A DNA stretch of 42,066 nt, from IMG/VR virus record IMGVR_UViG_3300020020_000574, positions 1-42,066 of that record; one strand, given 5' to 3'. A program made the position numbers and the translations under genes. This DNA comes from a virus. The notes beneath the pieces were generated by a model. It was not told where the DNA came from. It saw only the letters and a list, made by a program, of their open reading frames with translations, and ran no database searches. Positions 1 through 42,066 of this stretch are shown in pieces. Within the stretch, counting starts at the first letter, position 1; each line of letters opens with the position of its first letter.

Positions 1-86
1 CCCGACACCGCCGCGACCCGCCAACACCCGTGTCGCCCGCTACCGCCGCGACCCGCCGCGCTCGCCAGAACCCGCCCGCTACCCGC

Positions 87-286
87 GCGCCGCTCTCTTC
101 CGCGCCCGTCGCCGGCATCGCCGACACCCGTGTCCGTCAATGCCCGTCAATGCCCGTCAATGCCCGTCACGTGATACCCTACCAGATCGGGCGCCCGGCA
201 TCGCCGGCATCGTCGGCATCCGTGTTCGCCAATGTCGCCCGTGACGCCCCGCGACCCGCGCCGCCCGCGCCGCTCTCTGCCGCGCC
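87..286. repeat. Pair of 20-bp blocks spaced 180 bp apart
   Basis: The block CGCGCCGCTCTCTNCCGCGC occurs at about 87-106 and again at about 267-286, the only difference being T versus G at the N. GCCGGCATCG words lie between them. This suggests an old duplication of a roughly 180-bp segment that has since diverged. Confidence 0.6.
131..170. repeat. 10-bp tandem repeat, four copies
   Basis: The unit TGCCCGTCAA is repeated four times without gaps; the first copy has TGTCC instead of TGCCC and the last ends in C instead of A. It sits inside the GC-rich left tract. Confidence 0.85.
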
Positions 287-366
287 GCACGGAGCGCCAG
301 GCAGGAGCAGATTCACAGGCAGGTCCACACCAGTACACATATGTATGCGGAAATCGGCACGAGCGT

Positions 367-693
367 TCATTTCTCGCTGATATTCGCCGAACGTTTGAGT
401 TTATCCGCAGGGAACGCCTTGTATGGGGCGAATCCTGCTCCGCCCTTGCCGGTACGGTCAACCACACTTAGCGCGGCGGCCGTCCCAATAGTGGAGCGCA
501 GCGACCAGTTGGCCGCGCCCTTATGGCGCATGGTCACGATGTCGGACGCATCTGCACCGTTGGCAGCCAGCACCCGCGCCCCATCCAGGAAGGGCTGTGT
601 GCTTGACTTGACGATCACCTGACCGCCCAGTGTCGCCCGGTAGCTGCCCGGGCCGACTGGTTCGACGATCATATGAAACTCAGTCATGTCCAT
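367..693 (-). CDS. Hypothetical protein, 108 aa
   Basis: A 108-residue soluble protein with normal codon use, the only plausible gene in this stretch. It contains a Gly-rich beta-type N-terminus (VGPGSYRATLGGQVIV, residues 12-27) followed by a segment rich in small residues (FLDGARVLAANGADASDIV) and a pattern resembling small proteins I associate with rhizobial genomes, where the function is unknown. A second in-frame ATG two codons in (687) is an alternative start. It lies downstream of the NusG-like gene on the same strand but is separated from it by about 370 bp, so it is probably its own unit. No domain can be named. Confidence 0.6.
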   Translation of the reverse strand: MDMTEFHMIVEPVGPGSYRATLGGQVIVKSSTQPFLDGARVLAANGADASDIVTMRHKGAANWSLRSTIGTAAALSVVDRTGKGGAGFAPYKAFPADKLKRSANISEK

Positions 694-1067
694 GTCAGGG
701 GTTCACCCTACGTAGTTAAGCCGCTTGACTTTCCCAATTTGTTTCCCGAGCACCATGAGCAGTCAACACACAGCCCTAGCGGGCGGATCAGCGCGGCACT
801 CGGCACGTGCGAGAATGCCGGGAAGCCACATTTTAGAAATGCGCGCGGGTTGACGAATCACAACTGTGCTGGACGATTCTGTGCGGGACTTTCCGGTCAA
901 TCGCGCCCTGCTCCGGGCTGCGCCTCGTGCGTTTTGTGGTGCTGCGGCGGGTAGCGGGGGGCGTTGGGTTAGACGAAAGGATGACATAGCTGCGCTACTA
1001 TGACCTGAATGGGTCGCGCCACAGTTCATCCATTTCTACGTGCGTTTCGCACAGGTAACCGCAGGAT
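694..1067. other. Intergenic region between two minus-strand genes
   Basis: No gene is supported here. At 1040-1052 there is a small perfect hairpin (GTGCG-TTT-CGCAC) 16 bp beyond the stop codon of the NusG-like gene, which could help end its transcript although no T-run follows on the minus strand. At 725 there is a TTGACT with plus-strand orientation but no -10 box at the right distance. The rest holds nothing I recognise. Confidence 0.45.
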
Positions 1068-1688
1068 TTAATCCTGCCGCCGTATCTCACCGAGCCGCGC
1101 CGATGTGGAGACGGCGCGACCCAGGATGGTAACATCTACCAAGGCCCGGGTAGGGCCAAGGTAGTCCTTGAAGATGCCCGGCGCTTCCTGACCGGCGAGC
1201 CGAACCCAGATGCGGTCATCCGGGTTGAATGGAAGGGATTCCTCTGTGAGAACCCCCCGTGCGTCGGCCCGGTCACGAAGGTCACTGACCACTTGATCGG
1301 GGACGGTTTCAATCTGACCGCCGAAGCGGACAAAGCCGCGCACGCCGGTGATCTGTTCGATCAGGCACCAGAGGTAGCGCGCCATTACAAACATGTAGCC
1401 TGGGAAGATTGGGAAGGTTCGCAGCACCAGCCGCCCGCGATACACAACGCGGCGCTTGATGCGAAACCATTCGTTTGGGAGGTCAAGCTGAGACAGGACG
1501 CGGCTGACGCCAGCTTCCATGTTGGGTCCGACCCTGAGTAGCTGGTATGGCAAAAGGGTGCCCGTCCCTGTGGCCTGTGAATTCGTGAGGCGGGAGGCTA
1601 CGCCGATTTGCGGGGCGGCGGCAAGCGATTTTCGCGGATTGGGGAAAACGGTGTGCGGGTAAGGGCACCGGGTGGGGGCTGGGTCCAC
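1068..1688 (-). CDS. NusG-like transcription elongation/antitermination factor
   Basis: A 206-residue protein with the NusG architecture. Residues ~47-140 match the NGN domain, including the hallmark FPGYMFV at 95-101 (NusG normally has FPGYV or a close variant) and the pattern G-V-x-G-F-V at 115-120. Residues ~157-200 match a KOW domain (DDRIWVRLAGQEAPGIF). NusG family proteins bind the RNA polymerase clamp and modulate pausing, termination or translation coupling. The start is GTG at 1688, preceded by AGGA five bases upstream; this gives a ~45-residue N-terminal extension that most NusG proteins lack, so a shorter product is possible. It is monocistronic and divergent from the plus-strand genes. 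A phage-encoded NusG paralogue would be suited to steering host polymerase onto phage operons. Family assignment is confident; the phage-specific role is inference. Confidence 0.85.
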   Translation of the reverse strand: MDPAPTRCPYPHTVFPNPRKSLAAAPQIGVASRLTNSQATGTGTLLPYQLLRVGPNMEAGVSRVLSQLDLPNEWFRIKRRVVYRGRLVLRTFPIFPGYMFVMARYLWCLIEQITGVRGFVRFGGQIETVPDQVVSDLRDRADARGVLTEESLPFNPDDRIWVRLAGQEAPGIFKDYLGPTRALVDVTILGRAVSTSARLGEIRRQD

Positions 1689-2209
1689 TAATTCCTACCA
1701 GATTGATATTTGACGTGCGCTTTCAAGCACTTATCGACAACGGGGGGCTGCTTACGGGCTGCTTAGGCTGGATTTTCCTATATCCCGTTCCCTACGCGTG
1801 TTCGCAGTGCGTTCTGCGGAGCTCCGAGGTAAGAAGCCGAGTAAGAAGAGAGAAGCCGCGCTACGAGACTCATAATATAGAAGCAGCCTAAGCAGCCCCG
1901 AAGCAACCCCCCCTTTCCATCCGTTATCTTGACATTTCAAGCGCTTACCGCCACGATCTAAGATCGCACTACGAACCCAGAAATATCCAGCCCCATCCAT
2001 CCCCCACCACACCCGCGTAGAGGGAAAAGCCCCACATCACCCGCAGGCCGTTAATCGCCCGTCGCGCGTAAAGCCCACATCCACCCGCATACCGCGTAGC
2101 GATAGACAGGGCGCCCCCGGTACACGACACAGTGATCCAAGGTACTCTTACACCGCGCAGCGGTCGAGTAGACGGGGTGTAACCCCTCGCGCTATAGGCC
2201 AGTTTCATC
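1689..2209. other. Long intergenic region with repeats
   Basis: There is no credible gene in this 520-bp divergent region. It contains a 171-bp element bounded by a 29-bp imperfect inverted repeat (1742-1912), flanked by a 20-bp imperfect direct repeat (1721-1740 and 1935-1954), a second imperfect direct repeat of about 21 bp (2025-2045 and 2069-2089, core CCACATC and ACCCGCA), and a small hairpin GGGGT-GTA-ACCCC at 2174-2186 just upstream of the GIY-YIG fragment. Confidence 0.55.
1742..1912. repeat. 171-bp inverted-repeat (MITE-like) element
   Basis: The left end GGGGGGCTGCTTACGGGCTG (continuing to 1770) is the reverse complement of 1884-1912 at 26 of 29 positions. The interior is non-coding. 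Direct imperfect repeats TTTCAAGC(A/G)CTTA lie just outside (1721 and 1935). It could be a miniature inverted-repeat element or a large cruciform/terminator structure. No transposase is nearby. Confidence 0.6.
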
Positions 2210-2326
2210 ATGAAGCACTATATCTACATCTATTTTGACCCGCGCGACGCTACACCAATCTACATAGGGAAGGGCATAGGTCGCCCGTTCATGTGGCTGA
2301 TCATCCACGTTCTATTGAACCGCTAG
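2210..2326 (+). pseudogene. Truncated GIY-YIG endonuclease fragment
   Basis: A 38-codon open frame begins ATG at 2210 and reads a recognisable GIY-YIG N-terminus: YIYIYFDPRDATPIYIGKG. This contains the Y-I-Y and Y-I-G-K-G halves of the motif, and the frame then runs into TAG at 2324. The rest of the catalytic domain (the Arg and Glu strands) is missing. The next gene, 33 bp downstream, starts with the same kind of motif (YYVYVIRDP...IWVGKG) and is full length. The fragment is therefore probably a decayed earlier copy, or the remnant left when the complete endonuclease gene arrived. Confidence 0.7.
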
Positions 2327-2359
2327 ACGCGGGGCACCCACCCGCGCTAGCCTTATTGC

Positions 2360-3187
2360 GTGTACTACGTCTATGTGATTCGCGATCCGCGCCCGGGCAA
2401 GTCCAACGCCCCGATCTGGGTTGGGAAGGGTAGTGGGCAGCGTTATCTGGAGCGGCTGAAACCAGGATGTCCGTTTAACAACCCACTTTTGGCCGCCGTC
2501 ATCGCCAAGTGCCGCGTGCTAGGGTTGGAGCCGCAATCCACTATTGTCCAGCGTTTCGAGACTGAAGCGCTGGCCTTCACAGTTGAGGTTCAGCTGATCG
2601 CGCGCTATGGACGGCGCGATTTGGGCAAGGGCACACTATGCAATCTCACGGCTGGCGGCGATGGGGTTGATGCGACCACTCTGCGGCGTCTCTGGACCAC
2701 TCCTGAGATGCGGGAGAAACACAAAGCTGGACTAGCCAATCTAGAGGTTCGCGCGCGCATTTCGGCAGGCCAGCGCAATCGCGACCCAGAGCACACCCGC
2801 CGTCAGTGGCGCGACCCAGAGTGGCGGGCCAATACCATCGCGGCCACGCGCCGCAAAGAGTATAGCCCGGAGTGGCGCGCGCAGCAGGCTGAAACAGCTC
2901 GCCGCGTCCAAGCCGATCCAGAAATTCGCGCGCGCAAGGCAGAGATCACGCGACAACTTTGGGCTGAGGCTAGCCCAGAGAAGCGCGAGCAACACGCGAA
3001 GGCCACACGGCAAGGCCAGGCTGAGCCATCCTATCGCGAGCGCAATCTGGAGCACCTGCGCCGTCTTAACGCCCACCCCAAGCCACCCAAATCTGAAGCC
3101 ACCAGAGCCAAGCTGAGCGCAGCGGCTAAAGTGCGCGAGGCGGCCAAACGGTTAGCACGCCAAAATAAATCCACGCCGCCCACTTGA
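2360..3187 (+). CDS. GIY-YIG homing endonuclease
   Basis: A 275-residue protein from a GTG start. The GIY-YIG nuclease domain is residues 1-100: YVYVIRDP at 3-10, IWVGKGSGQR at 19-28 (the YIG half plus catalytic Arg), a conserved-type Glu at 77 and CNLTAGGDG at 94-102, a signature of this family. Residues ~105-270 are a run of imperfect repeats of about 20 residues (RDPEHTRRQW, RDPEWRANTI, SPEWRAQQAE, DPEIRARKAE, SPEKREQHAK), like the NUMOD3-type DNA-binding tails of group I intron-type endonucleases. The gene stops with the TGA contained in TTGACT at 3184, and its last codons overlap the A/T tract that normally precedes the phage promoters. It was thus inserted flush against a promoter and would cut at that junction in genomes lacking it (inference). 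Confidence 0.88.
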   Translation: MYYVYVIRDPRPGKSNAPIWVGKGSGQRYLERLKPGCPFNNPLLAAVIAKCRVLGLEPQSTIVQRFETEALAFTVEVQLIARYGRRDLGKGTLCNLTAGGDGVDATTLRRLWTTPEMREKHKAGLANLEVRARISAGQRNRDPEHTRRQWRDPEWRANTIAATRRKEYSPEWRAQQAETARRVQADPEIRARKAEITRQLWAEASPEKREQHAKATRQGQAEPSYRERNLEHLRRLNAHPKPPKSEATRAKLSAAAKVREAAKRLARQNKSTPPT

Positions 3188-3228
3188 CTTTCGATCAACA
3201 CCCCAGCGCGATAGTCCCGGCTGACTAT
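3165..3228 (+). promoter_or_regulatory. Degenerate promoter cassette next to endonuclease
   Basis: The A/T tract CCAAAATAAATCC and the -35 TTGACT (3184-3189) are present, but 17 bp downstream the sequence is CGCGAT, not a -10 box. Instead a perfect hairpin GATAGTC-CCGGCT-GACTATC (3210-3229) follows. It looks like a cassette whose core was altered around the GIY-YIG insertion. Confidence 0.45.
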
Positions 3229-4053
3229 CAATTCATCGCGTTCACGTACCTGCCGCGCGTAGGCTGGGATGTTTCCGGCATCGCGATCATCGCAGCGGAG
3301 CGTGCCCGTTTGCGCGCCTTTATGGAGCGCACCCAGAGTTCATTCGCCGTCAACGAGTCGGCGGGCAACTGCTACGTTTGTGGCGCGCACTGTAGCTATA
3401 TGGCGGCTTTCTATCATCGTCCCACGAACACAGTGATCAAGACCGGCCTGGATTGCGCCGACAACCTGGAAATGGGCGACGCCACCGCATTTCGCCGCAA
3501 TGTCACACGCGGTTTAGAAGCGCAGGCCGGCAAGCGCAAGGCCATCAAGTTCCTCGCAGACAACAACCTCACCGCCGCGTGGGATATTGCCAGCGCGCCC
3601 TGTCCGACCGACGAGCGCGGCAACTGCCGCTTCGAGGAGCTCACCATCCGCGACATCGTGTCGAAGCTGGTCAAGTATGGCTCCATCAGCGAGAAGCAGG
3701 TTGCCTTCCTCGCCCGCCTGCTCACCGGCATCACCAACCGCGCAGCCCTCCAGGCCGCACGCGCCGCAGCGCAGGAGGCCGCCGCACCCTGCCCGTCAGG
3801 GAAGGTTACCATCGAAGGTACCATCCTCTCCCTGCGCACGCAGGATGGCCCGTATGGTTCGGTTCTCAAGATGCTGGTCCAGCATGACACCGGTTTCAAA
3901 ATCTGGTCGACCGTCCCCGCCGCGATCAGCGACGCGGCGAAGGGCTCACGCATCCGGTTCACCGCGACGGTCACCCCCAGCCAGGACGACCAAAAGTTCG
4001 GTTTCGCGTCGCGCCCGGCCCAGGCTAGTATCCTCCAGACGGAGGATGCATGA
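3184..4053 (+). CDS. Zinc-finger plus OB-fold-like protein
   Basis: A 289-codon frame. A four-Cys cluster at residues 63, 66, 70 and 91 (NCYVCGAHC ... TGLDCA) looks like a small zinc site. A helical middle follows, and the C-terminal ~85 residues (GKVTIEGTILSLRTQDGPYG ... RIRFTATVTPSQDD ... FGFASRP) have the strand pattern of an OB-like beta barrel seen in plasmid and phage proteins of unknown function. Together these suggest nucleic-acid binding. The start is unclear: TTG at 3184 lies in the -35 sequence and overlaps the stop of the upstream endonuclease, while the first ATG is at 3322. The region between reads as protein (FTYLPRVGWDVSGIAIIAAE), so the N-terminus is probably real, and the native start may have been lost or replaced at the junction. 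Confidence 0.75.
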   Translation: MTFDQHPSAIVPADYQFIAFTYLPRVGWDVSGIAIIAAERARLRAFMERTQSSFAVNESAGNCYVCGAHCSYMAAFYHRPTNTVIKTGLDCADNLEMGDATAFRRNVTRGLEAQAGKRKAIKFLADNNLTAAWDIASAPCPTDERGNCRFEELTIRDIVSKLVKYGSISEKQVAFLARLLTGITNRAALQAARAAAQEAAAPCPSGKVTIEGTILSLRTQDGPYGSVLKMLVQHDTGFKIWSTVPAAISDAAKGSRIRFTATVTPSQDDQKFGFASRPAQASILQTEDA

Positions 4054-4295
4054 TGACCGACACAGACAACCTGGTCCTGGCGCAGCTGCGCGCGCTGCGT
4101 GGCGAGAACAAGATGTTTCGCGAGGCGCTCCAAAGCTTCTCGCGGCAATCCTCTCAGTTGTTTGAGCGTCTAGGCAACGTGGAGAAAGCCATCGTGGATA
4201 TGCGCGGTGACATTATCCTCTTGGAAAACAAGAACCTAGACCGTCACAGTGAGGTGCTGGATATTCTCTGTCGGCTGGATCACCGCCCCACTTGA
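4050..4295 (+). CDS. Small coiled-coil protein, 81 aa
   Basis: The start ATGATG overlaps the previous stop and follows GGAGG; translation is likely coupled. The protein is almost entirely helical and heptad-like (LRALRGENKMFREALQSFS, then ERLGNVEKAIVDMRGDI), with no membrane segment. It resembles short coiled-coil proteins common in rhizobial phages, with no known function. Its last codon is followed by the TGA inside TTGACT (4292-4297), so its stop codon and the next promoter -35 share bases. The C-terminal residues HRPT are therefore dictated by promoter sequence. Confidence 0.75.
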   Translation: MMTDTDNLVLAQLRALRGENKMFREALQSFSRQSSQLFERLGNVEKAIVDMRGDIILLENKNLDRHSEVLDILCRLDHRPT

Positions 4296-4342
4296 CTTTA
4301 ATCTCAACACCAACTATATCGAGACCGTCGCCACGACGCGAC
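4292..4342 (+). promoter_or_regulatory. Promoter cassette with 5' UTR hairpin
   Basis: TTGACT 4292-4297, 17-bp spacer, TATATC 4315-4320. The hairpin GTCGC-CACGAC-GCGAC at 4327-4342 begins about 7 nt after the -10, that is at or near +1. The TGA of the -35 is also the stop codon of the upstream gene. Confidence 0.85.
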
Positions 4343-4358
4343 TATGGAGATCAGGATC

Positions 4359-4631
4359 ATGGACACCACAGACCTCACCATCGTCATCCTCGCCACGATG
4401 ATCAATTTTCTCCCGGCGATAGTCGCTCTGTACCGCCGCCACCCGGCTCGCCTGGCCATCTTTATCGGTTGCCTGGTCGCCGCCACCGCCTTCCTCATCG
4501 CGGCAGACGATTACCCCCGGTTCGCCGCCCTGATTGGCCTGGTCTGGGTCGCCCTGCTTATCAAGTCATTCACGTCAACCACCACCGCGTCGCAGCCCGC
4601 CGCGCCCGCCGTCACCACATATCACATCTAA
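4359..4631 (+). CDS. Small membrane protein, three predicted helices
   Basis: A 90-residue hydrophobic protein. Three membrane segments are visible: LTIVILATMINFLPAIVAL (residues ~6-24), a second around LAIFIGCLVAATAFLIAA, and a third around FAALIGLVWVALLI. A short polar tail rich in Thr/Ala/Pro follows. The start is taken as ATG 4359 because GGAG lies nine bases upstream; ATG 4344 is in frame but has no ribosome site after the hairpin. First gene of the cassette at 4292, and probably its only gene before the next cassette. Function unknown. Confidence 0.72.
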   Translation: MDTTDLTIVILATMINFLPAIVALYRRHPARLAIFIGCLVAATAFLIAADDYPRFAALIGLVWVALLIKSFTSTTTASQPAAPAVTTYHI

Positions 4632-4650
4632 AAATAAATCCACGCCCCAC

Positions 4651-4701
4651 TTGACTTTATCCCAACTCCAATCTATATCGAGACCGTCGCCACGACGCGA
4701 C
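4651..4701 (+). promoter_or_regulatory. Promoter cassette with 5' UTR hairpin
   Basis: A/T tract AAAAATAAATC 10 bp upstream, TTGACT 4651-4656, 17-bp spacer, TATATC 4674-4679, hairpin GTCGC-CACGAC-GCGAC 4686-4701, AGGAG 4708-4712, ATG 4719. Confidence 0.88.
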
Positions 4702-4718
4702 TCACACAGGAGCCTACC

Positions 4719-5054
4719 ATGACCACCACCACCGAGCAAGCCGCCCTCATCGCCCAGGTGCGCGCCGGTTACCACACCCGCCTCGCCAACCTGCGCACCG
4801 CGTTACGCGGTCGCATCGAAGGCAACGTTTTCGTCTGGCCCGCCTACGGTCTGGGCGTCGCGTTCACCGACACAGAGTGCCGTACCGTCGCAGTCGAGGC
4901 CGCCACCATCGTCCCCGGCAACGTCTGCCGCAAGACATTCCGCAACGGCGGTAACGAGCCCGCCCAGTTCATGCCGCGCCGCGACGCGCTGGAAGCAGCC
5001 CTGGCCACCACCCAGGCCGCCCTGGCCGAATTCGAGCGCGCCATCAAGCTGTAA
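4719..5054 (+). CDS. Hypothetical protein, 111 aa
   Basis: A soluble alpha/beta protein. Residues 1-30 are helical (TEQAALIAQVRAGYHTRLAN); a central beta-rich part (NVFVWPAYGLGVAFTDTECR ...) has two Cys; and the last 25 residues form a helix (DALEAALATTQAALAEFERA). The start is fixed by AGGAG six bases upstream of ATG 4719. It is the sole gene of its cassette, since a new cassette follows 20 bp after the stop, whose TAA runs directly into the next A/T tract. No family recognised. Confidence 0.75.
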   Translation: MTTTTEQAALIAQVRAGYHTRLANLRTALRGRIEGNVFVWPAYGLGVAFTDTECRTVAVEAATIVPGNVCRKTFRNGGNEPAQFMPRRDALEAALATTQAALAEFERAIKL

Positions 5055-5074
5055 AAATAAATCGCGCGGGCCAC

Positions 5075-5125
5075 TTGACTTTCCAGTCAGGTGGCCCTAT
5101 CTCTAGACCGTCGCCACGACGCGAC
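5075..5125 (+). promoter_or_regulatory. Promoter cassette with 5' UTR hairpin
   Basis: A/T tract AAAAATAAATC, TTGACT 5075-5080, 17-bp spacer, TATCTC 5098-5103, hairpin GTCGC-CACGAC-GCGAC 5110-5125. The hairpin is identical to those at 4327 and 4686, although the spacer is not. Confidence 0.87.
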
Positions 5126-5144
5126 TCACACAAGGACCAAGATC

Positions 5145-5402
5145 ATGACCACCGAACCCCTTTTCGATCTGTACTCTGTTCCGGCCACCACCAGCGTCGA
5201 AACCCACGGTACATTCATGCTGCGCGCCCGTCTCTCCACGATCATCGCGTTCTGCGACAGCATCGACGCTCTGCGCCGCGTGCGCGCCGAGCTCAACAGC
5301 GGCAAGGAAGTCGCCCTGCTCTACCACAACGGGCGCGGGCGCTGGGCTGGCACGGTCCACGCTATCCGCCCGGCGCTCGCCCCTCTGGGCACGGAGGTGT
5401 AA
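5145..5402 (+). CDS. Hypothetical protein, 85 aa
   Basis: Start ATG 5145, with AAGGA upstream; an in-frame ATG at 5091 lies inside the promoter and is rejected. The protein is a compact alpha/beta fold: beta strands near THGTFMLRARLSTIIAF, a helix IDALRRVRAELNSG, then KEVALLYHNGRGRWAGTVHAI. It heads a three- to four-gene operon with the next gene one base away. Function unknown. Confidence 0.72.
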   Translation: MTTEPLFDLYSVPATTSVETHGTFMLRARLSTIIAFCDSIDALRRVRAELNSGKEVALLYHNGRGRWAGTVHAIRPALAPLGTEV

Positions 5403-5403
5403 C

Positions 5404-5658
5404 GTGATCACCAGCTATCGCGCGGCCTCATTCGCCTGGAACCCCTCCACGTTCCTCTTCACAGCGGAAGCCTCCAGCCTGGGCGCGGCCGCAGGGGCGC
5501 ATGACCGGTTTGACCTGGTCAGTCACACAGGCCGCCGCGCCATGTTTGTTCTCACCAAAACCGACCTGGACGCCAGCCACGAAGACATATACGGCTGGCA
5601 CTTCCGATGCGTCACACCCGACCTCACCCACCTCACCGCCCTCATCATCAACGACTAG
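5404..5658 (+). CDS. Hypothetical protein, 84 aa
   Basis: Begins with GTG at 5404, one base after the preceding stop, so it depends on coupled translation. The protein has the feel of a small beta sandwich: FLFTAEASSLG, RFDLVSHTGRRAMFVLTKTD and WHFRCVTPD. There is no signal sequence or membrane segment. It is the second gene of the operon started at 5075. No family recognised. Confidence 0.68.
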   Translation: MITSYRAASFAWNPSTFLFTAEASSLGAAAGAHDRFDLVSHTGRRAMFVLTKTDLDASHEDIYGWHFRCVTPDLTHLTALIIND

Positions 5659-5667
5659 GAGCCTGCC

Positions 5668-6012
5668 ATGATTCAGGATCACGAGCCGCGTATCGTCAGC
5701 GGCATACGCGGCCAGCCCTTTACCCGGCGGTTCGAGAGCCAGGCTGAACAGGACCAGTGGATTCTCAAGGAGGGGGTTTATTTCATCCGCATCACCGAAA
5801 CCCGCCGCGCCGAGGGCCCAGCCACGTTCATCTTGGACCATTATAACTTTGGCCTGCGCCGCGTCGTGGCCACGCTCGAAGAGGCGCAGTTACTCTGCAT
5901 CCGCTCAGGTTTCGACGCGACGGTTTTCCGCAACTCAGGCAGCAGCGACACCCCCATTTCTGGCAGTATCGTCGCCCGCTACAACTCCATCGGTGGCTGG
6001 AGCCTGGTGTGA
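5668..6012 (+). CDS. Hypothetical protein, 114 aa
   Basis: Preceded by AGGAG eight bases before ATG 5668. It is mainly beta, with strands at RIVSGIRGQPFTRRF, GVYFIRITETRR, ATFILDHYNFGLRRVVA and SGSIVARYNSIGGWSLV, and one helix (TLEEAQLLCIRSG). The Tyr/Asn-rich ending is unusual. It is the third gene of the 5075 operon. No family assigned. Confidence 0.72.
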   Translation: MIQDHEPRIVSGIRGQPFTRRFESQAEQDQWILKEGVYFIRITETRRAEGPATFILDHYNFGLRRVVATLEEAQLLCIRSGFDATVFRNSGSSDTPISGSIVARYNSIGGWSLV

Positions 6013-6098
6013 TGCAGCACGACCACCACGTTCGCCTTGGCATCAATGGGCCGCCCCCTCTGGGGCTGGCTTCCAGCTGCATAGGGACTGCAAAATAA
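6012..6098 (+). CDS. Possible small ORF, 28 aa
   Basis: ATG at 6012 overlaps the preceding stop (TGATG), and the frame ends with the TAA of the A/T tract before the next promoter. The peptide is MQHDHHVRLGINGPPPLGLA followed by SSCIGTAK. Coupling geometry matches other genes here, but the length is too short for composition to decide; it may instead be an untranslated tail. A GCCCC-TCT-GGGGC stem-loop lies within it. Confidence 0.35.
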   Translation: MQHDHHVRLGINGPPPLGLASSCIGTAK

Positions 6099-6112
6099 TT
6101 TCGCCAGCCCAC

Positions 6113-6164
6113 TTGACTTATCAGACAACCATCCCTATATCTAGTTCTGCGGCGATCAAGCCGC
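6113..6164 (+). promoter_or_regulatory. Promoter cassette with 5' UTR hairpin
   Basis: A/T tract CAAAATAATTTCG, TTGACT 6113-6118, 17-bp spacer, TATATC 6136-6141, hairpin GCGGC-GATCAA-GCCGC 6149-6164. The stem is the strand-swapped version of the GCCGC/GCGGC stems elsewhere. Confidence 0.88.
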
Positions 6165-6181
6165 TATAACAGGAGACTACG

Positions 6182-6529
6182 ATGACCAAGACCCAAGCCA
6201 ACACGATCCTCACCCAGATGACCGAGGCCATGATGGCGGTTAACCGCCAGAACGGTATCGCGTGTATGCCGTTGTCGGCCTATACCACCTGCGCGAACAC
6301 CTTCGAGATTCTCACGAAGGATGTGGAGCGCCCCGCCGCAATCTGGGACGGCCGCACCCTGCGCTCAGAGACGGTTGTTCTGGACCCCGCCGCCTACGCC
6401 GCGATGGTCAAGCTGGGCGGCGAGCAGAAGGCCATCAAGCTGATGATCCGCGCCATGATGAACATCACCGGCAAGACCTGGCGCGAAGTGCGCGATATCG
6501 TCGAGGCCCAGGTTCGCGCGGCGGCGTAA
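6182..6529 (+). CDS. Hypothetical protein, 115 aa
   Basis: ATG 6182 follows AGGAG by seven bases. Mostly helical and Met-rich: NTILTQMTEAMMAVNRQNG at the N-terminus, a middle with RPAAIWDGRTLRSETVVLD, then helices AAMVKLGGEQKAIKLMIRA and WREVRDIVEAQVRAAA. No catalytic motif seen. Sole gene of its cassette; the stop TAA is the start of the next A/T tract. Function unknown. Confidence 0.75.
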   Translation: MTKTQANTILTQMTEAMMAVNRQNGIACMPLSAYTTCANTFEILTKDVERPAAIWDGRTLRSETVVLDPAAYAAMVKLGGEQKAIKLMIRAMMNITGKTWREVRDIVEAQVRAAA

Positions 6530-6547
6530 ATAAAGTCAAGCGCCCAC

Positions 6548-6583
6548 TTGACTTTACCCAAGCCAGCCCCTATATTGGGGGCT
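6548..6583 (+). promoter_or_regulatory. Orphan promoter with palindromic -10
   Basis: TTGACT 6548-6553, 17-bp spacer, TATATT 6571-6576. The -10 lies in the loop of a perfect inverted repeat AGCCCC-TATATTG-GGGGCT (6565-6583). No coding region follows before the next cassette, which begins about 75 bp downstream. Confidence 0.75.
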
Positions 6584-6640
6584 GAGCCTGGGTATATCCC
6601 CGAGGGACCACGGCAGGGCTGCGCGTTTTCCCACCCCAAA
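6584..6640 (+). ncRNA. Candidate short non-coding transcript
   Basis: Transcription from the promoter at 6548 would start near 6583 and enter about 60 bases with no start codon: small foldable motifs GGG-TATAT-CCC and CCCCGAGGG, a C/G-rich middle, then GTTTTC before the next A/T tract. It may be a small RNA or merely a read-through leader of the amidoligase operon. Expression data are needed to tell which. Confidence 0.3.
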
Positions 6641-6658
6641 ATAATTTCGCAGCCCCAC

Positions 6659-6723
6659 TTGACTTTACCAGATCACACGTTTATATCTACGCCTAGTTGA
6701 GAGACACCGCCGCCAAGTGCGGC
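6659..6723 (+). promoter_or_regulatory. Promoter cassette of the amidoligase operon
   Basis: A/T tract CCAAAATAATTTCG, TTGACT 6659-6664, 17-bp spacer, TATATC 6682-6687, hairpin GCCGC-CAAGT-GCGGC 6709-6723, AGGAG, ATG 6741. Confidence 0.88.
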
Positions 6724-6740
6724 TAATTCAGGAGCCTCTA

Positions 6741-7742
6741 ATGTCCGAACTTCGCAGCCTCCAGGCCGAATGGAACGCCTTAGTGCCAGTCGCCCACAGC
6801 CTGGGTATCTATAGCGGCGTGCGCATCCTGCGCTCCACGCATGAGAACACGGGCATCGGTCGCCGCCGCGTCGCAGAGTTGCGCGCCCGCATTGAGGCGC
6901 GCCAGCCCACCGCCACCGCCCCTTTCGTCGCGCCCGGCGCGCAGGGCGACACCTTCGGCGTTGAGATCGAAGTCATCATGCCGAGCGGCCTGTCGCACTA
7001 CGGTCTGGCCCAGGCGATCACCGCCGCTGGCGTCGCCTGTGAGGCGCAGCGTTACAACCACCAGCTGATCACCACCTGGAAGGTTGTGCAGGACGGTAGC
7101 CTTGGCAGCCACATCACGGGCGCCGAAGTCGTGTCCCCCATCCTGACCGGCGAGGCGGGTTTCGCCACGATGGCGAAAGTTATGGACGCGATGACCGCCG
7201 CTGGGTGCAAGATCACAAAGCGCTGCGGCTTTCACGTCCACGTTGGCGCGCGTCGGGAGAACGTCCATTTTTTCCGCAGCCTGGCCCGCATCTATCGCAA
7301 GTTCGACGCGGCGATCAACTCTGTTCTGGCGCCGTCGCGCACGTCCAACGATTTCTGCCACGCTCACATCATCAACGAGACGCGGCTGGAGGCGGCCACC
7401 TCAATCGATGAGGTCACCCGCGCGGTTGGCCAGATGCCTGGCCGCGACTACATCCGCTCCAGCTACCGCTACCGCAAGCTGAATTTCTGCAGCTTCTTTC
7501 AGCACGGTACCGTTGAGTTCCGCCAGCATCAGGGCTCAACCGATGCGCGCAAGGCGGCCTACTGGGTGAGGTTCTGCCTGGCGATGGTCGCCGCCGCGCG
7601 GCGCAACCCAGACCTCAGCCTGTATAACGATAGCCTGGACGCGCTGATGACGCTGACCGAATCACCGACCGATGCGCGAGCCTACTTCAATTCCCGCGTT
7701 GCGGTGTTCGCCGCGCGGGCCACCAGCAGGAGGACAGCATGA
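6741..7742 (+). CDS. Amidoligase-family (ATP-grasp-like) enzyme
   Basis: A 333-residue protein matching the Amidoligase_2 family, predicted ligases that join an amine to a carboxylate to form amide or peptide bonds using ATP. Visible motifs: FGVEIE at 72-77, WKVVQDGSL at 113-121, GAEVVSP at 127-133, CGFHVHVGA at 162-170, YRYRKLNF at 242-249 and GTVEFRQHQGS at 256-266. These are the Glu/His/Arg sites expected for ATP and metal binding. Residues 10-53 are an extra N-terminal helical module (EWNALVPVAHSLGI ... RVAELRARIEA) also found twice in the AT-hook protein at 25957. The start is ATG 6741 after AGGAG; an in-frame ATG at 6717 lies in the 5' hairpin. A small gene overlaps its stop, and two gamma-glutamylcyclotransferase-fold genes lie 2-4 kb downstream, an association known for this family. 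Substrate unknown. Confidence 0.88.
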   Translation: MSELRSLQAEWNALVPVAHSLGIYSGVRILRSTHENTGIGRRRVAELRARIEARQPTATAPFVAPGAQGDTFGVEIEVIMPSGLSHYGLAQAITAAGVACEAQRYNHQLITTWKVVQDGSLGSHITGAEVVSPILTGEAGFATMAKVMDAMTAAGCKITKRCGFHVHVGARRENVHFFRSLARIYRKFDAAINSVLAPSRTSNDFCHAHIINETRLEAATSIDEVTRAVGQMPGRDYIRSSYRYRKLNFCSFFQHGTVEFRQHQGSTDARKAAYWVRFCLAMVAAARRNPDLSLYNDSLDALMTLTESPTDARAYFNSRVAVFAARATSRRTA

Positions 7743-7969
7743 AGATCATGACCGCAGACGGCCACACCTACAGTGGCACCCCAGCGCAGATTGTTACCCA
7801 GCTCAACGCGGGCTCAATGGCTCACGCCGAGACAAGCGCGGCGTGGATGCAGGAGGCGGCAGACCGCGCCACGATGACCAGTGGCACCGATGTGCGCTTT
7901 GACACCGCGCTACATTTCCTCTATGACCTGTCCAAGGCGGGGCAGATCAAGATACTGGAGGATGCGTGA
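7739..7969 (+). CDS. Small protein coupled to amidoligase, 76 aa
   Basis: ATG 7739 overlaps the amidoligase stop (ATGA). The protein starts with a short beta hairpin (MTADGHTYSGTPAQIVTQL) and continues as helices (AETSAAWMQEAADRAT ... RFDTALHFLYDLSKAGQI). The pattern Y-x-G-T-P-x-Q-I-V, with a helix later ending in a short hydrophobic segment, is one I associate with small proteins encoded beside amidoligases and in rhizobial phages. It is therefore a candidate accessory or substrate of the ligase, but this is inference from position. Confidence 0.7.
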   Translation: MKIMTADGHTYSGTPAQIVTQLNAGSMAHAETSAAWMQEAADRATMTSGTDVRFDTALHFLYDLSKAGQIKILEDA

Positions 7970-8157
7970 TGAGTGCCACAGATTATACCCTGGACGTTGA
8001 CCTGCGGGTAAAGTTAGCCCACATCGATCAGATGTTAGCTGATCATGATCGTAAGCGCCAGGAGATCAGGCTGGCGCCTTGGCAGATTGGGCTATCTTTA
8101 ATGACCATGGGCGCGGCGTTCTTCGCGGCGGGTGCGGCGTTTGTCAAGCTGTGGTAA
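7969..8157 (+). CDS. Coiled-coil/membrane protein, 62 aa
   Basis: The start is placed at ATG 7969, overlapping the previous TGA; GTG 7966 is an alternative. The N-terminal 30 residues are charged and helical (KLAHIDQMLADHDRKRQEIR) and one membrane helix follows (IGLSLMTMGAAFFAAGAAFV) with a short tail. This topology and the RKRQEIRxAPWQ junction are typical of small phage proteins of unknown role. Third gene of the amidoligase operon. A holin-like role is possible but unsupported. Confidence 0.72.
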   Translation: MSATDYTLDVDLRVKLAHIDQMLADHDRKRQEIRLAPWQIGLSLMTMGAAFFAAGAAFVKLW

Positions 8158-8176
8158 AATAAATCCGCCGCCCCAC

Positions 8177-8230
8177 TTGACTTTAAGTCAGACAGCCCCT
8201 ATCTAGGGGTTGTCGCCGCCACGATGCGGC
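8177..8230 (+). promoter_or_regulatory. Promoter cassette with palindromic -10 and hairpin
   Basis: A/T tract TAAAATAAATC, TTGACT 8177-8182 (with TGACTT-TA-AGTCA symmetry), 17-bp spacer, TATCTA 8200-8205 inside the perfect palindrome CCCCTA-TC-TAGGGG (8196-8209), then hairpin GCCGC-CACGAT-GCGGC 8215-8230. Confidence 0.88.
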
Positions 8231-8245
8231 TAACTGGAGGATGAA

Positions 8246-8443
8246 ATGTTTGACGCGATGCGTGAAGAGTTGGAGATTGAGTATAACGCGCGGTTCGATT
8301 ACGTGCGTGAAGCTTTCGCCGGTATGGCTGAAGACCCGGCGACCCTGGCGGCTGAGGCGGCCGATTATGCCGCTGAGGCGGCTGCTGAGTGGACCGCTTT
8401 TATCGGCCCGCGCCTGCCGGTTGACGATGAAATCTGGTTTTGA
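8246..8443 (+). CDS. Small acidic protein, 65 aa
   Basis: ATG 8246, with GGAGG eight bases upstream. Strongly acidic and Ala-rich helical protein (REELEIEYNARFDYVREAF, then LAAEAADYAAEAAAEWTAFI), with few basic residues. Small acidic early phage proteins often act as inhibitors or DNA mimics, but nothing specific supports that here. First gene of the 8177 cassette. Confidence 0.68.
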   Translation: MFDAMREELEIEYNARFDYVREAFAGMAEDPATLAAEAADYAAEAAAEWTAFIGPRLPVDDEIWF

Positions 8444-8456
8444 AAGGCACCGCGTC

Positions 8457-8663
8457 ATGAAGATCGAACTCAAAGGCAACTCCAAGATTTACCGCGACCT
8501 GCTGGTCAAGGTAGGCGACGGCCCGGAGGAATGGGCTGAGGATGTTACCCTGCCGGTGTTACCGGAGCCGCAGGCGGCCGTGGTTGAGGCAATTCTCAGC
8601 GGCCAGTTCACCCTTACCGTCGCCGAAACCGGCACAGTGACCGTTGTGGTGGTATGCCCATGA
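8457..8663 (+). CDS. Hypothetical protein, 68 aa
   Basis: ATG 8457, preceded by AAGG at nine bases. Beta-rich: MKIELKGNSKIYRDLLVKVG, an acidic loop (GPEEWAEDV), and C-terminal strands FTLTVAETGTVTVVVV. It overlaps the next gene by ten bases. The frame is also open upstream, but that part is antisense-like shadow of the preceding gene. Function unknown. Confidence 0.65.
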   Translation: MKIELKGNSKIYRDLLVKVGDGPEEWAEDVTLPVLPEPQAAVVEAILSGQFTLTVAETGTVTVVVVCP

Positions 8664-8869
8664 TCCGCCGCCAGCCTTCCATGGAGGAAGTCTACCGGAC
8701 ACCCGCGCCGAAGGTCACGCTCACCCTGGACCTGGATGAGGCTCAGGCCGCTCTAGTGGCCATCGACCAGCACGAGGCCAGCTACGCGATTGACCGGCCT
8801 GGCTATGCCTCATCTGGCTACATGGCGCTTCGCCGCGCCCTGGCACACGCTATCGCGGCGGCAAAATAA
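8654..8869 (+). CDS. Hypothetical protein, 71 aa
   Basis: Starts ATG 8654 or ATG 8660; the latter overlaps the preceding stop as ATGA and is equally likely. The protein has a beta strand KVTLTLDLDEAQAALVAIDQ leading into a helix and a C-terminal helix YMALRRALAHAIAAAK. The LxLDxDEAxALxAxL pattern is common in small phage proteins that have no assigned role. The gene directly precedes an HNH-like endonuclease gene. Confidence 0.68.
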   Translation: MPMIRRQPSMEEVYRTPAPKVTLTLDLDEAQAALVAIDQHEASYAIDRPGYASSGYMALRRALAHAIAAAK

Positions 8870-8879
8870 GGATAGACAA

Positions 8880-9323
8880 ATGACGGCTGAGGAATTGCGC
8901 CGTTGGAAGGTACGCTACAACAACCACATGTTTGACGCCAGATATCGCGGTGTGCCATGGCGGTTTACCTTTGAACAGTGGATGGGTATTTGGATTGCGT
9001 CTGGTAACATGCACGAGCGCGGACCTAGGCTTGGTCAATACGTTATGGCGCGGTTCGGTGACAAGGGAGCCTATCGCGTAGGCAATGTGGAGATTATCCC
9101 AGCCTCAGACAATAATAGAGCCGCTCAACTGGGTAGGTTGCGCCCTGATCTAGCAGCGCGGAACAAGAGCCAACAACAGCGGCAGGCTATCTGCGCTAGC
9201 TGGAAGACCAGAGCGCCGCGTACCGGCTGGAAGCATTCTGAGGCGACCAAGGCGAAGATGAAGGTATCGGCTGCGCTATCCTGGAAGCGTGGTGATCGAA
9301 AAATAAGAGCGGACCCCACTTGA
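8880..9323 (+). CDS. HNH-like homing endonuclease (family copy 1)
   Basis: A 147-residue basic protein, one of three homologous proteins in the window (others at 18921 and 28325). The shared core is W-x-x-x-SG-x-M/W-x-x-RG ... Q-Y-V-M-A-R-F-G-D-K-G-x-Y-x-V-G-N-V-x-I-I ... N-N. This resembles the HNH-type site of small phage endonucleases with variant residues; no classic zinc ligands are present. The C-terminus HSEATKAKMKVSAALSWKR is a NUMOD3-like DNA-binding tail. Start ATG 8880, ten bases after the previous stop. The stop is the TGA inside the next TTGACT, so the gene occupies the interval immediately upstream of a promoter, just as the GIY-YIG gene does at 3184. Probably a selfish element; cleavage activity is inferred. 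Confidence 0.72.
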   Translation: MTAEELRRWKVRYNNHMFDARYRGVPWRFTFEQWMGIWIASGNMHERGPRLGQYVMARFGDKGAYRVGNVEIIPASDNNRAAQLGRLRPDLAARNKSQQQRQAICASWKTRAPRTGWKHSEATKAKMKVSAALSWKRGDRKIRADPT

Positions 9324-9377
9324 CTTTATCTTCAATCCGTCCTATATCTAGGACTGCAACCCGCCGCCACGAGCGGC
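9320..9377 (+). promoter_or_regulatory. Promoter cassette with palindromic -10 and hairpin
   Basis: A/T stretch GAAAAATAAG, TTGACT 9320-9325 (its TGA is the stop of the endonuclease gene), 17-bp spacer, TATATC 9343-9348 centred in the perfect palindrome GTCCTA-TATC-TAGGAC (9339-9354), hairpin GCCGC-CACGA-GCGGC 9363-9377. Confidence 0.88.
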
Positions 9378-9396
9378 CTATGTGAGGACGAATCAA

Positions 9397-10083
9397 ATGG
9401 CTTTGTACTGGAGTTATGGGAGTAATCTGGACCCGGTGCGGATGCGGCAGCGTTGCCCCTCTGCACGGATGGTCGGGCCGCTCTACTTCAACAACGCCAA
9501 GCTGGTCTTCCGCGCCGTGGCCGATGTGGTCACCTGCGAGGGAAGCCGGGTGCCCGGCGGCCTGTGGGAGATCGATGAGCGCGATGAGCGTGAGCTGGAC
9601 CGCTATGAGGGTGTTTCCAGCGGGCTGTACGCGCGCTGGCACGTCACCAAGAAGATCGATGGGCGCAAGCGCCGCATCCTCTTCTACAAGATGAATGAGG
9701 CTGGCATCATGCCGCCCAGCGCCCGGTATCTTGACACGATCATGTGCGGCTATCGCGCCTTCGGACTGGACATGTCCTACCTTGAGACCGCGCTGGCGGA
9801 GAGCCACGACGATAAGACCCGCACAGAGTATCTGGATTGGCGCTATGAGCGCGACCGGCCACGGCTGGCGCCGCGCGACCACGTCAAGCCGCGACACAAC
9901 CTTGAAGAGCGGATCAAGGAGGGCAAGCCAGCGACGCCCAAGCTGCCGTCCCGGCTGACCGTCCCGATGTACGGCGTGACCCACCTGATCAAGAAGAAGG
10001 AAAACGCCACAGACAAATTCATCCGCTACCTCGACCGGAAGAATAAGGGCAAGGGCTCCAAGCTGAGCCGGAAGGGCATGTGA
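9397..10083 (+). CDS. Gamma-glutamylcyclotransferase-fold protein
   Basis: A 228-residue protein with the gamma-glutamylcyclotransferase (GGCT) fold at residues 1-140. YGSNL at 7-11 is the substrate-binding loop, and DRYEGV at 68-73 carries the catalytic Glu71 that cyclises gamma-glutamyl amides to 5-oxoproline. Residues ~150-228 form a basic tail (KKKENATDKFIRYLDRKNKG) not found in simple GGCTs. The start is ATG 9397, after GAGGA; a GTG at 9382 is in frame but too close to the hairpin. First gene of its cassette, followed by a small coiled-coil gene. With the amidoligase upstream and a second GGCT-like gene downstream, it may remove or edit gamma-linked amide modifications (inference from known amidoligase-GGCT associations). 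Confidence 0.85.
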   Translation: MALYWSYGSNLDPVRMRQRCPSARMVGPLYFNNAKLVFRAVADVVTCEGSRVPGGLWEIDERDERELDRYEGVSSGLYARWHVTKKIDGRKRRILFYKMNEAGIMPPSARYLDTIMCGYRAFGLDMSYLETALAESHDDKTRTEYLDWRYERDRPRLAPRDHVKPRHNLEERIKEGKPATPKLPSRLTVPMYGVTHLIKKKENATDKFIRYLDRKNKGKGSKLSRKGM

Positions 10084-10084
10084 C

Positions 10085-10282
10085 ATGGCCAAGAAGCACA
10101 ACGGCGATTTGATAAGAGTATTCGGCCAGCTGCTAGACGAAAAGCTGGCGCCGCTAAAACGCGACATCGTGGAAACCAAAATTATCGTGCGTGGATTGGG
10201 AGAAGCGGTTGGGCGCATCGAAACCCGGCTGAGAGTTGTCGAAGCAATCCTGGGCATCGACCCCGATAGACCGAAGCACTGA
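10085..10282 (+). CDS. Small coiled-coil protein, 65 aa
   Basis: ATG 10085, one base after the GGCT stop. Basic N-terminus (AKKHNGDLIRVF) then a continuous amphipathic helix (LLDEKLAPLKRDIVETKIIV ... AVGRIETRLRVVEAIL). It resembles the coiled-coil protein at 4050 in size and character, without clear sequence identity. Function unknown. Confidence 0.68.
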   Translation: MAKKHNGDLIRVFGQLLDEKLAPLKRDIVETKIIVRGLGEAVGRIETRLRVVEAILGIDPDRPKH

Positions 10283-10290
10283 AATACCAC

Positions 10291-10362
10291 TTGACTTTAA
10301 CTCCAACCAAGCTTATATCTAGCTTGAGGCTAGCGCCTCAATCACCCGCCGCCACGCGCGGC
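10291..10362 (+). promoter_or_regulatory. Promoter cassette with two 5' hairpins
   Basis: TTGACT 10291-10296, 17-bp spacer, TATATC 10314-10319 within AAGCT-TATATCT-AGCTT (10309-10325). Two stems follow: TTGAGGC-TAGC-GCCTCAA (10324-10341) and the usual GCCGC-CACGC-GCGGC (10348-10362). The upstream A/T tract is reduced to GAAATACC. Confidence 0.86.
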
Positions 10363-10380
10363 TCACACAGGAGAACGACA

Positions 10381-10773
10381 ATGCCACTTGTTTGGGTTTA
10401 CGGTACGCTAAAGAGCGGACACCGCAACCACTGCGTCCTCGGCGCCAAGTCAGTCAACCATGGCCCGGCGGTGTTTACCTTCCAGGCCAGCGCCATGTAT
10501 GACGTAGGCTTCCCCATCATCATGAAGGGCCAGTCCAGGATACAGGTCCAGGGCGAACTCTACCACGTGGACGGCGCGACATTCCGTCGCCTGGACGTGT
10601 TGGAGAGCAACGGCCACATGTACAAGCGGCGCCGCAAGCGTCTGCCGGACGGGCGCCAGGCCTGGGTGTACATTGGAATGGATAAGTTCTGGGCACCGCA
10701 AAGGCTCGTTCGGCCCGTCCAGCCTGATAGCGATGGCGTGATTCGCTGGAACCCCACAGAATGGAGAGCGTAA
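10381..10773 (+). CDS. AIG2/GGCT-like protein
   Basis: A 130-residue single-domain protein of the AIG2/GGCT family: VYGTLKSGHRN at 6-16 is the nucleotide-like substrate loop (compare YGTLxxG), and LDVLE with Glu75 is in the position of the catalytic acid. The C-terminus (VYIGMDKFWAPQRLVRPVQP) completes the barrel. It is only distantly related to the GGCT at 9397 and is more compact. Members convert gamma-glutamylamines to 5-oxoproline or handle related amides. ATG 10381 follows GGAG; the gene overlaps the next by one base. Second GGCT-fold protein in the neighbourhood of the amidoligase. Confidence 0.82.
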   Translation: MPLVWVYGTLKSGHRNHCVLGAKSVNHGPAVFTFQASAMYDVGFPIIMKGQSRIQVQGELYHVDGATFRRLDVLESNGHMYKRRRKRLPDGRQAWVYIGMDKFWAPQRLVRPVQPDSDGVIRWNPTEWRA

Positions 10774-11021
10774 TGAACACGGAACAGGCACGCGCGGCGG
10801 CGAAGGAGCTTCTCACATTCGCCAAGCGCGCAGAGGAACTTATGGCTGCTCTGGATAGCGGCTCAGTCCCATGCGACTGTTGCGGCACGATTCGATACAA
10901 CAACTGGGCACAGAAACAGCTGGCCGACAAGCTAGAGGGCATCGCGGAGCGGCTTGAGACCGCAGGCGATACCCTGAACCGCCGGGCGGATGATCCGGCA
11001 TTCCTCGGTGGGGGCGGATGA
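10773..11021 (+). CDS. Small protein with CxxC motif, 82 aa
   Basis: ATG 10773 overlaps the upstream stop (TAATG), with GGAG ten bases before it. Helical protein (RAAAKELLTFAKRAEELMAA) with a CDCCG motif at residues ~35-39 and a second helix (QLADKLEGIAERLETAGDTL). A single CxxC is too little for a full zinc site unless it dimerises. Function unknown. Confidence 0.7.
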   Translation: MNTEQARAAAKELLTFAKRAEELMAALDSGSVPCDCCGTIRYNNWAQKQLADKLEGIAERLETAGDTLNRRADDPAFLGGGG

Positions 11022-11034
11022 GTAAAATAAACTC

Positions 11035-11110
11035 TTGACTTTATCGTCAACCACGCCTATCTAGCGTCTATTGACCCCTGCGGTGCCGCCCGCCCCCAGA
11101 CACGGTCAAT
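11035..11110 (+). promoter_or_regulatory. Promoter cassette with extended 5' stem-loop
   Basis: A/T tract GTAAAATAAAC, TTGACT 11035-11040 forming TTGAC-TTTATC-GTCAA, 17-bp spacer, TATCTA 11058-11063 within ACGC-CTATCTA-GCGT. The leader has an outer stem ATTGACC/GGTCAAT (11070-11076 and 11104-11110) enclosing GCGG-TG-CCGC (11080-11089). Confidence 0.83.
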
Positions 11111-11140
11111 TCAAATCAACGCGGGCAAGGAGTTTCTACC

Positions 11141-11416
11141 ATGTTCGTTACCCTTACGATGGTGATCGCCGAGCGTGATCGCAGCTACGATGATTCGGAT
11201 GAAGGCGAAGACGATGGCATCGTGCCGATGGTCCCGTCTGAGCCCACCAGCCCGACTGTGGTCAACACAGACCTGATCCGCAACTTCTATCCGCGCAAGA
11301 AGCGCCGCGACGGCACCCGCCCGGTGGGCACCCGCATCACGTTCGTCAACGGCAGCGGGATGGCAGTGACCGACACGTTTGAGCAAGTCACCGCCAAGAT
11401 CACCGCGACGGCCTAA
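11141..11416 (+). CDS. FlbD-like small protein, 91 aa
   Basis: ATG 11141 follows AAGGAG. The order V-T-L-T-M-V ... V-N-T-D-L-I-R-x-F-Y-P ... G-T-R-I-T-F-x-N-G-S-G-x-A-V-T-D-T-F-E-x-V is reminiscent of FlbD-type proteins, which are about 60 residues and regulate flagellar genes in some bacteria. Here an acidic loop (DDSDEGEDDG) is inserted near the N-terminus. The similarity is pattern level only; it may just share the fold. Sole gene of its cassette; a non-coding region with a tRNA gene follows. Confidence 0.68.
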   Translation: MFVTLTMVIAERDRSYDDSDEGEDDGIVPMVPSEPTSPTVVNTDLIRNFYPRKKRRDGTRPVGTRITFVNGSGMAVTDTFEQVTAKITATA

Positions 11417-11604
11417 CCCAACCAGCCCAGCCGGAGGTGGCGCTAATAACACCGGCAGTTCGAGGGATGGGGGCACGTCTCCGCCTTCCAAGCCGGGAGT
11501 GTGGCTGTCCGCTGTTGGGTAGCAGCTGTGCTCTTTGGTCAAAAACACCGTCCTGATCGAACCGGGGGGAGACACCGTCGTCCCAGACAACTCCCCCCGT
11601 CTTC
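11417..11604 (+). other. Non-coding, structured spacer before tRNA
   Basis: No gene is seen. Two stems are evident: GCCGG/CCGGC around 11434-11464, and a perfect 9-bp hairpin CGGGGGGAG (11563-11571) with CTCCCCCCG (11591-11599) and a 19-base loop. The second ends five bases before the tRNA gene and might act as a processing or pausing signal. No poly-T run follows it. Confidence 0.5.
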
Positions 11605-11684
11605 GGGCTGGTGGCTCAGTGGTAGCGCGGGCGGCAGGGTACCCTGTCGTGCGGTCGCAGGTTCGATTCCTGCCCAGTCCACCA
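11605..11684 (+). tRNA. tRNA gene with atypical anticodon arm
   Basis: The acceptor stem GGGCTGG pairs with CCAGTCC, followed by discriminator A and an encoded CCA (11682-11684). The T arm GCAGG-TTCGATT-CCTGC (11657-11673) and the D-arm sequence GCTCAGTGGTAGCGC are canonical. The anticodon arm is not: the best pairing is CGGCA/TGTCG around an eight-base loop GGGTACCC, without a U33, and the variable region is long. The anticodon cannot be assigned with confidence. It may be a tRNA with an altered loop, one that needs editing or processing, or a decaying gene. The promoter A/T tract begins directly at its 3' end. Confidence 0.75.
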
Positions 11685-11704
11685 AAATAATTTCGCCGCT
11701 CCAC

Positions 11705-11761
11705 TTGACTTTAAGTCAAGGCGCGTTTATATCTCCTGTATGCAACGCGGCCATGCGCCGC
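11705..11761 (+). promoter_or_regulatory. Promoter cassette with 5' UTR hairpin
   Basis: A/T tract CCAAAATAATTTCG abuts the tRNA CCA end. TTGACT 11705-11710 lies in the near-perfect palindrome CTTGACTT-T-AAGTCAAG; 17-bp spacer, TATATC 11728-11733, hairpin GCGGC-CATGC-GCCGC 11747-11761, AGGAG, ATG 11778. Confidence 0.88.
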
Positions 11762-11777
11762 TAAATAGGAGACGACC

Positions 11778-12236
11778 ATGTCCACGGCCCACCAGCTCAC
11801 CACCCACGAAGCGGCCTATCAGTTTGCTCTGGCCGGTAAGGCTACATTCACCATCGTGTCGAAGGCAACTGGGACCCGGTTCACCTACCAGGTGACCGAA
11901 TCGGACCAGGGCCGCGATTTGTTCTTTGTGTCGCTGCTCACCGGCCCAGACAACACCGCCAGCTACGCCTACCTGGGTACGCTGCGCCACGAGTATGCGC
12001 CGGGGACCAGCTGGACCTGGAAACACGGCGTCAAGTCTAAGATCAGCGCAGAGGCGCCTAGCGCCCGCGCGTTCAAGTGGCTGTGGGCCAACCTGAAGCA
12101 CGGCAAGTTGCCGGACACGGTTGAATTTTGGCACGCTGGACGCTGTTGCCGCTGCAACCGCAAGCTGACCGTTCCGGCGTCGATTGAATCGGGCATCGGA
12201 CCCGAGTGCGCACAGATGATGAGGAGGGCGGCGTGA
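11778..12236 (+). CDS. DUF6011-type zinc protein, 152 aa
   Basis: The C-terminal 35 residues carry the DUF6011-like signature CCRCNRKLTVPASIESGIGP followed by ECA: a CxxC knuckle, a conserved S-I-x-x-G-I-G-P-x-C turn and the last Cys as fourth ligand. The N-terminal ~110 residues are a beta-rich domain (ATFTIVSKATGTRFTYQVTE ... ASYAYLGTLR), with FKWLWANLKHGKLP as a helix, an arrangement common in phage and plasmid proteins. The role is unknown, presumably nucleic-acid or protein binding. ATG 11778 after AGGAG. First of a three-gene operon. Confidence 0.78.
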   Translation: MSTAHQLTTHEAAYQFALAGKATFTIVSKATGTRFTYQVTESDQGRDLFFVSLLTGPDNTASYAYLGTLRHEYAPGTSWTWKHGVKSKISAEAPSARAFKWLWANLKHGKLPDTVEFWHAGRCCRCNRKLTVPASIESGIGPECAQMMRRAA

Positions 12237-12481
12237 ACTACATCCTGACATTTGAGAAGGGCCAGCTTGTGGTCGTGGCCGAGCACCTGCGCTGCGATGA
12301 CGAAAGCCCACGGGCAGTCATCACCAGCCGGCAGGACTTCAACGACTACATGGCGGCAGAGGCGGCGCGGATGGGAACCCATCCCGATATGCTGAATGTG
12401 TTCGTGTCGTCCACGCTGGACTTCCCGGAAGACTTCACCACCGACCCGGCGACGATAGCGCTGGCAGAGGAGCTACGATAA
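12233..12481 (+). CDS. Hypothetical protein, 82 aa
   Basis: GTG 12233 overlaps the preceding stop (GTGA), with GAGGAGG just upstream. A small acidic alpha/beta protein: NYILTFEKGQLVVVAEHLRC, then RAVITSRQDFNDYMAAEAAR, and an acidic C-terminal helix (PATIALAEELR). No family recognised. Confidence 0.68.
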   Translation: MNYILTFEKGQLVVVAEHLRCDDESPRAVITSRQDFNDYMAAEAARMGTHPDMLNVFVSSTLDFPEDFTTDPATIALAEELR

Positions 12482-12555
12482 GTTGTGCGAGCGTTCCGTG
12501 GGGCAGCCCAATGAGCGCGGCGTTCGCGAACTCGTGAAATCTTGAGGAGAGCACT

Positions 12556-12741
12556 GTGGTCGAGTTGGACGAGATTGCACGGATTATCTGGCGGGACACC
12601 TACCGCCACGACACGCTTCTCGAATGGAATGAAATCAAACGCGGCACCATGCACTGGAAGCGCGTCATGGCGGCGGCCGAAACAGTGCGCGGGCTGATGT
12701 CGCTTCGCGAGAAGCGTGGCAGAGATGGGGAAGGTGTGTGA
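12556..12741 (+). CDS. Hypothetical protein, 61 aa
   Basis: GTG 12556, preceded by GAGGAG. The layout (VELDEIARIIWRDTYRHDTL, then WKRVMAAAETVRGLMSLREK) matches a recurring phage small-protein type in which a short helix is followed by a W and an A-A-x-x-V helix. Function unknown. The 74 bp between it and the previous gene hold nothing recognised. Confidence 0.66.
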   Translation: MVELDEIARIIWRDTYRHDTLLEWNEIKRGTMHWKRVMAAAETVRGLMSLREKRGRDGEGV

Positions 12742-12770
12742 GATGGTCGAAAATAAATCGCGGTACCCAC

Positions 12771-12830
12771 TTGACTTTATCGTCAAGTGCCTTTATATCT
12801 CTGATTGAGAACCACGCGGTCACGCACCGC
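12771..12830 (+). promoter_or_regulatory. Promoter cassette with 5' UTR hairpin
   Basis: A/T tract GAAAATAAATCG, TTGACT 12771-12776 with CTTGAC-TTTATC-GTCAAG symmetry, 17-bp spacer, TATATC 12794-12799, hairpin GCGGT-CACGC-ACCGC 12816-12830 (a fourth stem sequence, still perfectly paired). Confidence 0.88.
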
Positions 12831-12844
12831 TACAGGAGACTGAA

Positions 12845-12982
12845 ATGACCGTTTTCAATCGCTTCATCCTCGCAGTCGTGCTCGTCACGACGGCTCTGGG
12901 TGTTAACTCGCCGCTGCTCACCATCATCTTCGGCATGATCTGTCTGACAGCAGCGCTCATGCCAGCGCGCATGCAATCATGA
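12845..12982 (+). CDS. Tiny membrane protein, 45 aa
   Basis: ATG 12845, nine bases after AGGAG. Nearly all hydrophobic: FNRFILAVVLVTTALGV and LLTIIFGMICLTAALM are two membrane segments joined by a short NSP turn. It overlaps the next gene by four bases (ATGA). Function unknown; too short for confident family assignment. Confidence 0.65.
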   Translation: MTVFNRFILAVVLVTTALGVNSPLLTIIFGMICLTAALMPARMQS

Positions 12983-13119
12983 CCTTCAAGGAATGGCTCA
13001 TCTGGCACCACATTCTCCACGTCAACCACTGGTGGTGCATCCGCGTGCGCGGCGTCTACATCTTCTGGGCGTGGGGTAAGCTCAACGTCACGCGCGACTT
13101 CCCCCATACGGAGAACTGA
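12979..13119 (+). CDS. Small Trp/His-rich protein, 46 aa
   Basis: Starts at ATG 12979, overlapping the previous stop. Very rich in Trp and His (EWLIWHHILHVNHWWCIRVR, then GVYIFWAWGK). The W and H pattern recalls small peripheral membrane or metal-binding peptides, but no function is known. The position between two membrane-protein genes suggests a membrane role. Confidence 0.66.
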   Translation: MTFKEWLIWHHILHVNHWWCIRVRGVYIFWAWGKLNVTRDFPHTEN

Positions 13120-13120
13120 G

Positions 13121-13369
13121 ATGGGCAAGCACCTCAACGGCCCGCTGGCGCTGGCGCTCTTTGTCGCGGCGGCCTACTGGGTGGTCACTCACCCGGTACC
13201 CTGGTATGCTCAGGGCGGCCTGTTCATCGCGGCCTACGCCCTGGTTATCCACTGGATTTATCAGTACAGCCCCTTCGCGGCGCGGTGGATACTCTCCACG
13301 ACCATCCTGATCATCTTCGCCATTATCAGCGGCATCCTGTCCTGCAGCAGCGGGCGGGGGCGACGCTAA
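13121..13369 (+). CDS. Small membrane protein, 82 aa
   Basis: ATG 13121, one base after the previous stop. Three hydrophobic segments are visible: LALALFVAAAYWVVTH, GGLFIAAYALVIHWIY and ILSTTILIIFAIISGILSC, with a basic tail SSGRGRR. Last gene of the 12771 operon. Function unknown. Confidence 0.68.
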   Translation: MGKHLNGPLALALFVAAAYWVVTHPVPWYAQGGLFIAAYALVIHWIYQYSPFAARWILSTTILIIFAIISGILSCSSGRGRR

Positions 13370-13377
13370 GATTCCAC

Positions 13378-13431
13378 TTGACTTAACGATCAACCCAACC
13401 TATATCCTACCGGTAGCGGCGATGATGCCGC
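13378..13431 (+). promoter_or_regulatory. Promoter cassette with CTACCGGTAG and hairpin
   Basis: TTGACT 13378-13383, 17-bp spacer, TATATC 13401-13406, immediately followed by the palindrome CTACCGGTAG (13407-13416), then hairpin GCGGC-GATGAT-GCCGC (13416-13431). No clear A/T tract upstream. Confidence 0.84.
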
Positions 13432-13451
13432 CAAGACAAGGGATCAAGACC

Positions 13452-13649
13452 ATGAGGTTAGTCCACACGGATACCGGCAAGCCGGTTGAGATTGGCGAGA
13501 CGGTAACAGACTTTCGCGGCGACAAGGCAACGGTCATCGGTATGACGCAGCCGCGTCACGAAGGTTCGACCGGGCGCATCCACGTCAGGGCGCCAGAAGG
13601 CTACGAGCACGGGTATTACCCGTCAGTGTTTAACTGCGAGTGGAAGTAA
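13452..13649 (+). CDS. Hypothetical protein, 65 aa
   Basis: ATG 13452, with AAGGGA about 10 bases upstream; an in-frame ATG at 13422 is in the hairpin. Beta-rich SH3-like small protein: RLVHTDTGKPVEIGETVTDF, then KATVIGMTQPRHEG and GRIHVRAPEGYEHGYYPSVF. The G-E-x-V-x-D-F-R-G-D ... V-I-G pattern is shared by small phage proteins of unknown function. Confidence 0.7.
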   Translation: MRLVHTDTGKPVEIGETVTDFRGDKATVIGMTQPRHEGSTGRIHVRAPEGYEHGYYPSVFNCEWK

Positions 13650-13675
13650 ACCCCCAACCCAACGGAGAGCCTACC

Positions 13676-13996
13676 ATGAAGAAGTCCATCCTACTTGCGA
13701 CCGCCGCCTTGTTTGCCGTTACCGGCGTCCAGGCCAGCCCGCTGCGCTCTGCGGTGATCGCCCACTACGAGAGCAACAGCCGCGTGCGCTCGGCGGTTTA
13801 TCGCGACGCCTGCAAGGGCGGCGACATGATGAAGGAAGAGCGCACCGCGCGGGCGCATCTGGGCGAGCGAGACGCCCAGCGCTATGACCGGGTGAGCCGT
13901 GCACTGGGCAAGGCGTACACTGACCCGGCGATCCAGCCCACAGACGCGGTGCTGGAGCGCATCCACGCCGATTTCTGTAAGGCGGTGGCGCCGTGA
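13676..13996 (+). CDS. Secreted/periplasmic protein, 106 aa
   Basis: ATG 13676 follows GGAG. A signal peptide is evident: MKKSILLATAALFAVTGVQA, then cleavage before SPLR. The mature part is helical and basic with two Cys (DACKGG ... DFCKAV) that could form a disulfide in the periplasm. Function unknown. An upstream in-frame ATG at 13640 lies at the end of the previous gene and is not used. Confidence 0.72.
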   Translation: MKKSILLATAALFAVTGVQASPLRSAVIAHYESNSRVRSAVYRDACKGGDMMKEERTARAHLGERDAQRYDRVSRALGKAYTDPAIQPTDAVLERIHADFCKAVAP

Positions 13997-14181
13997 CAGG
14001 GGTGGTTATCGTCTACCCCGAACATCGCACCCTGAGCGACGATCAGGTAGAAGTCATGTACCTGGATGCAGTTGTCAACGACAAGATTGCTCTTGGACGG
14101 CAGACCGCCCGGACAGTAGCCGATATGGCTCTGGCGCTAGAGGATGCGGGTATTATCTCAATCGGAAAGGAACGACCGTGA
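13993..14181 (+). CDS. Hypothetical protein, 62 aa
   Basis: GTG 13993 overlaps the preceding stop (GTGA). Small alpha/beta protein: TGVVIVYPEHRTLSDDQVEV, then helix NDKIALGRQTARTVADMALA and a short end (EDAGIISIG). No family recognised; its stop overlaps the next start. Confidence 0.66.
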   Translation: MTGVVIVYPEHRTLSDDQVEVMYLDAVVNDKIALGRQTARTVADMALALEDAGIISIGKERP

Positions 14182-14552
14182 ACGCGAACTGGTTCAACAC
14201 GAATCTATCAGCCACCCCGCCTGGGTGGATACTGGTAATGGCGGGTGGGTTCATCCTGTGGTGGCCCATCGGGCTGGCAGTCCTGGCCTACCTGTTATGG
14301 AGTGGTTCAATGGGACGAGTTAACGGCCAGTGGTGGGAACGCGCCAAGGCGACGGCCTGGCCGTTTACCGGCGGCGGCACCGGCAACGCGGCGTTCGACG
14401 CTCATCGCAAGGCGACGCTGGACCGGCTGGAGGCTGAGCGGCGGAAGCTTGAAGAGGAACAGCGCGACTTCGCCGTGTTCCTTGACAAGCTGCGCCACGC
14501 CAAGGACCAGAGCGACTTCGACGACTTCCTCAAGGCACGGGGCGGGGCTTGA
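14178..14552 (+). CDS. DUF2852-like membrane protein, 124 aa
   Basis: GTG 14178 overlaps the previous stop. One or two membrane helices (ILVMAGGFILWWPIGLAVLA) are followed by the conserved cytoplasmic stretch GNAAFDAHRKATLDRLEAER and EQRDFAVFLDKLRHAKDQSD. This is the arrangement of DUF2852, a family I know from Alphaproteobacteria (rhizobia especially). In hosts its function is unknown. In a phage it looks like an acquired or co-evolving host-type membrane protein. The stop codon is the TGA in the following TTGACT, so gene end and promoter overlap. Confidence 0.82.
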   Translation: MNANWFNTNLSATPPGWILVMAGGFILWWPIGLAVLAYLLWSGSMGRVNGQWWERAKATAWPFTGGGTGNAAFDAHRKATLDRLEAERRKLEEEQRDFAVFLDKLRHAKDQSDFDDFLKARGGA

Positions 14553-14600
14553 CTTAACGATCAACATCATCTACGGTCTACCGGTAGGGACAAGGGTCCC
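14549..14600 (+). promoter_or_regulatory. Weak promoter cassette with CTACCGGTAG
   Basis: TTGACT 14549-14554 (its TGA ends the upstream gene), 17-bp spacer, then TACGGT (14572-14577) as a poor -10, followed by CTACCGGTAG (14578-14587) and the hairpin GGGAC-AAGG-GTCCC (14587-14600). The same spacer words (TTGACTTAACGATCAAC) occur at 13378. Confidence 0.65.
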
Positions 14601-14617
14601 TCAATATGGAGACTACC

Positions 14618-14833
14618 ATGATGAAGTTAATCGTCGCCACAGCACTGTTCGCTGTGTTGGCCGTCTCAAGCGTGAGGGCGGCTGAAAAGGCCATAGCAAT
14701 GGGCGAATGCTCGACGCTGTGGCGCACGTACAAGGCCAGTCCGGAGTACGTGGACCCGGGTAAGGGCAACCGCTCTGCGGCCTGGCAGTCATTCTACAAG
14801 CAGCGCTGCGGTAAGGACCGCGACGCGAACTAA
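14618..14833 (+). CDS. Small secreted protein, 71 aa
   Basis: The start is taken as ATG 14618 (ATGATG), with GGAG seven bases upstream; ATG 14606 contains that ribosome site and is rejected. A signal peptide is visible (MMKLIVATALFAVLAVSSVRA, cleavage before AEKA). The mature part is ~50 residues with two Cys (GECSTLW ... KQRCGKD) and W/Y residues, probably a disulfide-bonded periplasmic peptide. Function unknown; similar in type to the secreted proteins at 13676 and 29907. Confidence 0.72.
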   Translation: MMKLIVATALFAVLAVSSVRAAEKAIAMGECSTLWRTYKASPEYVDPGKGNRSAAWQSFYKQRCGKDRDAN

Positions 14834-14835
14834 AA

Positions 14836-14949
14836 CGCTGCGGATAACAGGGTGGGGCCGCAAGCCCCCAAGTCACCGCAGCGGGGCTGGTGTAGTCACG
14901 GGCATCCTAGGTTAGGCCCGTGGCGTATGCGGACTCCGCGTCGCCAGCC
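14836..14949 (+). ncRNA. Candidate structured RNA (two domains)
   Basis: No coding frame fits. Domain 1: an 8-bp stem CGCTGCGG (14836-14843) with CCGCAGCG (14876-14883), enclosing GGGGC-CGCAA-GCCCC (14854-14868). Domain 2, starting two bases on: a stem GGCTGG (14885-14890) with CCAGCC (14944-14949), enclosing two perfect or near-perfect hairpins, CACGGGC/GCCCGTG (14897-14922, loop containing CCTAGG) and ATGCGG-ACT-CCGCGT (14927-14941, one G-U pair). This three-way junction is not a tRNA. It lies between a secreted-protein gene and the next promoter cassette. The strand is assumed from its neighbours; the fold is equally possible on the other strand. Confidence 0.6.
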
Positions 14950-14990
14950 TACAGGGGGGCGGGTTGGTTAAATAAATCAGCCCGCCCCTC

Positions 14991-15024
14991 TTGACTTTAT
15001 CCCCATGTGCGGCTATCTCTAGCC
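14991..15024 (+). promoter_or_regulatory. Promoter cassette with palindromic -10
   Basis: A/T tract TTAAATAAATCAG, TTGACT 14991-14996, 17-bp spacer, TATCTC 15014-15019 inside GGCTA-TCTC-TAGCC (15011-15024). The GCCGC-type hairpin is missing; a short leader with AGGAAAGGAA leads to a GTG start. Confidence 0.83.
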
Positions 15025-15045
15025 CTAGACAGGAAAGGAACCCAC

Positions 15046-15477
15046 GTGACCAAGCAAGTCAAGATTGAGCTTCCCCCCGGCGTGATGCCGGAAGACCTCA
15101 AGTACCCCACCGATTATCTGGACTGCGACCGCAACGCGGGCGACCACGGCCAGCTGACCTTCTACAACACGGTAGGTTTCGGCTGGTGCATTGCGACGCT
15201 GCTGATCAATCGGTCGCGGCGTGGTACCAGCGACCGCACGTATGCGGTGCGGGTTAGCGACGGCGCTGGGGTGCGCATTGGTGTCGGCCCGCACGTCAAG
15301 TCCACGGTCACGGTTATCCTGCGCAAGTCGCGGATAGCGGCGCTGCAGAAGTACATCGACCTCTATAATGCGGGTGCGATCAAGGCCAACACGACGCGCG
15401 ACCGGATATCCAGCCGCCGGGCGGAAGGCGTCGAGCGCCGCGCCCGGGGCGAATACAGCTGGCGCTGGGATGTGTGA
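15046..15477 (+). CDS. Hypothetical protein, 143 aa
   Basis: GTG 15046 with AGGAAAGGAA at six bases. Beta-rich core (QLTFYNTVGFGWCIATLLIN ... RTYAVRVSDGAGVRIGVGPH ... STVTVILRKSR), then a helix (IAALQKYIDLYNAGAIKAN) and a basic C-terminal tail (SSRRAEGVERRARGEYSW). It may be a small nucleic-acid-binding protein, but no family is recognised. Heads a long run of overlapping genes reaching to about 21,050 with no further cassette. Confidence 0.74.
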   Translation: MTKQVKIELPPGVMPEDLKYPTDYLDCDRNAGDHGQLTFYNTVGFGWCIATLLINRSRRGTSDRTYAVRVSDGAGVRIGVGPHVKSTVTVILRKSRIAALQKYIDLYNAGAIKANTTRDRISSRRAEGVERRARGEYSWRWDV

Positions 15478-15656
15478 TGGCTATTACCATTTCAATTCCC
15501 TCGTTTCACGACGATGTAGAACGTCACGCCGCGAAGGGCTGGCAATGCCCTGAGTGCTATGGCGTTCAGGTCAACCGCCAGGAAAGCCGCTTTGGTGGTC
15601 CGCGCGAAGACCGCTTCACCTGCCAGGAATGCGGCGCACAATGGGGGCGGGGATGA
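15477..15656 (+). CDS. Zinc-ribbon protein, 59 aa
   Basis: ATG 15477, overlapping the preceding TGA (GTG 15474 is an alternative). Two CxxC knuckles, CPEC (residues ~23-26) and CQEC (~48-51), separated by ~22 residues give a complete small zinc ribbon (GWQCPECYGVQVNRQ ... FTCQECGAQWGRG). Such ribbons bind nucleic acid or RNA polymerase. Target unknown. Confidence 0.74.
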   Translation: MAITISIPSFHDDVERHAAKGWQCPECYGVQVNRQESRFGGPREDRFTCQECGAQWGRG

Positions 15657-16705
15657 CCACCGCGCTGCCGCAGCTGCTGGATGTCTGGTCATCGCAGGCG
15701 CCCCTGAAGCCGGGGGTAGAGCGCATTGTGCGCAACGCGACGCCCACGGCGCGGCGGTTCATCTTCGACCCAGATTCCAGTCATCACGTTGGCAGCCTGC
15801 TACTCCACGCCGCAGACCTGGTGGCTGAGCAGATCACGTTCGCCAAGCCGCCCTACCCGAATACCTACATTGAGATCACCGACGCGCGGGCGATGTTTCA
15901 TGCCTGGCGTCCCAGTTACAAGCACGACCCAATCAGCAGCGATATCCGGCTAGGCTTCCTCTATACCGGCGACCGGATGTATGTGTTCATCGCCGGGGAG
16001 GGGGTAAAGGCTGAGCTGGGAATGTTCTCCATCACGATGGGGCACGGCCAGACCGCACCGCTATCGTCCATCTTCGGGGACCACCCAAGCATAACCCACG
16101 ACCCGGCCCACGGGATTACCTGGCAGCATCAGGTCAAGCTGGCCTACCTGCTCGGCGGGATGCGGCAGTATGACAGCATTCTTATGCCCCAGGCAGACTA
16201 TCAGTGGTTCCTCGACAACTACGACCTACAGGGCACACTTGACCTGCCGCCTGGGGATAGGGCCAGGCGCGACCGGATAATGATCGACGCAGCCTTCCTC
16301 GGGGGCGGAGACCTGTTGATTGGGGCGGCCTGCCTGTTACTGATTCACGGTAACAAGCGCGGGGTTAGCGTGCAGGGGGTCCCGCACCACAGAGGATGGT
16401 GGAAGGGCAAACAGATAGTCTACAAGGCCCACAGCGTTGTCACGATCAAGCTGGGGCCGAAGGATACTATCCGGCGGGTGGCGTTCGGTAACCGGGAAAG
16501 CCCGCGCCGACACGAGGTAATGGGCACATGGGTCCATTACCACAAAGAGGGGCGCTGTGAGCACGACTGGGTGAGGCTAGACGATCCAGACCACGAGCGC
16601 TATCAGTGCTCCCGCTGCCCGACGCTCCGCACCTGGCGCGCGTCGCATGTACGCGGCGACGGCGGCAAGGGCATCGTGACAAAAGAGTACGAGGTGACGA
16701 AGTGA
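15653..16705 (+). CDS. Conserved phage-type protein, 350 aa (paralogue A)
   Basis: ATG 15653 overlaps the previous stop. It is clearly related to the gene at 19324: both have RRFIFDPD / QKFVLDPP near the N-terminus, a P-F-P-x-x-x-x-W/Y-I-E-V/I strand followed by a beta-rich stretch with GFLYTGDR / GFLCTATR, and near the C-terminus RRHEVMGTW / RRHVCAGHW, ending G-(I/T)-V-T-K-(E/D)-Y-E-V. This copy has an added zinc knuckle region (CEHDWVRLDD ... CSRCPTLRTW). Proteins of this kind occur in other phages but have no known function. It is the largest protein in this operon. Confidence 0.78.
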   Translation: MTTALPQLLDVWSSQAPLKPGVERIVRNATPTARRFIFDPDSSHHVGSLLLHAADLVAEQITFAKPPYPNTYIEITDARAMFHAWRPSYKHDPISSDIRLGFLYTGDRMYVFIAGEGVKAELGMFSITMGHGQTAPLSSIFGDHPSITHDPAHGITWQHQVKLAYLLGGMRQYDSILMPQADYQWFLDNYDLQGTLDLPPGDRARRDRIMIDAAFLGGGDLLIGAACLLLIHGNKRGVSVQGVPHHRGWWKGKQIVYKAHSVVTIKLGPKDTIRRVAFGNRESPRRHEVMGTWVHYHKEGRCEHDWVRLDDPDHERYQCSRCPTLRTWRASHVRGDGGKGIVTKEYEVTK

Positions 16706-16872
16706 CCAGTGATGAACACATCGCCATGGTTGAAGCCGGGGGACGATTCTGGTTGGAGTTTTCAGCGTTGTGCCAGCGCTACATCGACGCCGCGCCGGAA
16801 CATCTGAAGGCCGAGTATACAATGTATCTCGGGGATAAAACCTCAATCTATGGACGCAGGATCGCAAAATGA
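16702..16872 (+). CDS. Hypothetical protein, 56 aa
   Basis: GTG 16702 overlaps the stop of the previous gene. Helical (DEHIAMVEAGGRFWLEFSAL, then AAPEHLKAEYTMYLGDK). Its end overlaps the start of the next gene. No family recognised. Confidence 0.64.
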   Translation: MTSDEHIAMVEAGGRFWLEFSALCQRYIDAAPEHLKAEYTMYLGDKTSIYGRRIAK

Positions 16873-17249
16873 CCTACTGTAAGATATGCGCCCGCCGTCT
16901 GGACGACCCCGAAGACTTAACCACGCGGGACTGCGGTGGCGACTGCCTGCGGTGTATGGCTGAGGTTGCGGGCGACCCGGATTGTATTGAGGCGATGAAG
17001 CGTCTTGGAGCGATGCCGATCTGTCACTGTCTGGACTGCGGTAAGGAACTGGACCGCGTGACTCACCCCACAGACCCGGCCGCCCGGCCGGAGCCGGGTG
17101 ATATTTCGATCTGCCTTAGCTGCGGGCATGTTATGGCCTTCGCCGAGGACTTTACGGTGCGGGCGCTGACCGGTAAGGAAATGGTAGAGATAGCCGGTGA
17201 CCCGCGCATCATGGCAATCCAGAAGGCAAGAGCCAAGGTGATGAAATGA
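16869..17249 (+). CDS. Double zinc-finger protein, 126 aa
   Basis: ATG 16869 overlaps the previous stop. Two Cys clusters: CKIC ... CGGDCLRC in residues 4-30, and CHCLDCGKELD ... CLSCGHVM in residues ~50-90. The second half (PGDISICLSCGHVMAFAEDF, then EMVEIAGDPRIMAIQKAR) is a pattern I know from stand-alone phage zinc proteins, so this may be a fusion of two ribbon proteins. Probably binds nucleic acid or protein; role unknown. Confidence 0.74.
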   Translation: MTYCKICARRLDDPEDLTTRDCGGDCLRCMAEVAGDPDCIEAMKRLGAMPICHCLDCGKELDRVTHPTDPAARPEPGDISICLSCGHVMAFAEDFTVRALTGKEMVEIAGDPRIMAIQKARAKVMK

Positions 17250-17320
17250 ACGATAGACCGCGATACTGGAAACCATTAGTCAAGCGATTTCAAGCCGATG
17301 CGGGCGGAGATTGTCGCTGA
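17246..17320 (+). CDS. Possible 24-aa ORF or frameshifted N-terminus
   Basis: ATG 17246 overlaps the previous stop as ATGA, giving MNDRPRYWKPLVKRFQADAG and four more residues. It overlaps the next gene by 23 bp in another frame. Its basic, Trp/Pro-containing sequence could be the displaced N-terminus of the next protein after a one-base frameshift, or a tiny gene. Confidence 0.35.
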   Translation: MNDRPRYWKPLVKRFQADAGGDCR

Positions 17321-17717
17321 GGCGATGCGTGGCTACGGGATTGACGAGGCGGCGGCGCGGGTGATGCTAGAGAAGTCTCACGCTGCCTGCGACTATTACA
17401 CCAATGACCTCTACCAGGTCCAGGTTGGACCCTGTGGGCCGAATAATGAAATGCTCCACATCTGTATCCGGCGGCTAGACGGCGGCATGTTCAAGGACTG
17501 GCGTCATTTCCAAGCCATCAAGAATGAGATCGCCGGGCCAGAGCGCGAGGCGTTCGAACTCTACCCGGCGGAAAGCCGTAAGGTAGATACATCCAACAAG
17601 TGGCACCTGTGGGTGATGCCCGTGGGCGTAACCATGGAGGGCATCGGCTGGGCTGAGCGCGATGTCCAGTATGATGAACGCAAGAACGTCCCCGGGTTAA
17701 GACAGAGGGCGCTGTAA
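17298..17717 (+). CDS. DUF7694-type protein, 139 aa
   Basis: The central stretch LHICIRRLDGGMFKDWRHFQ followed by IKNEIAGPEREAFELYPAES and VDTSNKWHLWV matches a conserved small-protein family (DUF7694) I associate with rhizobial and other phages or prophages; the invariant elements are the R-R-D, W-R-x-F-Q-x-I-K-N-E, E-A-x-E-L-Y-P-A-E-S-R and H-L-W-V blocks. Function unknown. ATG 17298 has no strong ribosome site, so coupling to the upstream short frame is likely. Confidence 0.75.
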   Translation: MRAEIVAEAMRGYGIDEAAARVMLEKSHAACDYYTNDLYQVQVGPCGPNNEMLHICIRRLDGGMFKDWRHFQAIKNEIAGPEREAFELYPAESRKVDTSNKWHLWVMPVGVTMEGIGWAERDVQYDERKNVPGLRQRAL

Positions 17718-17720
17718 GCG

Positions 17721-17921
17721 ATGAAGAAGTTCGTACTGGAGATTGTAGCGTTGAAAGCCGAGGCCCGCCGTCTCTATTCACGCATCGCGTGGCGCAGTGA
17801 CCTGTCCTGCGGCGCGCACCTGACGGACTTCATTCGACCAGACGTGCCGCGCGACGAAGCCCGGTTCAACCAGATCATGGAGCGCCTACGTGAGATCGAC
17901 CCAGAAGCGAGGGCACTATGA
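17721..17921 (+). CDS. Hypothetical protein, 66 aa
   Basis: ATG 17721, three bases after the preceding stop. Two helices (KFVLEIVALKAEARRLYSRI and DEARFNQIMERLREIDPEAR) separated by a loop with a single Cys. It overlaps the next start by four bases. No known family. Confidence 0.66.
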   Translation: MKKFVLEIVALKAEARRLYSRIAWRSDLSCGAHLTDFIRPDVPRDEARFNQIMERLREIDPEARAL

Positions 17922-18136
17922 AGCCCATTTTCTGGCCAGAGGTAAAGACGGAGAACGACCTGTGGGCTAAGGCCATGCAGGACGCCTGGGTTATTATGGG
18001 CCCAGTCGACCCGCGCGACCGGCCGCGCCGTCGCGACCCGGGCTACCGCCACAAGGCGGATGCAGACCCGCTAGCCTGGTGGCTGCTGGTCGAACTACTT
18101 GTCAGCTACGCCCAGAAAGGGAAAGCCGTGTTATGA
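17918..18136 (+). CDS. Hypothetical protein, 72 aa
   Basis: ATG 17918 overlaps the previous stop. Begins with FWPEVKTENDLWAKAMQDAW, has a basic linker (DPRDRPRRRDPGYRHK) and ends with a hydrophobic helix (LAWWLLVELLVSYAQKG). Function unknown. Confidence 0.65.
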   Translation: MKPIFWPEVKTENDLWAKAMQDAWVIMGPVDPRDRPRRRDPGYRHKADADPLAWWLLVELLVSYAQKGKAVL

Positions 18137-18480
18137 GCGACGAAAAGTGGACCTACACGCCGAAGACCGCCGCTGAGATCGAAGCGCTGGCTTGGGATAT
18201 AATCAGCGGCCAGGTATTTGGGACGTGGGGGTGCCCGCCTGAATTGATCCCGTCCTGTTTCATGGTTCTTGCGCTCATGAACCTTGACCAGCTCAGCGCG
18301 CTGAAGGACGCCAACATCATCCAGATTTATGAGCACATAAGTAAGGCGGGACCGGGCGCCATAAATGGATATCCAATATTCTTCTCCGCGCACTATATCA
18401 ACCAGGACGATATGAATAGAGTTGCCGCGCGGGTAGAGGAAATTAAGAAGTTCCGGGAAACAACGGGGCCGTCCCAGTGA
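18133..18480 (+). CDS. Hypothetical protein, 115 aa
   Basis: ATG 18133 overlaps the previous stop (TTATGA). Helical protein: PKTAAEIEALAWDIISGQVF, PSCFMVLALMNLDQLSAL, a middle region GAINGYPIFFSAHYINQ and a C-terminal helix (RVAARVEEIKKFRETTG). No catalytic motif or family recognised. Confidence 0.68.
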   Translation: MSDEKWTYTPKTAAEIEALAWDIISGQVFGTWGCPPELIPSCFMVLALMNLDQLSALKDANIIQIYEHISKAGPGAINGYPIFFSAHYINQDDMNRVAARVEEIKKFRETTGPSQ

Positions 18481-18707
18481 TCCTGTTCACGCCGACCACG
18501 ACGATCAGCGACCGCCAGCGGTGCGGGCTGATGGAAAGCGTTGCGCGGGATATGGAGGCGCGCGGCGAGTGTGGCCGTTCCGCCTCTGGGCAGAGCGCCA
18601 TCCTGGCAATCCACTGGTGTGAACAGCGCGGTTATCGCTGGCAGCTGACCGGTTCATCCAAGACCGGCTACCATGTCAAGATGATAGGAGACGGAAATGG
18701 CGGTTGA
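18477..18707 (+). CDS. Hypothetical protein, 76 aa
   Basis: GTG 18477 overlaps the previous stop. Contains TTTISDRQRCGLMESVARDM, a short linker and SAILAIHWCEQRGYRWQLTG; probably an alpha/beta fold. It overlaps the next gene by 11 bp. Function unknown. Confidence 0.65.
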   Translation: MILFTPTTTISDRQRCGLMESVARDMEARGECGRSASGQSAILAIHWCEQRGYRWQLTGSSKTGYHVKMIGDGNGG

Positions 18708-18918
18708 GCAGTGGGTGAAAGACCTGAGTGCGCGAAGCGGCATAGCGACCAAGCTGGCGGTGGGCAAGATTGTCATACACCCGAAGCACGGCATGGTGCA
18801 GATTGTTAGTGGTACGTTCTGGGGGGAGCACGGCCTGTCGAACTTCTGGTACTGGCGTAAGGTGAACAAGGACGGCTCGCTGTCCAAGAAAAAGTTCCAC
18901 GGTTACGGGTGGATGTAA
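18697..18918 (+). CDS. Hypothetical protein, 73 aa
   Basis: ATG 18697 with AGGAGA upstream. Small SH3-like beta protein: LAVGKIVIHPKHGMVQIVSG, then FWGEHGLSNFWYWRKVNKDG, ending YGWM. The G-x-x-V-x-H-P-K-H-G-M-V-x-I-V-S-G pattern fits a KOW/Tudor-like turn. It is followed after two bases by the second HNH-like gene. Confidence 0.68.
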   Translation: MAVEQWVKDLSARSGIATKLAVGKIVIHPKHGMVQIVSGTFWGEHGLSNFWYWRKVNKDGSLSKKKFHGYGWM

Positions 18919-18920
18919 TC

Positions 18921-19337
18921 GTGGCGAAGTATTATTGTTCACGTTGTGCCAAGCCATTTGTAATTAGCCGAGTATGCGATTGGTGCGAGGGTAAAAGATA
19001 TGTAGTTCCTTTATCTTATGCCCGCATTCGTTGGAACGTTCAACGCGTTGGAGCTAGATCGCGCAATCCCCCCGTTCCGTTCTTACTCATGTTCGAACAT
19101 TGGTGGGATATCTGGCGGCGCTCCGGTAAGTGGCATCTGCGAGGTTGTCGGAAAGGCCAGTATGTTATGGCGCGATTTGGTGATAAGGGCGCCTATGAAG
19201 TAGGTAACGTTTCCATCATAGAATGTTCTATAAATAATAGGGATGGACGTACTGGTCGCAAACATTCAGAGAAGACTAAGAGGGGTGTTCGCACATGGTG
19301 GAAACGTCGCAAGGAGGCTCAGCATGCTCTGCGATGA
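18921..19337 (+). CDS. HNH-like homing endonuclease (family copy 2)
   Basis: A 138-residue protein from GTG 18921 (GTG 18909 is in frame but inside the previous gene). It adds an N-terminal zinc ribbon (YYCSRCAKPF ... VCDWCEGKRY) to the family core FEHWWDIWRRSGKWHLRGCR, then QYVMARFGDKGAYEVGNVSI and NN. The tail has HSEKTKRGV. Codon use is noticeably more A/T-rich than in flanking genes, a sign of recent transfer. It overlaps the next gene by 14 bp. Presumed free-standing homing endonuclease; activity inferred from its family. Confidence 0.72.
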   Translation: MAKYYCSRCAKPFVISRVCDWCEGKRYVVPLSYARIRWNVQRVGARSRNPPVPFLLMFEHWWDIWRRSGKWHLRGCRKGQYVMARFGDKGAYEVGNVSIIECSINNRDGRTGRKHSEKTKRGVRTWWKRRKEAQHALR

Positions 19338-20328
19338 ACTCATGGACGCTGGTCCAATGGGGTATCACTCCCAGCTTATGGCAGCGACGATTGATCAGGT
19401 TCGCCTTGCTCAGAAATTCGTCCTGGACCCGCCGTTCGCGGCGGCGGCGGATGCGCTGTCGGCCGACTATGGGACGCTGGTCAAAGCATTCCCTTTTTGC
19501 CGGTTGCCGTTCGCTCACACGTGGATCGAAGTCGCGCAGGGCGACCGGCCCCAGTTCATGGCAGCGGGGGTGCACGCCCCTATTTTCCAGTCGCGCCCGC
19601 GCCGGGTAGGCTTCCTCTGTACTGCGACGCGGTCAGACTTATCGGCCTGGAAATCAGAACTGTTCTGGGTGATGCCGGATAAGGGCTGCAATGCGGCGGC
19701 CATCGCCATGAATTTTGATATGACGCAGGGTAGCGGGATCGTTTACGATTCCGCTTACAAGCCGTACCGGATAGGGCAGGAGCACCAGGAGTTCTTCCCT
19801 GAATCGAAGATGAAGAGTCATCCCGGCTGGGACGAGGCGACGCCCGTCGTACGGCAGGCCCTGCTAGAACATACTGGGACAACGTTGCCGGATTATGGTA
19901 CACCGATGTTCCCAGAAGACATAACGCAGATACCGAGGCCCAAGCTGGACAAGATACTCTCTATGATCTATGACCTCGCGCGCAGCGACTGGGCAGGAGA
20001 GGTTTCCTTCCTGCTGGCCGTAATCGGCCTGCTCAACGCGCGCAACGTGGTCGAGCGTGAGCGGGTTGACGTCTCGCGCAAGAGCCACGCAAGGATCAAG
20101 CGCGGGCGCCCGGCGTTCTTCGAGCATCACCTGCTGAAGATACAGCGCAGGCAGATCACGCGGGCGGCGCGGGCACCTGGAACAGACCAGCAGCACGGTA
20201 AGATTAGGCGGCATGTCTGCGCTGGTCACTGGAAAGTGCGCAAGACGGGTATCTTCTTCTGGCATCCATTCTGGAGGGGCGACCCGGCGCGCGGTACCGT
20301 GACCAAGGATTATGAGGTTGTGCGGTGA
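19324..20328 (+). CDS. Conserved phage-type protein, 334 aa (paralogue B)
   Basis: ATG 19324 follows AAGGAGG, embedded in the end of the endonuclease gene. It is a divergent paralogue of the protein at 15653 (see the shared blocks listed there): QKFVLDPPFAAAADALSADY, FAHTWIEVAQG, GFLCTATRSDLSAWKSELFW, then a helix-rich middle and RRHVCAGHWKVRKTGIFFWH near the C-terminus, ending GTVTKDYEVVR. Unknown function; the pair probably arose by duplication within the phage lineage. Confidence 0.76.
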   Translation: MLCDELMDAGPMGYHSQLMAATIDQVRLAQKFVLDPPFAAAADALSADYGTLVKAFPFCRLPFAHTWIEVAQGDRPQFMAAGVHAPIFQSRPRRVGFLCTATRSDLSAWKSELFWVMPDKGCNAAAIAMNFDMTQGSGIVYDSAYKPYRIGQEHQEFFPESKMKSHPGWDEATPVVRQALLEHTGTTLPDYGTPMFPEDITQIPRPKLDKILSMIYDLARSDWAGEVSFLLAVIGLLNARNVVERERVDVSRKSHARIKRGRPAFFEHHLLKIQRRQITRAARAPGTDQQHGKIRRHVCAGHWKVRKTGIFFWHPFWRGDPARGTVTKDYEVVR

Positions 20329-20498
20329 AACGCTACCTACTCAAGATTGTTTCGAACGCCCACCTCAACGCAGAGGGGGAATGGATCGAGGTCCAGGTTG
20401 ACCAGCCGCTCGCGTTTGGCTGGATCAATATTGATAAGATGTTCCAGCCCTACATCCCTGAAGGCTTCCATCTGGTCGCCGTGCGCAGAAAGGATTAA
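20325..20498 (+). CDS. Hypothetical protein, 57 aa
   Basis: GTG 20325 overlaps the previous stop. Small alpha/beta protein: KRYLLKIVSNAHLNAEGEWI, then EVQVDQPLAFGWINIDKMFQ and HLVAVRRKD. No family recognised. Confidence 0.64.
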   Translation: MKRYLLKIVSNAHLNAEGEWIEVQVDQPLAFGWINIDKMFQPYIPEGFHLVAVRRKD

Positions 20499-20501
20499 CC
20501 A

Positions 20502-20753
20502 ATGCAGTTCCTGGTAAAGAAGCATCTTGTCCGTCCCAACACGATGGTGGTGGGGGTTTATAATGATACCGGCGACCTCATCGCGACGATCAGCCCGCAC
20601 GATCAGGGGCTCCACATTGTATCGCGGCATATGACCGGACAGTTACCGACGATAGGGGTTGGAGTTCTGGTTGTCCTCGACTCTGAGGTATGCGACCCAC
20701 CCGTGCCGGTGCCCCCGGCTATCCTGAAAAAATATAGTCCAGACCACACTTAA
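20502..20753 (+). CDS. Hypothetical protein, 83 aa
   Basis: ATG 20502, with AAAGGA upstream. All-beta character (QFLVKKHLVRPNTMVVGVYN, DLIATISPHDQGLHIVSRHM, TIGVGVLVVLDSEV) and a Pro-rich end (DPPVPVPPAIL). Function unknown. Confidence 0.66.
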   Translation: MQFLVKKHLVRPNTMVVGVYNDTGDLIATISPHDQGLHIVSRHMTGQLPTIGVGVLVVLDSEVCDPPVPVPPAILKKYSPDHT

Positions 20754-20769
20754 CCAAAGGAACCTACCA

Positions 20770-21051
20770 ATGAGAACGACCACGATGATTGTTGCCCTTC
20801 TGTTGTCCGGCGCGGCCTACGCTCAGCCGATCAGCAGCACCCACGGCGTCACGGCCAATTCAGCCGACAAGGCTCCGGTGCCCGGCGTGTCAGATGCCAC
20901 CGTCAAGTCTGGCCAGCCTTTCCGCACAACGGACGGCGATGAGTGCCGTGAGGTTATGGTTACTGGCGTGCGCCAGTGGCTATGTACCTCGATGCAGGCG
21001 GCGAATGCCAAGCCGGTCTATACCTTCCCACGCAGTGGGTGGGACCGATAA
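20770..21051 (+). CDS. Secreted protein, 93 aa
   Basis: ATG 20770, with AAAGGAAC upstream. Signal peptide MRTTTMIVALLLSGAAYA with likely cleavage before QPIS. The mature chain has two Cys (GDECREVM ... QWLCTSM) about 15 residues apart, suited to a disulfide. Periplasmic location is inferred; function unknown. Last gene of the long operon begun at 14991. Confidence 0.72.
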   Translation: MRTTTMIVALLLSGAAYAQPISSTHGVTANSADKAPVPGVSDATVKSGQPFRTTDGDECREVMVTGVRQWLCTSMQAANAKPVYTFPRSGWDR

Positions 21052-21065
21052 ATCTCCTGGCCCCC

Positions 21066-21123
21066 TTGACTTTATAGTCAAGAGGGGCTATTCTAGGGAT
21101 AGTTGAACGCCGCCACGCGCGGC
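21066..21123 (+). promoter_or_regulatory. Promoter cassette with 5' UTR hairpin
   Basis: TTGACT 21066-21071 lies in the inverted repeat CTTGACT-TTAT-AGTCAAG (21065-21082); 17-bp spacer, TATTCT 21089-21094, hairpin GCCGC-CACGC-GCGGC 21109-21123. No A/T tract upstream, only TAAATC from the previous stop. Confidence 0.86.
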
Positions 21124-21138
21124 CAAATGGAGAGCGAA

Positions 21139-21381
21139 GTGGCAAGGACAAAGCGCCCCCACGATCACCCGGCCTACGATGACACGCGGCGCAAGGCAGT
21201 GAACCTGGCCGCTGCCGGGGTAGCTGTGGCCATGTACTGGAACGACCGGGGCGTGTTCCTGCTCCCGGCGTCGAACGAAAGCCCGCATGGTTCAACCCTG
21301 GTCTGCATCGCCCAGCGCTGGGACGCGCGTACCGTACAGCTGCGCTTCTCCAAGGCGCAATCCGAATGGGTGCCGGTATGA
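21139..21381 (+). CDS. Hypothetical protein, 80 aa
   Basis: The start is set at GTG 21139, because GGAG lies six bases before it and the upstream in-frame ATG 21127 contains that site. Contains AVNLAAAGVAVAMYWNDRGV and STLVCIAQRWDARTVQLRFS, a mostly beta fold. Function unknown. First gene of the 21066 cassette. Confidence 0.66.
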   Translation: MARTKRPHDHPAYDDTRRKAVNLAAAGVAVAMYWNDRGVFLLPASNESPHGSTLVCIAQRWDARTVQLRFSKAQSEWVPV

Positions 21382-21518
21382 GCTGGTTGTGGCTTATCCT
21401 TATCGTCGCGGTCTTCGGCGCATTCAGCGGCGGCGCCAGCGGCAGCTATCGCCGCGACGACCGCGAGTATCCGGAACCAGAGTATGATTATGACCGGGGA
21501 GACTGCTGCGATGAGTGA
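21378..21518 (+). CDS. Tiny membrane protein, 46 aa
   Basis: ATG 21378 overlaps the previous stop. One N-terminal membrane helix (WLWLILIVAVFGAFSGGA), then a charged, Tyr/Asp-rich tail (SYRRDDREYPEPEYDYDRGD) ending with CC. Likely anchored with the tail in the cytoplasm. Function unknown. Confidence 0.64.
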   Translation: MSWLWLILIVAVFGAFSGGASGSYRRDDREYPEPEYDYDRGDCCDE

Positions 21519-21699
21519 GAAAGCAGTGGTCCAGCTATCGAATGGCAAGATGACTGAGATGGATGTCTGCGGCGACATTCCGTCCCACAAGGGCCAGCGT
21601 GCGATTATCGTGACCAACGGCGTGGGGTGTTTCGCCGCCCGGCTAACCCCGCAGGGGTGGGTCATCATCACAGAGCCGGTGAAACTATTCCCAGTGTAG
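21511..21699 (+). CDS. Hypothetical protein, 62 aa
   Basis: ATG 21511 with GGGGAG upstream, overlapping the previous gene by 8 bp. Beta-rich (EKAVVQLSNGKMTEMDVCGD, KGQRAIIVTNGVGCFAARLT, GWVIITEPVKL). Function unknown. Confidence 0.65.
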   Translation: MSEKAVVQLSNGKMTEMDVCGDIPSHKGQRAIIVTNGVGCFAARLTPQGWVIITEPVKLFPV

Positions 21700-21754
21700 G
21701 GGTTGACCCCGGCAATCAGATCAGGTAACTAGCCGTAGGATATGGAGAGACGTG

Positions 21755-21985
21755 ATGGCTAAGGTAAAGGATTATCGGGGCCACAAAGGCGACGGAGAGC
21801 CGCCCAAGGTTGAGGTCAAGGTGGGCGACAGCGTGGGCTTTAAGAGCGACCACGAGCAGTATGGAACGATATCAGCCATCAAGGGCGATACGCTGCACCT
21901 GTTCAACAAGAACGGGTTCAGCGGTGACTATCTGCGCTATGCGACTGATACGGTTGTCCATGCCGGCGACTGTTGGGTGGACTGA
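21755..21985 (+). CDS. SH3-like small protein, 76 aa
   Basis: ATG 21755, with GGAG seven bases upstream. Basic N-terminus (AKVKDYRGHKGDGEPPKVEV) then a KOW/SH3-like turn: GDSVGFKSDHEQYGTISAIK and DTLHLFNKNGFSGDYLRY. Such folds bind nucleic acid or protein. Function unknown. Confidence 0.67.
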   Translation: MAKVKDYRGHKGDGEPPKVEVKVGDSVGFKSDHEQYGTISAIKGDTLHLFNKNGFSGDYLRYATDTVVHAGDCWVD

Positions 21986-21987
21986 AC

Positions 21988-22311
21988 ATGCACGCAGAGG
22001 GCTGGGCCGTTGTGGAGGATGGCGAGATTGATATGCGCACAGTGTCGCCCCATCGGCGCGCGGCTATCGTCAACTGGCTTGTCGTTGGTCCCGGTATCCC
22101 GGTGTGGGACGATATGGACGATGAATCAATCTACCGGCTATTTGACATCCACAAGGGACCAACCACGAAGACGGTGCCGGTACGCTGTACGGTAATTACT
22201 CCGCTAGCCGGGGCGCGGCTGGTCAAGGAAGACATTGTGGCTGTGGTCGGTATCCTGGCGTTCTTAGCCATCCTGGTTATTTCCTGGATACTGTATGGGA
22301 AGCTAGCATGA
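21988..22311 (+). CDS. Membrane-anchored protein, 107 aa
   Basis: ATG 21988, two bases after the previous stop. A soluble N-terminal part (GWAVVEDGEIDMRTVSPHRR, then IVNWLVVGPGIPVWDDMDDE) is followed by one C-terminal membrane helix (DIVAVVGILAFLAILVISWI), so tail-anchored type. Function unknown. Confidence 0.68.
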   Translation: MHAEGWAVVEDGEIDMRTVSPHRRAAIVNWLVVGPGIPVWDDMDDESIYRLFDIHKGPTTKTVPVRCTVITPLAGARLVKEDIVAVVGILAFLAILVISWILYGKLA

Positions 22312-22466
22312 GCAACGACCCGCCGGTAGAAAACTATCGCCGCTGCCAGATTATCTTTCACGTGGACGCGGGCCACCTTGTAATCTACCGGAACGAAGTG
22401 GTGCATTCAGCATCAACGCGCGAAGAGGCGAAAGCCTGGATTGATGAAAAGGAAAACCTGAAATGA
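22308..22466 (+). CDS. Hypothetical protein, 52 aa
   Basis: ATG 22308 overlaps the previous stop, and the stop overlaps the next start. It contains CQIIFHVDAGHLVIYRNEVV then a helix ASTREEAKAWIDEKENLK. No family recognised. Confidence 0.62.
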   Translation: MSNDPPVENYRRCQIIFHVDAGHLVIYRNEVVHSASTREEAKAWIDEKENLK

Positions 22467-22846
22467 CTGAAGACACCCGCCTTGCGACCCTTACCACAGA
22501 CGCCCTACGCGCCGCCGGTAATAAGACCGTCGATGAAATCCGCGCGATGCTGGTGAAGGCCGATCAGATGCAGGAGCAGCTACACGCGGATGCTGAGGCG
22601 TTCATCGCAGACATCGGTAGTCGCTCGCTAGGGATTACTGACTCGGTGAGCGCCTATGTTGCGTTCTGTGAACAGACCACGAAGATGTTCACGGCGGCGG
22701 CGGATGCCGCCCACAAGCTCAACGGTAACGGCGCGGCGCCCCGCGTGCTGCCCGCTGATCGGGCGATGCCGCCGGTACGCAAGCTGGATACTGAGCTGGG
22801 CAAGCTGCAGTCGTCGCAGCCCTCACCCCTCGACGGGAGGCGCTGA
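22463..22846 (+). CDS. Helical protein, 127 aa
   Basis: ATG 22463 overlaps the previous stop. Long helices (TLTTDALRAAGNKTVDEIRA, VKADQMQEQLHADAEAFIAD, YVAFCEQTTKMFTAAADAAH) and a Pro-rich end. Reminiscent of small coiled-coil phage proteins; no known function. Confidence 0.67.
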   Translation: MTEDTRLATLTTDALRAAGNKTVDEIRAMLVKADQMQEQLHADAEAFIADIGSRSLGITDSVSAYVAFCEQTTKMFTAAADAAHKLNGNGAAPRVLPADRAMPPVRKLDTELGKLQSSQPSPLDGRR

Positions 22847-23163
22847 TGTCAGAGTTCGTCTGGAGCGACTATCGGGGCCAGCGCGAGCATAAGGATGCGA
22901 AGGACTTCCGCGACTATTTCGGCATTGGGCTGACCCCGGAGCAACACCGAGAAGTGCTGTTGCAGCGGTCTAAGGTGTTGAGGACTAACCTGAACACAAA
23001 AAGGGAAAAGGGGAAAAAGAGGGAAACTTCGGGGGATTCTGGTTGCTGGTGTGGGAACTGCGGCAGCATCCATCCTGACGAGATCAATGCAGTAACCCGG
23101 ATCAGGGAACTGGAAGAGGAAGTGCGGCGGCTAACCGCCCGCGTGAAACGATGTTCGACCTGA
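22846..23163 (+). CDS. Protein with zinc knuckle and coiled coil, 105 aa
   Basis: ATG 22846 overlaps the previous stop (TGATG). The N-terminus is YRGQREHKDAKDFRDYFGIG; a Lys-rich linker (KREKGKKRETSG) leads to CWCGNCGSIH (a CxC/CxxC knuckle), and the C-terminus is a coiled coil (RIRELEEEVRRLTARVKRCS). Probably binds nucleic acid. The Lys linker is A-rich and contains A-runs in DNA. It overlaps the next gene by 13 bp. Confidence 0.67.
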   Translation: MSEFVWSDYRGQREHKDAKDFRDYFGIGLTPEQHREVLLQRSKVLRTNLNTKREKGKKRETSGDSGCWCGNCGSIHPDEINAVTRIRELEEEVRRLTARVKRCST

Positions 23164-23504
23164 AGCGCCCGTGTAAGACCTGTCCCTTCCGCAAGGGGCA
23201 GACGTTCTTCCTGCGGCCGGAGCGGCTGGAGGGCATCCGCCGGGCGATGGCCTTCCAGTGTCACGCCACTGTGGATTATAATCACTGGGACGACCGGGAG
23301 AAGCGTTCTGGCGACCGCCCGCAGCAATGCGCTGGTCTGATGGCGGTGCTCCATCGCAGCGGCCAGTCGAACACGATCATGCAGATTGCAGAACGGTCGG
23401 GACACCTGGACCCGGCTCAGTTGGACCCGCGAAGAGAGGCGTACAGTAGCTGGGCTGAGGCCATCGCGGCGCATAAGGATACCCCGGCGCAGGGGGCCGC
23501 GTAA
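23151..23504 (+). CDS. DUF6283-type Cys protein, 117 aa
   Basis: The N-terminal RPCKTCPFRKG motif, a later FQCHATVD and QCAGLMAVLHR give the Cys/His set of a DUF6283-like protein: two Cys, Cys-His, Cys. The family is widespread in phages and actinobacteria without known function; the four Cys/His sites suggest metal binding. ATG 23151 lies inside the end of the previous gene. Confidence 0.74.
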   Translation: MFDLKRPCKTCPFRKGQTFFLRPERLEGIRRAMAFQCHATVDYNHWDDREKRSGDRPQQCAGLMAVLHRSGQSNTIMQIAERSGHLDPAQLDPRREAYSSWAEAIAAHKDTPAQGAA

Positions 23505-23519
23505 AGCGGGTGACTGCGC

Positions 23520-23611
23520 CAAGGTCCAGCTGGCGGTGACCTTGTAGGGAAAACAACACCAGCAGCAGCGGTGCGGAGCCTTTGCATTGCTTTTCTCTCC
23601 GTAGCCGCTGC
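23520..23611 (+). promoter_or_regulatory. Structured leader with two stem-loops
   Basis: CAAGGTC/GACCTTG (23520-23526 with 23538-23544), then GCAGCGG (23565-23571) and CGGAG (23574-23578) pairing with CTCCG (23597-23601) and CCGCTGC (23605-23611). The long second stem ends 18 bases before the next start codon. Possible RNA leader, terminator-like pause or processing site; no promoter is recognised. Confidence 0.5.
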
Positions 23612-23628
23612 ACTTATAGGGAAGCACT

Positions 23629-23943
23629 ATGAAGAATGTTGAGATGTACATCGTGGTGGGAAGCGCCGGGGAGTATGATGGCTTCCACTCGTGGTCTGTC
23701 TGCGTGTTTGACGATAAAGAAGAGGCCCACCGCTTCGCGGACAAGTGCCTTACTGAAGTCAGGGGGGCGGCGTCTGAGTGGCGGAGTTCTGCGGGCTTTA
23801 AGCAGAGGGACGATATCGACAAGCGTGATTCTATCATCGCGGTAATCGACGCGGCCCTGCCGGATCAGAACGTCAGCGTGGATGATTTCGATTCAGAGCA
23901 CGTCCACTATGCTGTCCATCCCATACCAGGAGTTCTGACATGA
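23629..23943 (+). CDS. Hypothetical protein, 104 aa
   Basis: ATG 23629 follows AGGGAAG. Ferredoxin-like alpha/beta pattern: VEMYIVVGSAGEYDGFHSWS, VCVFDDKEEAHRFADKCLTE and a second half KRDSIIAVIDAALPDQNV ... EHVHYAVHPIPG. The first part resembles small phage proteins with an S-W-x-V-x-V-F-D-x-x-E-E-A strand-helix unit. Function unknown. Confidence 0.7.
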   Translation: MKNVEMYIVVGSAGEYDGFHSWSVCVFDDKEEAHRFADKCLTEVRGAASEWRSSAGFKQRDDIDKRDSIIAVIDAALPDQNVSVDDFDSEHVHYAVHPIPGVLT

Positions 23944-24125
23944 GCCAGTATATTACCCTGCTGGGGTCTGAGCAGGTCCAGACGGCCGCCAGCCAGATGA
24001 CCCGGGCGGCTGAGCAGATGTCCAGCGCAGCCTCATCCATAGAGAGTTCCCTGGTCGCCCATCAGCGGTTCCTTGACGACTGGTTATACCGTCTTGAGGA
24101 CGTGATGAAGGCTGCCAAACCATGA
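23940..24125 (+). CDS. Small helical protein, 61 aa
   Basis: ATG 23940 overlaps the previous stop. The pattern Y-I-T-L-L-G-S-E-x-V-Q-x-A followed by Met/Ala-rich helices (AAEQMSSAASSIESSLVAHQ) and RFLDDWLYRLED is one I know from many phages, where its role is unassigned. Probably a coiled coil. Confidence 0.7.
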   Translation: MSQYITLLGSEQVQTAASQMTRAAEQMSSAASSIESSLVAHQRFLDDWLYRLEDVMKAAKP

Positions 24126-24346
24126 CCACGAAGGCTGTACGTGAGATAGTGGTTGTCTACTCGACCAACGACCGGTTCAGGACGCGGCGCAAATTCGCCT
24201 CTGTGCGGGCGGCACAGGACTTCGCACATCACTGGATTGGTCCGCATCCGGTAATCGGGGGTGGCTGCGCCGTATCGGGCGACGGCGTAGGTAAGGTCAC
24301 GGTCAAGGGGGCGACCCTGAGTGACCTGTTCCCAGCGAAGGGCTAG
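24122..24346 (+). CDS. Hypothetical protein, 74 aa
   Basis: ATG 24122 overlaps the previous stop. Alpha/beta: VREIVVVYSTNDRFRTRRKF, ASVRAAQDFAHHWIG, then GCAVSGDGVGKVTVKGATLS. A strand-helix-strand fold; function unknown. Confidence 0.66.
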   Translation: MTTKAVREIVVVYSTNDRFRTRRKFASVRAAQDFAHHWIGPHPVIGGGCAVSGDGVGKVTVKGATLSDLFPAKG

Positions 24347-24347
24347 T

Positions 24348-24623
24348 ATGAAAATCGTGTGGCTGCTCATCTGGTATTGCATCACGCCGGGTAGCCTGGA
24401 GTGTATGAAAACAGACCTTGAAGTCAGGGACTGGAACTACATTTCGGAGGAGCAATGCCATCAAGCCGGTGAGCATCATGGCGAGTACATCATGAACGAA
24501 AAGAAGTTCAAGGTCGAGTTCGCCTGCGTTCCGCACGAGAAGCCCTGGATCCATTACGTTCCAACCCGGCGCTATGACGTGAAGGCGATGCCGGCTGGAG
24601 CCAAGCGGCGAAAGGTATGGTAA
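24348..24623 (+). CDS. Hypothetical protein, possible signal sequence, 91 aa
   Basis: ATG 24348, one base after the previous stop. The N-terminus is hydrophobic (MKIVWLLIWYCITPGS), possibly a signal or anchor; Cys residues are scattered (LECMKTD, EEQCHQAGEH, FACVPHEKPW), and the tail is basic (MPAGAKRRKVW). The EEQCHQAG ... FACVP pattern is seen in small exported proteins in rhizobial phages; function unknown. Confidence 0.66.
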   Translation: MKIVWLLIWYCITPGSLECMKTDLEVRDWNYISEEQCHQAGEHHGEYIMNEKKFKVEFACVPHEKPWIHYVPTRRYDVKAMPAGAKRRKVW

Positions 24624-24760
24624 TGGGTAGCGCGATATCGTCTGAGGCCCTGGTGGACTGCGACTGTTGCGGGCAGCTTAGGCTCTGCCGCATGTACATC
24701 CTCCAGACCGGTAACGCTGCGTGGGTATGTGTGGAATGTCGCACCGGTAAGGCAAAATAA
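24623..24760 (+). CDS. Small zinc-ribbon protein, 45 aa
   Basis: ATG 24623 overlaps the previous stop (TAATG). The two knuckles DCDCCGQ (residues ~12-18) and CVEC (~36-39) give a four-Cys site. The stop TAA is part of the A/T tract (AAAATAA) of the next promoter. Probably nucleic-acid or protein binding. Confidence 0.66.
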   Translation: MGSAISSEALVDCDCCGQLRLCRMYILQTGNAAWVCVECRTGKAK

Positions 24761-24774
24761 TTTATCAATGACAC

Positions 24775-24827
24775 TTGACCTTTGATCAGAACGCGCCTAT
24801 GTATCTACCCGTAGACAAACACATAGG
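24775..24827 (+). promoter_or_regulatory. Promoter cassette variant with nested stems
   Basis: A/T tract GCAAAATAATTTATC, TTGACC 24775-24780, 17-bp spacer, TATGTA 24798-24803. An inverted repeat CCTATGT (24796-24802) with ACATAGG (24821-24827) encloses TCTAC-CC-GTAGA (24804-24815). Confidence 0.8.
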
Positions 24828-24838
24828 ACGAAAACACC

Positions 24839-25855
24839 ATGATGAAAGGCATATCCCTCGTTGAGCTCGCCTCCAAGATCGAGGCGAACAAGGCGGACAA
24901 GAAAGACTTCCTGGCCCCCACGACTGGCCTGCGGATGGTTACTGAAGGCGTCGATGAGCCGCAGCTGGTTATCCCGGATCAGGGAATGTTCCCCCTCCAG
25001 CCGGTGGCGCATACCCAGGTGAGCGAATATCTCGGCATCCCGGCGCGCTACTACGACAAGATGCGGGAGAAGGCGCCGCACCTGCTGGCGGAGAACGTCA
25101 ACACGTGGCTGGGCCAGCGCAGCGATATCCGCATGGTTCGCACGCTGCGCGGTAATGCCCGCGCCTTCCTCTCCAACAGCTACAACCGCATCGAGAACGA
25201 AGAGATTGCGGAAGTCGCCCTGCCCGTCCTGCTGGCCATCCCGGATATCCAGGTTGTGTCGGCCGAGGTTACCGATAAGCGGATGTACATACAGGCCACC
25301 ACGCCCCGCATTCAGGGCGAAGTGAAGAAGGGTGACGTTGTGCAGGCCGGTGTCGTGATCAGCAACTCTGAGATCGGCTACGGCGCGGTGTCGGTTGCGG
25401 CGATGGACTGGCGCCTGTGGTGCCTGAACGGCGCGATTGCCGCGAACAAGTTTCGCGCCTATCATGTTGGGCGGCGGATCGAGGATAACGCGGCTCTGTG
25501 GTCGCAGGAAACCCTGCGGGCCGACGACCGGGCGGTTCTGCTCAAGGTGCGTGACATGGTCGCGGCGGCGGTGGATGCGGTGAAGTTCGCCGAGCGTCTG
25601 GGTCGGATGCAGGAGCTTGCTGGCGAAGCCAAGGTTACCGGCGATCCGGCAGTGGTGGTGAAGGTCCTGGCTCTCAAGGTCCTCCGCTCCCTGATCGAAG
25701 GCGGCGACCTGTCAGCCTGGGGTCTGATCAACGCGGTCACCGCCCAGGCCCATACAGCACGGTCCTATGACCGCGCCGTCGAGTTTGAGGTGGCGGGCGG
25801 CTCGCTGATCGACCTGCCCAACACCGCGTGGCGTGAGATACTGAAGGCCGAGTAA
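24839..25855 (+). CDS. DUF932 / phage-plasmid-like protein, 338 aa
   Basis: Full-length member of the DUF932 family (PF06067). Visible features: GLRMVTEGVDEPQLVIPDQG, YLGIPARYYDKMREKAPHLL (residues ~60-80), MVRTLRGNARAFLSNSYNRI, a central beta part with EVTDKRMYIQATTP, then GVVISNSEIGYGAVSVAAMD and WCLNGAI near 190-205. The family is carried by plasmids and phages and is thought to relate to DNA metabolism, but its biochemical role is unknown. ATG 24839 (or the next ATG) after AGGACG; sole gene of its cassette. Confidence 0.85.
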   Translation: MMKGISLVELASKIEANKADKKDFLAPTTGLRMVTEGVDEPQLVIPDQGMFPLQPVAHTQVSEYLGIPARYYDKMREKAPHLLAENVNTWLGQRSDIRMVRTLRGNARAFLSNSYNRIENEEIAEVALPVLLAIPDIQVVSAEVTDKRMYIQATTPRIQGEVKKGDVVQAGVVISNSEIGYGAVSVAAMDWRLWCLNGAIAANKFRAYHVGRRIEDNAALWSQETLRADDRAVLLKVRDMVAAAVDAVKFAERLGRMQELAGEAKVTGDPAVVVKVLALKVLRSLIEGGDLSAWGLINAVTAQAHTARSYDRAVEFEVAGGSLIDLPNTAWREILKAE

Positions 25856-25874
25856 ATAAATCAGGTAGTCTCAC

Positions 25875-25903
25875 TTGACTTTTTACCCAAGTGGGACTAT
25901 CTA
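25875..25903 (+). promoter_or_regulatory. Promoter cassette
   Basis: The stop TAA runs into TAAATAAATCAG; TTGACT 25875-25880 within CACTTG-N10-CAAGTG; 17-bp spacer; TATCTA 25898-25903. The leader is 54 bases with no GCCGC hairpin. Confidence 0.84.
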
Positions 25904-25956
25904 GCCGTAGTACAAACTATCCACTAGACGAACACAACCCAAACGGAGTAAGGAAA

Positions 25957-26505
25957 ATGAGTGAAGATAATACGTTGAGCATCTACAATGGTCTGGTTGA
26001 CCAGGCACGATCACTTGGACTGACGCGGTACCGTACCATTCAGCGGTTCCGTCCAGTCGAAAGTGGCCCGGCTCGAATCGCCCAGATTGAAAGCGACATC
26101 CGTGCGGCGCAAGCCAGTGCTGCGGCGGTTGCGAGTGAGGGCTTCGAAGAAGCGAACGTGGTTGTGGTGGCCGACGACGGCATTGCCACTTCCATTGAAG
26201 ATGCAGTTCAACAGACAATCCAGCAGGAGGGTACCATGGCGAAGACGGCAAAGAAGACGGCGAAGAAGGTTGTGAAGAAGGCAGCGAAGCCCGCCAAGGC
26301 GGCAGGCAGCGCACCGGCGAAGCGTGGTCGCCCGCCCACCAACGGCACGACCATCGCGGCGAAGACCAAGGAGTTCAATGATCTGGTCCCGGCGGCGAAA
26401 AAGAAGGGTATCGCATGGGCGAAGGTCCACACGTCCTTCTTCGGCAGTCACGAGGCGGCCGACGCGCAGATCAAGCGGCTCAACGACGCGATCAAGGCCG
26501 CCTGA
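25957..26505 (+). CDS. AT-hook/histone-H1-like protein with duplicated module
   Basis: A 182-residue protein, ATG 25957 after AAGGA. Residues 10-51 are a helical module starting YNGLVDQARSLGL; residues 140-182 repeat it (FNDLVPAAKKKGI ... IKRLNDAIKAA). Between them is an acidic linker and then a Lys/Ala-rich stretch (KTAKKTAKKVVKKAAKPAKA) ending in the AT-hook KRGRPP at 122-127, as in histone H1-like nucleoid proteins. The same module begins the amidoligase at 6741. The protein probably binds DNA, with the modules binding a partner. An internal ATG (26236) with AGGAGG could give an 89-residue product of hook plus second module. A strong terminator follows. Confidence 0.85.
   Translation: MSEDNTLSIYNGLVDQARSLGLTRYRTIQRFRPVESGPARIAQIESDIRAAQASAAAVASEGFEEANVVVVADDGIATSIEDAVQQTIQQEGTMAKTAKKTAKKVVKKAAKPAKAAGSAPAKRGRPPTNGTTIAAKTKEFNDLVPAAKKKGIAWAKVHTSFFGSHEAADAQIKRLNDAIKAA
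26225..26238 (+). promoter_or_regulatory. Internal Shine-Dalgarno and start codon
   Basis: AGGAGG (26225-26230), five bases, then ATG 26236 (codon 94 of the gene, in frame). This is at least as strong as the ribosome sites at most gene starts here, and would yield MAKTAKKTAKKVVKK onward as a separate short histone-like protein. Confidence 0.65.
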
Positions 26506-26525
26506 ACTGATCGTTGGAGTTACCA

Positions 26526-26562
26526 ACGGCTCGGGCTTCACAGTCCGGGCCGTGATTTTTTT
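26526..26562 (+). terminator. Intrinsic terminator
   Basis: A 9-bp stem (26526-26534 with 26545-26553, one G-U pair) with a 10-base loop, followed after GA by seven T (26556-26562). It is the only classical hairpin-plus-T-run terminator I see on the plus strand. Confidence 0.88.
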
Positions 26563-26586
26563 ATAGACCTGAGAGCCCAAATCGCG

Positions 26587-26596
26587 CTACCGGTAG
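26587..26596. repeat. CTACCGGTAG palindrome
   Basis: A perfect 10-bp palindrome found also at 13407 and 14578 (both next to a promoter -10), here four bases before a start codon; a near-copy CTACCCGTAG is at 24805. Confidence 0.6.
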
Positions 26597-26599
26597 CCG

Positions 26600-26860
26600 A
26601 TGAGCTGGGTTAACGATCTTCCCATAGAGCGTATCACTGGCCAGGCTTTCCTTGCGCTGGATGAGTATTCGGCCACGCTGCCTACTGGCGTGTTCGAGGG
26701 TAAGCGCTGGCGGCGGCTGGACGGCGCGCACGACCCGGTGTGGAGAGCACGCGGCGGTAAGCCGCGCTGGGTGATTGGCGAGTACGTCGATGCCCACGTA
26801 CAGAACCGCCCCAACCTGATAACAATCAAATGGACCCGGCCCGTGGTGATCTGTAAATGA
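26600..26860 (+). CDS. Hypothetical protein, 86 aa
   Basis: ATG 26600, the first start after the terminator, with no strong ribosome site and no recognisable promoter. The protein has W-rich beta character (SWVNDLPIERITGQAFLALD, RWRRLDGAHDPVWRARGGKP, ITIKWTRPVVICK). It overlaps the helicase start by four bases, so it probably leads the helicase operon. Function unknown. Confidence 0.68.
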   Translation: MSWVNDLPIERITGQAFLALDEYSATLPTGVFEGKRWRRLDGAHDPVWRARGGKPRWVIGEYVDAHVQNRPNLITIKWTRPVVICK

Positions 26861-28323
26861 CCTACCAGTCCCGCACGACCGCCCACGCCCACCAGACCGA
26901 AGCGATGACGCGGCTACGGGCTAACCCCTCCACCTTCGCCCTGCTCATGGGGATGGGGACTGGTAAGACCAAGGTGATACTGGATGAATGGGGCGAGCGG
27001 GTAGGGGAACTGCCTAACCTGTTAGTGGTTGCCCCTGCGGGGTCCTACGGAAACTGGTACCTGGACCGCTCGCCTGAGGAGCCCGGTGAGGCCACGAAGC
27101 ACCTGGACCCGGCGCTGCGCAAGGACATGCTCATCCATCACTGGAACTCCAGCGGCGGGGTGAAGTGGGCCGATGCCCTGAAGAAGTTCCTTAAGACACG
27201 CGACCGTCCCCGCATGTTTGTGATCAACGTCGAGGCGTTTTCCTCGGTAGACCGGGCCGTTATCGCCTGTGCGACCTTCCTCAAGTCTGCGCCTACGCTC
27301 ATGGTGATCGACGAGGCGACGAAGATAAAGGGACCCACCACCCGGCGCACGAAGGCGGTACTGAAGCTCGGGGCGCTAGCCGCCGCCCGGCGTATTGCGA
27401 CCGGGCTGGTTACGCCGCAGTCGCCGCTAGACTTATGGAGCCAGTTCGCCTTCCTCGACCCGGCTATTCTGGCGTGCCGCACCTTCGTCGGGTTCCGCTC
27501 CGTCTATGCCATTACACGGAAGGAACATTTCCCCGGGGCACGCTGGCCGGTAGAGATAGTTGTAGGCTTCCGCAACCTCGACCAGCTTGCGAAGCTAATC
27601 GAGCCGTATTCGTACCGCGTCCACAAGGAGACATGCTTGGACCTCCCCCCTAAGATATACACCACCCGTGACGTTTCGATGACTCCTGAGCAGACCCGGG
27701 CGTACCGCGAACTGAAGGAGTTCGCCACTACAAAGCTGGAGGCGGAGGTTCACGTCACAGCGACCTCAGTGATCACACAGATTCTGCGGATGCATCAGCT
27801 TCTCTGCGGCCACCTGGTCGATGAACATGGCGAGGTTCACGAGCTATCCGAGCAGCGAACGGGGGCGCTACTCGATGTACTGGCTGAACATGACGGTAAG
27901 GCGGTGATCTGGGTTAGCTATGAACATTCTTTGAAAAAGTTGTATGCGGTGCTGGAGAAAGAGTACGGCTCCGGCTGTGTTGCGGCTTTCTGGGGAGGCA
28001 ACCGGACCGAGCGACTGGACGATGAGACCCGGTTCAAGACAGACCCGAAGTGCCGCTTTATGATTGCTACCCCAGGTGCGGGTGGAATGGGAAATACCTG
28101 GACAGTAGCTGATCTAGTTATTTATTTTTCAAACAGCTACGATCTAGAACAGCGCGTCCAGTCTGAGGACCGCACCCATCGCATGGGACAGAGTAAGAGT
28201 GTCACCTATGTTGATCTGGTTGCCAGAGGCACGGTAGACGAAAAGATATTACACGCCTTAAGGAACAAGATCAACCTGAGCGCTCAAATTACAGGACAAA
28301 ATTGGCGTGAATGGGTAATATAA
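26857..28323 (+). CDS. SNF2-type superfamily 2 helicase
   Basis: A 488-residue ATPase. Walker A GMGTGKTK at 32-39, Walker B VIDEATK at 150-156, motif III-like ATGLVTPQSP at 181-190 (SNF2 proteins normally have TGTPxxN), and motif VI QSEDRTHRMGQ at 435-445, diagnostic of SNF2/RapA-type enzymes. These move along duplex DNA and displace proteins rather than unwinding. Phages use such helicases in replication or recombination. ATG 26857 overlaps the preceding stop. The last ~250 bp have distinctly lower GC than the rest of the gene, and they directly border the HNH-like gene that starts two bases after the stop. Confidence 0.88.
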   Translation: MTYQSRTTAHAHQTEAMTRLRANPSTFALLMGMGTGKTKVILDEWGERVGELPNLLVVAPAGSYGNWYLDRSPEEPGEATKHLDPALRKDMLIHHWNSSGGVKWADALKKFLKTRDRPRMFVINVEAFSSVDRAVIACATFLKSAPTLMVIDEATKIKGPTTRRTKAVLKLGALAAARRIATGLVTPQSPLDLWSQFAFLDPAILACRTFVGFRSVYAITRKEHFPGARWPVEIVVGFRNLDQLAKLIEPYSYRVHKETCLDLPPKIYTTRDVSMTPEQTRAYRELKEFATTKLEAEVHVTATSVITQILRMHQLLCGHLVDEHGEVHELSEQRTGALLDVLAEHDGKAVIWVSYEHSLKKLYAVLEKEYGSGCVAAFWGGNRTERLDDETRFKTDPKCRFMIATPGAGGMGNTWTVADLVIYFSNSYDLEQRVQSEDRTHRMGQSKSVTYVDLVARGTVDEKILHALRNKINLSAQITGQNWREWVI

Positions 28324-28324
28324 A

Positions 28325-28759
28325 ATGTCCCTGGCCCGCGAACGTTTCCGCGCCCACCGTAGTCATGCCAAGGCTCGCGGTATTGCGTTCCTGTTGACGT
28401 TTGAAGAGTGGTGGGCGATCTGGCTGAACTCAGGTCGCTGGGATCAACGGGGACAGCGCGCAGATCAGTACTGTATGGCGCGTCATAACGACAAAGGACC
28501 CTACGCGGTAGGCAACGTTTCTATCATTACCAACCATGAGAACAATAAGGCGTCTCAGAAGTGGGACGACGCGCGCCATCGTCATCAATCTCAGATCATG
28601 AGGGGTAACAAACACAACCTTGGCCACAGGCACTCAGAAGCTTCTATAGAGTTGATGCGCGCGAAGCAATTAGGAAAACGTCACTCAGACGCTACCAAAG
28701 CATCAATGCGCGCCGCGTGGCAACGACGCAAACAACGAGACGCCAATGTTCCCCGGTAG
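28325..28759 (+). CDS. HNH-like homing endonuclease (family copy 3)
   Basis: A 144-residue basic protein, ATG 28325. Family core: FEEWWAIWLNSGRWDQRGQR, then QYCMARHNDKGPYAVGNVSI and ENN; two NUMOD3-like HS(E/D)A repeats in the tail (RHSEASIELM, RHSDATKASM). It starts two bases after the helicase stop, and its own TAG stop (28757-28759) lies inside the tRNA-Asn gene, where it is the TAG of the tRNA D arm. The gene therefore fills exactly the space between helicase and tRNA and overlaps the tRNA by 10 bp. A/T-rich composition supports recent acquisition. Confidence 0.75.
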   Translation: MSLARERFRAHRSHAKARGIAFLLTFEEWWAIWLNSGRWDQRGQRADQYCMARHNDKGPYAVGNVSIITNHENNKASQKWDDARHRHQSQIMRGNKHNLGHRHSEASIELMRAKQLGKRHSDATKASMRAAWQRRKQRDANVPR

Positions 28760-29210
28760 CTCAGCGGTAGAGCGCCCGGCTGTTAACCGGGAGGTCGCTG
28801 GTTCGAATCCAGCTCGGGGAGCCACATCCATTCTGCTAGCCTGCATCGCCGCTGGAGTGGGAACTACCGCGCTTGCACTGCGTTCGCCAAAGCCAAAGCC
28901 AGAGCCGCCGCCGGTCCCGTATGTTGAGCAGGTGGCACCCAGCTTCACAGACCGCTGGCCAGCCGCAATGCTGAAACAGGATAACCGGGTGCGGACGATA
29001 TCCATCACCCGGCCGAAAGAGCCACCGCCAGTGCGCGAGGAGGTTGAGCCGGTGGTACTACCGCCTGAGCCGGAGGTCTCCCCTCCACCGGAGCCTGTGC
29101 GGCGTCGGGTGCGCGTTGTCAGATTACACCGGAGCGGGGATGTCTGCGCCCGGGTAGGCTGGCGTAAACAGATCACACGTGGCGGGCGAAGCTGGAGATG
29201 TCGGAGATGA
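28746..29210 (+). CDS. Membrane-anchored proline-rich protein
   Basis: The open frame begins at ATG 28746 and passes in frame through the whole tRNA-Asn gene; its first ~26 residues are tRNA-encoded and probably not real. The part after the tRNA is convincing: a membrane anchor (SILLACIAAGVGTTALALRS), a Pro/Glu-rich stalk (PKPKPEPPPVPYVEQVAP, PPEPEVSPPPEPVRRR) and a compact end with DVCARVGWRKQITRGGRSWR. This is TonB-like in layout: an anchor, a periplasm-spanning rigid stalk and a small basic domain. The true start is unclear, with ATT 28830, CTG 28833 and GTG 28857 as candidates; insertion of the endonuclease/tRNA block may have replaced the original start. It overlaps the next gene by four bases. 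Confidence 0.6.
   Translation: MFPGSSAVERPAVNREVAGSNPARGATSILLACIAAGVGTTALALRSPKPKPEPPPVPYVEQVAPSFTDRWPAAMLKQDNRVRTISITRPKEPPPVREEVEPVVLPPEPEVSPPPEPVRRRVRVVRLHRSGDVCARVGWRKQITRGGRSWRCRR
28750..28824 (+). tRNA. tRNA-Asn (GTT)
   Basis: Complete cloverleaf: acceptor TCCCCGG with TCGGGGA (one G-U pair), D arm with AGCTCAGCGGTAGAGC, anticodon stem CCCGG/CCGGG with loop CTGTTAA (anticodon GTT at 34-36), variable AGGTC, T arm GCTGG-TTCGAAT-CCAGC, discriminator G and encoded CCA. It reads AAC/AAT codons, which could supplement the host pool. Its 5' end overlaps the preceding endonuclease gene. Confidence 0.95.
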
Positions 29211-29461
29211 ACGAGGAAACCCAGACACGCCAGCTTATTCATATTGGCTACGCACTTCAGTTGGTGCGGTGTCTGGCTGGAGCCGTCCTATTGTGGAGCG
29301 CAATCGACCGCTTTATACTCGGCGCTGCGCTGATGAGTGCGATCATGACCGCTATCGCCTATCTCAACGCTCTGTCCTTTGTACGGGGCGCAGAGCGGAT
29401 GAATGTACTCAAGGCGATATTATCGAGGATAGAGGAAGAGAAGCGGCGCGGACCCCCTTGA
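29207..29461 (+). CDS. Small membrane protein, 84 aa
   Basis: ATG 29207 overlaps the previous stop and has GGAG nine bases upstream (ATG 29198 is too close to that site). Two membrane segments: YALQLVRCLAGAVLLWSAID and AALMSAIMTAIAYLNALSFV, then a charged helix (RMNVLKAILSRIEEEKRR). The stop codon is the TGA of the next TTGACT. Function unknown. Confidence 0.7.
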   Translation: MNEETQTRQLIHIGYALQLVRCLAGAVLLWSAIDRFILGAALMSAIMTAIAYLNALSFVRGAERMNVLKAILSRIEEEKRRGPP

Positions 29462-29496
29462 CTTTCCCTCCATCAACATCTATGTCCTAGCCCTAG
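29458..29496 (+). promoter_or_regulatory. Promoter cassette
   Basis: TTGACT 29458-29463 (its TGA ends the upstream gene), 17-bp spacer, TATGTC 29481-29486, then CTAG-CC-CTAG (29487-29496), AAGGAG, ATG 29516. No GCCGC hairpin. Confidence 0.82.
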
Positions 29497-29515
29497 ATAA
29501 CAAGGAGCCGGGACG

Positions 29516-29905
29516 ATGGCGTTTAAGCTAACCACAGCAGAGGTCAACCTGCGCGATGAGCTTCAGGGTGAACTCAGTAAGGCGTGGGACGAGATTGTTG
29601 TCGCCGTAAAGGAATACAACCGCATTCAGGCCGACGCCAAGGTCAAGGTTGAGGACGCTGTGATTACGTTCAACAAGATCGCAGAGAACGTCAAGGCGTT
29701 TACTGACGCCATCGCTGAGGGCGCCCAGACGGAAATCAGTACCCGGTCTGTTGAATGGCGCGAAAGCGAAAGCGGCGAAGACGCGGGCATCTGGCGCGAC
29801 GAATGGAAGGGCTACTACCTGGAAGAGATTGATCCTGACTGGCCCCGCGCTATCGACATCGACAAGCCCGACATTGACCTCACCGCTTTGCCGGTGGAGG
29901 CGTAA
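29516..29905 (+). CDS. Hypothetical protein, 129 aa
   Basis: ATG 29516 follows AAGGAG. The N-terminal 80 residues are one long helical region (VNLRDELQGELSKAWDEIVV ... AENVKAFTDAIAEG), followed by an acidic C-terminal part with aromatic residues (WRDEWKGYYLEEIDPDWPRA). Could be a small structural or DNA-mimic type protein, but nothing specific supports either. Confidence 0.7.
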   Translation: MAFKLTTAEVNLRDELQGELSKAWDEIVVAVKEYNRIQADAKVKVEDAVITFNKIAENVKAFTDAIAEGAQTEISTRSVEWRESESGEDAGIWRDEWKGYYLEEIDPDWPRAIDIDKPDIDLTALPVEA

Positions 29906-29906
29906 T

Positions 29907-30107
29907 ATGATACGCATCCTCATCCTACTTCTGGTCGCAATCGTGATGGTGATTTGTATCGCAGCGTCAGCTCACGCGGCGACCGAATGCACCACCCGCA
30001 AATCGGGTAGCGTCACCATTACCAGCTGCTCAAGCAGCCGTAACGTCCCGGCGACCACGTGTCGGTCGTATATGTCGGGCAGCGTGCGCAAGACAACCTG
30101 CAGCTAG
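29907..30107 (+). CDS. Small secreted Cys-rich protein, 66 aa
   Basis: ATG 29907. Signal peptide MIRILILLLVAIVMVICIAA, then SAHA before ATEC. The mature ~40 residues contain four Cys and an internal duplication: CTTRKSGSVTITSCS and CRSYMSGSVRKTTCS share C-x(2-3)-[KM]-SGSV-x-x-T-x-C. Likely a two-disulfide periplasmic peptide. Function unknown. Confidence 0.72.
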   Translation: MIRILILLLVAIVMVICIAASAHAATECTTRKSGSVTITSCSSSRNVPATTCRSYMSGSVRKTTCS

Positions 30108-30119
30108 GGAAAGCGAGCA

Positions 30120-30353
30120 ATGACCAAGATCAATGAGCCGATGGACCGGACCCCTATCGTAGAGGGGGAATCCTTCTGGGTGCTCCAGATACCAGGTACC
30201 CAGCAGACGGTTATGTCTATAGTAAACGGAAAGGCGGAAGGGCCAATCGTGTTCTCCAGTGAGGACGATGCGATCAAGTTCGCGAACCAGTATAAGGTTT
30301 CAGACCAGTTTGTCCCGGTTCACCATACCGCGAAGTTCAGGAAAAGCCACTAA
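30120..30353 (+). CDS. Hypothetical protein, 77 aa
   Basis: ATG 30120, preceded by GAAAGCGAG. Short alpha/beta: ESFWVLQIPGTQQTVMSIVN, PIVFSSEDDAIKFANQYKVS, QFVPVHHTAKFRK. The S-S-E-D-D-A-I-K-F-A-x-x-Y block is typical of small phage proteins with a strand-helix-strand layout. Function unknown. Confidence 0.67.
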   Translation: MTKINEPMDRTPIVEGESFWVLQIPGTQQTVMSIVNGKAEGPIVFSSEDDAIKFANQYKVSDQFVPVHHTAKFRKSH

Positions 30354-30368
30354 CAAGGAGGACGGCCC

Positions 30369-30770
30369 ATGCTCGCGTTCGTACCGGTTGTGCCTGCCGC
30401 GCAGGAAACTGTTCCTGCCCCGGTACTCCCCACGTTCAGGCCGCGCTGGTGGTATCGCAATTATCGCCTGGATGCCCGCCCGGTCGCCTGGTCCTTGCGC
30501 AATCGTCCCGAAGACTGGCGCTGGAATACCGAAGGTATCACGCTCCGGCACGTTCCAAGCGATCATGTCTTCTGGATTGCCAACGGTTCCTACAGCCTGT
30601 ATACAGCGAACTGCTCCTGCCAGAAAAACACCCGGGGGCGCTTTCAAAGGTTCCAGGCGTTGTTCGTGTTCCGCCCAGCTTATCGGTACTGGCTGCGCTG
30701 GCAACGCCTCAAGCAGCAGCAGGAAATGACCCACGACCCTGCGCACTTCGCAGAGCACTTCATTCGATGA
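30369..30770 (+). CDS. Hypothetical protein, 133 aa
   Basis: ATG 30369 with AAGGAGG. Pro-rich N-terminus (VPVVPAAQETVPAPVLPTFR), then a Trp/Tyr/Arg-rich part (RWWYRNYRLDARPVAWSLRN), GSYSLYTANCSCQ and a basic C-terminus (FVFRPAYRYWLRWQRLKQQQ). The W-S-L-R-x-R-P-E-D-W arrangement is distinctive, but I cannot name a family. It overlaps the next start. Confidence 0.68.
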   Translation: MLAFVPVVPAAQETVPAPVLPTFRPRWWYRNYRLDARPVAWSLRNRPEDWRWNTEGITLRHVPSDHVFWIANGSYSLYTANCSCQKNTRGRFQRFQALFVFRPAYRYWLRWQRLKQQQEMTHDPAHFAEHFIR

Positions 30771-30970
30771 TTCAGCTTTCGGGTCCAGCGAGTGGCGCCG
30801 TAAGCGCCCACAATGACAAGAGCCTCGACGGTGCACATGAGCTGGATAGGGTGCGCCCCGCGAGCACGGCGGTAGCAACGGGGGCGCGCCAGGCGTCCGA
30901 TGTGGGTACGTGCGAAGGCGGAGAGGCGGGGGTGTGCCCCTGCGACTTTGGCCAACCTGGCGATAATTAA
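30767..30970 (+). CDS. Hypothetical protein, 67 aa
   Basis: ATG 30767 overlaps the previous stop as ATGA. Low-complexity, Gly/Ala-rich, with three Cys near the end (GTCEGGEAGVCPCDFGQPG). Unusual composition; could be a real coupled gene or an untranslated spacer. Confidence 0.45.
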   Translation: MIQLSGPASGAVSAHNDKSLDGAHELDRVRPASTAVATGARQASDVGTCEGGEAGVCPCDFGQPGDN

Positions 30971-30982
30971 ACGGAGGATACG

Positions 30983-31219
30983 ATGACAAACCCAACCGTA
31001 TCGATGCCGCCGGTTCTCATGACCGGACAGAATACCACTGGACTGGTCAGGGCCGCTTTAGCGAAGAGCGGCTATACGATTGAGTTTGACGTCGCTATCT
31101 TCCACGGGATATCGGCGGCGACCGGGCGCCAGGTCCACGTTATCTCCTTCTTCAACGATGCGGGTGAGCCGGAAACCGGCGAAGTGTTCATCGACAACCA
31201 CGGTAAGGCGGAATTCTGA
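30983..31219 (+). CDS. Hypothetical protein, 78 aa
   Basis: ATG 30983 follows CGGAGG. Beta-rich: YTIEFDVAIFHGISAATGRQ, then VHVISFFNDAGEPETGEVFI. Function unknown. Overlaps the next start by one base. Confidence 0.67.
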   Translation: MTNPTVSMPPVLMTGQNTTGLVRAALAKSGYTIEFDVAIFHGISAATGRQVHVISFFNDAGEPETGEVFIDNHGKAEF

Positions 31220-31506
31220 TGCTTAAACCAATCTGCGTCGCGTGTCAGCGGTTCTACCGGCCCCATCGTAACGGTGTCTACTTTATCGAGGGCATGCCAG
31301 TCGGACAGAACGTGGCCCCGGGTACAGCTGAACCGGAGCGATGGACCCCGTACAAGCTATGGCACGGCGACCAGTGGCGCTGCGAGGGCTGCGGCCACCA
31401 CATCATCGTCGGGACGGGGCGTGGCCCGGTACGAGAGCAGCACATGTCGGACTTCGCCGATATGGTTAAGAGTACAAACGCGACCTTTCAGGTCAACGAC
31501 TGTTGA
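31219..31506 (+). CDS. Zinc-ribbon protein, 95 aa
   Basis: ATG 31219. Four-Cys site from CVAC (residues 6-9) and CEGC (~55-58), with His following (CGHHIIVGTG). It sits between CACQRFYRPHRNG-type loops and a helix (EQHMSDFADMVKS). This layout, CxxC near the start and CxxCG.H later, recurs in phage zinc ribbons. It probably binds nucleic acid; target unknown. Confidence 0.7.
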   Translation: MLKPICVACQRFYRPHRNGVYFIEGMPVGQNVAPGTAEPERWTPYKLWHGDQWRCEGCGHHIIVGTGRGPVREQHMSDFADMVKSTNATFQVNDC

Positions 31507-31523
31507 AACAACGGAGAAAGACA

Positions 31524-32132
31524 ATGCAACACGACTTCATACTGCTCGACCGTAGCGGCTCCATGATCAGCCTCTGGGGTGAGGCCATCTCATCGATCAA
31601 CGCCTATGTCCATAAGCTGGCGGCGGACAACATCGACACGGGCGTCACCCTGGCGGCGTTCGATACAGAGGGGGGCGGCCTTTCCTTCACGGTGCTTCGC
31701 GACCGGATCATCCCGAAGACGTGGATGGATGTTACCCCCCGTGAGGTTACTCCGCGCGGCCTGACCCCGCTGAACGACGCGACCGGGAAGATTGTCAACC
31801 TGGCGCGAGCCGGCAACTACGATAAGGTGGCGATCATCATCATGACCGATGGTCACGAAAATGCAAGTAAGGAGTTGAGGGTTGACCAGGTCAAGGCGCT
31901 GCTAGACGACTGCCGCGCGAAGAACTGGCAGGTGATCTTCCTTGGCGCCAACTTCGACAACGTGAAGCAGGCCGCCGACTACGGCGCATCAGCGCATCAG
32001 ACCGTCCAGAGTTCAGTAAGGAACCTGGGCGCGACGATGGACAGCCTGTCATCTTCGCGGGCGGCCTACGCCGTGGGCGATACCGCAATGGGCTTCTCAG
32101 AGGAAGAGAAGCGCACGCTGAAGCAGGATTAA
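31524..32132 (+). CDS. VWA-domain protein, 202 aa
   Basis: Single von Willebrand A domain with an intact metal-ion site: LDRSGSM at 8-14 (DxSxS), TPLNDA at 81-86 (the Thr) and MTDGHEN at 107-113 (the Asp). VWA domains bind protein partners through Mg2+/Ca2+, and in phages or bacteria are commonly paired with AAA ATPases; none is adjacent here. ATG 31524 after GGAG; ATG/alternative starts further upstream lack a ribosome site. Soluble and cytoplasmic. Role in the phage unknown, presumably a scaffold for a protein complex. Confidence 0.85.
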   Translation: MQHDFILLDRSGSMISLWGEAISSINAYVHKLAADNIDTGVTLAAFDTEGGGLSFTVLRDRIIPKTWMDVTPREVTPRGLTPLNDATGKIVNLARAGNYDKVAIIIMTDGHENASKELRVDQVKALLDDCRAKNWQVIFLGANFDNVKQAADYGASAHQTVQSSVRNLGATMDSLSSSRAAYAVGDTAMGFSEEEKRTLKQD

Positions 32133-32135
32133 GGC

Positions 32136-32190
32136 TACACGCACGACCTGAGGGCGCCGCAACTCTCGGGGTTATAAGGTCGTGCGTGTA
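32136..32190. repeat. 14-bp perfect inverted repeat
   Basis: TACACGCACGACCT (32136-32149) is exactly complementary to 32177-32190, with a 27-base loop that contains GAG/CTC pairing. It lies between the VWA gene and the next gene, 50 bases before its start. A stable stem-loop RNA or a protein-binding site; there is no T-run, so it is not a classical terminator. Confidence 0.85.
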
Positions 32191-32240
32191 TGCAGTTGAG
32201 TACGGCACCGCTCACTGCCGCGCGTGTTTAGGAGATTGAG

Positions 32241-32678
32241 ATGCTTGTTGACGTTACCTTTAACCCACCTCAGCCTCATGTGGGGCTAGTCCTTACCATG
32301 ATCGCCGGGGGCAGGCTCATACCAGAGCGGATTAAGCAGGGTATGTACATCGCTAGTCACTGGTCAATCGACCAGCTAGGGGTGCCTATCCGTGAGCGCT
32401 GGAAAGAGACTGAGTACAAAGAACTGGACTACCCTGAGTTTGGGGTGTGCGACTATCCCGATCAGGTGGTCAGCCTCTATGCTCTGGGCCAGCGGCTGGA
32501 GAAGCTTTTTGTTACCTTCGTCAAGATCGAAAAGGTGACCCAATCCGCCCGGGGCGGCTGGCGCTGGCATAAGTGGGGACCGTACATCGGTAACCAGAAT
32601 CCTCAGGCTGAGCACATCTACGATGAGTCGGAGATTGATACGGTTTATACATTCCACATCTATGAGCTTAAGTCATGA
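32241..32678 (+). CDS. Hypothetical protein, 145 aa
   Basis: ATG 32241 with AGGAG upstream. Alpha/beta protein with HVGLVLTMIAGGRLIPERIK, QVVSLYALGQRLEKLFVTFV, a Trp-rich stretch WRWHKWGPYIGNQ and an end YTFHIYELKS. No known family. Overlaps the nuclease gene by four bases. Confidence 0.7.
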   Translation: MLVDVTFNPPQPHVGLVLTMIAGGRLIPERIKQGMYIASHWSIDQLGVPIRERWKETEYKELDYPEFGVCDYPDQVVSLYALGQRLEKLFVTFVKIEKVTQSARGGWRWHKWGPYIGNQNPQAEHIYDESEIDTVYTFHIYELKS

Positions 32679-33058
32679 GCCCCTCCGATCATCGCGGGAA
32701 GACCAACTTCCCCCACGAAACCTTCGTCCAGCGCGCCGTCGAACAGTGGCTGGAGAAGGACGGTTTTCAAATCTTTCCTGAGCCCTTTGTTGACGTGAAT
32801 GCGTCGAGTGGTAATGAAGTCTGGCATATCGAGGCCAAGGGAAAGACGACACAGATGGGCCTGGACTTTCGTACCGGGGTTGGCCAGCTGGTTCAGCGCA
32901 TGAAGGACCCAACCCACAAATACGGGGTGGCCCTCCCGGATATTCCTCAGTTTCGCAATCAGACCGCTGAGTTCGCGCCGTGGGTATTATCGAAACTTCA
33001 GATCCACTGGATTTGGGTATCGGCAGATGGTAACATATCGGTGCAAGGCCCGCCATGA
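32675..33058 (+). CDS. PD-(D/E)XK nuclease-like protein, 127 aa
   Basis: Begins with FPHETFVQRAVEQWLEKDGF, then EVWHIEAKGKTTQMGLDFRT around residues 50-65, containing the E-x-K catalytic pair (IEAKG); a preceding acidic position and GVGQLVQRM follow, and the C-terminus KYGVALPDIPQFRNQ is typical of restriction-endonuclease-fold proteins in phages and plasmids. ATG 32675 overlaps the upstream stop. It would be a DNA-cleaving or recombination enzyme; it lacks an obvious DNA-binding domain. Function inferred from motif only. Confidence 0.72.
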   Translation: MSPSDHRGKTNFPHETFVQRAVEQWLEKDGFQIFPEPFVDVNASSGNEVWHIEAKGKTTQMGLDFRTGVGQLVQRMKDPTHKYGVALPDIPQFRNQTAEFAPWVLSKLQIHWIWVSADGNISVQGPP

Positions 33059-33324
33059 ACAACCCTCCACCTATCTGCCGCGCCTGCGGCCAGCCAATTA
33101 CCGACACGAGCTACGTCACGTGGAATGGGCACGTCTATCATACCAATCACGTCCCGCCACACGAGCCGCCGCCCCCGGAGAACCGCGCCGTGCTGCGCGC
33201 CCTGCGGCTAATCCAGGATCGCGTGATGGGTAACCGGCGCGAGGATATCACGCTGGGGGATATTGAATGGGCTATCCAGGAACTAGAGCGGGACCAGGGC
33301 AACCCCGGTGATGTGAAGAAGTGA
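33055..33324 (+). CDS. LIM-like zinc protein, 89 aa
   Basis: ATG 33055 overlaps the previous stop. The segment CRACGQPITDTSYVTWNGHV followed by YHTNHV has the Cys-x2-Cys ... His ordering of a LIM-like zinc knuckle. The rest is a helical region (VLRALRLIQDRVMGNRREDI ... IEWAIQELER). Probably a protein- or nucleic-acid-binding element; no specific role. Confidence 0.68.
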   Translation: MNNPPPICRACGQPITDTSYVTWNGHVYHTNHVPPHEPPPPENRAVLRALRLIQDRVMGNRREDITLGDIEWAIQELERDQGNPGDVKK

Positions 33325-33545
33325 GACACAGCTGGAAAAAGGAACCGGTCGAGCGGGTTCGGGTCAGCGCCAGGGGTAGCATAACTGGGTTCAGCATCCT
33401 TATGAAGGTCCAGCGCCAGACCTGTAAGAAGTGCGGCCTGTTTATGTGTAAGTCAATAGGCTCAGAGGGGCCGTGGTACACCTGGGTATTTACGAATGGG
33501 GAATGGCGCGCTAGTAAGCTACCGCAATGCGTGGAGACGGCGTGA
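33321..33545 (+). CDS. Small zinc-knuckle protein, 74 aa
   Basis: GTG 33321 overlaps the previous stop. A basic N-terminus (RHSWKKEPVERVRVSARGSI), then TCKKCGLFMCK (CxxC plus Cys) and WYTWVFTNGEW. The Cys set is incomplete for a classical ribbon. Unknown role. Confidence 0.64.
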   Translation: MRHSWKKEPVERVRVSARGSITGFSILMKVQRQTCKKCGLFMCKSIGSEGPWYTWVFTNGEWRASKLPQCVETA

Positions 33546-33745
33546 TGAGACTGTTCGAGACGATGAAGCTAAAGCATCGGGTTAATATGTACCAGCTTGC
33601 CAATTTCCGGCGCGTCTTCGACGACCAGATTGACCGCTTGAACTTTAAGTATTCATGGGGTCCCGATGCGTCACGAATGTGGAGGGGCTACGTCGCCCCG
33701 CACAACCGGCGGCGCAAGCCGCTGCGGCGAGGCATGGGAGTGTAG
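33545..33745 (+). CDS. Hypothetical basic protein, 66 aa
   Basis: ATG 33545 overlaps the preceding stop (an ATG at 33527 is in frame upstream). Highly basic: FETMKLKHRVNMYQLANFRR, ending APHNRRRKPLRRGMGV. Could be a nucleic-acid-binding peptide. Function unknown. Confidence 0.64.
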   Translation: MRLFETMKLKHRVNMYQLANFRRVFDDQIDRLNFKYSWGPDASRMWRGYVAPHNRRRKPLRRGMGV

Positions 33746-33822
33746 GGGTCGTGCACTCAGATTGAACCCTATGCCCGTAACGCCAACCCCGGGGCCGCCG
33801 ATTTTCAACTGGAGCTACCAAC

Positions 33823-34104
33823 ATGAATGGCTACAAGACATACCGCTTCAAGGATAAGGACCCGGTGATTGATGAGCTGCGCACCATCCTGCAGGGCGTC
33901 GCTGAGGTACGGGGGGTAACTGAAGCCCATCTGCGCAAGACCATCGCCTATGATATCGGCATGTCGCCGAATACCCTATGGAACTGGTTCAGGGGCGCGA
34001 CGCGCCGTCCCCAGTACGCCTCGGTCAAAGCGGTCGCCCGTGCCCTAGGCGGCGAGCTATCCCTCACCGGGGCGAAGCCGGTTAGGCTGAGGCGCGTAGC
34101 ATGA
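33823..34104 (+). CDS. Helix-turn-helix DNA-binding protein, 93 aa
   Basis: ATG 33823 with GGAG upstream. A Cro/C1-type helix-turn-helix can be seen: KTIAYDIGMSPNTLWNWFRG, then RRPQYASVKAVARALG, with the N-terminus KDKDPVIDELRTILQGVAEV. It is close to small regulators I know from rhizobial prophages. Likely a transcriptional regulator. Its targets are unknown, but the repeated promoter dyads are candidates. Confidence 0.75.
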   Translation: MNGYKTYRFKDKDPVIDELRTILQGVAEVRGVTEAHLRKTIAYDIGMSPNTLWNWFRGATRRPQYASVKAVARALGGELSLTGAKPVRLRRVA

Positions 34105-34271
34105 CAAGCCCGAAGTTCAACGGCCTCGACCCCAAGACCAATGAGCTGGTGTTTGAGAACGGCCGTCCCCGCCCGCCCGGGATAGACCCGAAGACCGGCG
34201 AGTATTCGACAGCACAGATGTTGTTCGATGAGACTTACGGCGGCGACACGTCCCAGCCTCTGGACGACTAA
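34101..34271 (+). CDS. Hypothetical protein, 56 aa
   Basis: ATG 34101 overlaps the previous stop. Hydrophilic, with two similar half-repeats: KFNGLDPKTNELVFENGRPR and PGIDPKTGEYSTAQMLFD share DPKT-x-E. Function unknown. Confidence 0.63.
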   Translation: MTSPKFNGLDPKTNELVFENGRPRPPGIDPKTGEYSTAQMLFDETYGGDTSQPLDD

Positions 34272-34274
34272 GAT

Positions 34275-34460
34275 ATGAGGAACGTTGACCTGAACTGGCG
34301 CACTCACGTCAGCGATCTTGATCTGTCTACGGATGAGGCGTGGGAACCGGTCTATAGCGCCTATCACGGAGAAGTCGTTCCCGCGTGGTGCGTGGTACAG
34401 TTCGCGCGGTTCCGCATGAACTATATGCCCCGGCCGCGACCCTATCCCTGGGAAGTCTGA
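34275..34460 (+). CDS. Hypothetical protein, 61 aa
   Basis: ATG 34275, three bases after the previous stop. Contains WRTHVSDLDLSTDEAWEPVY and PAWCVVQFARFRMNYMPRPR. Its last 19 bases overlap the end of the DNA polymerase gene on the other strand, so the two operons converge here with no room for a terminator between them. Confidence 0.66.
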   Translation: MRNVDLNWRTHVSDLDLSTDEAWEPVYSAYHGEVVPAWCVVQFARFRMNYMPRPRPYPWEV

Positions 34461-36397
34461 AACTCTTCCCAGCTGGCCTCAGCATCGCCCCAGTTGTGGC
34501 CGATACCCGTGTCGATCTTCATCGGGACAAGTAGCCGTACAACGTCGCAGCCAATCTCAGCGATGCGTTTCGTCTGTTCGGGTGACGTGACGCTGAAGCC
34601 TAGCTCATCGTGCATCTGAAGTAGCGGCACATAGCCGTCGCGCCAGCATCCACGCATCCACATTTTCGTCTGGCGTGCGGCGGTACCTTGGATTAACCTG
34701 TTCATGGCCTTGTGGGTAAAGGCGCGGCGCAGCTTGGCGTTCGGCCACCGTCCCTTCGCCGCCCCGTGGGACGGCATCGAGCCCTGAAACCCGCCGTACT
34801 GATCTGGTTCCCACGAGTCAAAATGAGACCGCGCGCCGTCGATCAGCTTAATGTAGCCCCGGTCCCGCGCTAGGTTCGTGCAGTAGCGGTTCAGCTGTGA
34901 TACGAAGGGCATCTCCGTATCGTACTGCTCCATGATGTCCTTGGCGCGCTCTTCGCTGGAGCCAATCATCTCCGCAAAGCGCTCGATCCCCGCGCCGTAC
35001 GCCTTCGCGAAATTCGTATCCTTCGCGGGCTTCCGGTCCAGCCCGGTCCACTGGGCGACCAGGGCGTGGAAGTCTGTGTCTGGGTTCTGCTCGTACTGGG
35101 CGACGGCGCTGGCCGCCTTTGTCATGTTCATCAGGGCGGCGTAGTGCACAATGAGCCGGTATTCCTGCTGCGAATAGTCCATCGACGCCCATAGCTCATC
35201 CCTCTCCGGGAGGAACACACCTCGGAACGCGCGGGACCACCGCTCGTCACGATGCGGGGCCTGCTGGAGGGGCGGGTTGGCGTAGGAGAAACGAAAGCTC
35301 CTCGTGCCACCCTCCTCACTGCGGAACTGGTTGATGGAGGCGTATATGCGGCCGTTTTCCTCGTAGTCGAGGATGAAGTTCTTGAGGAACTTATCGGCCA
35401 TATCCGTGAGCTGCTCCGCCCGGGATATGAAGCGGGGAAGCCAGTGCGGATGTTTCCGCATCCAGACCGCCTGGAACGAAGGCTGGCCGGTCTTCGCCGT
35501 ACGGTAGGGGACGTGCACCCCGGCCTCTTCGAAGATGCGGGCCAGCTGCTTCGGCGAGCGGCATTCCTCTATTGTGACATTAGGCCGTCCCAGCTTGTAG
35601 GCGAGCCGGGCCAGTACGCGGTCGCGTTCCTTTAGAATCCATTTCCGGCGGTACTGGGTCTTGTCAGGGTCTACCGCGATACCCCGGCGGCGCATCTCCT
35701 GCACCAGCGGCATCAGGTCGTTTTCAAGCTGCAGGGCGTCGCCCAGGCCCTGCTTGTCAATCTCCCCGTACAGGCTCTCTGCTAGCTCCAGGGTGGATAC
35801 CGCGTCCTGCTCGGCGTAGGGTCCAACCTGCTTCGCCGGTAGCCTCCAGAGGTTCGCCTTGCCGTTCTTCCCCAGCAGTAGGTTGAGCGACTGTTCGTCC
35901 TTACCCTTCACCTTACGCCAGGCACATAGCTGGTCAAGCGAGTAGCTGAAGCGGTTCTCATCGATCAGGGTGGCCATCGCCTGGGTATCGGTTACCTGGG
36001 CGTTCTTCAGGTCCATCCCCCAGCTGGTCGTGAGCCAGCCCATGTCATGGGTACCGTGATGAAAGATCATCTGGATACCGGCCGCCGCGTGGTCGGCAAT
36101 CCAGCGCTTTACCTGATCAACGTCAAAGCATTCACTATCCGGATGCCGCGTGGGGGCGTAGAACTTCTTGACCTCCCCGCCCTCACGCCAGGCCGCCGAT
36201 ACCCCGCAGATGAAGCCGCCTTTCGTCGGCCAGCTGGAGCCGCGACCGGCCGACAGCCCATCGTCGCGCCCTTCGGTATCGACAGCCATGCGGACAATCT
36301 TCCCCCGCAGGTCCGGTAGCTCAGCCGGTCGTTCCCACCCGGTCTCCGGCTGGAACAGGCTGAGCTGGAAATCAGGATTGGCAGACTTCTTTGCCAC
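34442..36397 (-). CDS. Family A DNA polymerase (PolI-type)
   Basis: A 651-residue phage replicase. N-terminal 3'-5' exonuclease: Exo I VDTEG at 39-43, Exo II HHGTHDMGW at 113-121 (Asp118), Exo III YAEQD at 194-198. Polymerase motifs: A DYSQQEYR at 407-414, B RKPAKDTNFAKAYG at 455-468, C QMHDE at 594-598; all catalytic Asp/Arg/Lys residues are present. There is no 5'-3' nuclease domain, as usual for phage-type PolA. Motif A carries Gln where most family members have Ile or Val before the conserved Glu (SQQE for SQIE). ATG start. It is the last gene of the minus-strand nucleotide-metabolism operon. Confidence 0.95.
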   Translation of the reverse strand: MAKKSANPDFQLSLFQPETGWERPAELPDLRGKIVRMAVDTEGRDDGLSAGRGSSWPTKGGFICGVSAAWREGGEVKKFYAPTRHPDSECFDVDQVKRWIADHAAAGIQMIFHHGTHDMGWLTTSWGMDLKNAQVTDTQAMATLIDENRFSYSLDQLCAWRKVKGKDEQSLNLLLGKNGKANLWRLPAKQVGPYAEQDAVSTLELAESLYGEIDKQGLGDALQLENDLMPLVQEMRRRGIAVDPDKTQYRRKWILKERDRVLARLAYKLGRPNVTIEECRSPKQLARIFEEAGVHVPYRTAKTGQPSFQAVWMRKHPHWLPRFISRAEQLTDMADKFLKNFILDYEENGRIYASINQFRSEEGGTRSFRFSYANPPLQQAPHRDERWSRAFRGVFLPERDELWASMDYSQQEYRLIVHYAALMNMTKAASAVAQYEQNPDTDFHALVAQWTGLDRKPAKDTNFAKAYGAGIERFAEMIGSSEERAKDIMEQYDTEMPFVSQLNRYCTNLARDRGYIKLIDGARSHFDSWEPDQYGGFQGSMPSHGAAKGRWPNAKLRRAFTHKAMNRLIQGTAARQTKMWMRGCWRDGYVPLLQMHDELGFSVTSPEQTKRIAEIGCDVVRLLVPMKIDTGIGHNWGDAEASWEEFQTSQG

Positions 36398-37057
36398 CTA
36401 CGGTTCCTTCCCCCAGTGCTTCACGTACTGCGGCATTAGCGTCCACTTACCGTTCACCATACTATAGATGGACTGGTACACGGTAGGCAGATTCTCATAC
36501 TCGTACTGGTTACGCTCCAGATCAAGCCGAGGCAGGTGGTCCCACAACTCTTCCGGCGTGGTGAGCCGGTTCACCATATAGACATTGCCATAGGCGAACA
36601 TGTAATACTTGGAGGTCCCGTCAGCCGCAATCTGGTCTACGGTCAGACCATCCTCCAGCCGGGGCTCGAAGCTGGCGTGCTGTCCGCCGTCCTCCGGCGT
36701 GCCCGGGCGAAGCGGCTCAGCAGGTTCAGCCTGGACCTCGGCCCAGACCATCTGGTTACGCGATATGATCTCAGCCTCAATCAGCGTCAGGTAACACCGC
36801 AGGTCGCGTAGCTCAGCCAGCGCAGAGCCGTCTGCCCCGCTGGGGTCTTCGTCCAGGGCGGTAAAGATATCGTAGCCGTGCTGGGCGACGATATGCTCCA
36901 GCCGGTCCACCTTGCGGAAGGCGACAAAGAAGGCGCCGATGCCGCCGCGTTTCTTCCAGCTGCCCCGGTAGGTGTTCTCCTTATGGCAGATGGTCGTTAG
37001 GTCTTCCTTCATGACCCGTTCAAGATAGTCCATATGTCGCATGTCATTGTTAGCCAT
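36398..37057 (-). CDS. DUF1599-like (nucleotide-modification associated) protein
   Basis: A 219-residue protein; ATG with GGAGG upstream. The N-terminal helical part CHKENTYRGSWKKRGGIGAF followed by RKVDRLEHIV is the K-E/N-x-x-Y-x-G-S-W ... F-x-x-R-K-x-D-R-L signature of the DUF1599/Nmad1-type all-alpha proteins, distantly like MazG-type NTP pyrophosphatases. The C-terminal ~80 residues (YYMFAYGNVYMVNRLTTPEE) are an unrelated extension. Such proteins are linked to modified-base gene clusters in phages. Its neighbours fit. Catalytic role is not established. Confidence 0.72.
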   Translation of the reverse strand: MANNDMRHMDYLERVMKEDLTTICHKENTYRGSWKKRGGIGAFFVAFRKVDRLEHIVAQHGYDIFTALDEDPSGADGSALAELRDLRCYLTLIEAEIISRNQMVWAEVQAEPAEPLRPGTPEDGGQHASFEPRLEDGLTVDQIAADGTSKYYMFAYGNVYMVNRLTTPEELWDHLPRLDLERNQYEYENLPTVYQSIYSMVNGKWTLMPQYVKHWGKEP

Positions 37058-37562
37058 TTTGCCCTCCGTTAATTTCTATCCAGGCGTCCAGCAGCTTAAG
37101 CAGGCCGTGTTCCGCCGCGATCCGGCGCGCTAGTTCTATCGTGTCCCCCTTGATCGGATGGCCATACTGGTTCCCCATGTCGACTTCCATCTGGCCAAAC
37201 TCGTGCATCTCCATGATATCGGCAATCTTCACCATTGCCCGTTCTACCGGGGTCAGATTAGGCAACACGATCCCGATCAGGTCCAGCCCCATGCCCTCAG
37301 CTACGTCCATCATATCCCGCATTCCCGGGACCGACACCTTAACCTGGAAGGGAACGTCCCCCGCCCAGTGCTCCCCTCCGTCGTGCCACGCCGCGTAGTA
37401 GAGCACTTCAACACGCGGCATGCCGAATATTTCAACCACCAGCGTCAGGACACGCCACGAATGGTGCCCCACAGTCTGCTGATTGATGGTAGGCCAGGCG
37501 TGGTACCGTTTTACACACCCCGCCAGATGTCGGCTACGGTTGATCTTCCCTCTTGTTATCAC
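37050..37562 (-). CDS. HD-domain phosphohydrolase (YfbR-like)
   Basis: A 170-residue HD protein: YHAWP at 20-24 (first His), GHHSWRVL at 32-39 and AWHD at 58-61, the metal-binding H...HD pattern of YfbR-type 5'-deoxynucleotidases. These remove phosphate from dNMPs and, in phages, help reshape the nucleotide pool, for example by removing a canonical nucleotide. GTG start at 37562, with GGAGG upstream; overlaps neighbours on both sides by a few bases. Substrate not predictable from sequence. Confidence 0.8.
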   Translation of the reverse strand: MITRGKINRSRHLAGCVKRYHAWPTINQQTVGHHSWRVLTLVVEIFGMPRVEVLYYAAWHDGGEHWAGDVPFQVKVSVPGMRDMMDVAEGMGLDLIGIVLPNLTPVERAMVKIADIMEMHEFGQMEVDMGNQYGHPIKGDTIELARRIAAEHGLLKLLDAWIEINGGQNG

Positions 37563-37758
37563 GTGCCCTCCGATCTTTGAGAACGATTACATCCTTGGGC
37601 TTTGGGCCCAGACCTGCGGTCCACAGATTTAACTCTACCTCTACCTCTGCCATGCGCTCATAGCAGGCGCGCGTCTTCGCGTCAAGCTTAACAATGACAC
37701 GCGGCCAGCGCGCATCGTCATAGATACAGAGGTACTTCGCTAAATCCTCATCGGTCAT
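37534..37758 (-). CDS. Hypothetical protein, 74 aa
   Basis: ATG 37758 overlaps the thymidylate-synthase stop (ATGA); a GTG seven codons upstream is less likely. Mixed charged protein: DEDLAKYLCIYDDARWPRVI, then CYERMAEVEVELNLWTAGLG and PKDVIVLKDRRARDN. No family recognised. Overlaps the HD gene by 29 bp. Confidence 0.66.
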   Translation of the reverse strand: MTDEDLAKYLCIYDDARWPRVIVKLDAKTRACYERMAEVEVELNLWTAGLGPKPKDVIVLKDRRARDNKREDQP

Positions 37759-38921
37759 TTGAGTCGTCTCTGGTACCACTCAGTTAAGGCGACGCGCCAG
37801 TCATCCGCCCTGATCTGAAGCGTATAGTCCACAACCCTATTCCAGTCCTTCTCTCGATAGGACTGATAGGATTGTACCACCGGGACCAGAACATCATTGA
37901 ACCATGGATTGGCAAAGATAGGGTAAGGCGCCCCCTTGTCGAAGCAATGCATGAACATGATGATATCCTGATCAATGAAGTCTGGGTGGAGAAACATCGG
38001 CAGGGACTTCAATACCGTATAACGGTTATCAAATAGACCTTCCGCCCCCTTCCCCTCAATCCGGTCCATCTCCTTAAGGTAGCCGTGGTAGTTGTTACTG
38101 ATCTGATAGAGGGTACCTATCTGGACCCCGAGACGCGCAGCCAGGTACTCCTGCAGGACAGAGAAGTGGACGGCGTTCGCCCCGTGGGCGCCCCAGACCA
38201 CATCGTTGGAGCGGCAACAAACGGTCATGTCCAGTACGCGCAGATCATCCACCGCGTTCATCAGGCGATAGTCGCTTCCATCGGGGTTCCGCTGCGCCGG
38301 GTTCTCACGTACCCCCATATCTTCTAGCTTCGCCCGTTTCTGCGGATCGCTCAGCCCACGCACGCGCAGGTAGATGTGTGTGTTACATGGCCGGTCTTTC
38401 CAGTCGCCGGTGAGGTCTTCGCTCCCTGCGGAGATGTTAGACCCGTCAGCCCGGTCCCCAACATTATCCGTTCCGCTTTGCTCAACAATGTGGTACGGCG
38501 TCGCGTCCCACATCTGGAGGACAATCTGGCGGGTAGACGGTTCGCGCTTCAGCTTCTCCACCGCCGCGTTCAGCTGATCAAATCCGAAAGCCCGGCGCCA
38601 GCGGTGACCGTAGGCGCCGTGCATCGTCCCATCCGGCTCACCAAAGCGCATCCCAAAGTCACGAACAAACAGGTTCAGTGGCGCAACATCGTTCCGCCCC
38701 GCCAGCATCCAGATTGATTCGAACAGATGGAACGCCGGATTAGCGTCGCGCTGCGCGGAGAACAATACCCGCTCTGTAGGACGCATAGTCACGGTGGTAA
38801 CCGGGGCGGACATAACCAGGGCAGGACCCGCCCGGGTATTTTCCAACACGCCTTTCGAGCGCAAGGCCGCCATCCCGATAGGAAGGGCTTCGCAGACATT
38901 CGTTACGGTGAGCGTGTACAT
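37755..38921 (-). CDS. Thymidylate-synthase-family enzyme
   Basis: A 388-residue protein of the thymidylate synthase / dNMP hydroxymethylase family. GAYGHRW at 102-108 corresponds to the GxYGxQW block, RPCNTHIYLRV with Cys179 is the catalytic loop (PCH in most enzymes, here PCN), RSND at 237-240 and Asn249 match the dUMP-binding RSxD ... N positions, and NYHGY at 277-281 the H-x-Y that binds the sugar. Asn249 argues for a uracil substrate rather than cytosine. Two long insertions (~145-175 and ~190-225) make it larger than a plain ThyA (264 residues). Product could be dTMP or 5-hydroxymethyl-dUMP. The start is ATG 38921, after GGGG; a longer open frame extends to 39020 inside the kinase gene. 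Confidence 0.88.
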   Translation of the reverse strand: MYTLTVTNVCEALPIGMAALRSKGVLENTRAGPALVMSAPVTTVTMRPTERVLFSAQRDANPAFHLFESIWMLAGRNDVAPLNLFVRDFGMRFGEPDGTMHGAYGHRWRRAFGFDQLNAAVEKLKREPSTRQIVLQMWDATPYHIVEQSGTDNVGDRADGSNISAGSEDLTGDWKDRPCNTHIYLRVRGLSDPQKRAKLEDMGVRENPAQRNPDGSDYRLMNAVDDLRVLDMTVCCRSNDVVWGAHGANAVHFSVLQEYLAARLGVQIGTLYQISNNYHGYLKEMDRIEGKGAEGLFDNRYTVLKSLPMFLHPDFIDQDIIMFMHCFDKGAPYPIFANPWFNDVLVPVVQSYQSYREKDWNRVVDYTLQIRADDWRVALTEWYQRRLK

Positions 38922-39484
38922 GGTAACCCCAGAAGTTCGGCGCACTTCGTGTACGCGGCGTCGCGGTCCAGCTTGTGTATTTTCAGTCCAGGGGACTGGG
39001 ATAGGTGCAGCCGGGTACACGCCCGTTCTATCGTCTTTACCCGGCCTACGGTATTGGATTCCGATAGTGGCTTAACGTTCCCCCGCGCCTCACGCCGGGC
39101 ACGGATATCGGCCAGGCACTGATCAATCGGCGTGGTGAGCAGCATCACATGAATGTTGATGTAGCGCGCCAGCTCAATGGTGCGGGCAACCTCCTCACTG
39201 AATAGGACCCCCTCCCACATTACGTTTACCAGCCCCCTCTTAGCAGCTTCTTCCAGAAGGGGAAAGCCCTCTTTCCAGGATACGGTATCGGCACCGCCGC
39301 CCTGCTCAGCCTCGTAATGGCCAAGCACATAGAGGGGGGTACCCTGTCCAAGGTAGACTACCCCAATGGGTCGCCCGCGTCCCTCTACCATCGTCGGGAC
39401 GTTGCTCGAATAGTGAGCCAGGATGCGGCGCGCCAGGGTTGATTTCCCAGACCCGCTTGTACCTCGAATATTGATTGCGATCAT
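38903..39484 (-). CDS. P-loop nucleotide/nucleic-acid kinase (copy 1)
   Basis: A 193-residue ATPase. P-loop GTSGSGKST at 8-16. Later features shared with the protein at 40515: Y-E/W-E-G-L/V-L-F-type Walker B region (VMWEGVLFS), then LLTTPIDQCLADIRARREAR with the Arg-rich LID, and a final LDRDAA. Similar phage kinases are annotated as polynucleotide-type or 5-hydroxymethyl-deoxyuridine DNA kinases in thymidine-hypermodified phages. Next to the thymidylate-synthase-family gene, it overlaps that gene by 19 bp. Substrate not proven. Confidence 0.78.
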   Translation of the reverse strand: MIAINIRGTSGSGKSTLARRILAHYSSNVPTMVEGRGRPIGVVYLGQGTPLYVLGHYEAEQGGGADTVSWKEGFPLLEEAAKRGLVNVMWEGVLFSEEVARTIELARYINIHVMLLTTPIDQCLADIRARREARGNVKPLSESNTVGRVKTIERACTRLHLSQSPGLKIHKLDRDAAYTKCAELLGLPCTRSP

Positions 39485-39485
39485 T

Positions 39486-39707
39486 CTATACCTTCATCCC
39501 ATACGTGCTTTCCTCAAGCGCTTCGCGCAGGTCCAACACCGTCAAATCCTCCGGACAATTTTGTAGAAACCGGAAGATCAGGCGAGCAACCGCCTTCTCT
39601 CTGACCCTTGATGTCGTGGATGGTGGATCAAGTTTAAGGCCCCGGTCATCATCGCTGGCGGCGGTTGCTTCCACAATAGCGTCGATATCAATGTCAACCT
39701 GGGCCAT
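39486..39707 (-). CDS. Hypothetical protein, 73 aa
   Basis: ATG 39707, with AAAGG upstream; a longer frame to 39812 is less likely because of that ribosome site. Acidic N-terminus (QVDIDIDAIVEATAASDDDR), then a basic helix (STTSRVREKAVARLIFRFLQ) and an end LTVLDLREALEESTYGM. Function unknown. Confidence 0.66.
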   Translation of the reverse strand: MAQVDIDIDAIVEATAASDDDRGLKLDPPSTTSRVREKAVARLIFRFLQNCPEDLTVLDLREALEESTYGMKV

Positions 39708-39720
39708 AGGATTAGCCTTT

Positions 39721-40068
39721 CTAACTGCTGGAACGGAACTCACTGATAAGGCGCAGGGCCTCTTCGGGGGGCGGCAGGGGGACATCCCAGACATTGGGTA
39801 TCTGCTGATCATTCGCGATCATGACGCGATACGTGGACATGCAGGCGCACTGGCGTAGGGTAATCTCACGCGCCCCGTACTTCACCGCCAGCGCTCGCTT
39901 GGATAGGGCAATATCGAAATGCGGCTTGATTAGCTCGCTCTGGAGCCATTTCCGCGCTACGCCTATCCGGTCGGCCATCGTGAGTAGCTCAGTGAGTGTA
40001 TCCGCGATCATATGGCACATGACCATCCGGCCGAAAGAAGCGCGCATGTCATCCACGTAGACCGTCAT
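39721..40068 (-). CDS. DUF4031 protein, 115 aa
   Basis: Starts ATG with GGAGG. The N-terminus MTVYVDDMRASFGRMVMCHM followed by IADTLTELLTMADRIGVA and ALSKRALAVKYGAREITL is the DUF4031 signature: a Y-V-D-D strand, R-M-x-x-C-H-M-I-A-D, then S-K-R-A-L-A ... E-I-T. Small alpha/beta proteins of unknown function found in phages, plasmids and Alphaproteobacteria. The conserved acidic (YVDD) and C-H-M residues suggest a possible enzyme. Confidence 0.82.
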   Translation of the reverse strand: MTVYVDDMRASFGRMVMCHMIADTLTELLTMADRIGVARKWLQSELIKPHFDIALSKRALAVKYGAREITLRQCACMSTYRVMIANDQQIPNVWDVPLPPPEEALRLISEFRSSS

Positions 40069-40279
40069 TCTTCTTCCTCCATTCCCTCACCGCAGCAGTC
40101 ACCTGCTCCAGTAGCCTGACATCGTCCTGCGAAGCGTCCTCACACTCAGCAACATCGGTCTTATCAATCAGGTCTTCGGCCTGGAGCGAGTCGCTCAGCT
40201 CAGCCAGTTCAGGAGGATACCCGCCATCCTCACACACGGCGTCCAGGCTTTCGAATACGCAGTCCCATACCCCGGTCAT
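40049..40279 (-). CDS. Acidic hypothetical protein, 76 aa
   Basis: Strongly acidic (DAVCEDGGYPPELAELSDSL, ECEDASQDDVRLLEQVTAAV), with three Cys and a basic end (REWRKKNDGLRG). ATG 40279 overlaps the stop of the next gene upstream. Function unknown; possibly an acidic inhibitor, which is not testable from sequence. Confidence 0.64.
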   Translation of the reverse strand: MTGVWDCVFESLDAVCEDGGYPPELAELSDSLQAEDLIDKTDVAECEDASQDDVRLLEQVTAAVREWRKKNDGLRG

Positions 40280-40518
40280 CGGGCGTCGAACCGTGCGATC
40301 ATCTCCTTGAACAGCACCACGATGTCTTCACGATTAGCGCCGTTGGAGATATAGTTGCAGCGGCCATCGGTACGGCCCTCATCGTTGAACGGGAAGACCA
40401 GTAACACGAAGCCGGTCTTACGGTCGCGCCCCTTGGCGTCGCCGTTGAACCCATTGTCGAGTACCGCTGCGACCTTGTTCATCATCTCAAGGTATTCTGG
40501 TGAGATGGCCTCTCTCAT
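40276..40518 (-). CDS. Hypothetical phage protein, 80 aa
   Basis: ATG 40518 overlaps the kinase stop. Alpha/beta: YLEMMNKVAAVLDNGFNG, KTGFVLLVFPFNDEGRTDGR and a closing part with NYISNGANREDIVVLFKEMI. The pattern G-F-x-L-L-V-F-P-F ... Y-I-S-N-G-A-x-R-E-D is widely seen in small phage proteins. Function unknown. Confidence 0.73.
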   Translation of the reverse strand: MREAISPEYLEMMNKVAAVLDNGFNGDAKGRDRKTGFVLLVFPFNDEGRTDGRCNYISNGANREDIVVLFKEMIARFDAR

Positions 40519-41072
40519 CCGACTAGCTCCTTCAGTTTGGTGGCGGCGGTATCGCGGTCGAGATTATACACTGTCGCACCCAGCTGCCGCAACTTAAAGG
40601 CAAAGTTTTTCGCACGCACCATGTGACCCTGAAGGTTCTTCTGGTCCCCGGTAAACCCCGGCTGGTTGCGTCGCGCCCGGCGTTCGTTGATGCTGTCCCG
40701 GCAAACTTCCCACGGCGTCGTCAGATTGATTATATGCATCGACGCGCGCCCGTGGATTTTATTTATCAGGTCTATCCCACGCTGATGGTTCATCACGAAC
40801 AGGCCCTCGTAGACCACGTGATGGCGCTCAGCCTGCTCATAGATCATGTTGTACCAGAACCGCACGTCCTTTACACAGTCGCAGCCCGCCGTGTCATGCT
40901 TACCGTAGCGCCCGGCGACAAAGACAGACTGCTCCCCGATATGGATGATGCTACCTATCTCCTTCTCGCCGTGGTACATCGTCGCGGCGTCGCGGCTAAC
41001 TCCCAGTAGCTTACGCACCACCGTGGACTTACCGGAACCACTCGTTCCCGCAATGTTGACTATTACAGTCAT
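40515..41072 (-). CDS. P-loop nucleotide/nucleic-acid kinase (copy 2)
   Basis: A 185-residue paralogue of the kinase at 38903. P-loop GTSGSGKST at 9-17; VVYEGLFV in place of the Walker B region; INLTTPWEVCRDSINERRAR as LID; end NLDRDTAATKL. It also contains a central HDTAGCDCVKDVRFW block like GGADTVSWKEGF in copy 1. Possibly the partner step to copy 1, or a substrate variant. ATG 41072 overlaps the neighbouring stop (ATGA). Confidence 0.78.
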   Translation of the reverse strand: MTVIVNIAGTSGSGKSTVVRKLLGVSRDAATMYHGEKEIGSIIHIGEQSVFVAGRYGKHDTAGCDCVKDVRFWYNMIYEQAERHHVVYEGLFVMNHQRGIDLINKIHGRASMHIINLTTPWEVCRDSINERRARRNQPGFTGDQKNLQGHMVRAKNFAFKLRQLGATVYNLDRDTAATKLKELVG

Positions 41073-41269
41073 TTATTGAACCACGCAACGTGGGTCGCAC
41101 CCTCTGGCGGCGTACTAAACACGTCGTCAAAGACCACATCGGTCATATGATAGCCGTCCTTTACCCAGCAGCCGCTGCCGTCATACTCGTTGAAATATCC
41201 CTTACTGACCGCATCCTTCCAGTCTGAAAGGGTGTAGACATCGGCGTCCTGTTTTACCTTCCGTCCCAT
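41069..41269 (-). CDS. Hypothetical protein, 66 aa
   Basis: ATG 41269 overlaps the stop of the GIY-YIG gene. Small hydrophilic protein: VYTLSDWKDAVSKGYFNEYD, GSGCWVKDGYHMTDVVFDDV and PPEGATHVAWFNK. The W-x-D-A-V-x-x-G-x-F-x-x-x-D-G-x-G block and the P-x-x-A-T-H-V-x-W-F-N-K ending are typical of small phage proteins with no assigned function. Confidence 0.68.
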   Translation of the reverse strand: MGRKVKQDADVYTLSDWKDAVSKGYFNEYDGSGCWVKDGYHMTDVVFDDVFSTPPEGATHVAWFNK

Positions 41270-42009
41270 CAGGCAGTCTCCCCATCTATGATCCGATTAG
41301 TTTGATGAAAATCGTGACGGTGGTGGAGGTTCATCAGTTTTTGAATATACCCAACACCGTTCTCATCGGGGAAATCATAAGCACCCTTACTACCAGAACG
41401 GCTGTATATTCGGGGATGTTCAGCCTTCAACGCATCATGAAGGTTGTTTTGTAGTCTAAATGCTGTCGACTTATCTGCCGTAGGGAAAACCATCACCAGA
41501 CGATAAAACTCGCTATGTTGTCTTGCCCGATTAACTGCTTGTGCCCCCTCCCCTACATAGATGCGATTAAGGCGGATTGAGTCTTGTAGAATATATACCC
41601 CAGAGTAGCCTGTGTATCTAGTTATCAGAACTTTTTCTTGGGCCCCCATTAATTCGTCCATATGAAGGCGGCGCGGGGTCAACCAAACACCATTTATCAA
41701 TTCCCATTGTGGTGCCCAATCAGGTTTCTGAAAACGCAATAGCTCATCATTGCCGCCTCGATCTTTTGGGCGGGTTTTTACTGCTCTACGTGATATCACA
41801 TCTTCAATTGGGTCTAGGTGGGTGCCATGAGTTTTGATGAATGTTATTGCGTCAGGTATAGTATCCCCTACTAATTGATACAAACGCTTTTTTTGTTTCC
41901 AAATACCCTCGTGCCCTTTTCCAGAAGTAGCATTGGCGTAGAGGCCGATCAATATTTTTGTCGAACCTGGCAAGAAATGGTCAGTCCACTTAAATCCAGC
42001 TAACGGCAT
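41269..42009 (-). CDS. GIY-YIG nuclease-domain protein, 246 aa
   Basis: The start is ATG 42009, with GGAGG seven bases upstream (a GTG at 42012 is in frame). The nuclease domain is in the C-terminal half: SGVYILQDSIRLNRIYVGEG, then QAVNRARQHSEFYRLVMVFP (GVY...YVGEG...R), followed by LQNNLHDALKAEHPR with the expected Glu/Asn positions. The N-terminal ~120 residues (GSTKILIGLYANATSGKGHE) are another domain, of a kind seen in proteins that specify a binding partner or target. Lower GC than the adjacent genes, suggesting separate origin. Possibly a homing or anti-competitor nuclease. Confidence 0.75.
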   Translation of the reverse strand: MPLAGFKWTDHFLPGSTKILIGLYANATSGKGHEGIWKQKKRLYQLVGDTIPDAITFIKTHGTHLDPIEDVISRRAVKTRPKDRGGNDELLRFQKPDWAPQWELINGVWLTPRRLHMDELMGAQEKVLITRYTGYSGVYILQDSIRLNRIYVGEGAQAVNRARQHSEFYRLVMVFPTADKSTAFRLQNNLHDALKAEHPRIYSRSGSKGAYDFPDENGVGYIQKLMNLHHRHDFHQTNRIIDGETA

Positions 42010-42066
42010 CACACAACCTCCGGCATTACTCTGAGTATCTGCTGCGCCGTTTCGCCCCAGCCGCCG
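42009..42066 (-). CDS. Partial gene at right edge (C-terminus only)
   Basis: A frame open to the window end, ending TGA at 42009-42011 with GGWGETAQQILRVMPEVV. Its stop overlaps the start of the GIY-YIG gene (TGATG), which is the spacing used throughout this operon. Only 18 residues are visible, so the family cannot be named. Confidence 0.45.
   Translation of the reverse strand, partial: GGWGETAQQILRVMPEVV

Follow-up and report, generated by a model that had tools for sequence, protein, structure and literature searches.

A short, covarying stem-loop precedes the Shine-Dalgarno sequence in twelve leaders of one phage

Why would a phage repeat a small hairpin in the leaders of a dozen transcription units, with a stem that changes from copy to copy and yet always remains paired? 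The window considered here is the whole 42,066-nt stretch of the IMG/VR virus record IMGVR_UViG_3300020020_000574, from an uncultured phage, in which a first-pass annotation had reported 12 fully paired leader hairpins. The observation is confirmed: all 12 reported starts are exact, and every hairpin is a perfect Watson-Crick 5-bp stem closing a loop of 5–6 nt, on the + strand. Three copies share the sequence GTCGC-CACGAC-GCGAC, at 4327–4342 (promoter −35 at 4292, start codon at 4359), 4686–4701 (promoter 4651, start 4719) and 5110–5125 (promoter 5075, start 5145). GCGGC-GATCAA-GCCGC lies at 6149–6164 (promoter 6113, start 6182), GCCGC-CAAGT-GCGGC at 6709–6723 (promoter 6659, start 6741, of an amidoligase-like gene), GCCGC-CACGAT-GCGGC at 8215–8230 (promoter 8177, start 8246) and GCCGC-CACGA-GCGGC at 9363–9377 (promoter 9320, start 9397, of a gamma-glutamyl cyclotransferase-like gene). 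GCCGC-CACGC-GCGGC occurs twice, at 10348–10362 (promoter 10291, start 10381, of a second gamma-glutamyl cyclotransferase-like gene) and 21109–21123 (promoter 21066, GTG start 21139). The remaining copies are GCGGC-CATGC-GCCGC at 11747–11761 (promoter 11705, start 11778), GCGGT-CACGC-ACCGC at 12816–12830 (promoter 12771, start 12845) and GCGGC-GATGAT-GCCGC at 13416–13431 (promoter 13378, start 13452). The loop had been described as usually CACGN, which holds as CACGN(N) for eight copies; the other four carry GATCAA, GATGAT, CAAGT or CATGC. A 13th leader hairpin of unrelated sequence but equivalent placement, GGGAC-AAGG-GTCCC, is found at 14587–14600 on the same strand (promoter-like sequence at 14549, start 14618), where A14586 and T14601 add a sixth pair. 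The hairpin at 10348 is itself preceded by a separate one, TTGAGGC-TAGC-GCCTCAA.

The leaders follow a shared promoter, exemplified by CCACTTGACTTTA...CTATATC at 4288–4320 (+; spacer 17), and promoters of the same type occur at 4651, 5075, 6113, 6548, 6659, 8177, 9320, 10291, 11035, 11705, 12771, 13378, 14549, 14991, 21066, 24775, 25875 and 29458. TTGAC is present in 19/19, and nearly all have a CTATAT-like −10 after a 17-nt spacer; by sequence, these promoters fit the alphaproteobacterial sigma-70 consensus, CTTGAC-N17-CTATAT (PMC2873474). A separate palindrome spans the −35 element. When stem-loops no more than 45 nt from the −10 were counted at these 19 independently defined promoters, 12 leaders contained the hairpin, compared with 4.6% of random 45-nt windows (binomial p = 4e-12); dinucleotide shuffles of the same leaders (n = 2000) gave a mean of 0.56 hairpins and a maximum of 4. 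Counted by start codon, a hairpin is present at 13 of 19 promoter-proximal starts bearing a Shine-Dalgarno (SD) sequence versus one of 65 other starts (p = 6e-10). The leaders of promoters 14991, 24775, 25875 and 29458 lack it, and the one further covariance-model match in the phage, at 2837 (22.5 bits), falls within a coding ORF. At the gathering score, Rfam identified two tRNAs and a Proteo-phage-1 RNA in the window and nothing at the hairpins.

Could these be transcriptional signals? Unlike intrinsic terminators, the hairpins are followed by the SD sequence rather than by a T run, and a terminator scan of 4000–15200 listed none of the 11 hairpins in that range. The boxB (nut) element of phage lambda has a 5-bp stem and a 5-nt loop and occurs in early transcripts, and the likeness in dimensions and in proximity to transcript starts raises the idea of an antitermination site at each transcript start. 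Unlike boxB, however, the phage hairpins lack a GNRA-like loop and are tied to the SD rather than to the transcript start; no leader contains a boxA-like site (≤2 mismatches), each short transcription unit has a single copy, and terminator-like sites in 4000–15200 are no more frequent than in shuffles. We regard an antitermination role as extremely unlikely.

Across copies, 55/55 stem cells are paired with no G-U pairs among them, and three of the five pairs have undergone double, compensatory changes, although the copies are paralogues within one genome and the independent events are thus few (at least three pairs, perhaps 3–4 events). The covariation score of 0.407 compares with 0.151 ± 0.042 in shuffles, of which 0/500 scored as high; sliding the pairing partner by 1–3 columns abolishes pairing, and the consensus fold is the same stem-loop (−9.7 kcal/mol). 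Mean pairwise identity is 0.78 in the stem and 0.74 at loop positions 1–4, versus 0.36 in the −35/−10 spacer and 0.26 immediately before the hairpin. Neutral promoter positions are near saturation between cassettes (26–36% identity), and the much higher identity of stem and loop implies that common descent alone does not account for the retained loop. Within it, position 2 is A in 12/12 copies and position 4 is G in 11/12, while other positions vary. The earlier claim that paired changes imply selection on RNA structure is well supported by the doubly changed pairs, the lack of any broken cell and the shuffles, and the hairpin is probably an RNA-level element under selection.

Two explanations would account for matched arms without a functional RNA. 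Template switching is a known mechanism for short quasi-palindromes, and by repairing one arm from the other it could generate matched changes without selection; the repeats are tiny and close together. Yet neutral neighbours are randomised around 12/12 perfect stems and a retained loop, the position before the SD is fixed, and a non-homologous stem substitutes at 14587, so that we consider such homogenisation very unlikely. Alternatively, a dimeric DNA-binding protein may recognise the arms as DNA, either as an inverted-repeat operator or as a cruciform just past the promoter. Perfect palindromic arms free of G-U pairs and their tight association with promoters are in keeping with this idea, as is the view that the ESAS inverted repeats near gene starts of cluster K phages are DNA sites (PMC3203893). 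Here, however, the arms change in step (GCCGC/GCGGC, GCGGC/GCCGC, GTCGC/GCGAC), which a dimer reading half-sites would not tolerate, and the promoter is at no fixed distance (6–28 nt). Arm spacing also varies by 1 bp as the loop switches between 5 and 6 nt, and the asymmetric loop is always on the mRNA strand; both features fit RNA better than a DNA operator. The palindrome over the −35 is a better operator candidate than the leader hairpin, and a DNA-level role for the latter seems quite improbable.

The first-pass annotation had placed the hairpin at the transcript start, 6–24 nt after the −10; the measured range is 6–28 nt, the copy at 10348 lying at 28. Counted from predicted transcript starts, only six of the 12 stems would begin at +1 to +4, and the remaining six at +8 to +23. 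Measured from the other side, the 3′ end of the hairpin is 14–20 nt before the start codon, directly 5′ of the SD. The spread to the start codon (SD of 1.8 nt) is smaller than that to the −10 (6.8 nt; Levene p = 0.007), and the fixed landmark of the hairpin is the Shine-Dalgarno sequence and start codon, not the −10.

This geometry bears directly on the suggestion that the stem shields the mRNA 5′ end from RppH and RNase E, thereby prolonging mRNA life with no need for a protein. E. coli mRNAs are stabilised by 5′ secondary structure since both enzymes need a single-stranded 5′ end (PMC3997798). The GC-rich 5-bp stems, predicted at −5.7 to −9.4 kcal/mol for the isolated hairpins and confined to promoter-proximal leaders, resemble the stabilising stem-loops of the ompA and papA type in occupying the leader of a first gene, and the six stems predicted to begin at +1 to +4 would be suitably placed. 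Stems of that type must occupy the very 5′ end, however, and half of the phage hairpins would leave a single-stranded 5′ end; in the leader of promoter 10291 a different hairpin lies closer to it, and four promoters of the set have leaders with no hairpin. Nor does shielding call for a conserved loop, or for spacing conserved to the SD instead of the start site. The suggestion was only weakly supported, and we consider it unlikely.

A structure anchored to the SD might instead act in cis, docking at the 30S platform or serving as a spacer or standby structure beside the SD, such that only the fold matters. The fixed spacing to the start codon, covariation without conservation of stem sequence, and the non-homologous hairpin in the same place at 14587 would all be explained. 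An alternative triloop register of the GTCGC trio was dominant in only one of 12 contexts tried. When the five pairs were penalised without altering any base, predicted openness of the SD moved from 0.60 to 0.56 and that of the AUG barely moved; with accessibility nearly independent of the stem, the model does not predict an effect on the SD that is purely in cis. The conservation of loop positions 2 and 4 and the absence of the hairpin from 64/65 other starts of the phage also argue against a fold-only role, which appears unlikely.

We tentatively favour, over 5′-end shielding, a mechanism in which a trans-acting factor reads the loop. About 12 transcription units carry a short leader stem-loop before the SD of the first gene, and the stem would present a loop S-A-H-G-N(N) to the factor. 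This is probably an RNA-binding protein encoded by the phage; a small RNA or a protein of the host is less likely. Because the 3′ foot of the hairpin is 14–20 nt from the start codon, a factor bound there would come up against the 30S subunit at its upstream edge, and may raise or lower translation, and hence stability, of all these mRNAs jointly as one post-transcriptional regulon. The alternative offered in the first-pass annotation, that a phage protein binds the hairpin, fits better than shielding in that loop positions 2 and 4 are kept where neutral positions are randomised; a search for the binding protein found none, most proteins of the region having no PHROGs match. An antisense partner sought within the phage likewise yielded scattered complementary 8–9-mers and no candidate RNA. 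Apart from the failure to find a binder, several observations count against the trans-acting factor: the loop is not invariant, given its four variant forms; the 14587 leader, with another stem and loop in the same place, favours structure alone; no G-U pair occurs in the stem cells; the stem competes with other folds in the full predicted leaders of 4327 and 21109 (P 0.06 and 0.36); and one covariance-model match is coding. The small number of independent events, among paralogues with no relative carrying the hairpin, weighs in the same direction.

Such a relative was sought widely. With a 17-nt spacer, the promoter pattern gave single chance matches only, both in IMG/VR and in 85k GTDB genomes; the few promoter-pattern loci near some hairpin encode proteins without similarity to those of the window. 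A pattern of AAATAA plus −35 matched unrelated low-GC phages, and a hairpin plus SD pattern gave 21 single matches in GC-rich sequence without the shared promoter; both were rejected. Nucleotide searches of INPHARED returned no match. Relatives were found through proteins, namely DNA polymerase (62–83%; L044–L047), helicase (46–48%; L074–L076), amidoligase (45%; L054) and locus L241, but these lack the hairpin: covariance model R1, run on 22 loci of relatives, produced no match below E = 0.6. L241, scanned for promoters and leader hairpins, lacks the hairpin: its orthologue of the gene at 11778 has the same promoter class and a short leader without one, which suggests that the hairpin was added within this lineage.

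What might such an addition provide? Stems kept foldable by matched mutation suggest a shared switch or tag on messenger RNAs. More speculatively, one putative phage RNA-binding protein may read the covarying stem and its S-A-H-G-N(N) loop across the phage, in about 12 leaders, and switch translation of the whole block of small accessory genes, while a repressor controls the same promoters through an operator of its own; we hold this fuller scheme to be possible but doubtful. If a phage protein does read the hairpin, the leaders would form a translational regulon of many genes, of which few examples exist besides T4 RegA. The 12 natural variants allow pairing in the stem to be distinguished from the identity of the loop.

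Several phages are known to carry repeated motifs at gene starts, and whether these act at the DNA or RNA level is unsettled. The translational operator of T4/RB69 gene 43 is a 16–18-nt hairpin 5′ of the SD that has conserved bases in its loop and at which a phage protein represses translation (PMC3014915). The phage hairpins are similarly short and lie just 5′ of the SD, although only A2 and G4 of their loops are conserved; the T4 operator controls one autoregulated gene from ~40 nt before the start codon, whereas here ~12 unrelated genes are involved and both loop and stem are different. Start-associated inverted repeats also recur near gene starts in cluster EG Microbacterium phages (GATCAACCNNGGTTGATC; PMC7302621), but their arm sequence is fixed and a DNA operator is likely, whereas the arms here vary in step. 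The closest known analogue is ESAS. The SAS/ESAS elements of cluster K mycobacteriophages and cluster EF Microbacterium phages are short, multi-copy and RBS-linked, with inverted repeats, before many small genes of one phage, and their function is unknown (PMC3203893, PMC7302621); the 12 copies described here are likewise immediately 5′ of starts. The 13-bp SAS GGGATAGGAGCCC itself has no match with ≤2 mismatches in the phage (1.4 expected). ESAS has imperfect 17-bp arms of conserved sequence, and its authors, reporting that departures do not support RNA pairing, preferred a DNA-binding role (PMC3203893). The arms here are 5 bp, always perfect and variable in sequence, with departures that preserve pairing; the test of arm covariation by which ESAS was set aside as RNA gives the opposite answer for these leader hairpins.

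Nineteen promoters in the window were defined from the -35 box and its spacing, blind to hairpins, and the downstream sequence was inspected afterwards. A perfect 5-bp stem with a 5–6 nt loop lies within 45 nt of the -10 in 12 of them (4327, 4686, 5110, 6149, 6709, 8215, 9363, 10348, 11747, 12816, 13416 and 21109), each exactly where the first-pass annotation had placed it. Dinucleotide shuffles of the leaders gave a mean of 0.56 hairpins and never more than four, and 4.6% of random windows contained one. A thirteenth leader hairpin (14587–14600) occupies the same place, but its stem differs and its loop has 4 nt. No hairpin was found downstream of the promoters with -35 boxes at 14991, 24775, 25875 and 29458, and the leader of promoter 11035 folds into a different, larger structure. 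No decayed versions were seen, and the result therefore cannot be put down to choosing only perfect stems. The best match of the hairpin covariance model outside the leaders (2837–2874, 22.5 bits, GCGGC-CACGC-GCCGC) falls within ORF 2360–3187 and is probably a chance match in coding sequence.

The claim that the stem changes in sequence yet stays fully paired is borne out by the alignment of the 12 hairpins, in which all cells are Watson-Crick paired: G-C is invariant at pairs 1 and 4, pairs 2 and 5 are C-G or U-A, and pair 3 is C-G or G-C. The covariation score is 0.407, versus 0.151 ± 0.042 in shuffles (0/500 as high), although the copies are paralogues and hence represent few independent events. 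Sliding the partner arm by 1–3 columns abolished pairing, and RNAalifold returned the same hairpin as its consensus fold. Stem and loop are kept between cassettes (identity 0.78 and 0.74) while neutral positions approach saturation, at 0.36 in the spacer and 0.26 immediately 5′ of the stem. Loop position 2 is A in 12/12 copies and position 4 is G in 11/12. No G-U pair occurs in the alignment, which argues mildly for a constraint on stability or at the DNA level. A DNA operator at the hairpin is nevertheless unlikely, given the matched changes in the arms, their variable spacing and the asymmetry of the loop. A much better operator candidate is the distinct palindrome TTGACTTTANNGTCAA over the -35 box of most promoters (4292–21081; 13 matches on two strands versus 0.03 expected), probably a repressor operator common to them; its GTCAA half is enriched in promoter spacers (0/5000 shuffles as high).

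The 3′ base of the hairpin lies 14–20 nt from the start codon in all 12 leaders (mean 16.9, standard deviation 1.8), a few nucleotides upstream of the Shine-Dalgarno sequence (SD), whereas its distance from the -10 is more variable (6–28 nt, standard deviation 6.8; Levene p = 0.007), extending past the 24 nt first given as the upper limit, with the lower limit unchanged. Among SD-bearing starts, such a hairpin precedes 13/19 of those proximal to a promoter and 1/65 of the others. The hairpin is therefore tied to both the first gene of the transcript and its ribosome-binding site. A hairpin that serves for recognition would be expected to combine the features seen here: a covarying stem, two conserved loop bases, a single orientation and a constant position at the upstream side of the initiating ribosome. 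The reading we tentatively prefer is that an RNA-binding factor acting in trans, probably encoded by the phage, would bind there and set translation of the whole gene set; the hairpin would thus be a candidate site for a phage protein, as first suggested. One of the two main rivals, an element affecting translation by structure alone, appears unlikely. Predicted SD openness is 0.56 with the five pairs penalised and no base changed, versus 0.60, and the stem is therefore predicted neither to hide nor to free the SD in cis. The other, shielding of the 5′ end, we consider slightly less probable still: structures at the 5′ end do stabilise mRNAs by keeping RppH and RNase E away (PMC3997798), but by predicted transcript starts only six stems begin at the end itself (+1 to +4), the other six beginning at +8 to +23.

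The window, a 42-kb IMG/VR virus record of ~59% GC, encodes a helicase, a thymidylate synthase-like protein and a family A DNA polymerase, the last sharing 62–83% identity with a few short metagenomic contigs and at most ~38% with isolates (e.g. phage 023Pt_psg01 and Pelagibacter phage HTVC023P). Its 4.2–14.6 kb block is a row of short transcription units of small genes, mostly without known function. Two gamma-glutamyl cyclotransferase-like genes (9397–10083 and 10381–10773) each have their own hairpin leader, and an amidoligase-like gene (6741–7742) lies near both. Promoters of the block have the form CCACTTGACTTTA-N-CTATATC (spacer, 17 nt), matching the Sinorhizobium sigma-70 consensus CTTGAC-N17-CTATAT (PMC2873474), and the host is therefore probably an alphaproteobacterium. 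An AAAATAAWT-like stretch, perhaps a UP-element-like component of the cassette, lies ~10–25 bases 5′ of most -35 boxes, often overlapping the preceding stop codon. At 6548–6655 there is a complete promoter with no ORF directly downstream, the next promoter being at 6659; the stretch between the two promoters has a strong predicted fold and could be a small RNA. Elsewhere, 23482–23567 matches the Rfam family Proteo-phage-1 RNA (RF03044) at 43.5 bits (gathering score, 42).

A covariance model run over 22 loci of related contigs found nothing convincing, searching IMG/VR and GTDB genomes by pattern gave chance matches only, and INPHARED nucleotide searches gave no matches. In L241, a protein-based relative, the orthologue of the gene starting at 11778 is preceded by a promoter of the type seen in the window, but its leader is short and lacks the hairpin. 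Thus, the hairpin would be either a lineage-specific addition or shared with close relatives not yet sampled. Another relative, L074 (helicase, 48%), repeats a promoter cassette of its own at 1342, 3170 and 5606 (+) and 20098 (-), with AAAATAGTTGTTGACTT in 3/4 copies and short leaders without the hairpin. In unrelated low-GC phages (L064, L065, L067, L072 and L073), the cassette AAATAATTCTCCCACCCACTTGACTTTATTGGGAGAA is repeated, with an inverted repeat surrounding its -35.

Among known elements, the hairpin is closest to the start-associated elements (SAS) of cluster K mycobacteriophages, whose extended repeats (ESAS) likewise precede many start sites; the SAS sequence itself is absent from the window. 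According to the authors of that work, departures in the two ESAS arms do not support RNA pairing, and they preferred DNA binding (PMC3203893), whereas the present hairpin passes that pairing test. In its way of working, the nearest likeness may be the T4/RB69 gene 43 operator, a hairpin of 16–18 nt that lies 5′ of the SD, has conserved bases in its loop and is bound by a phage protein (PMC3014915); the hairpin in the window is a putative counterpart of that operator.
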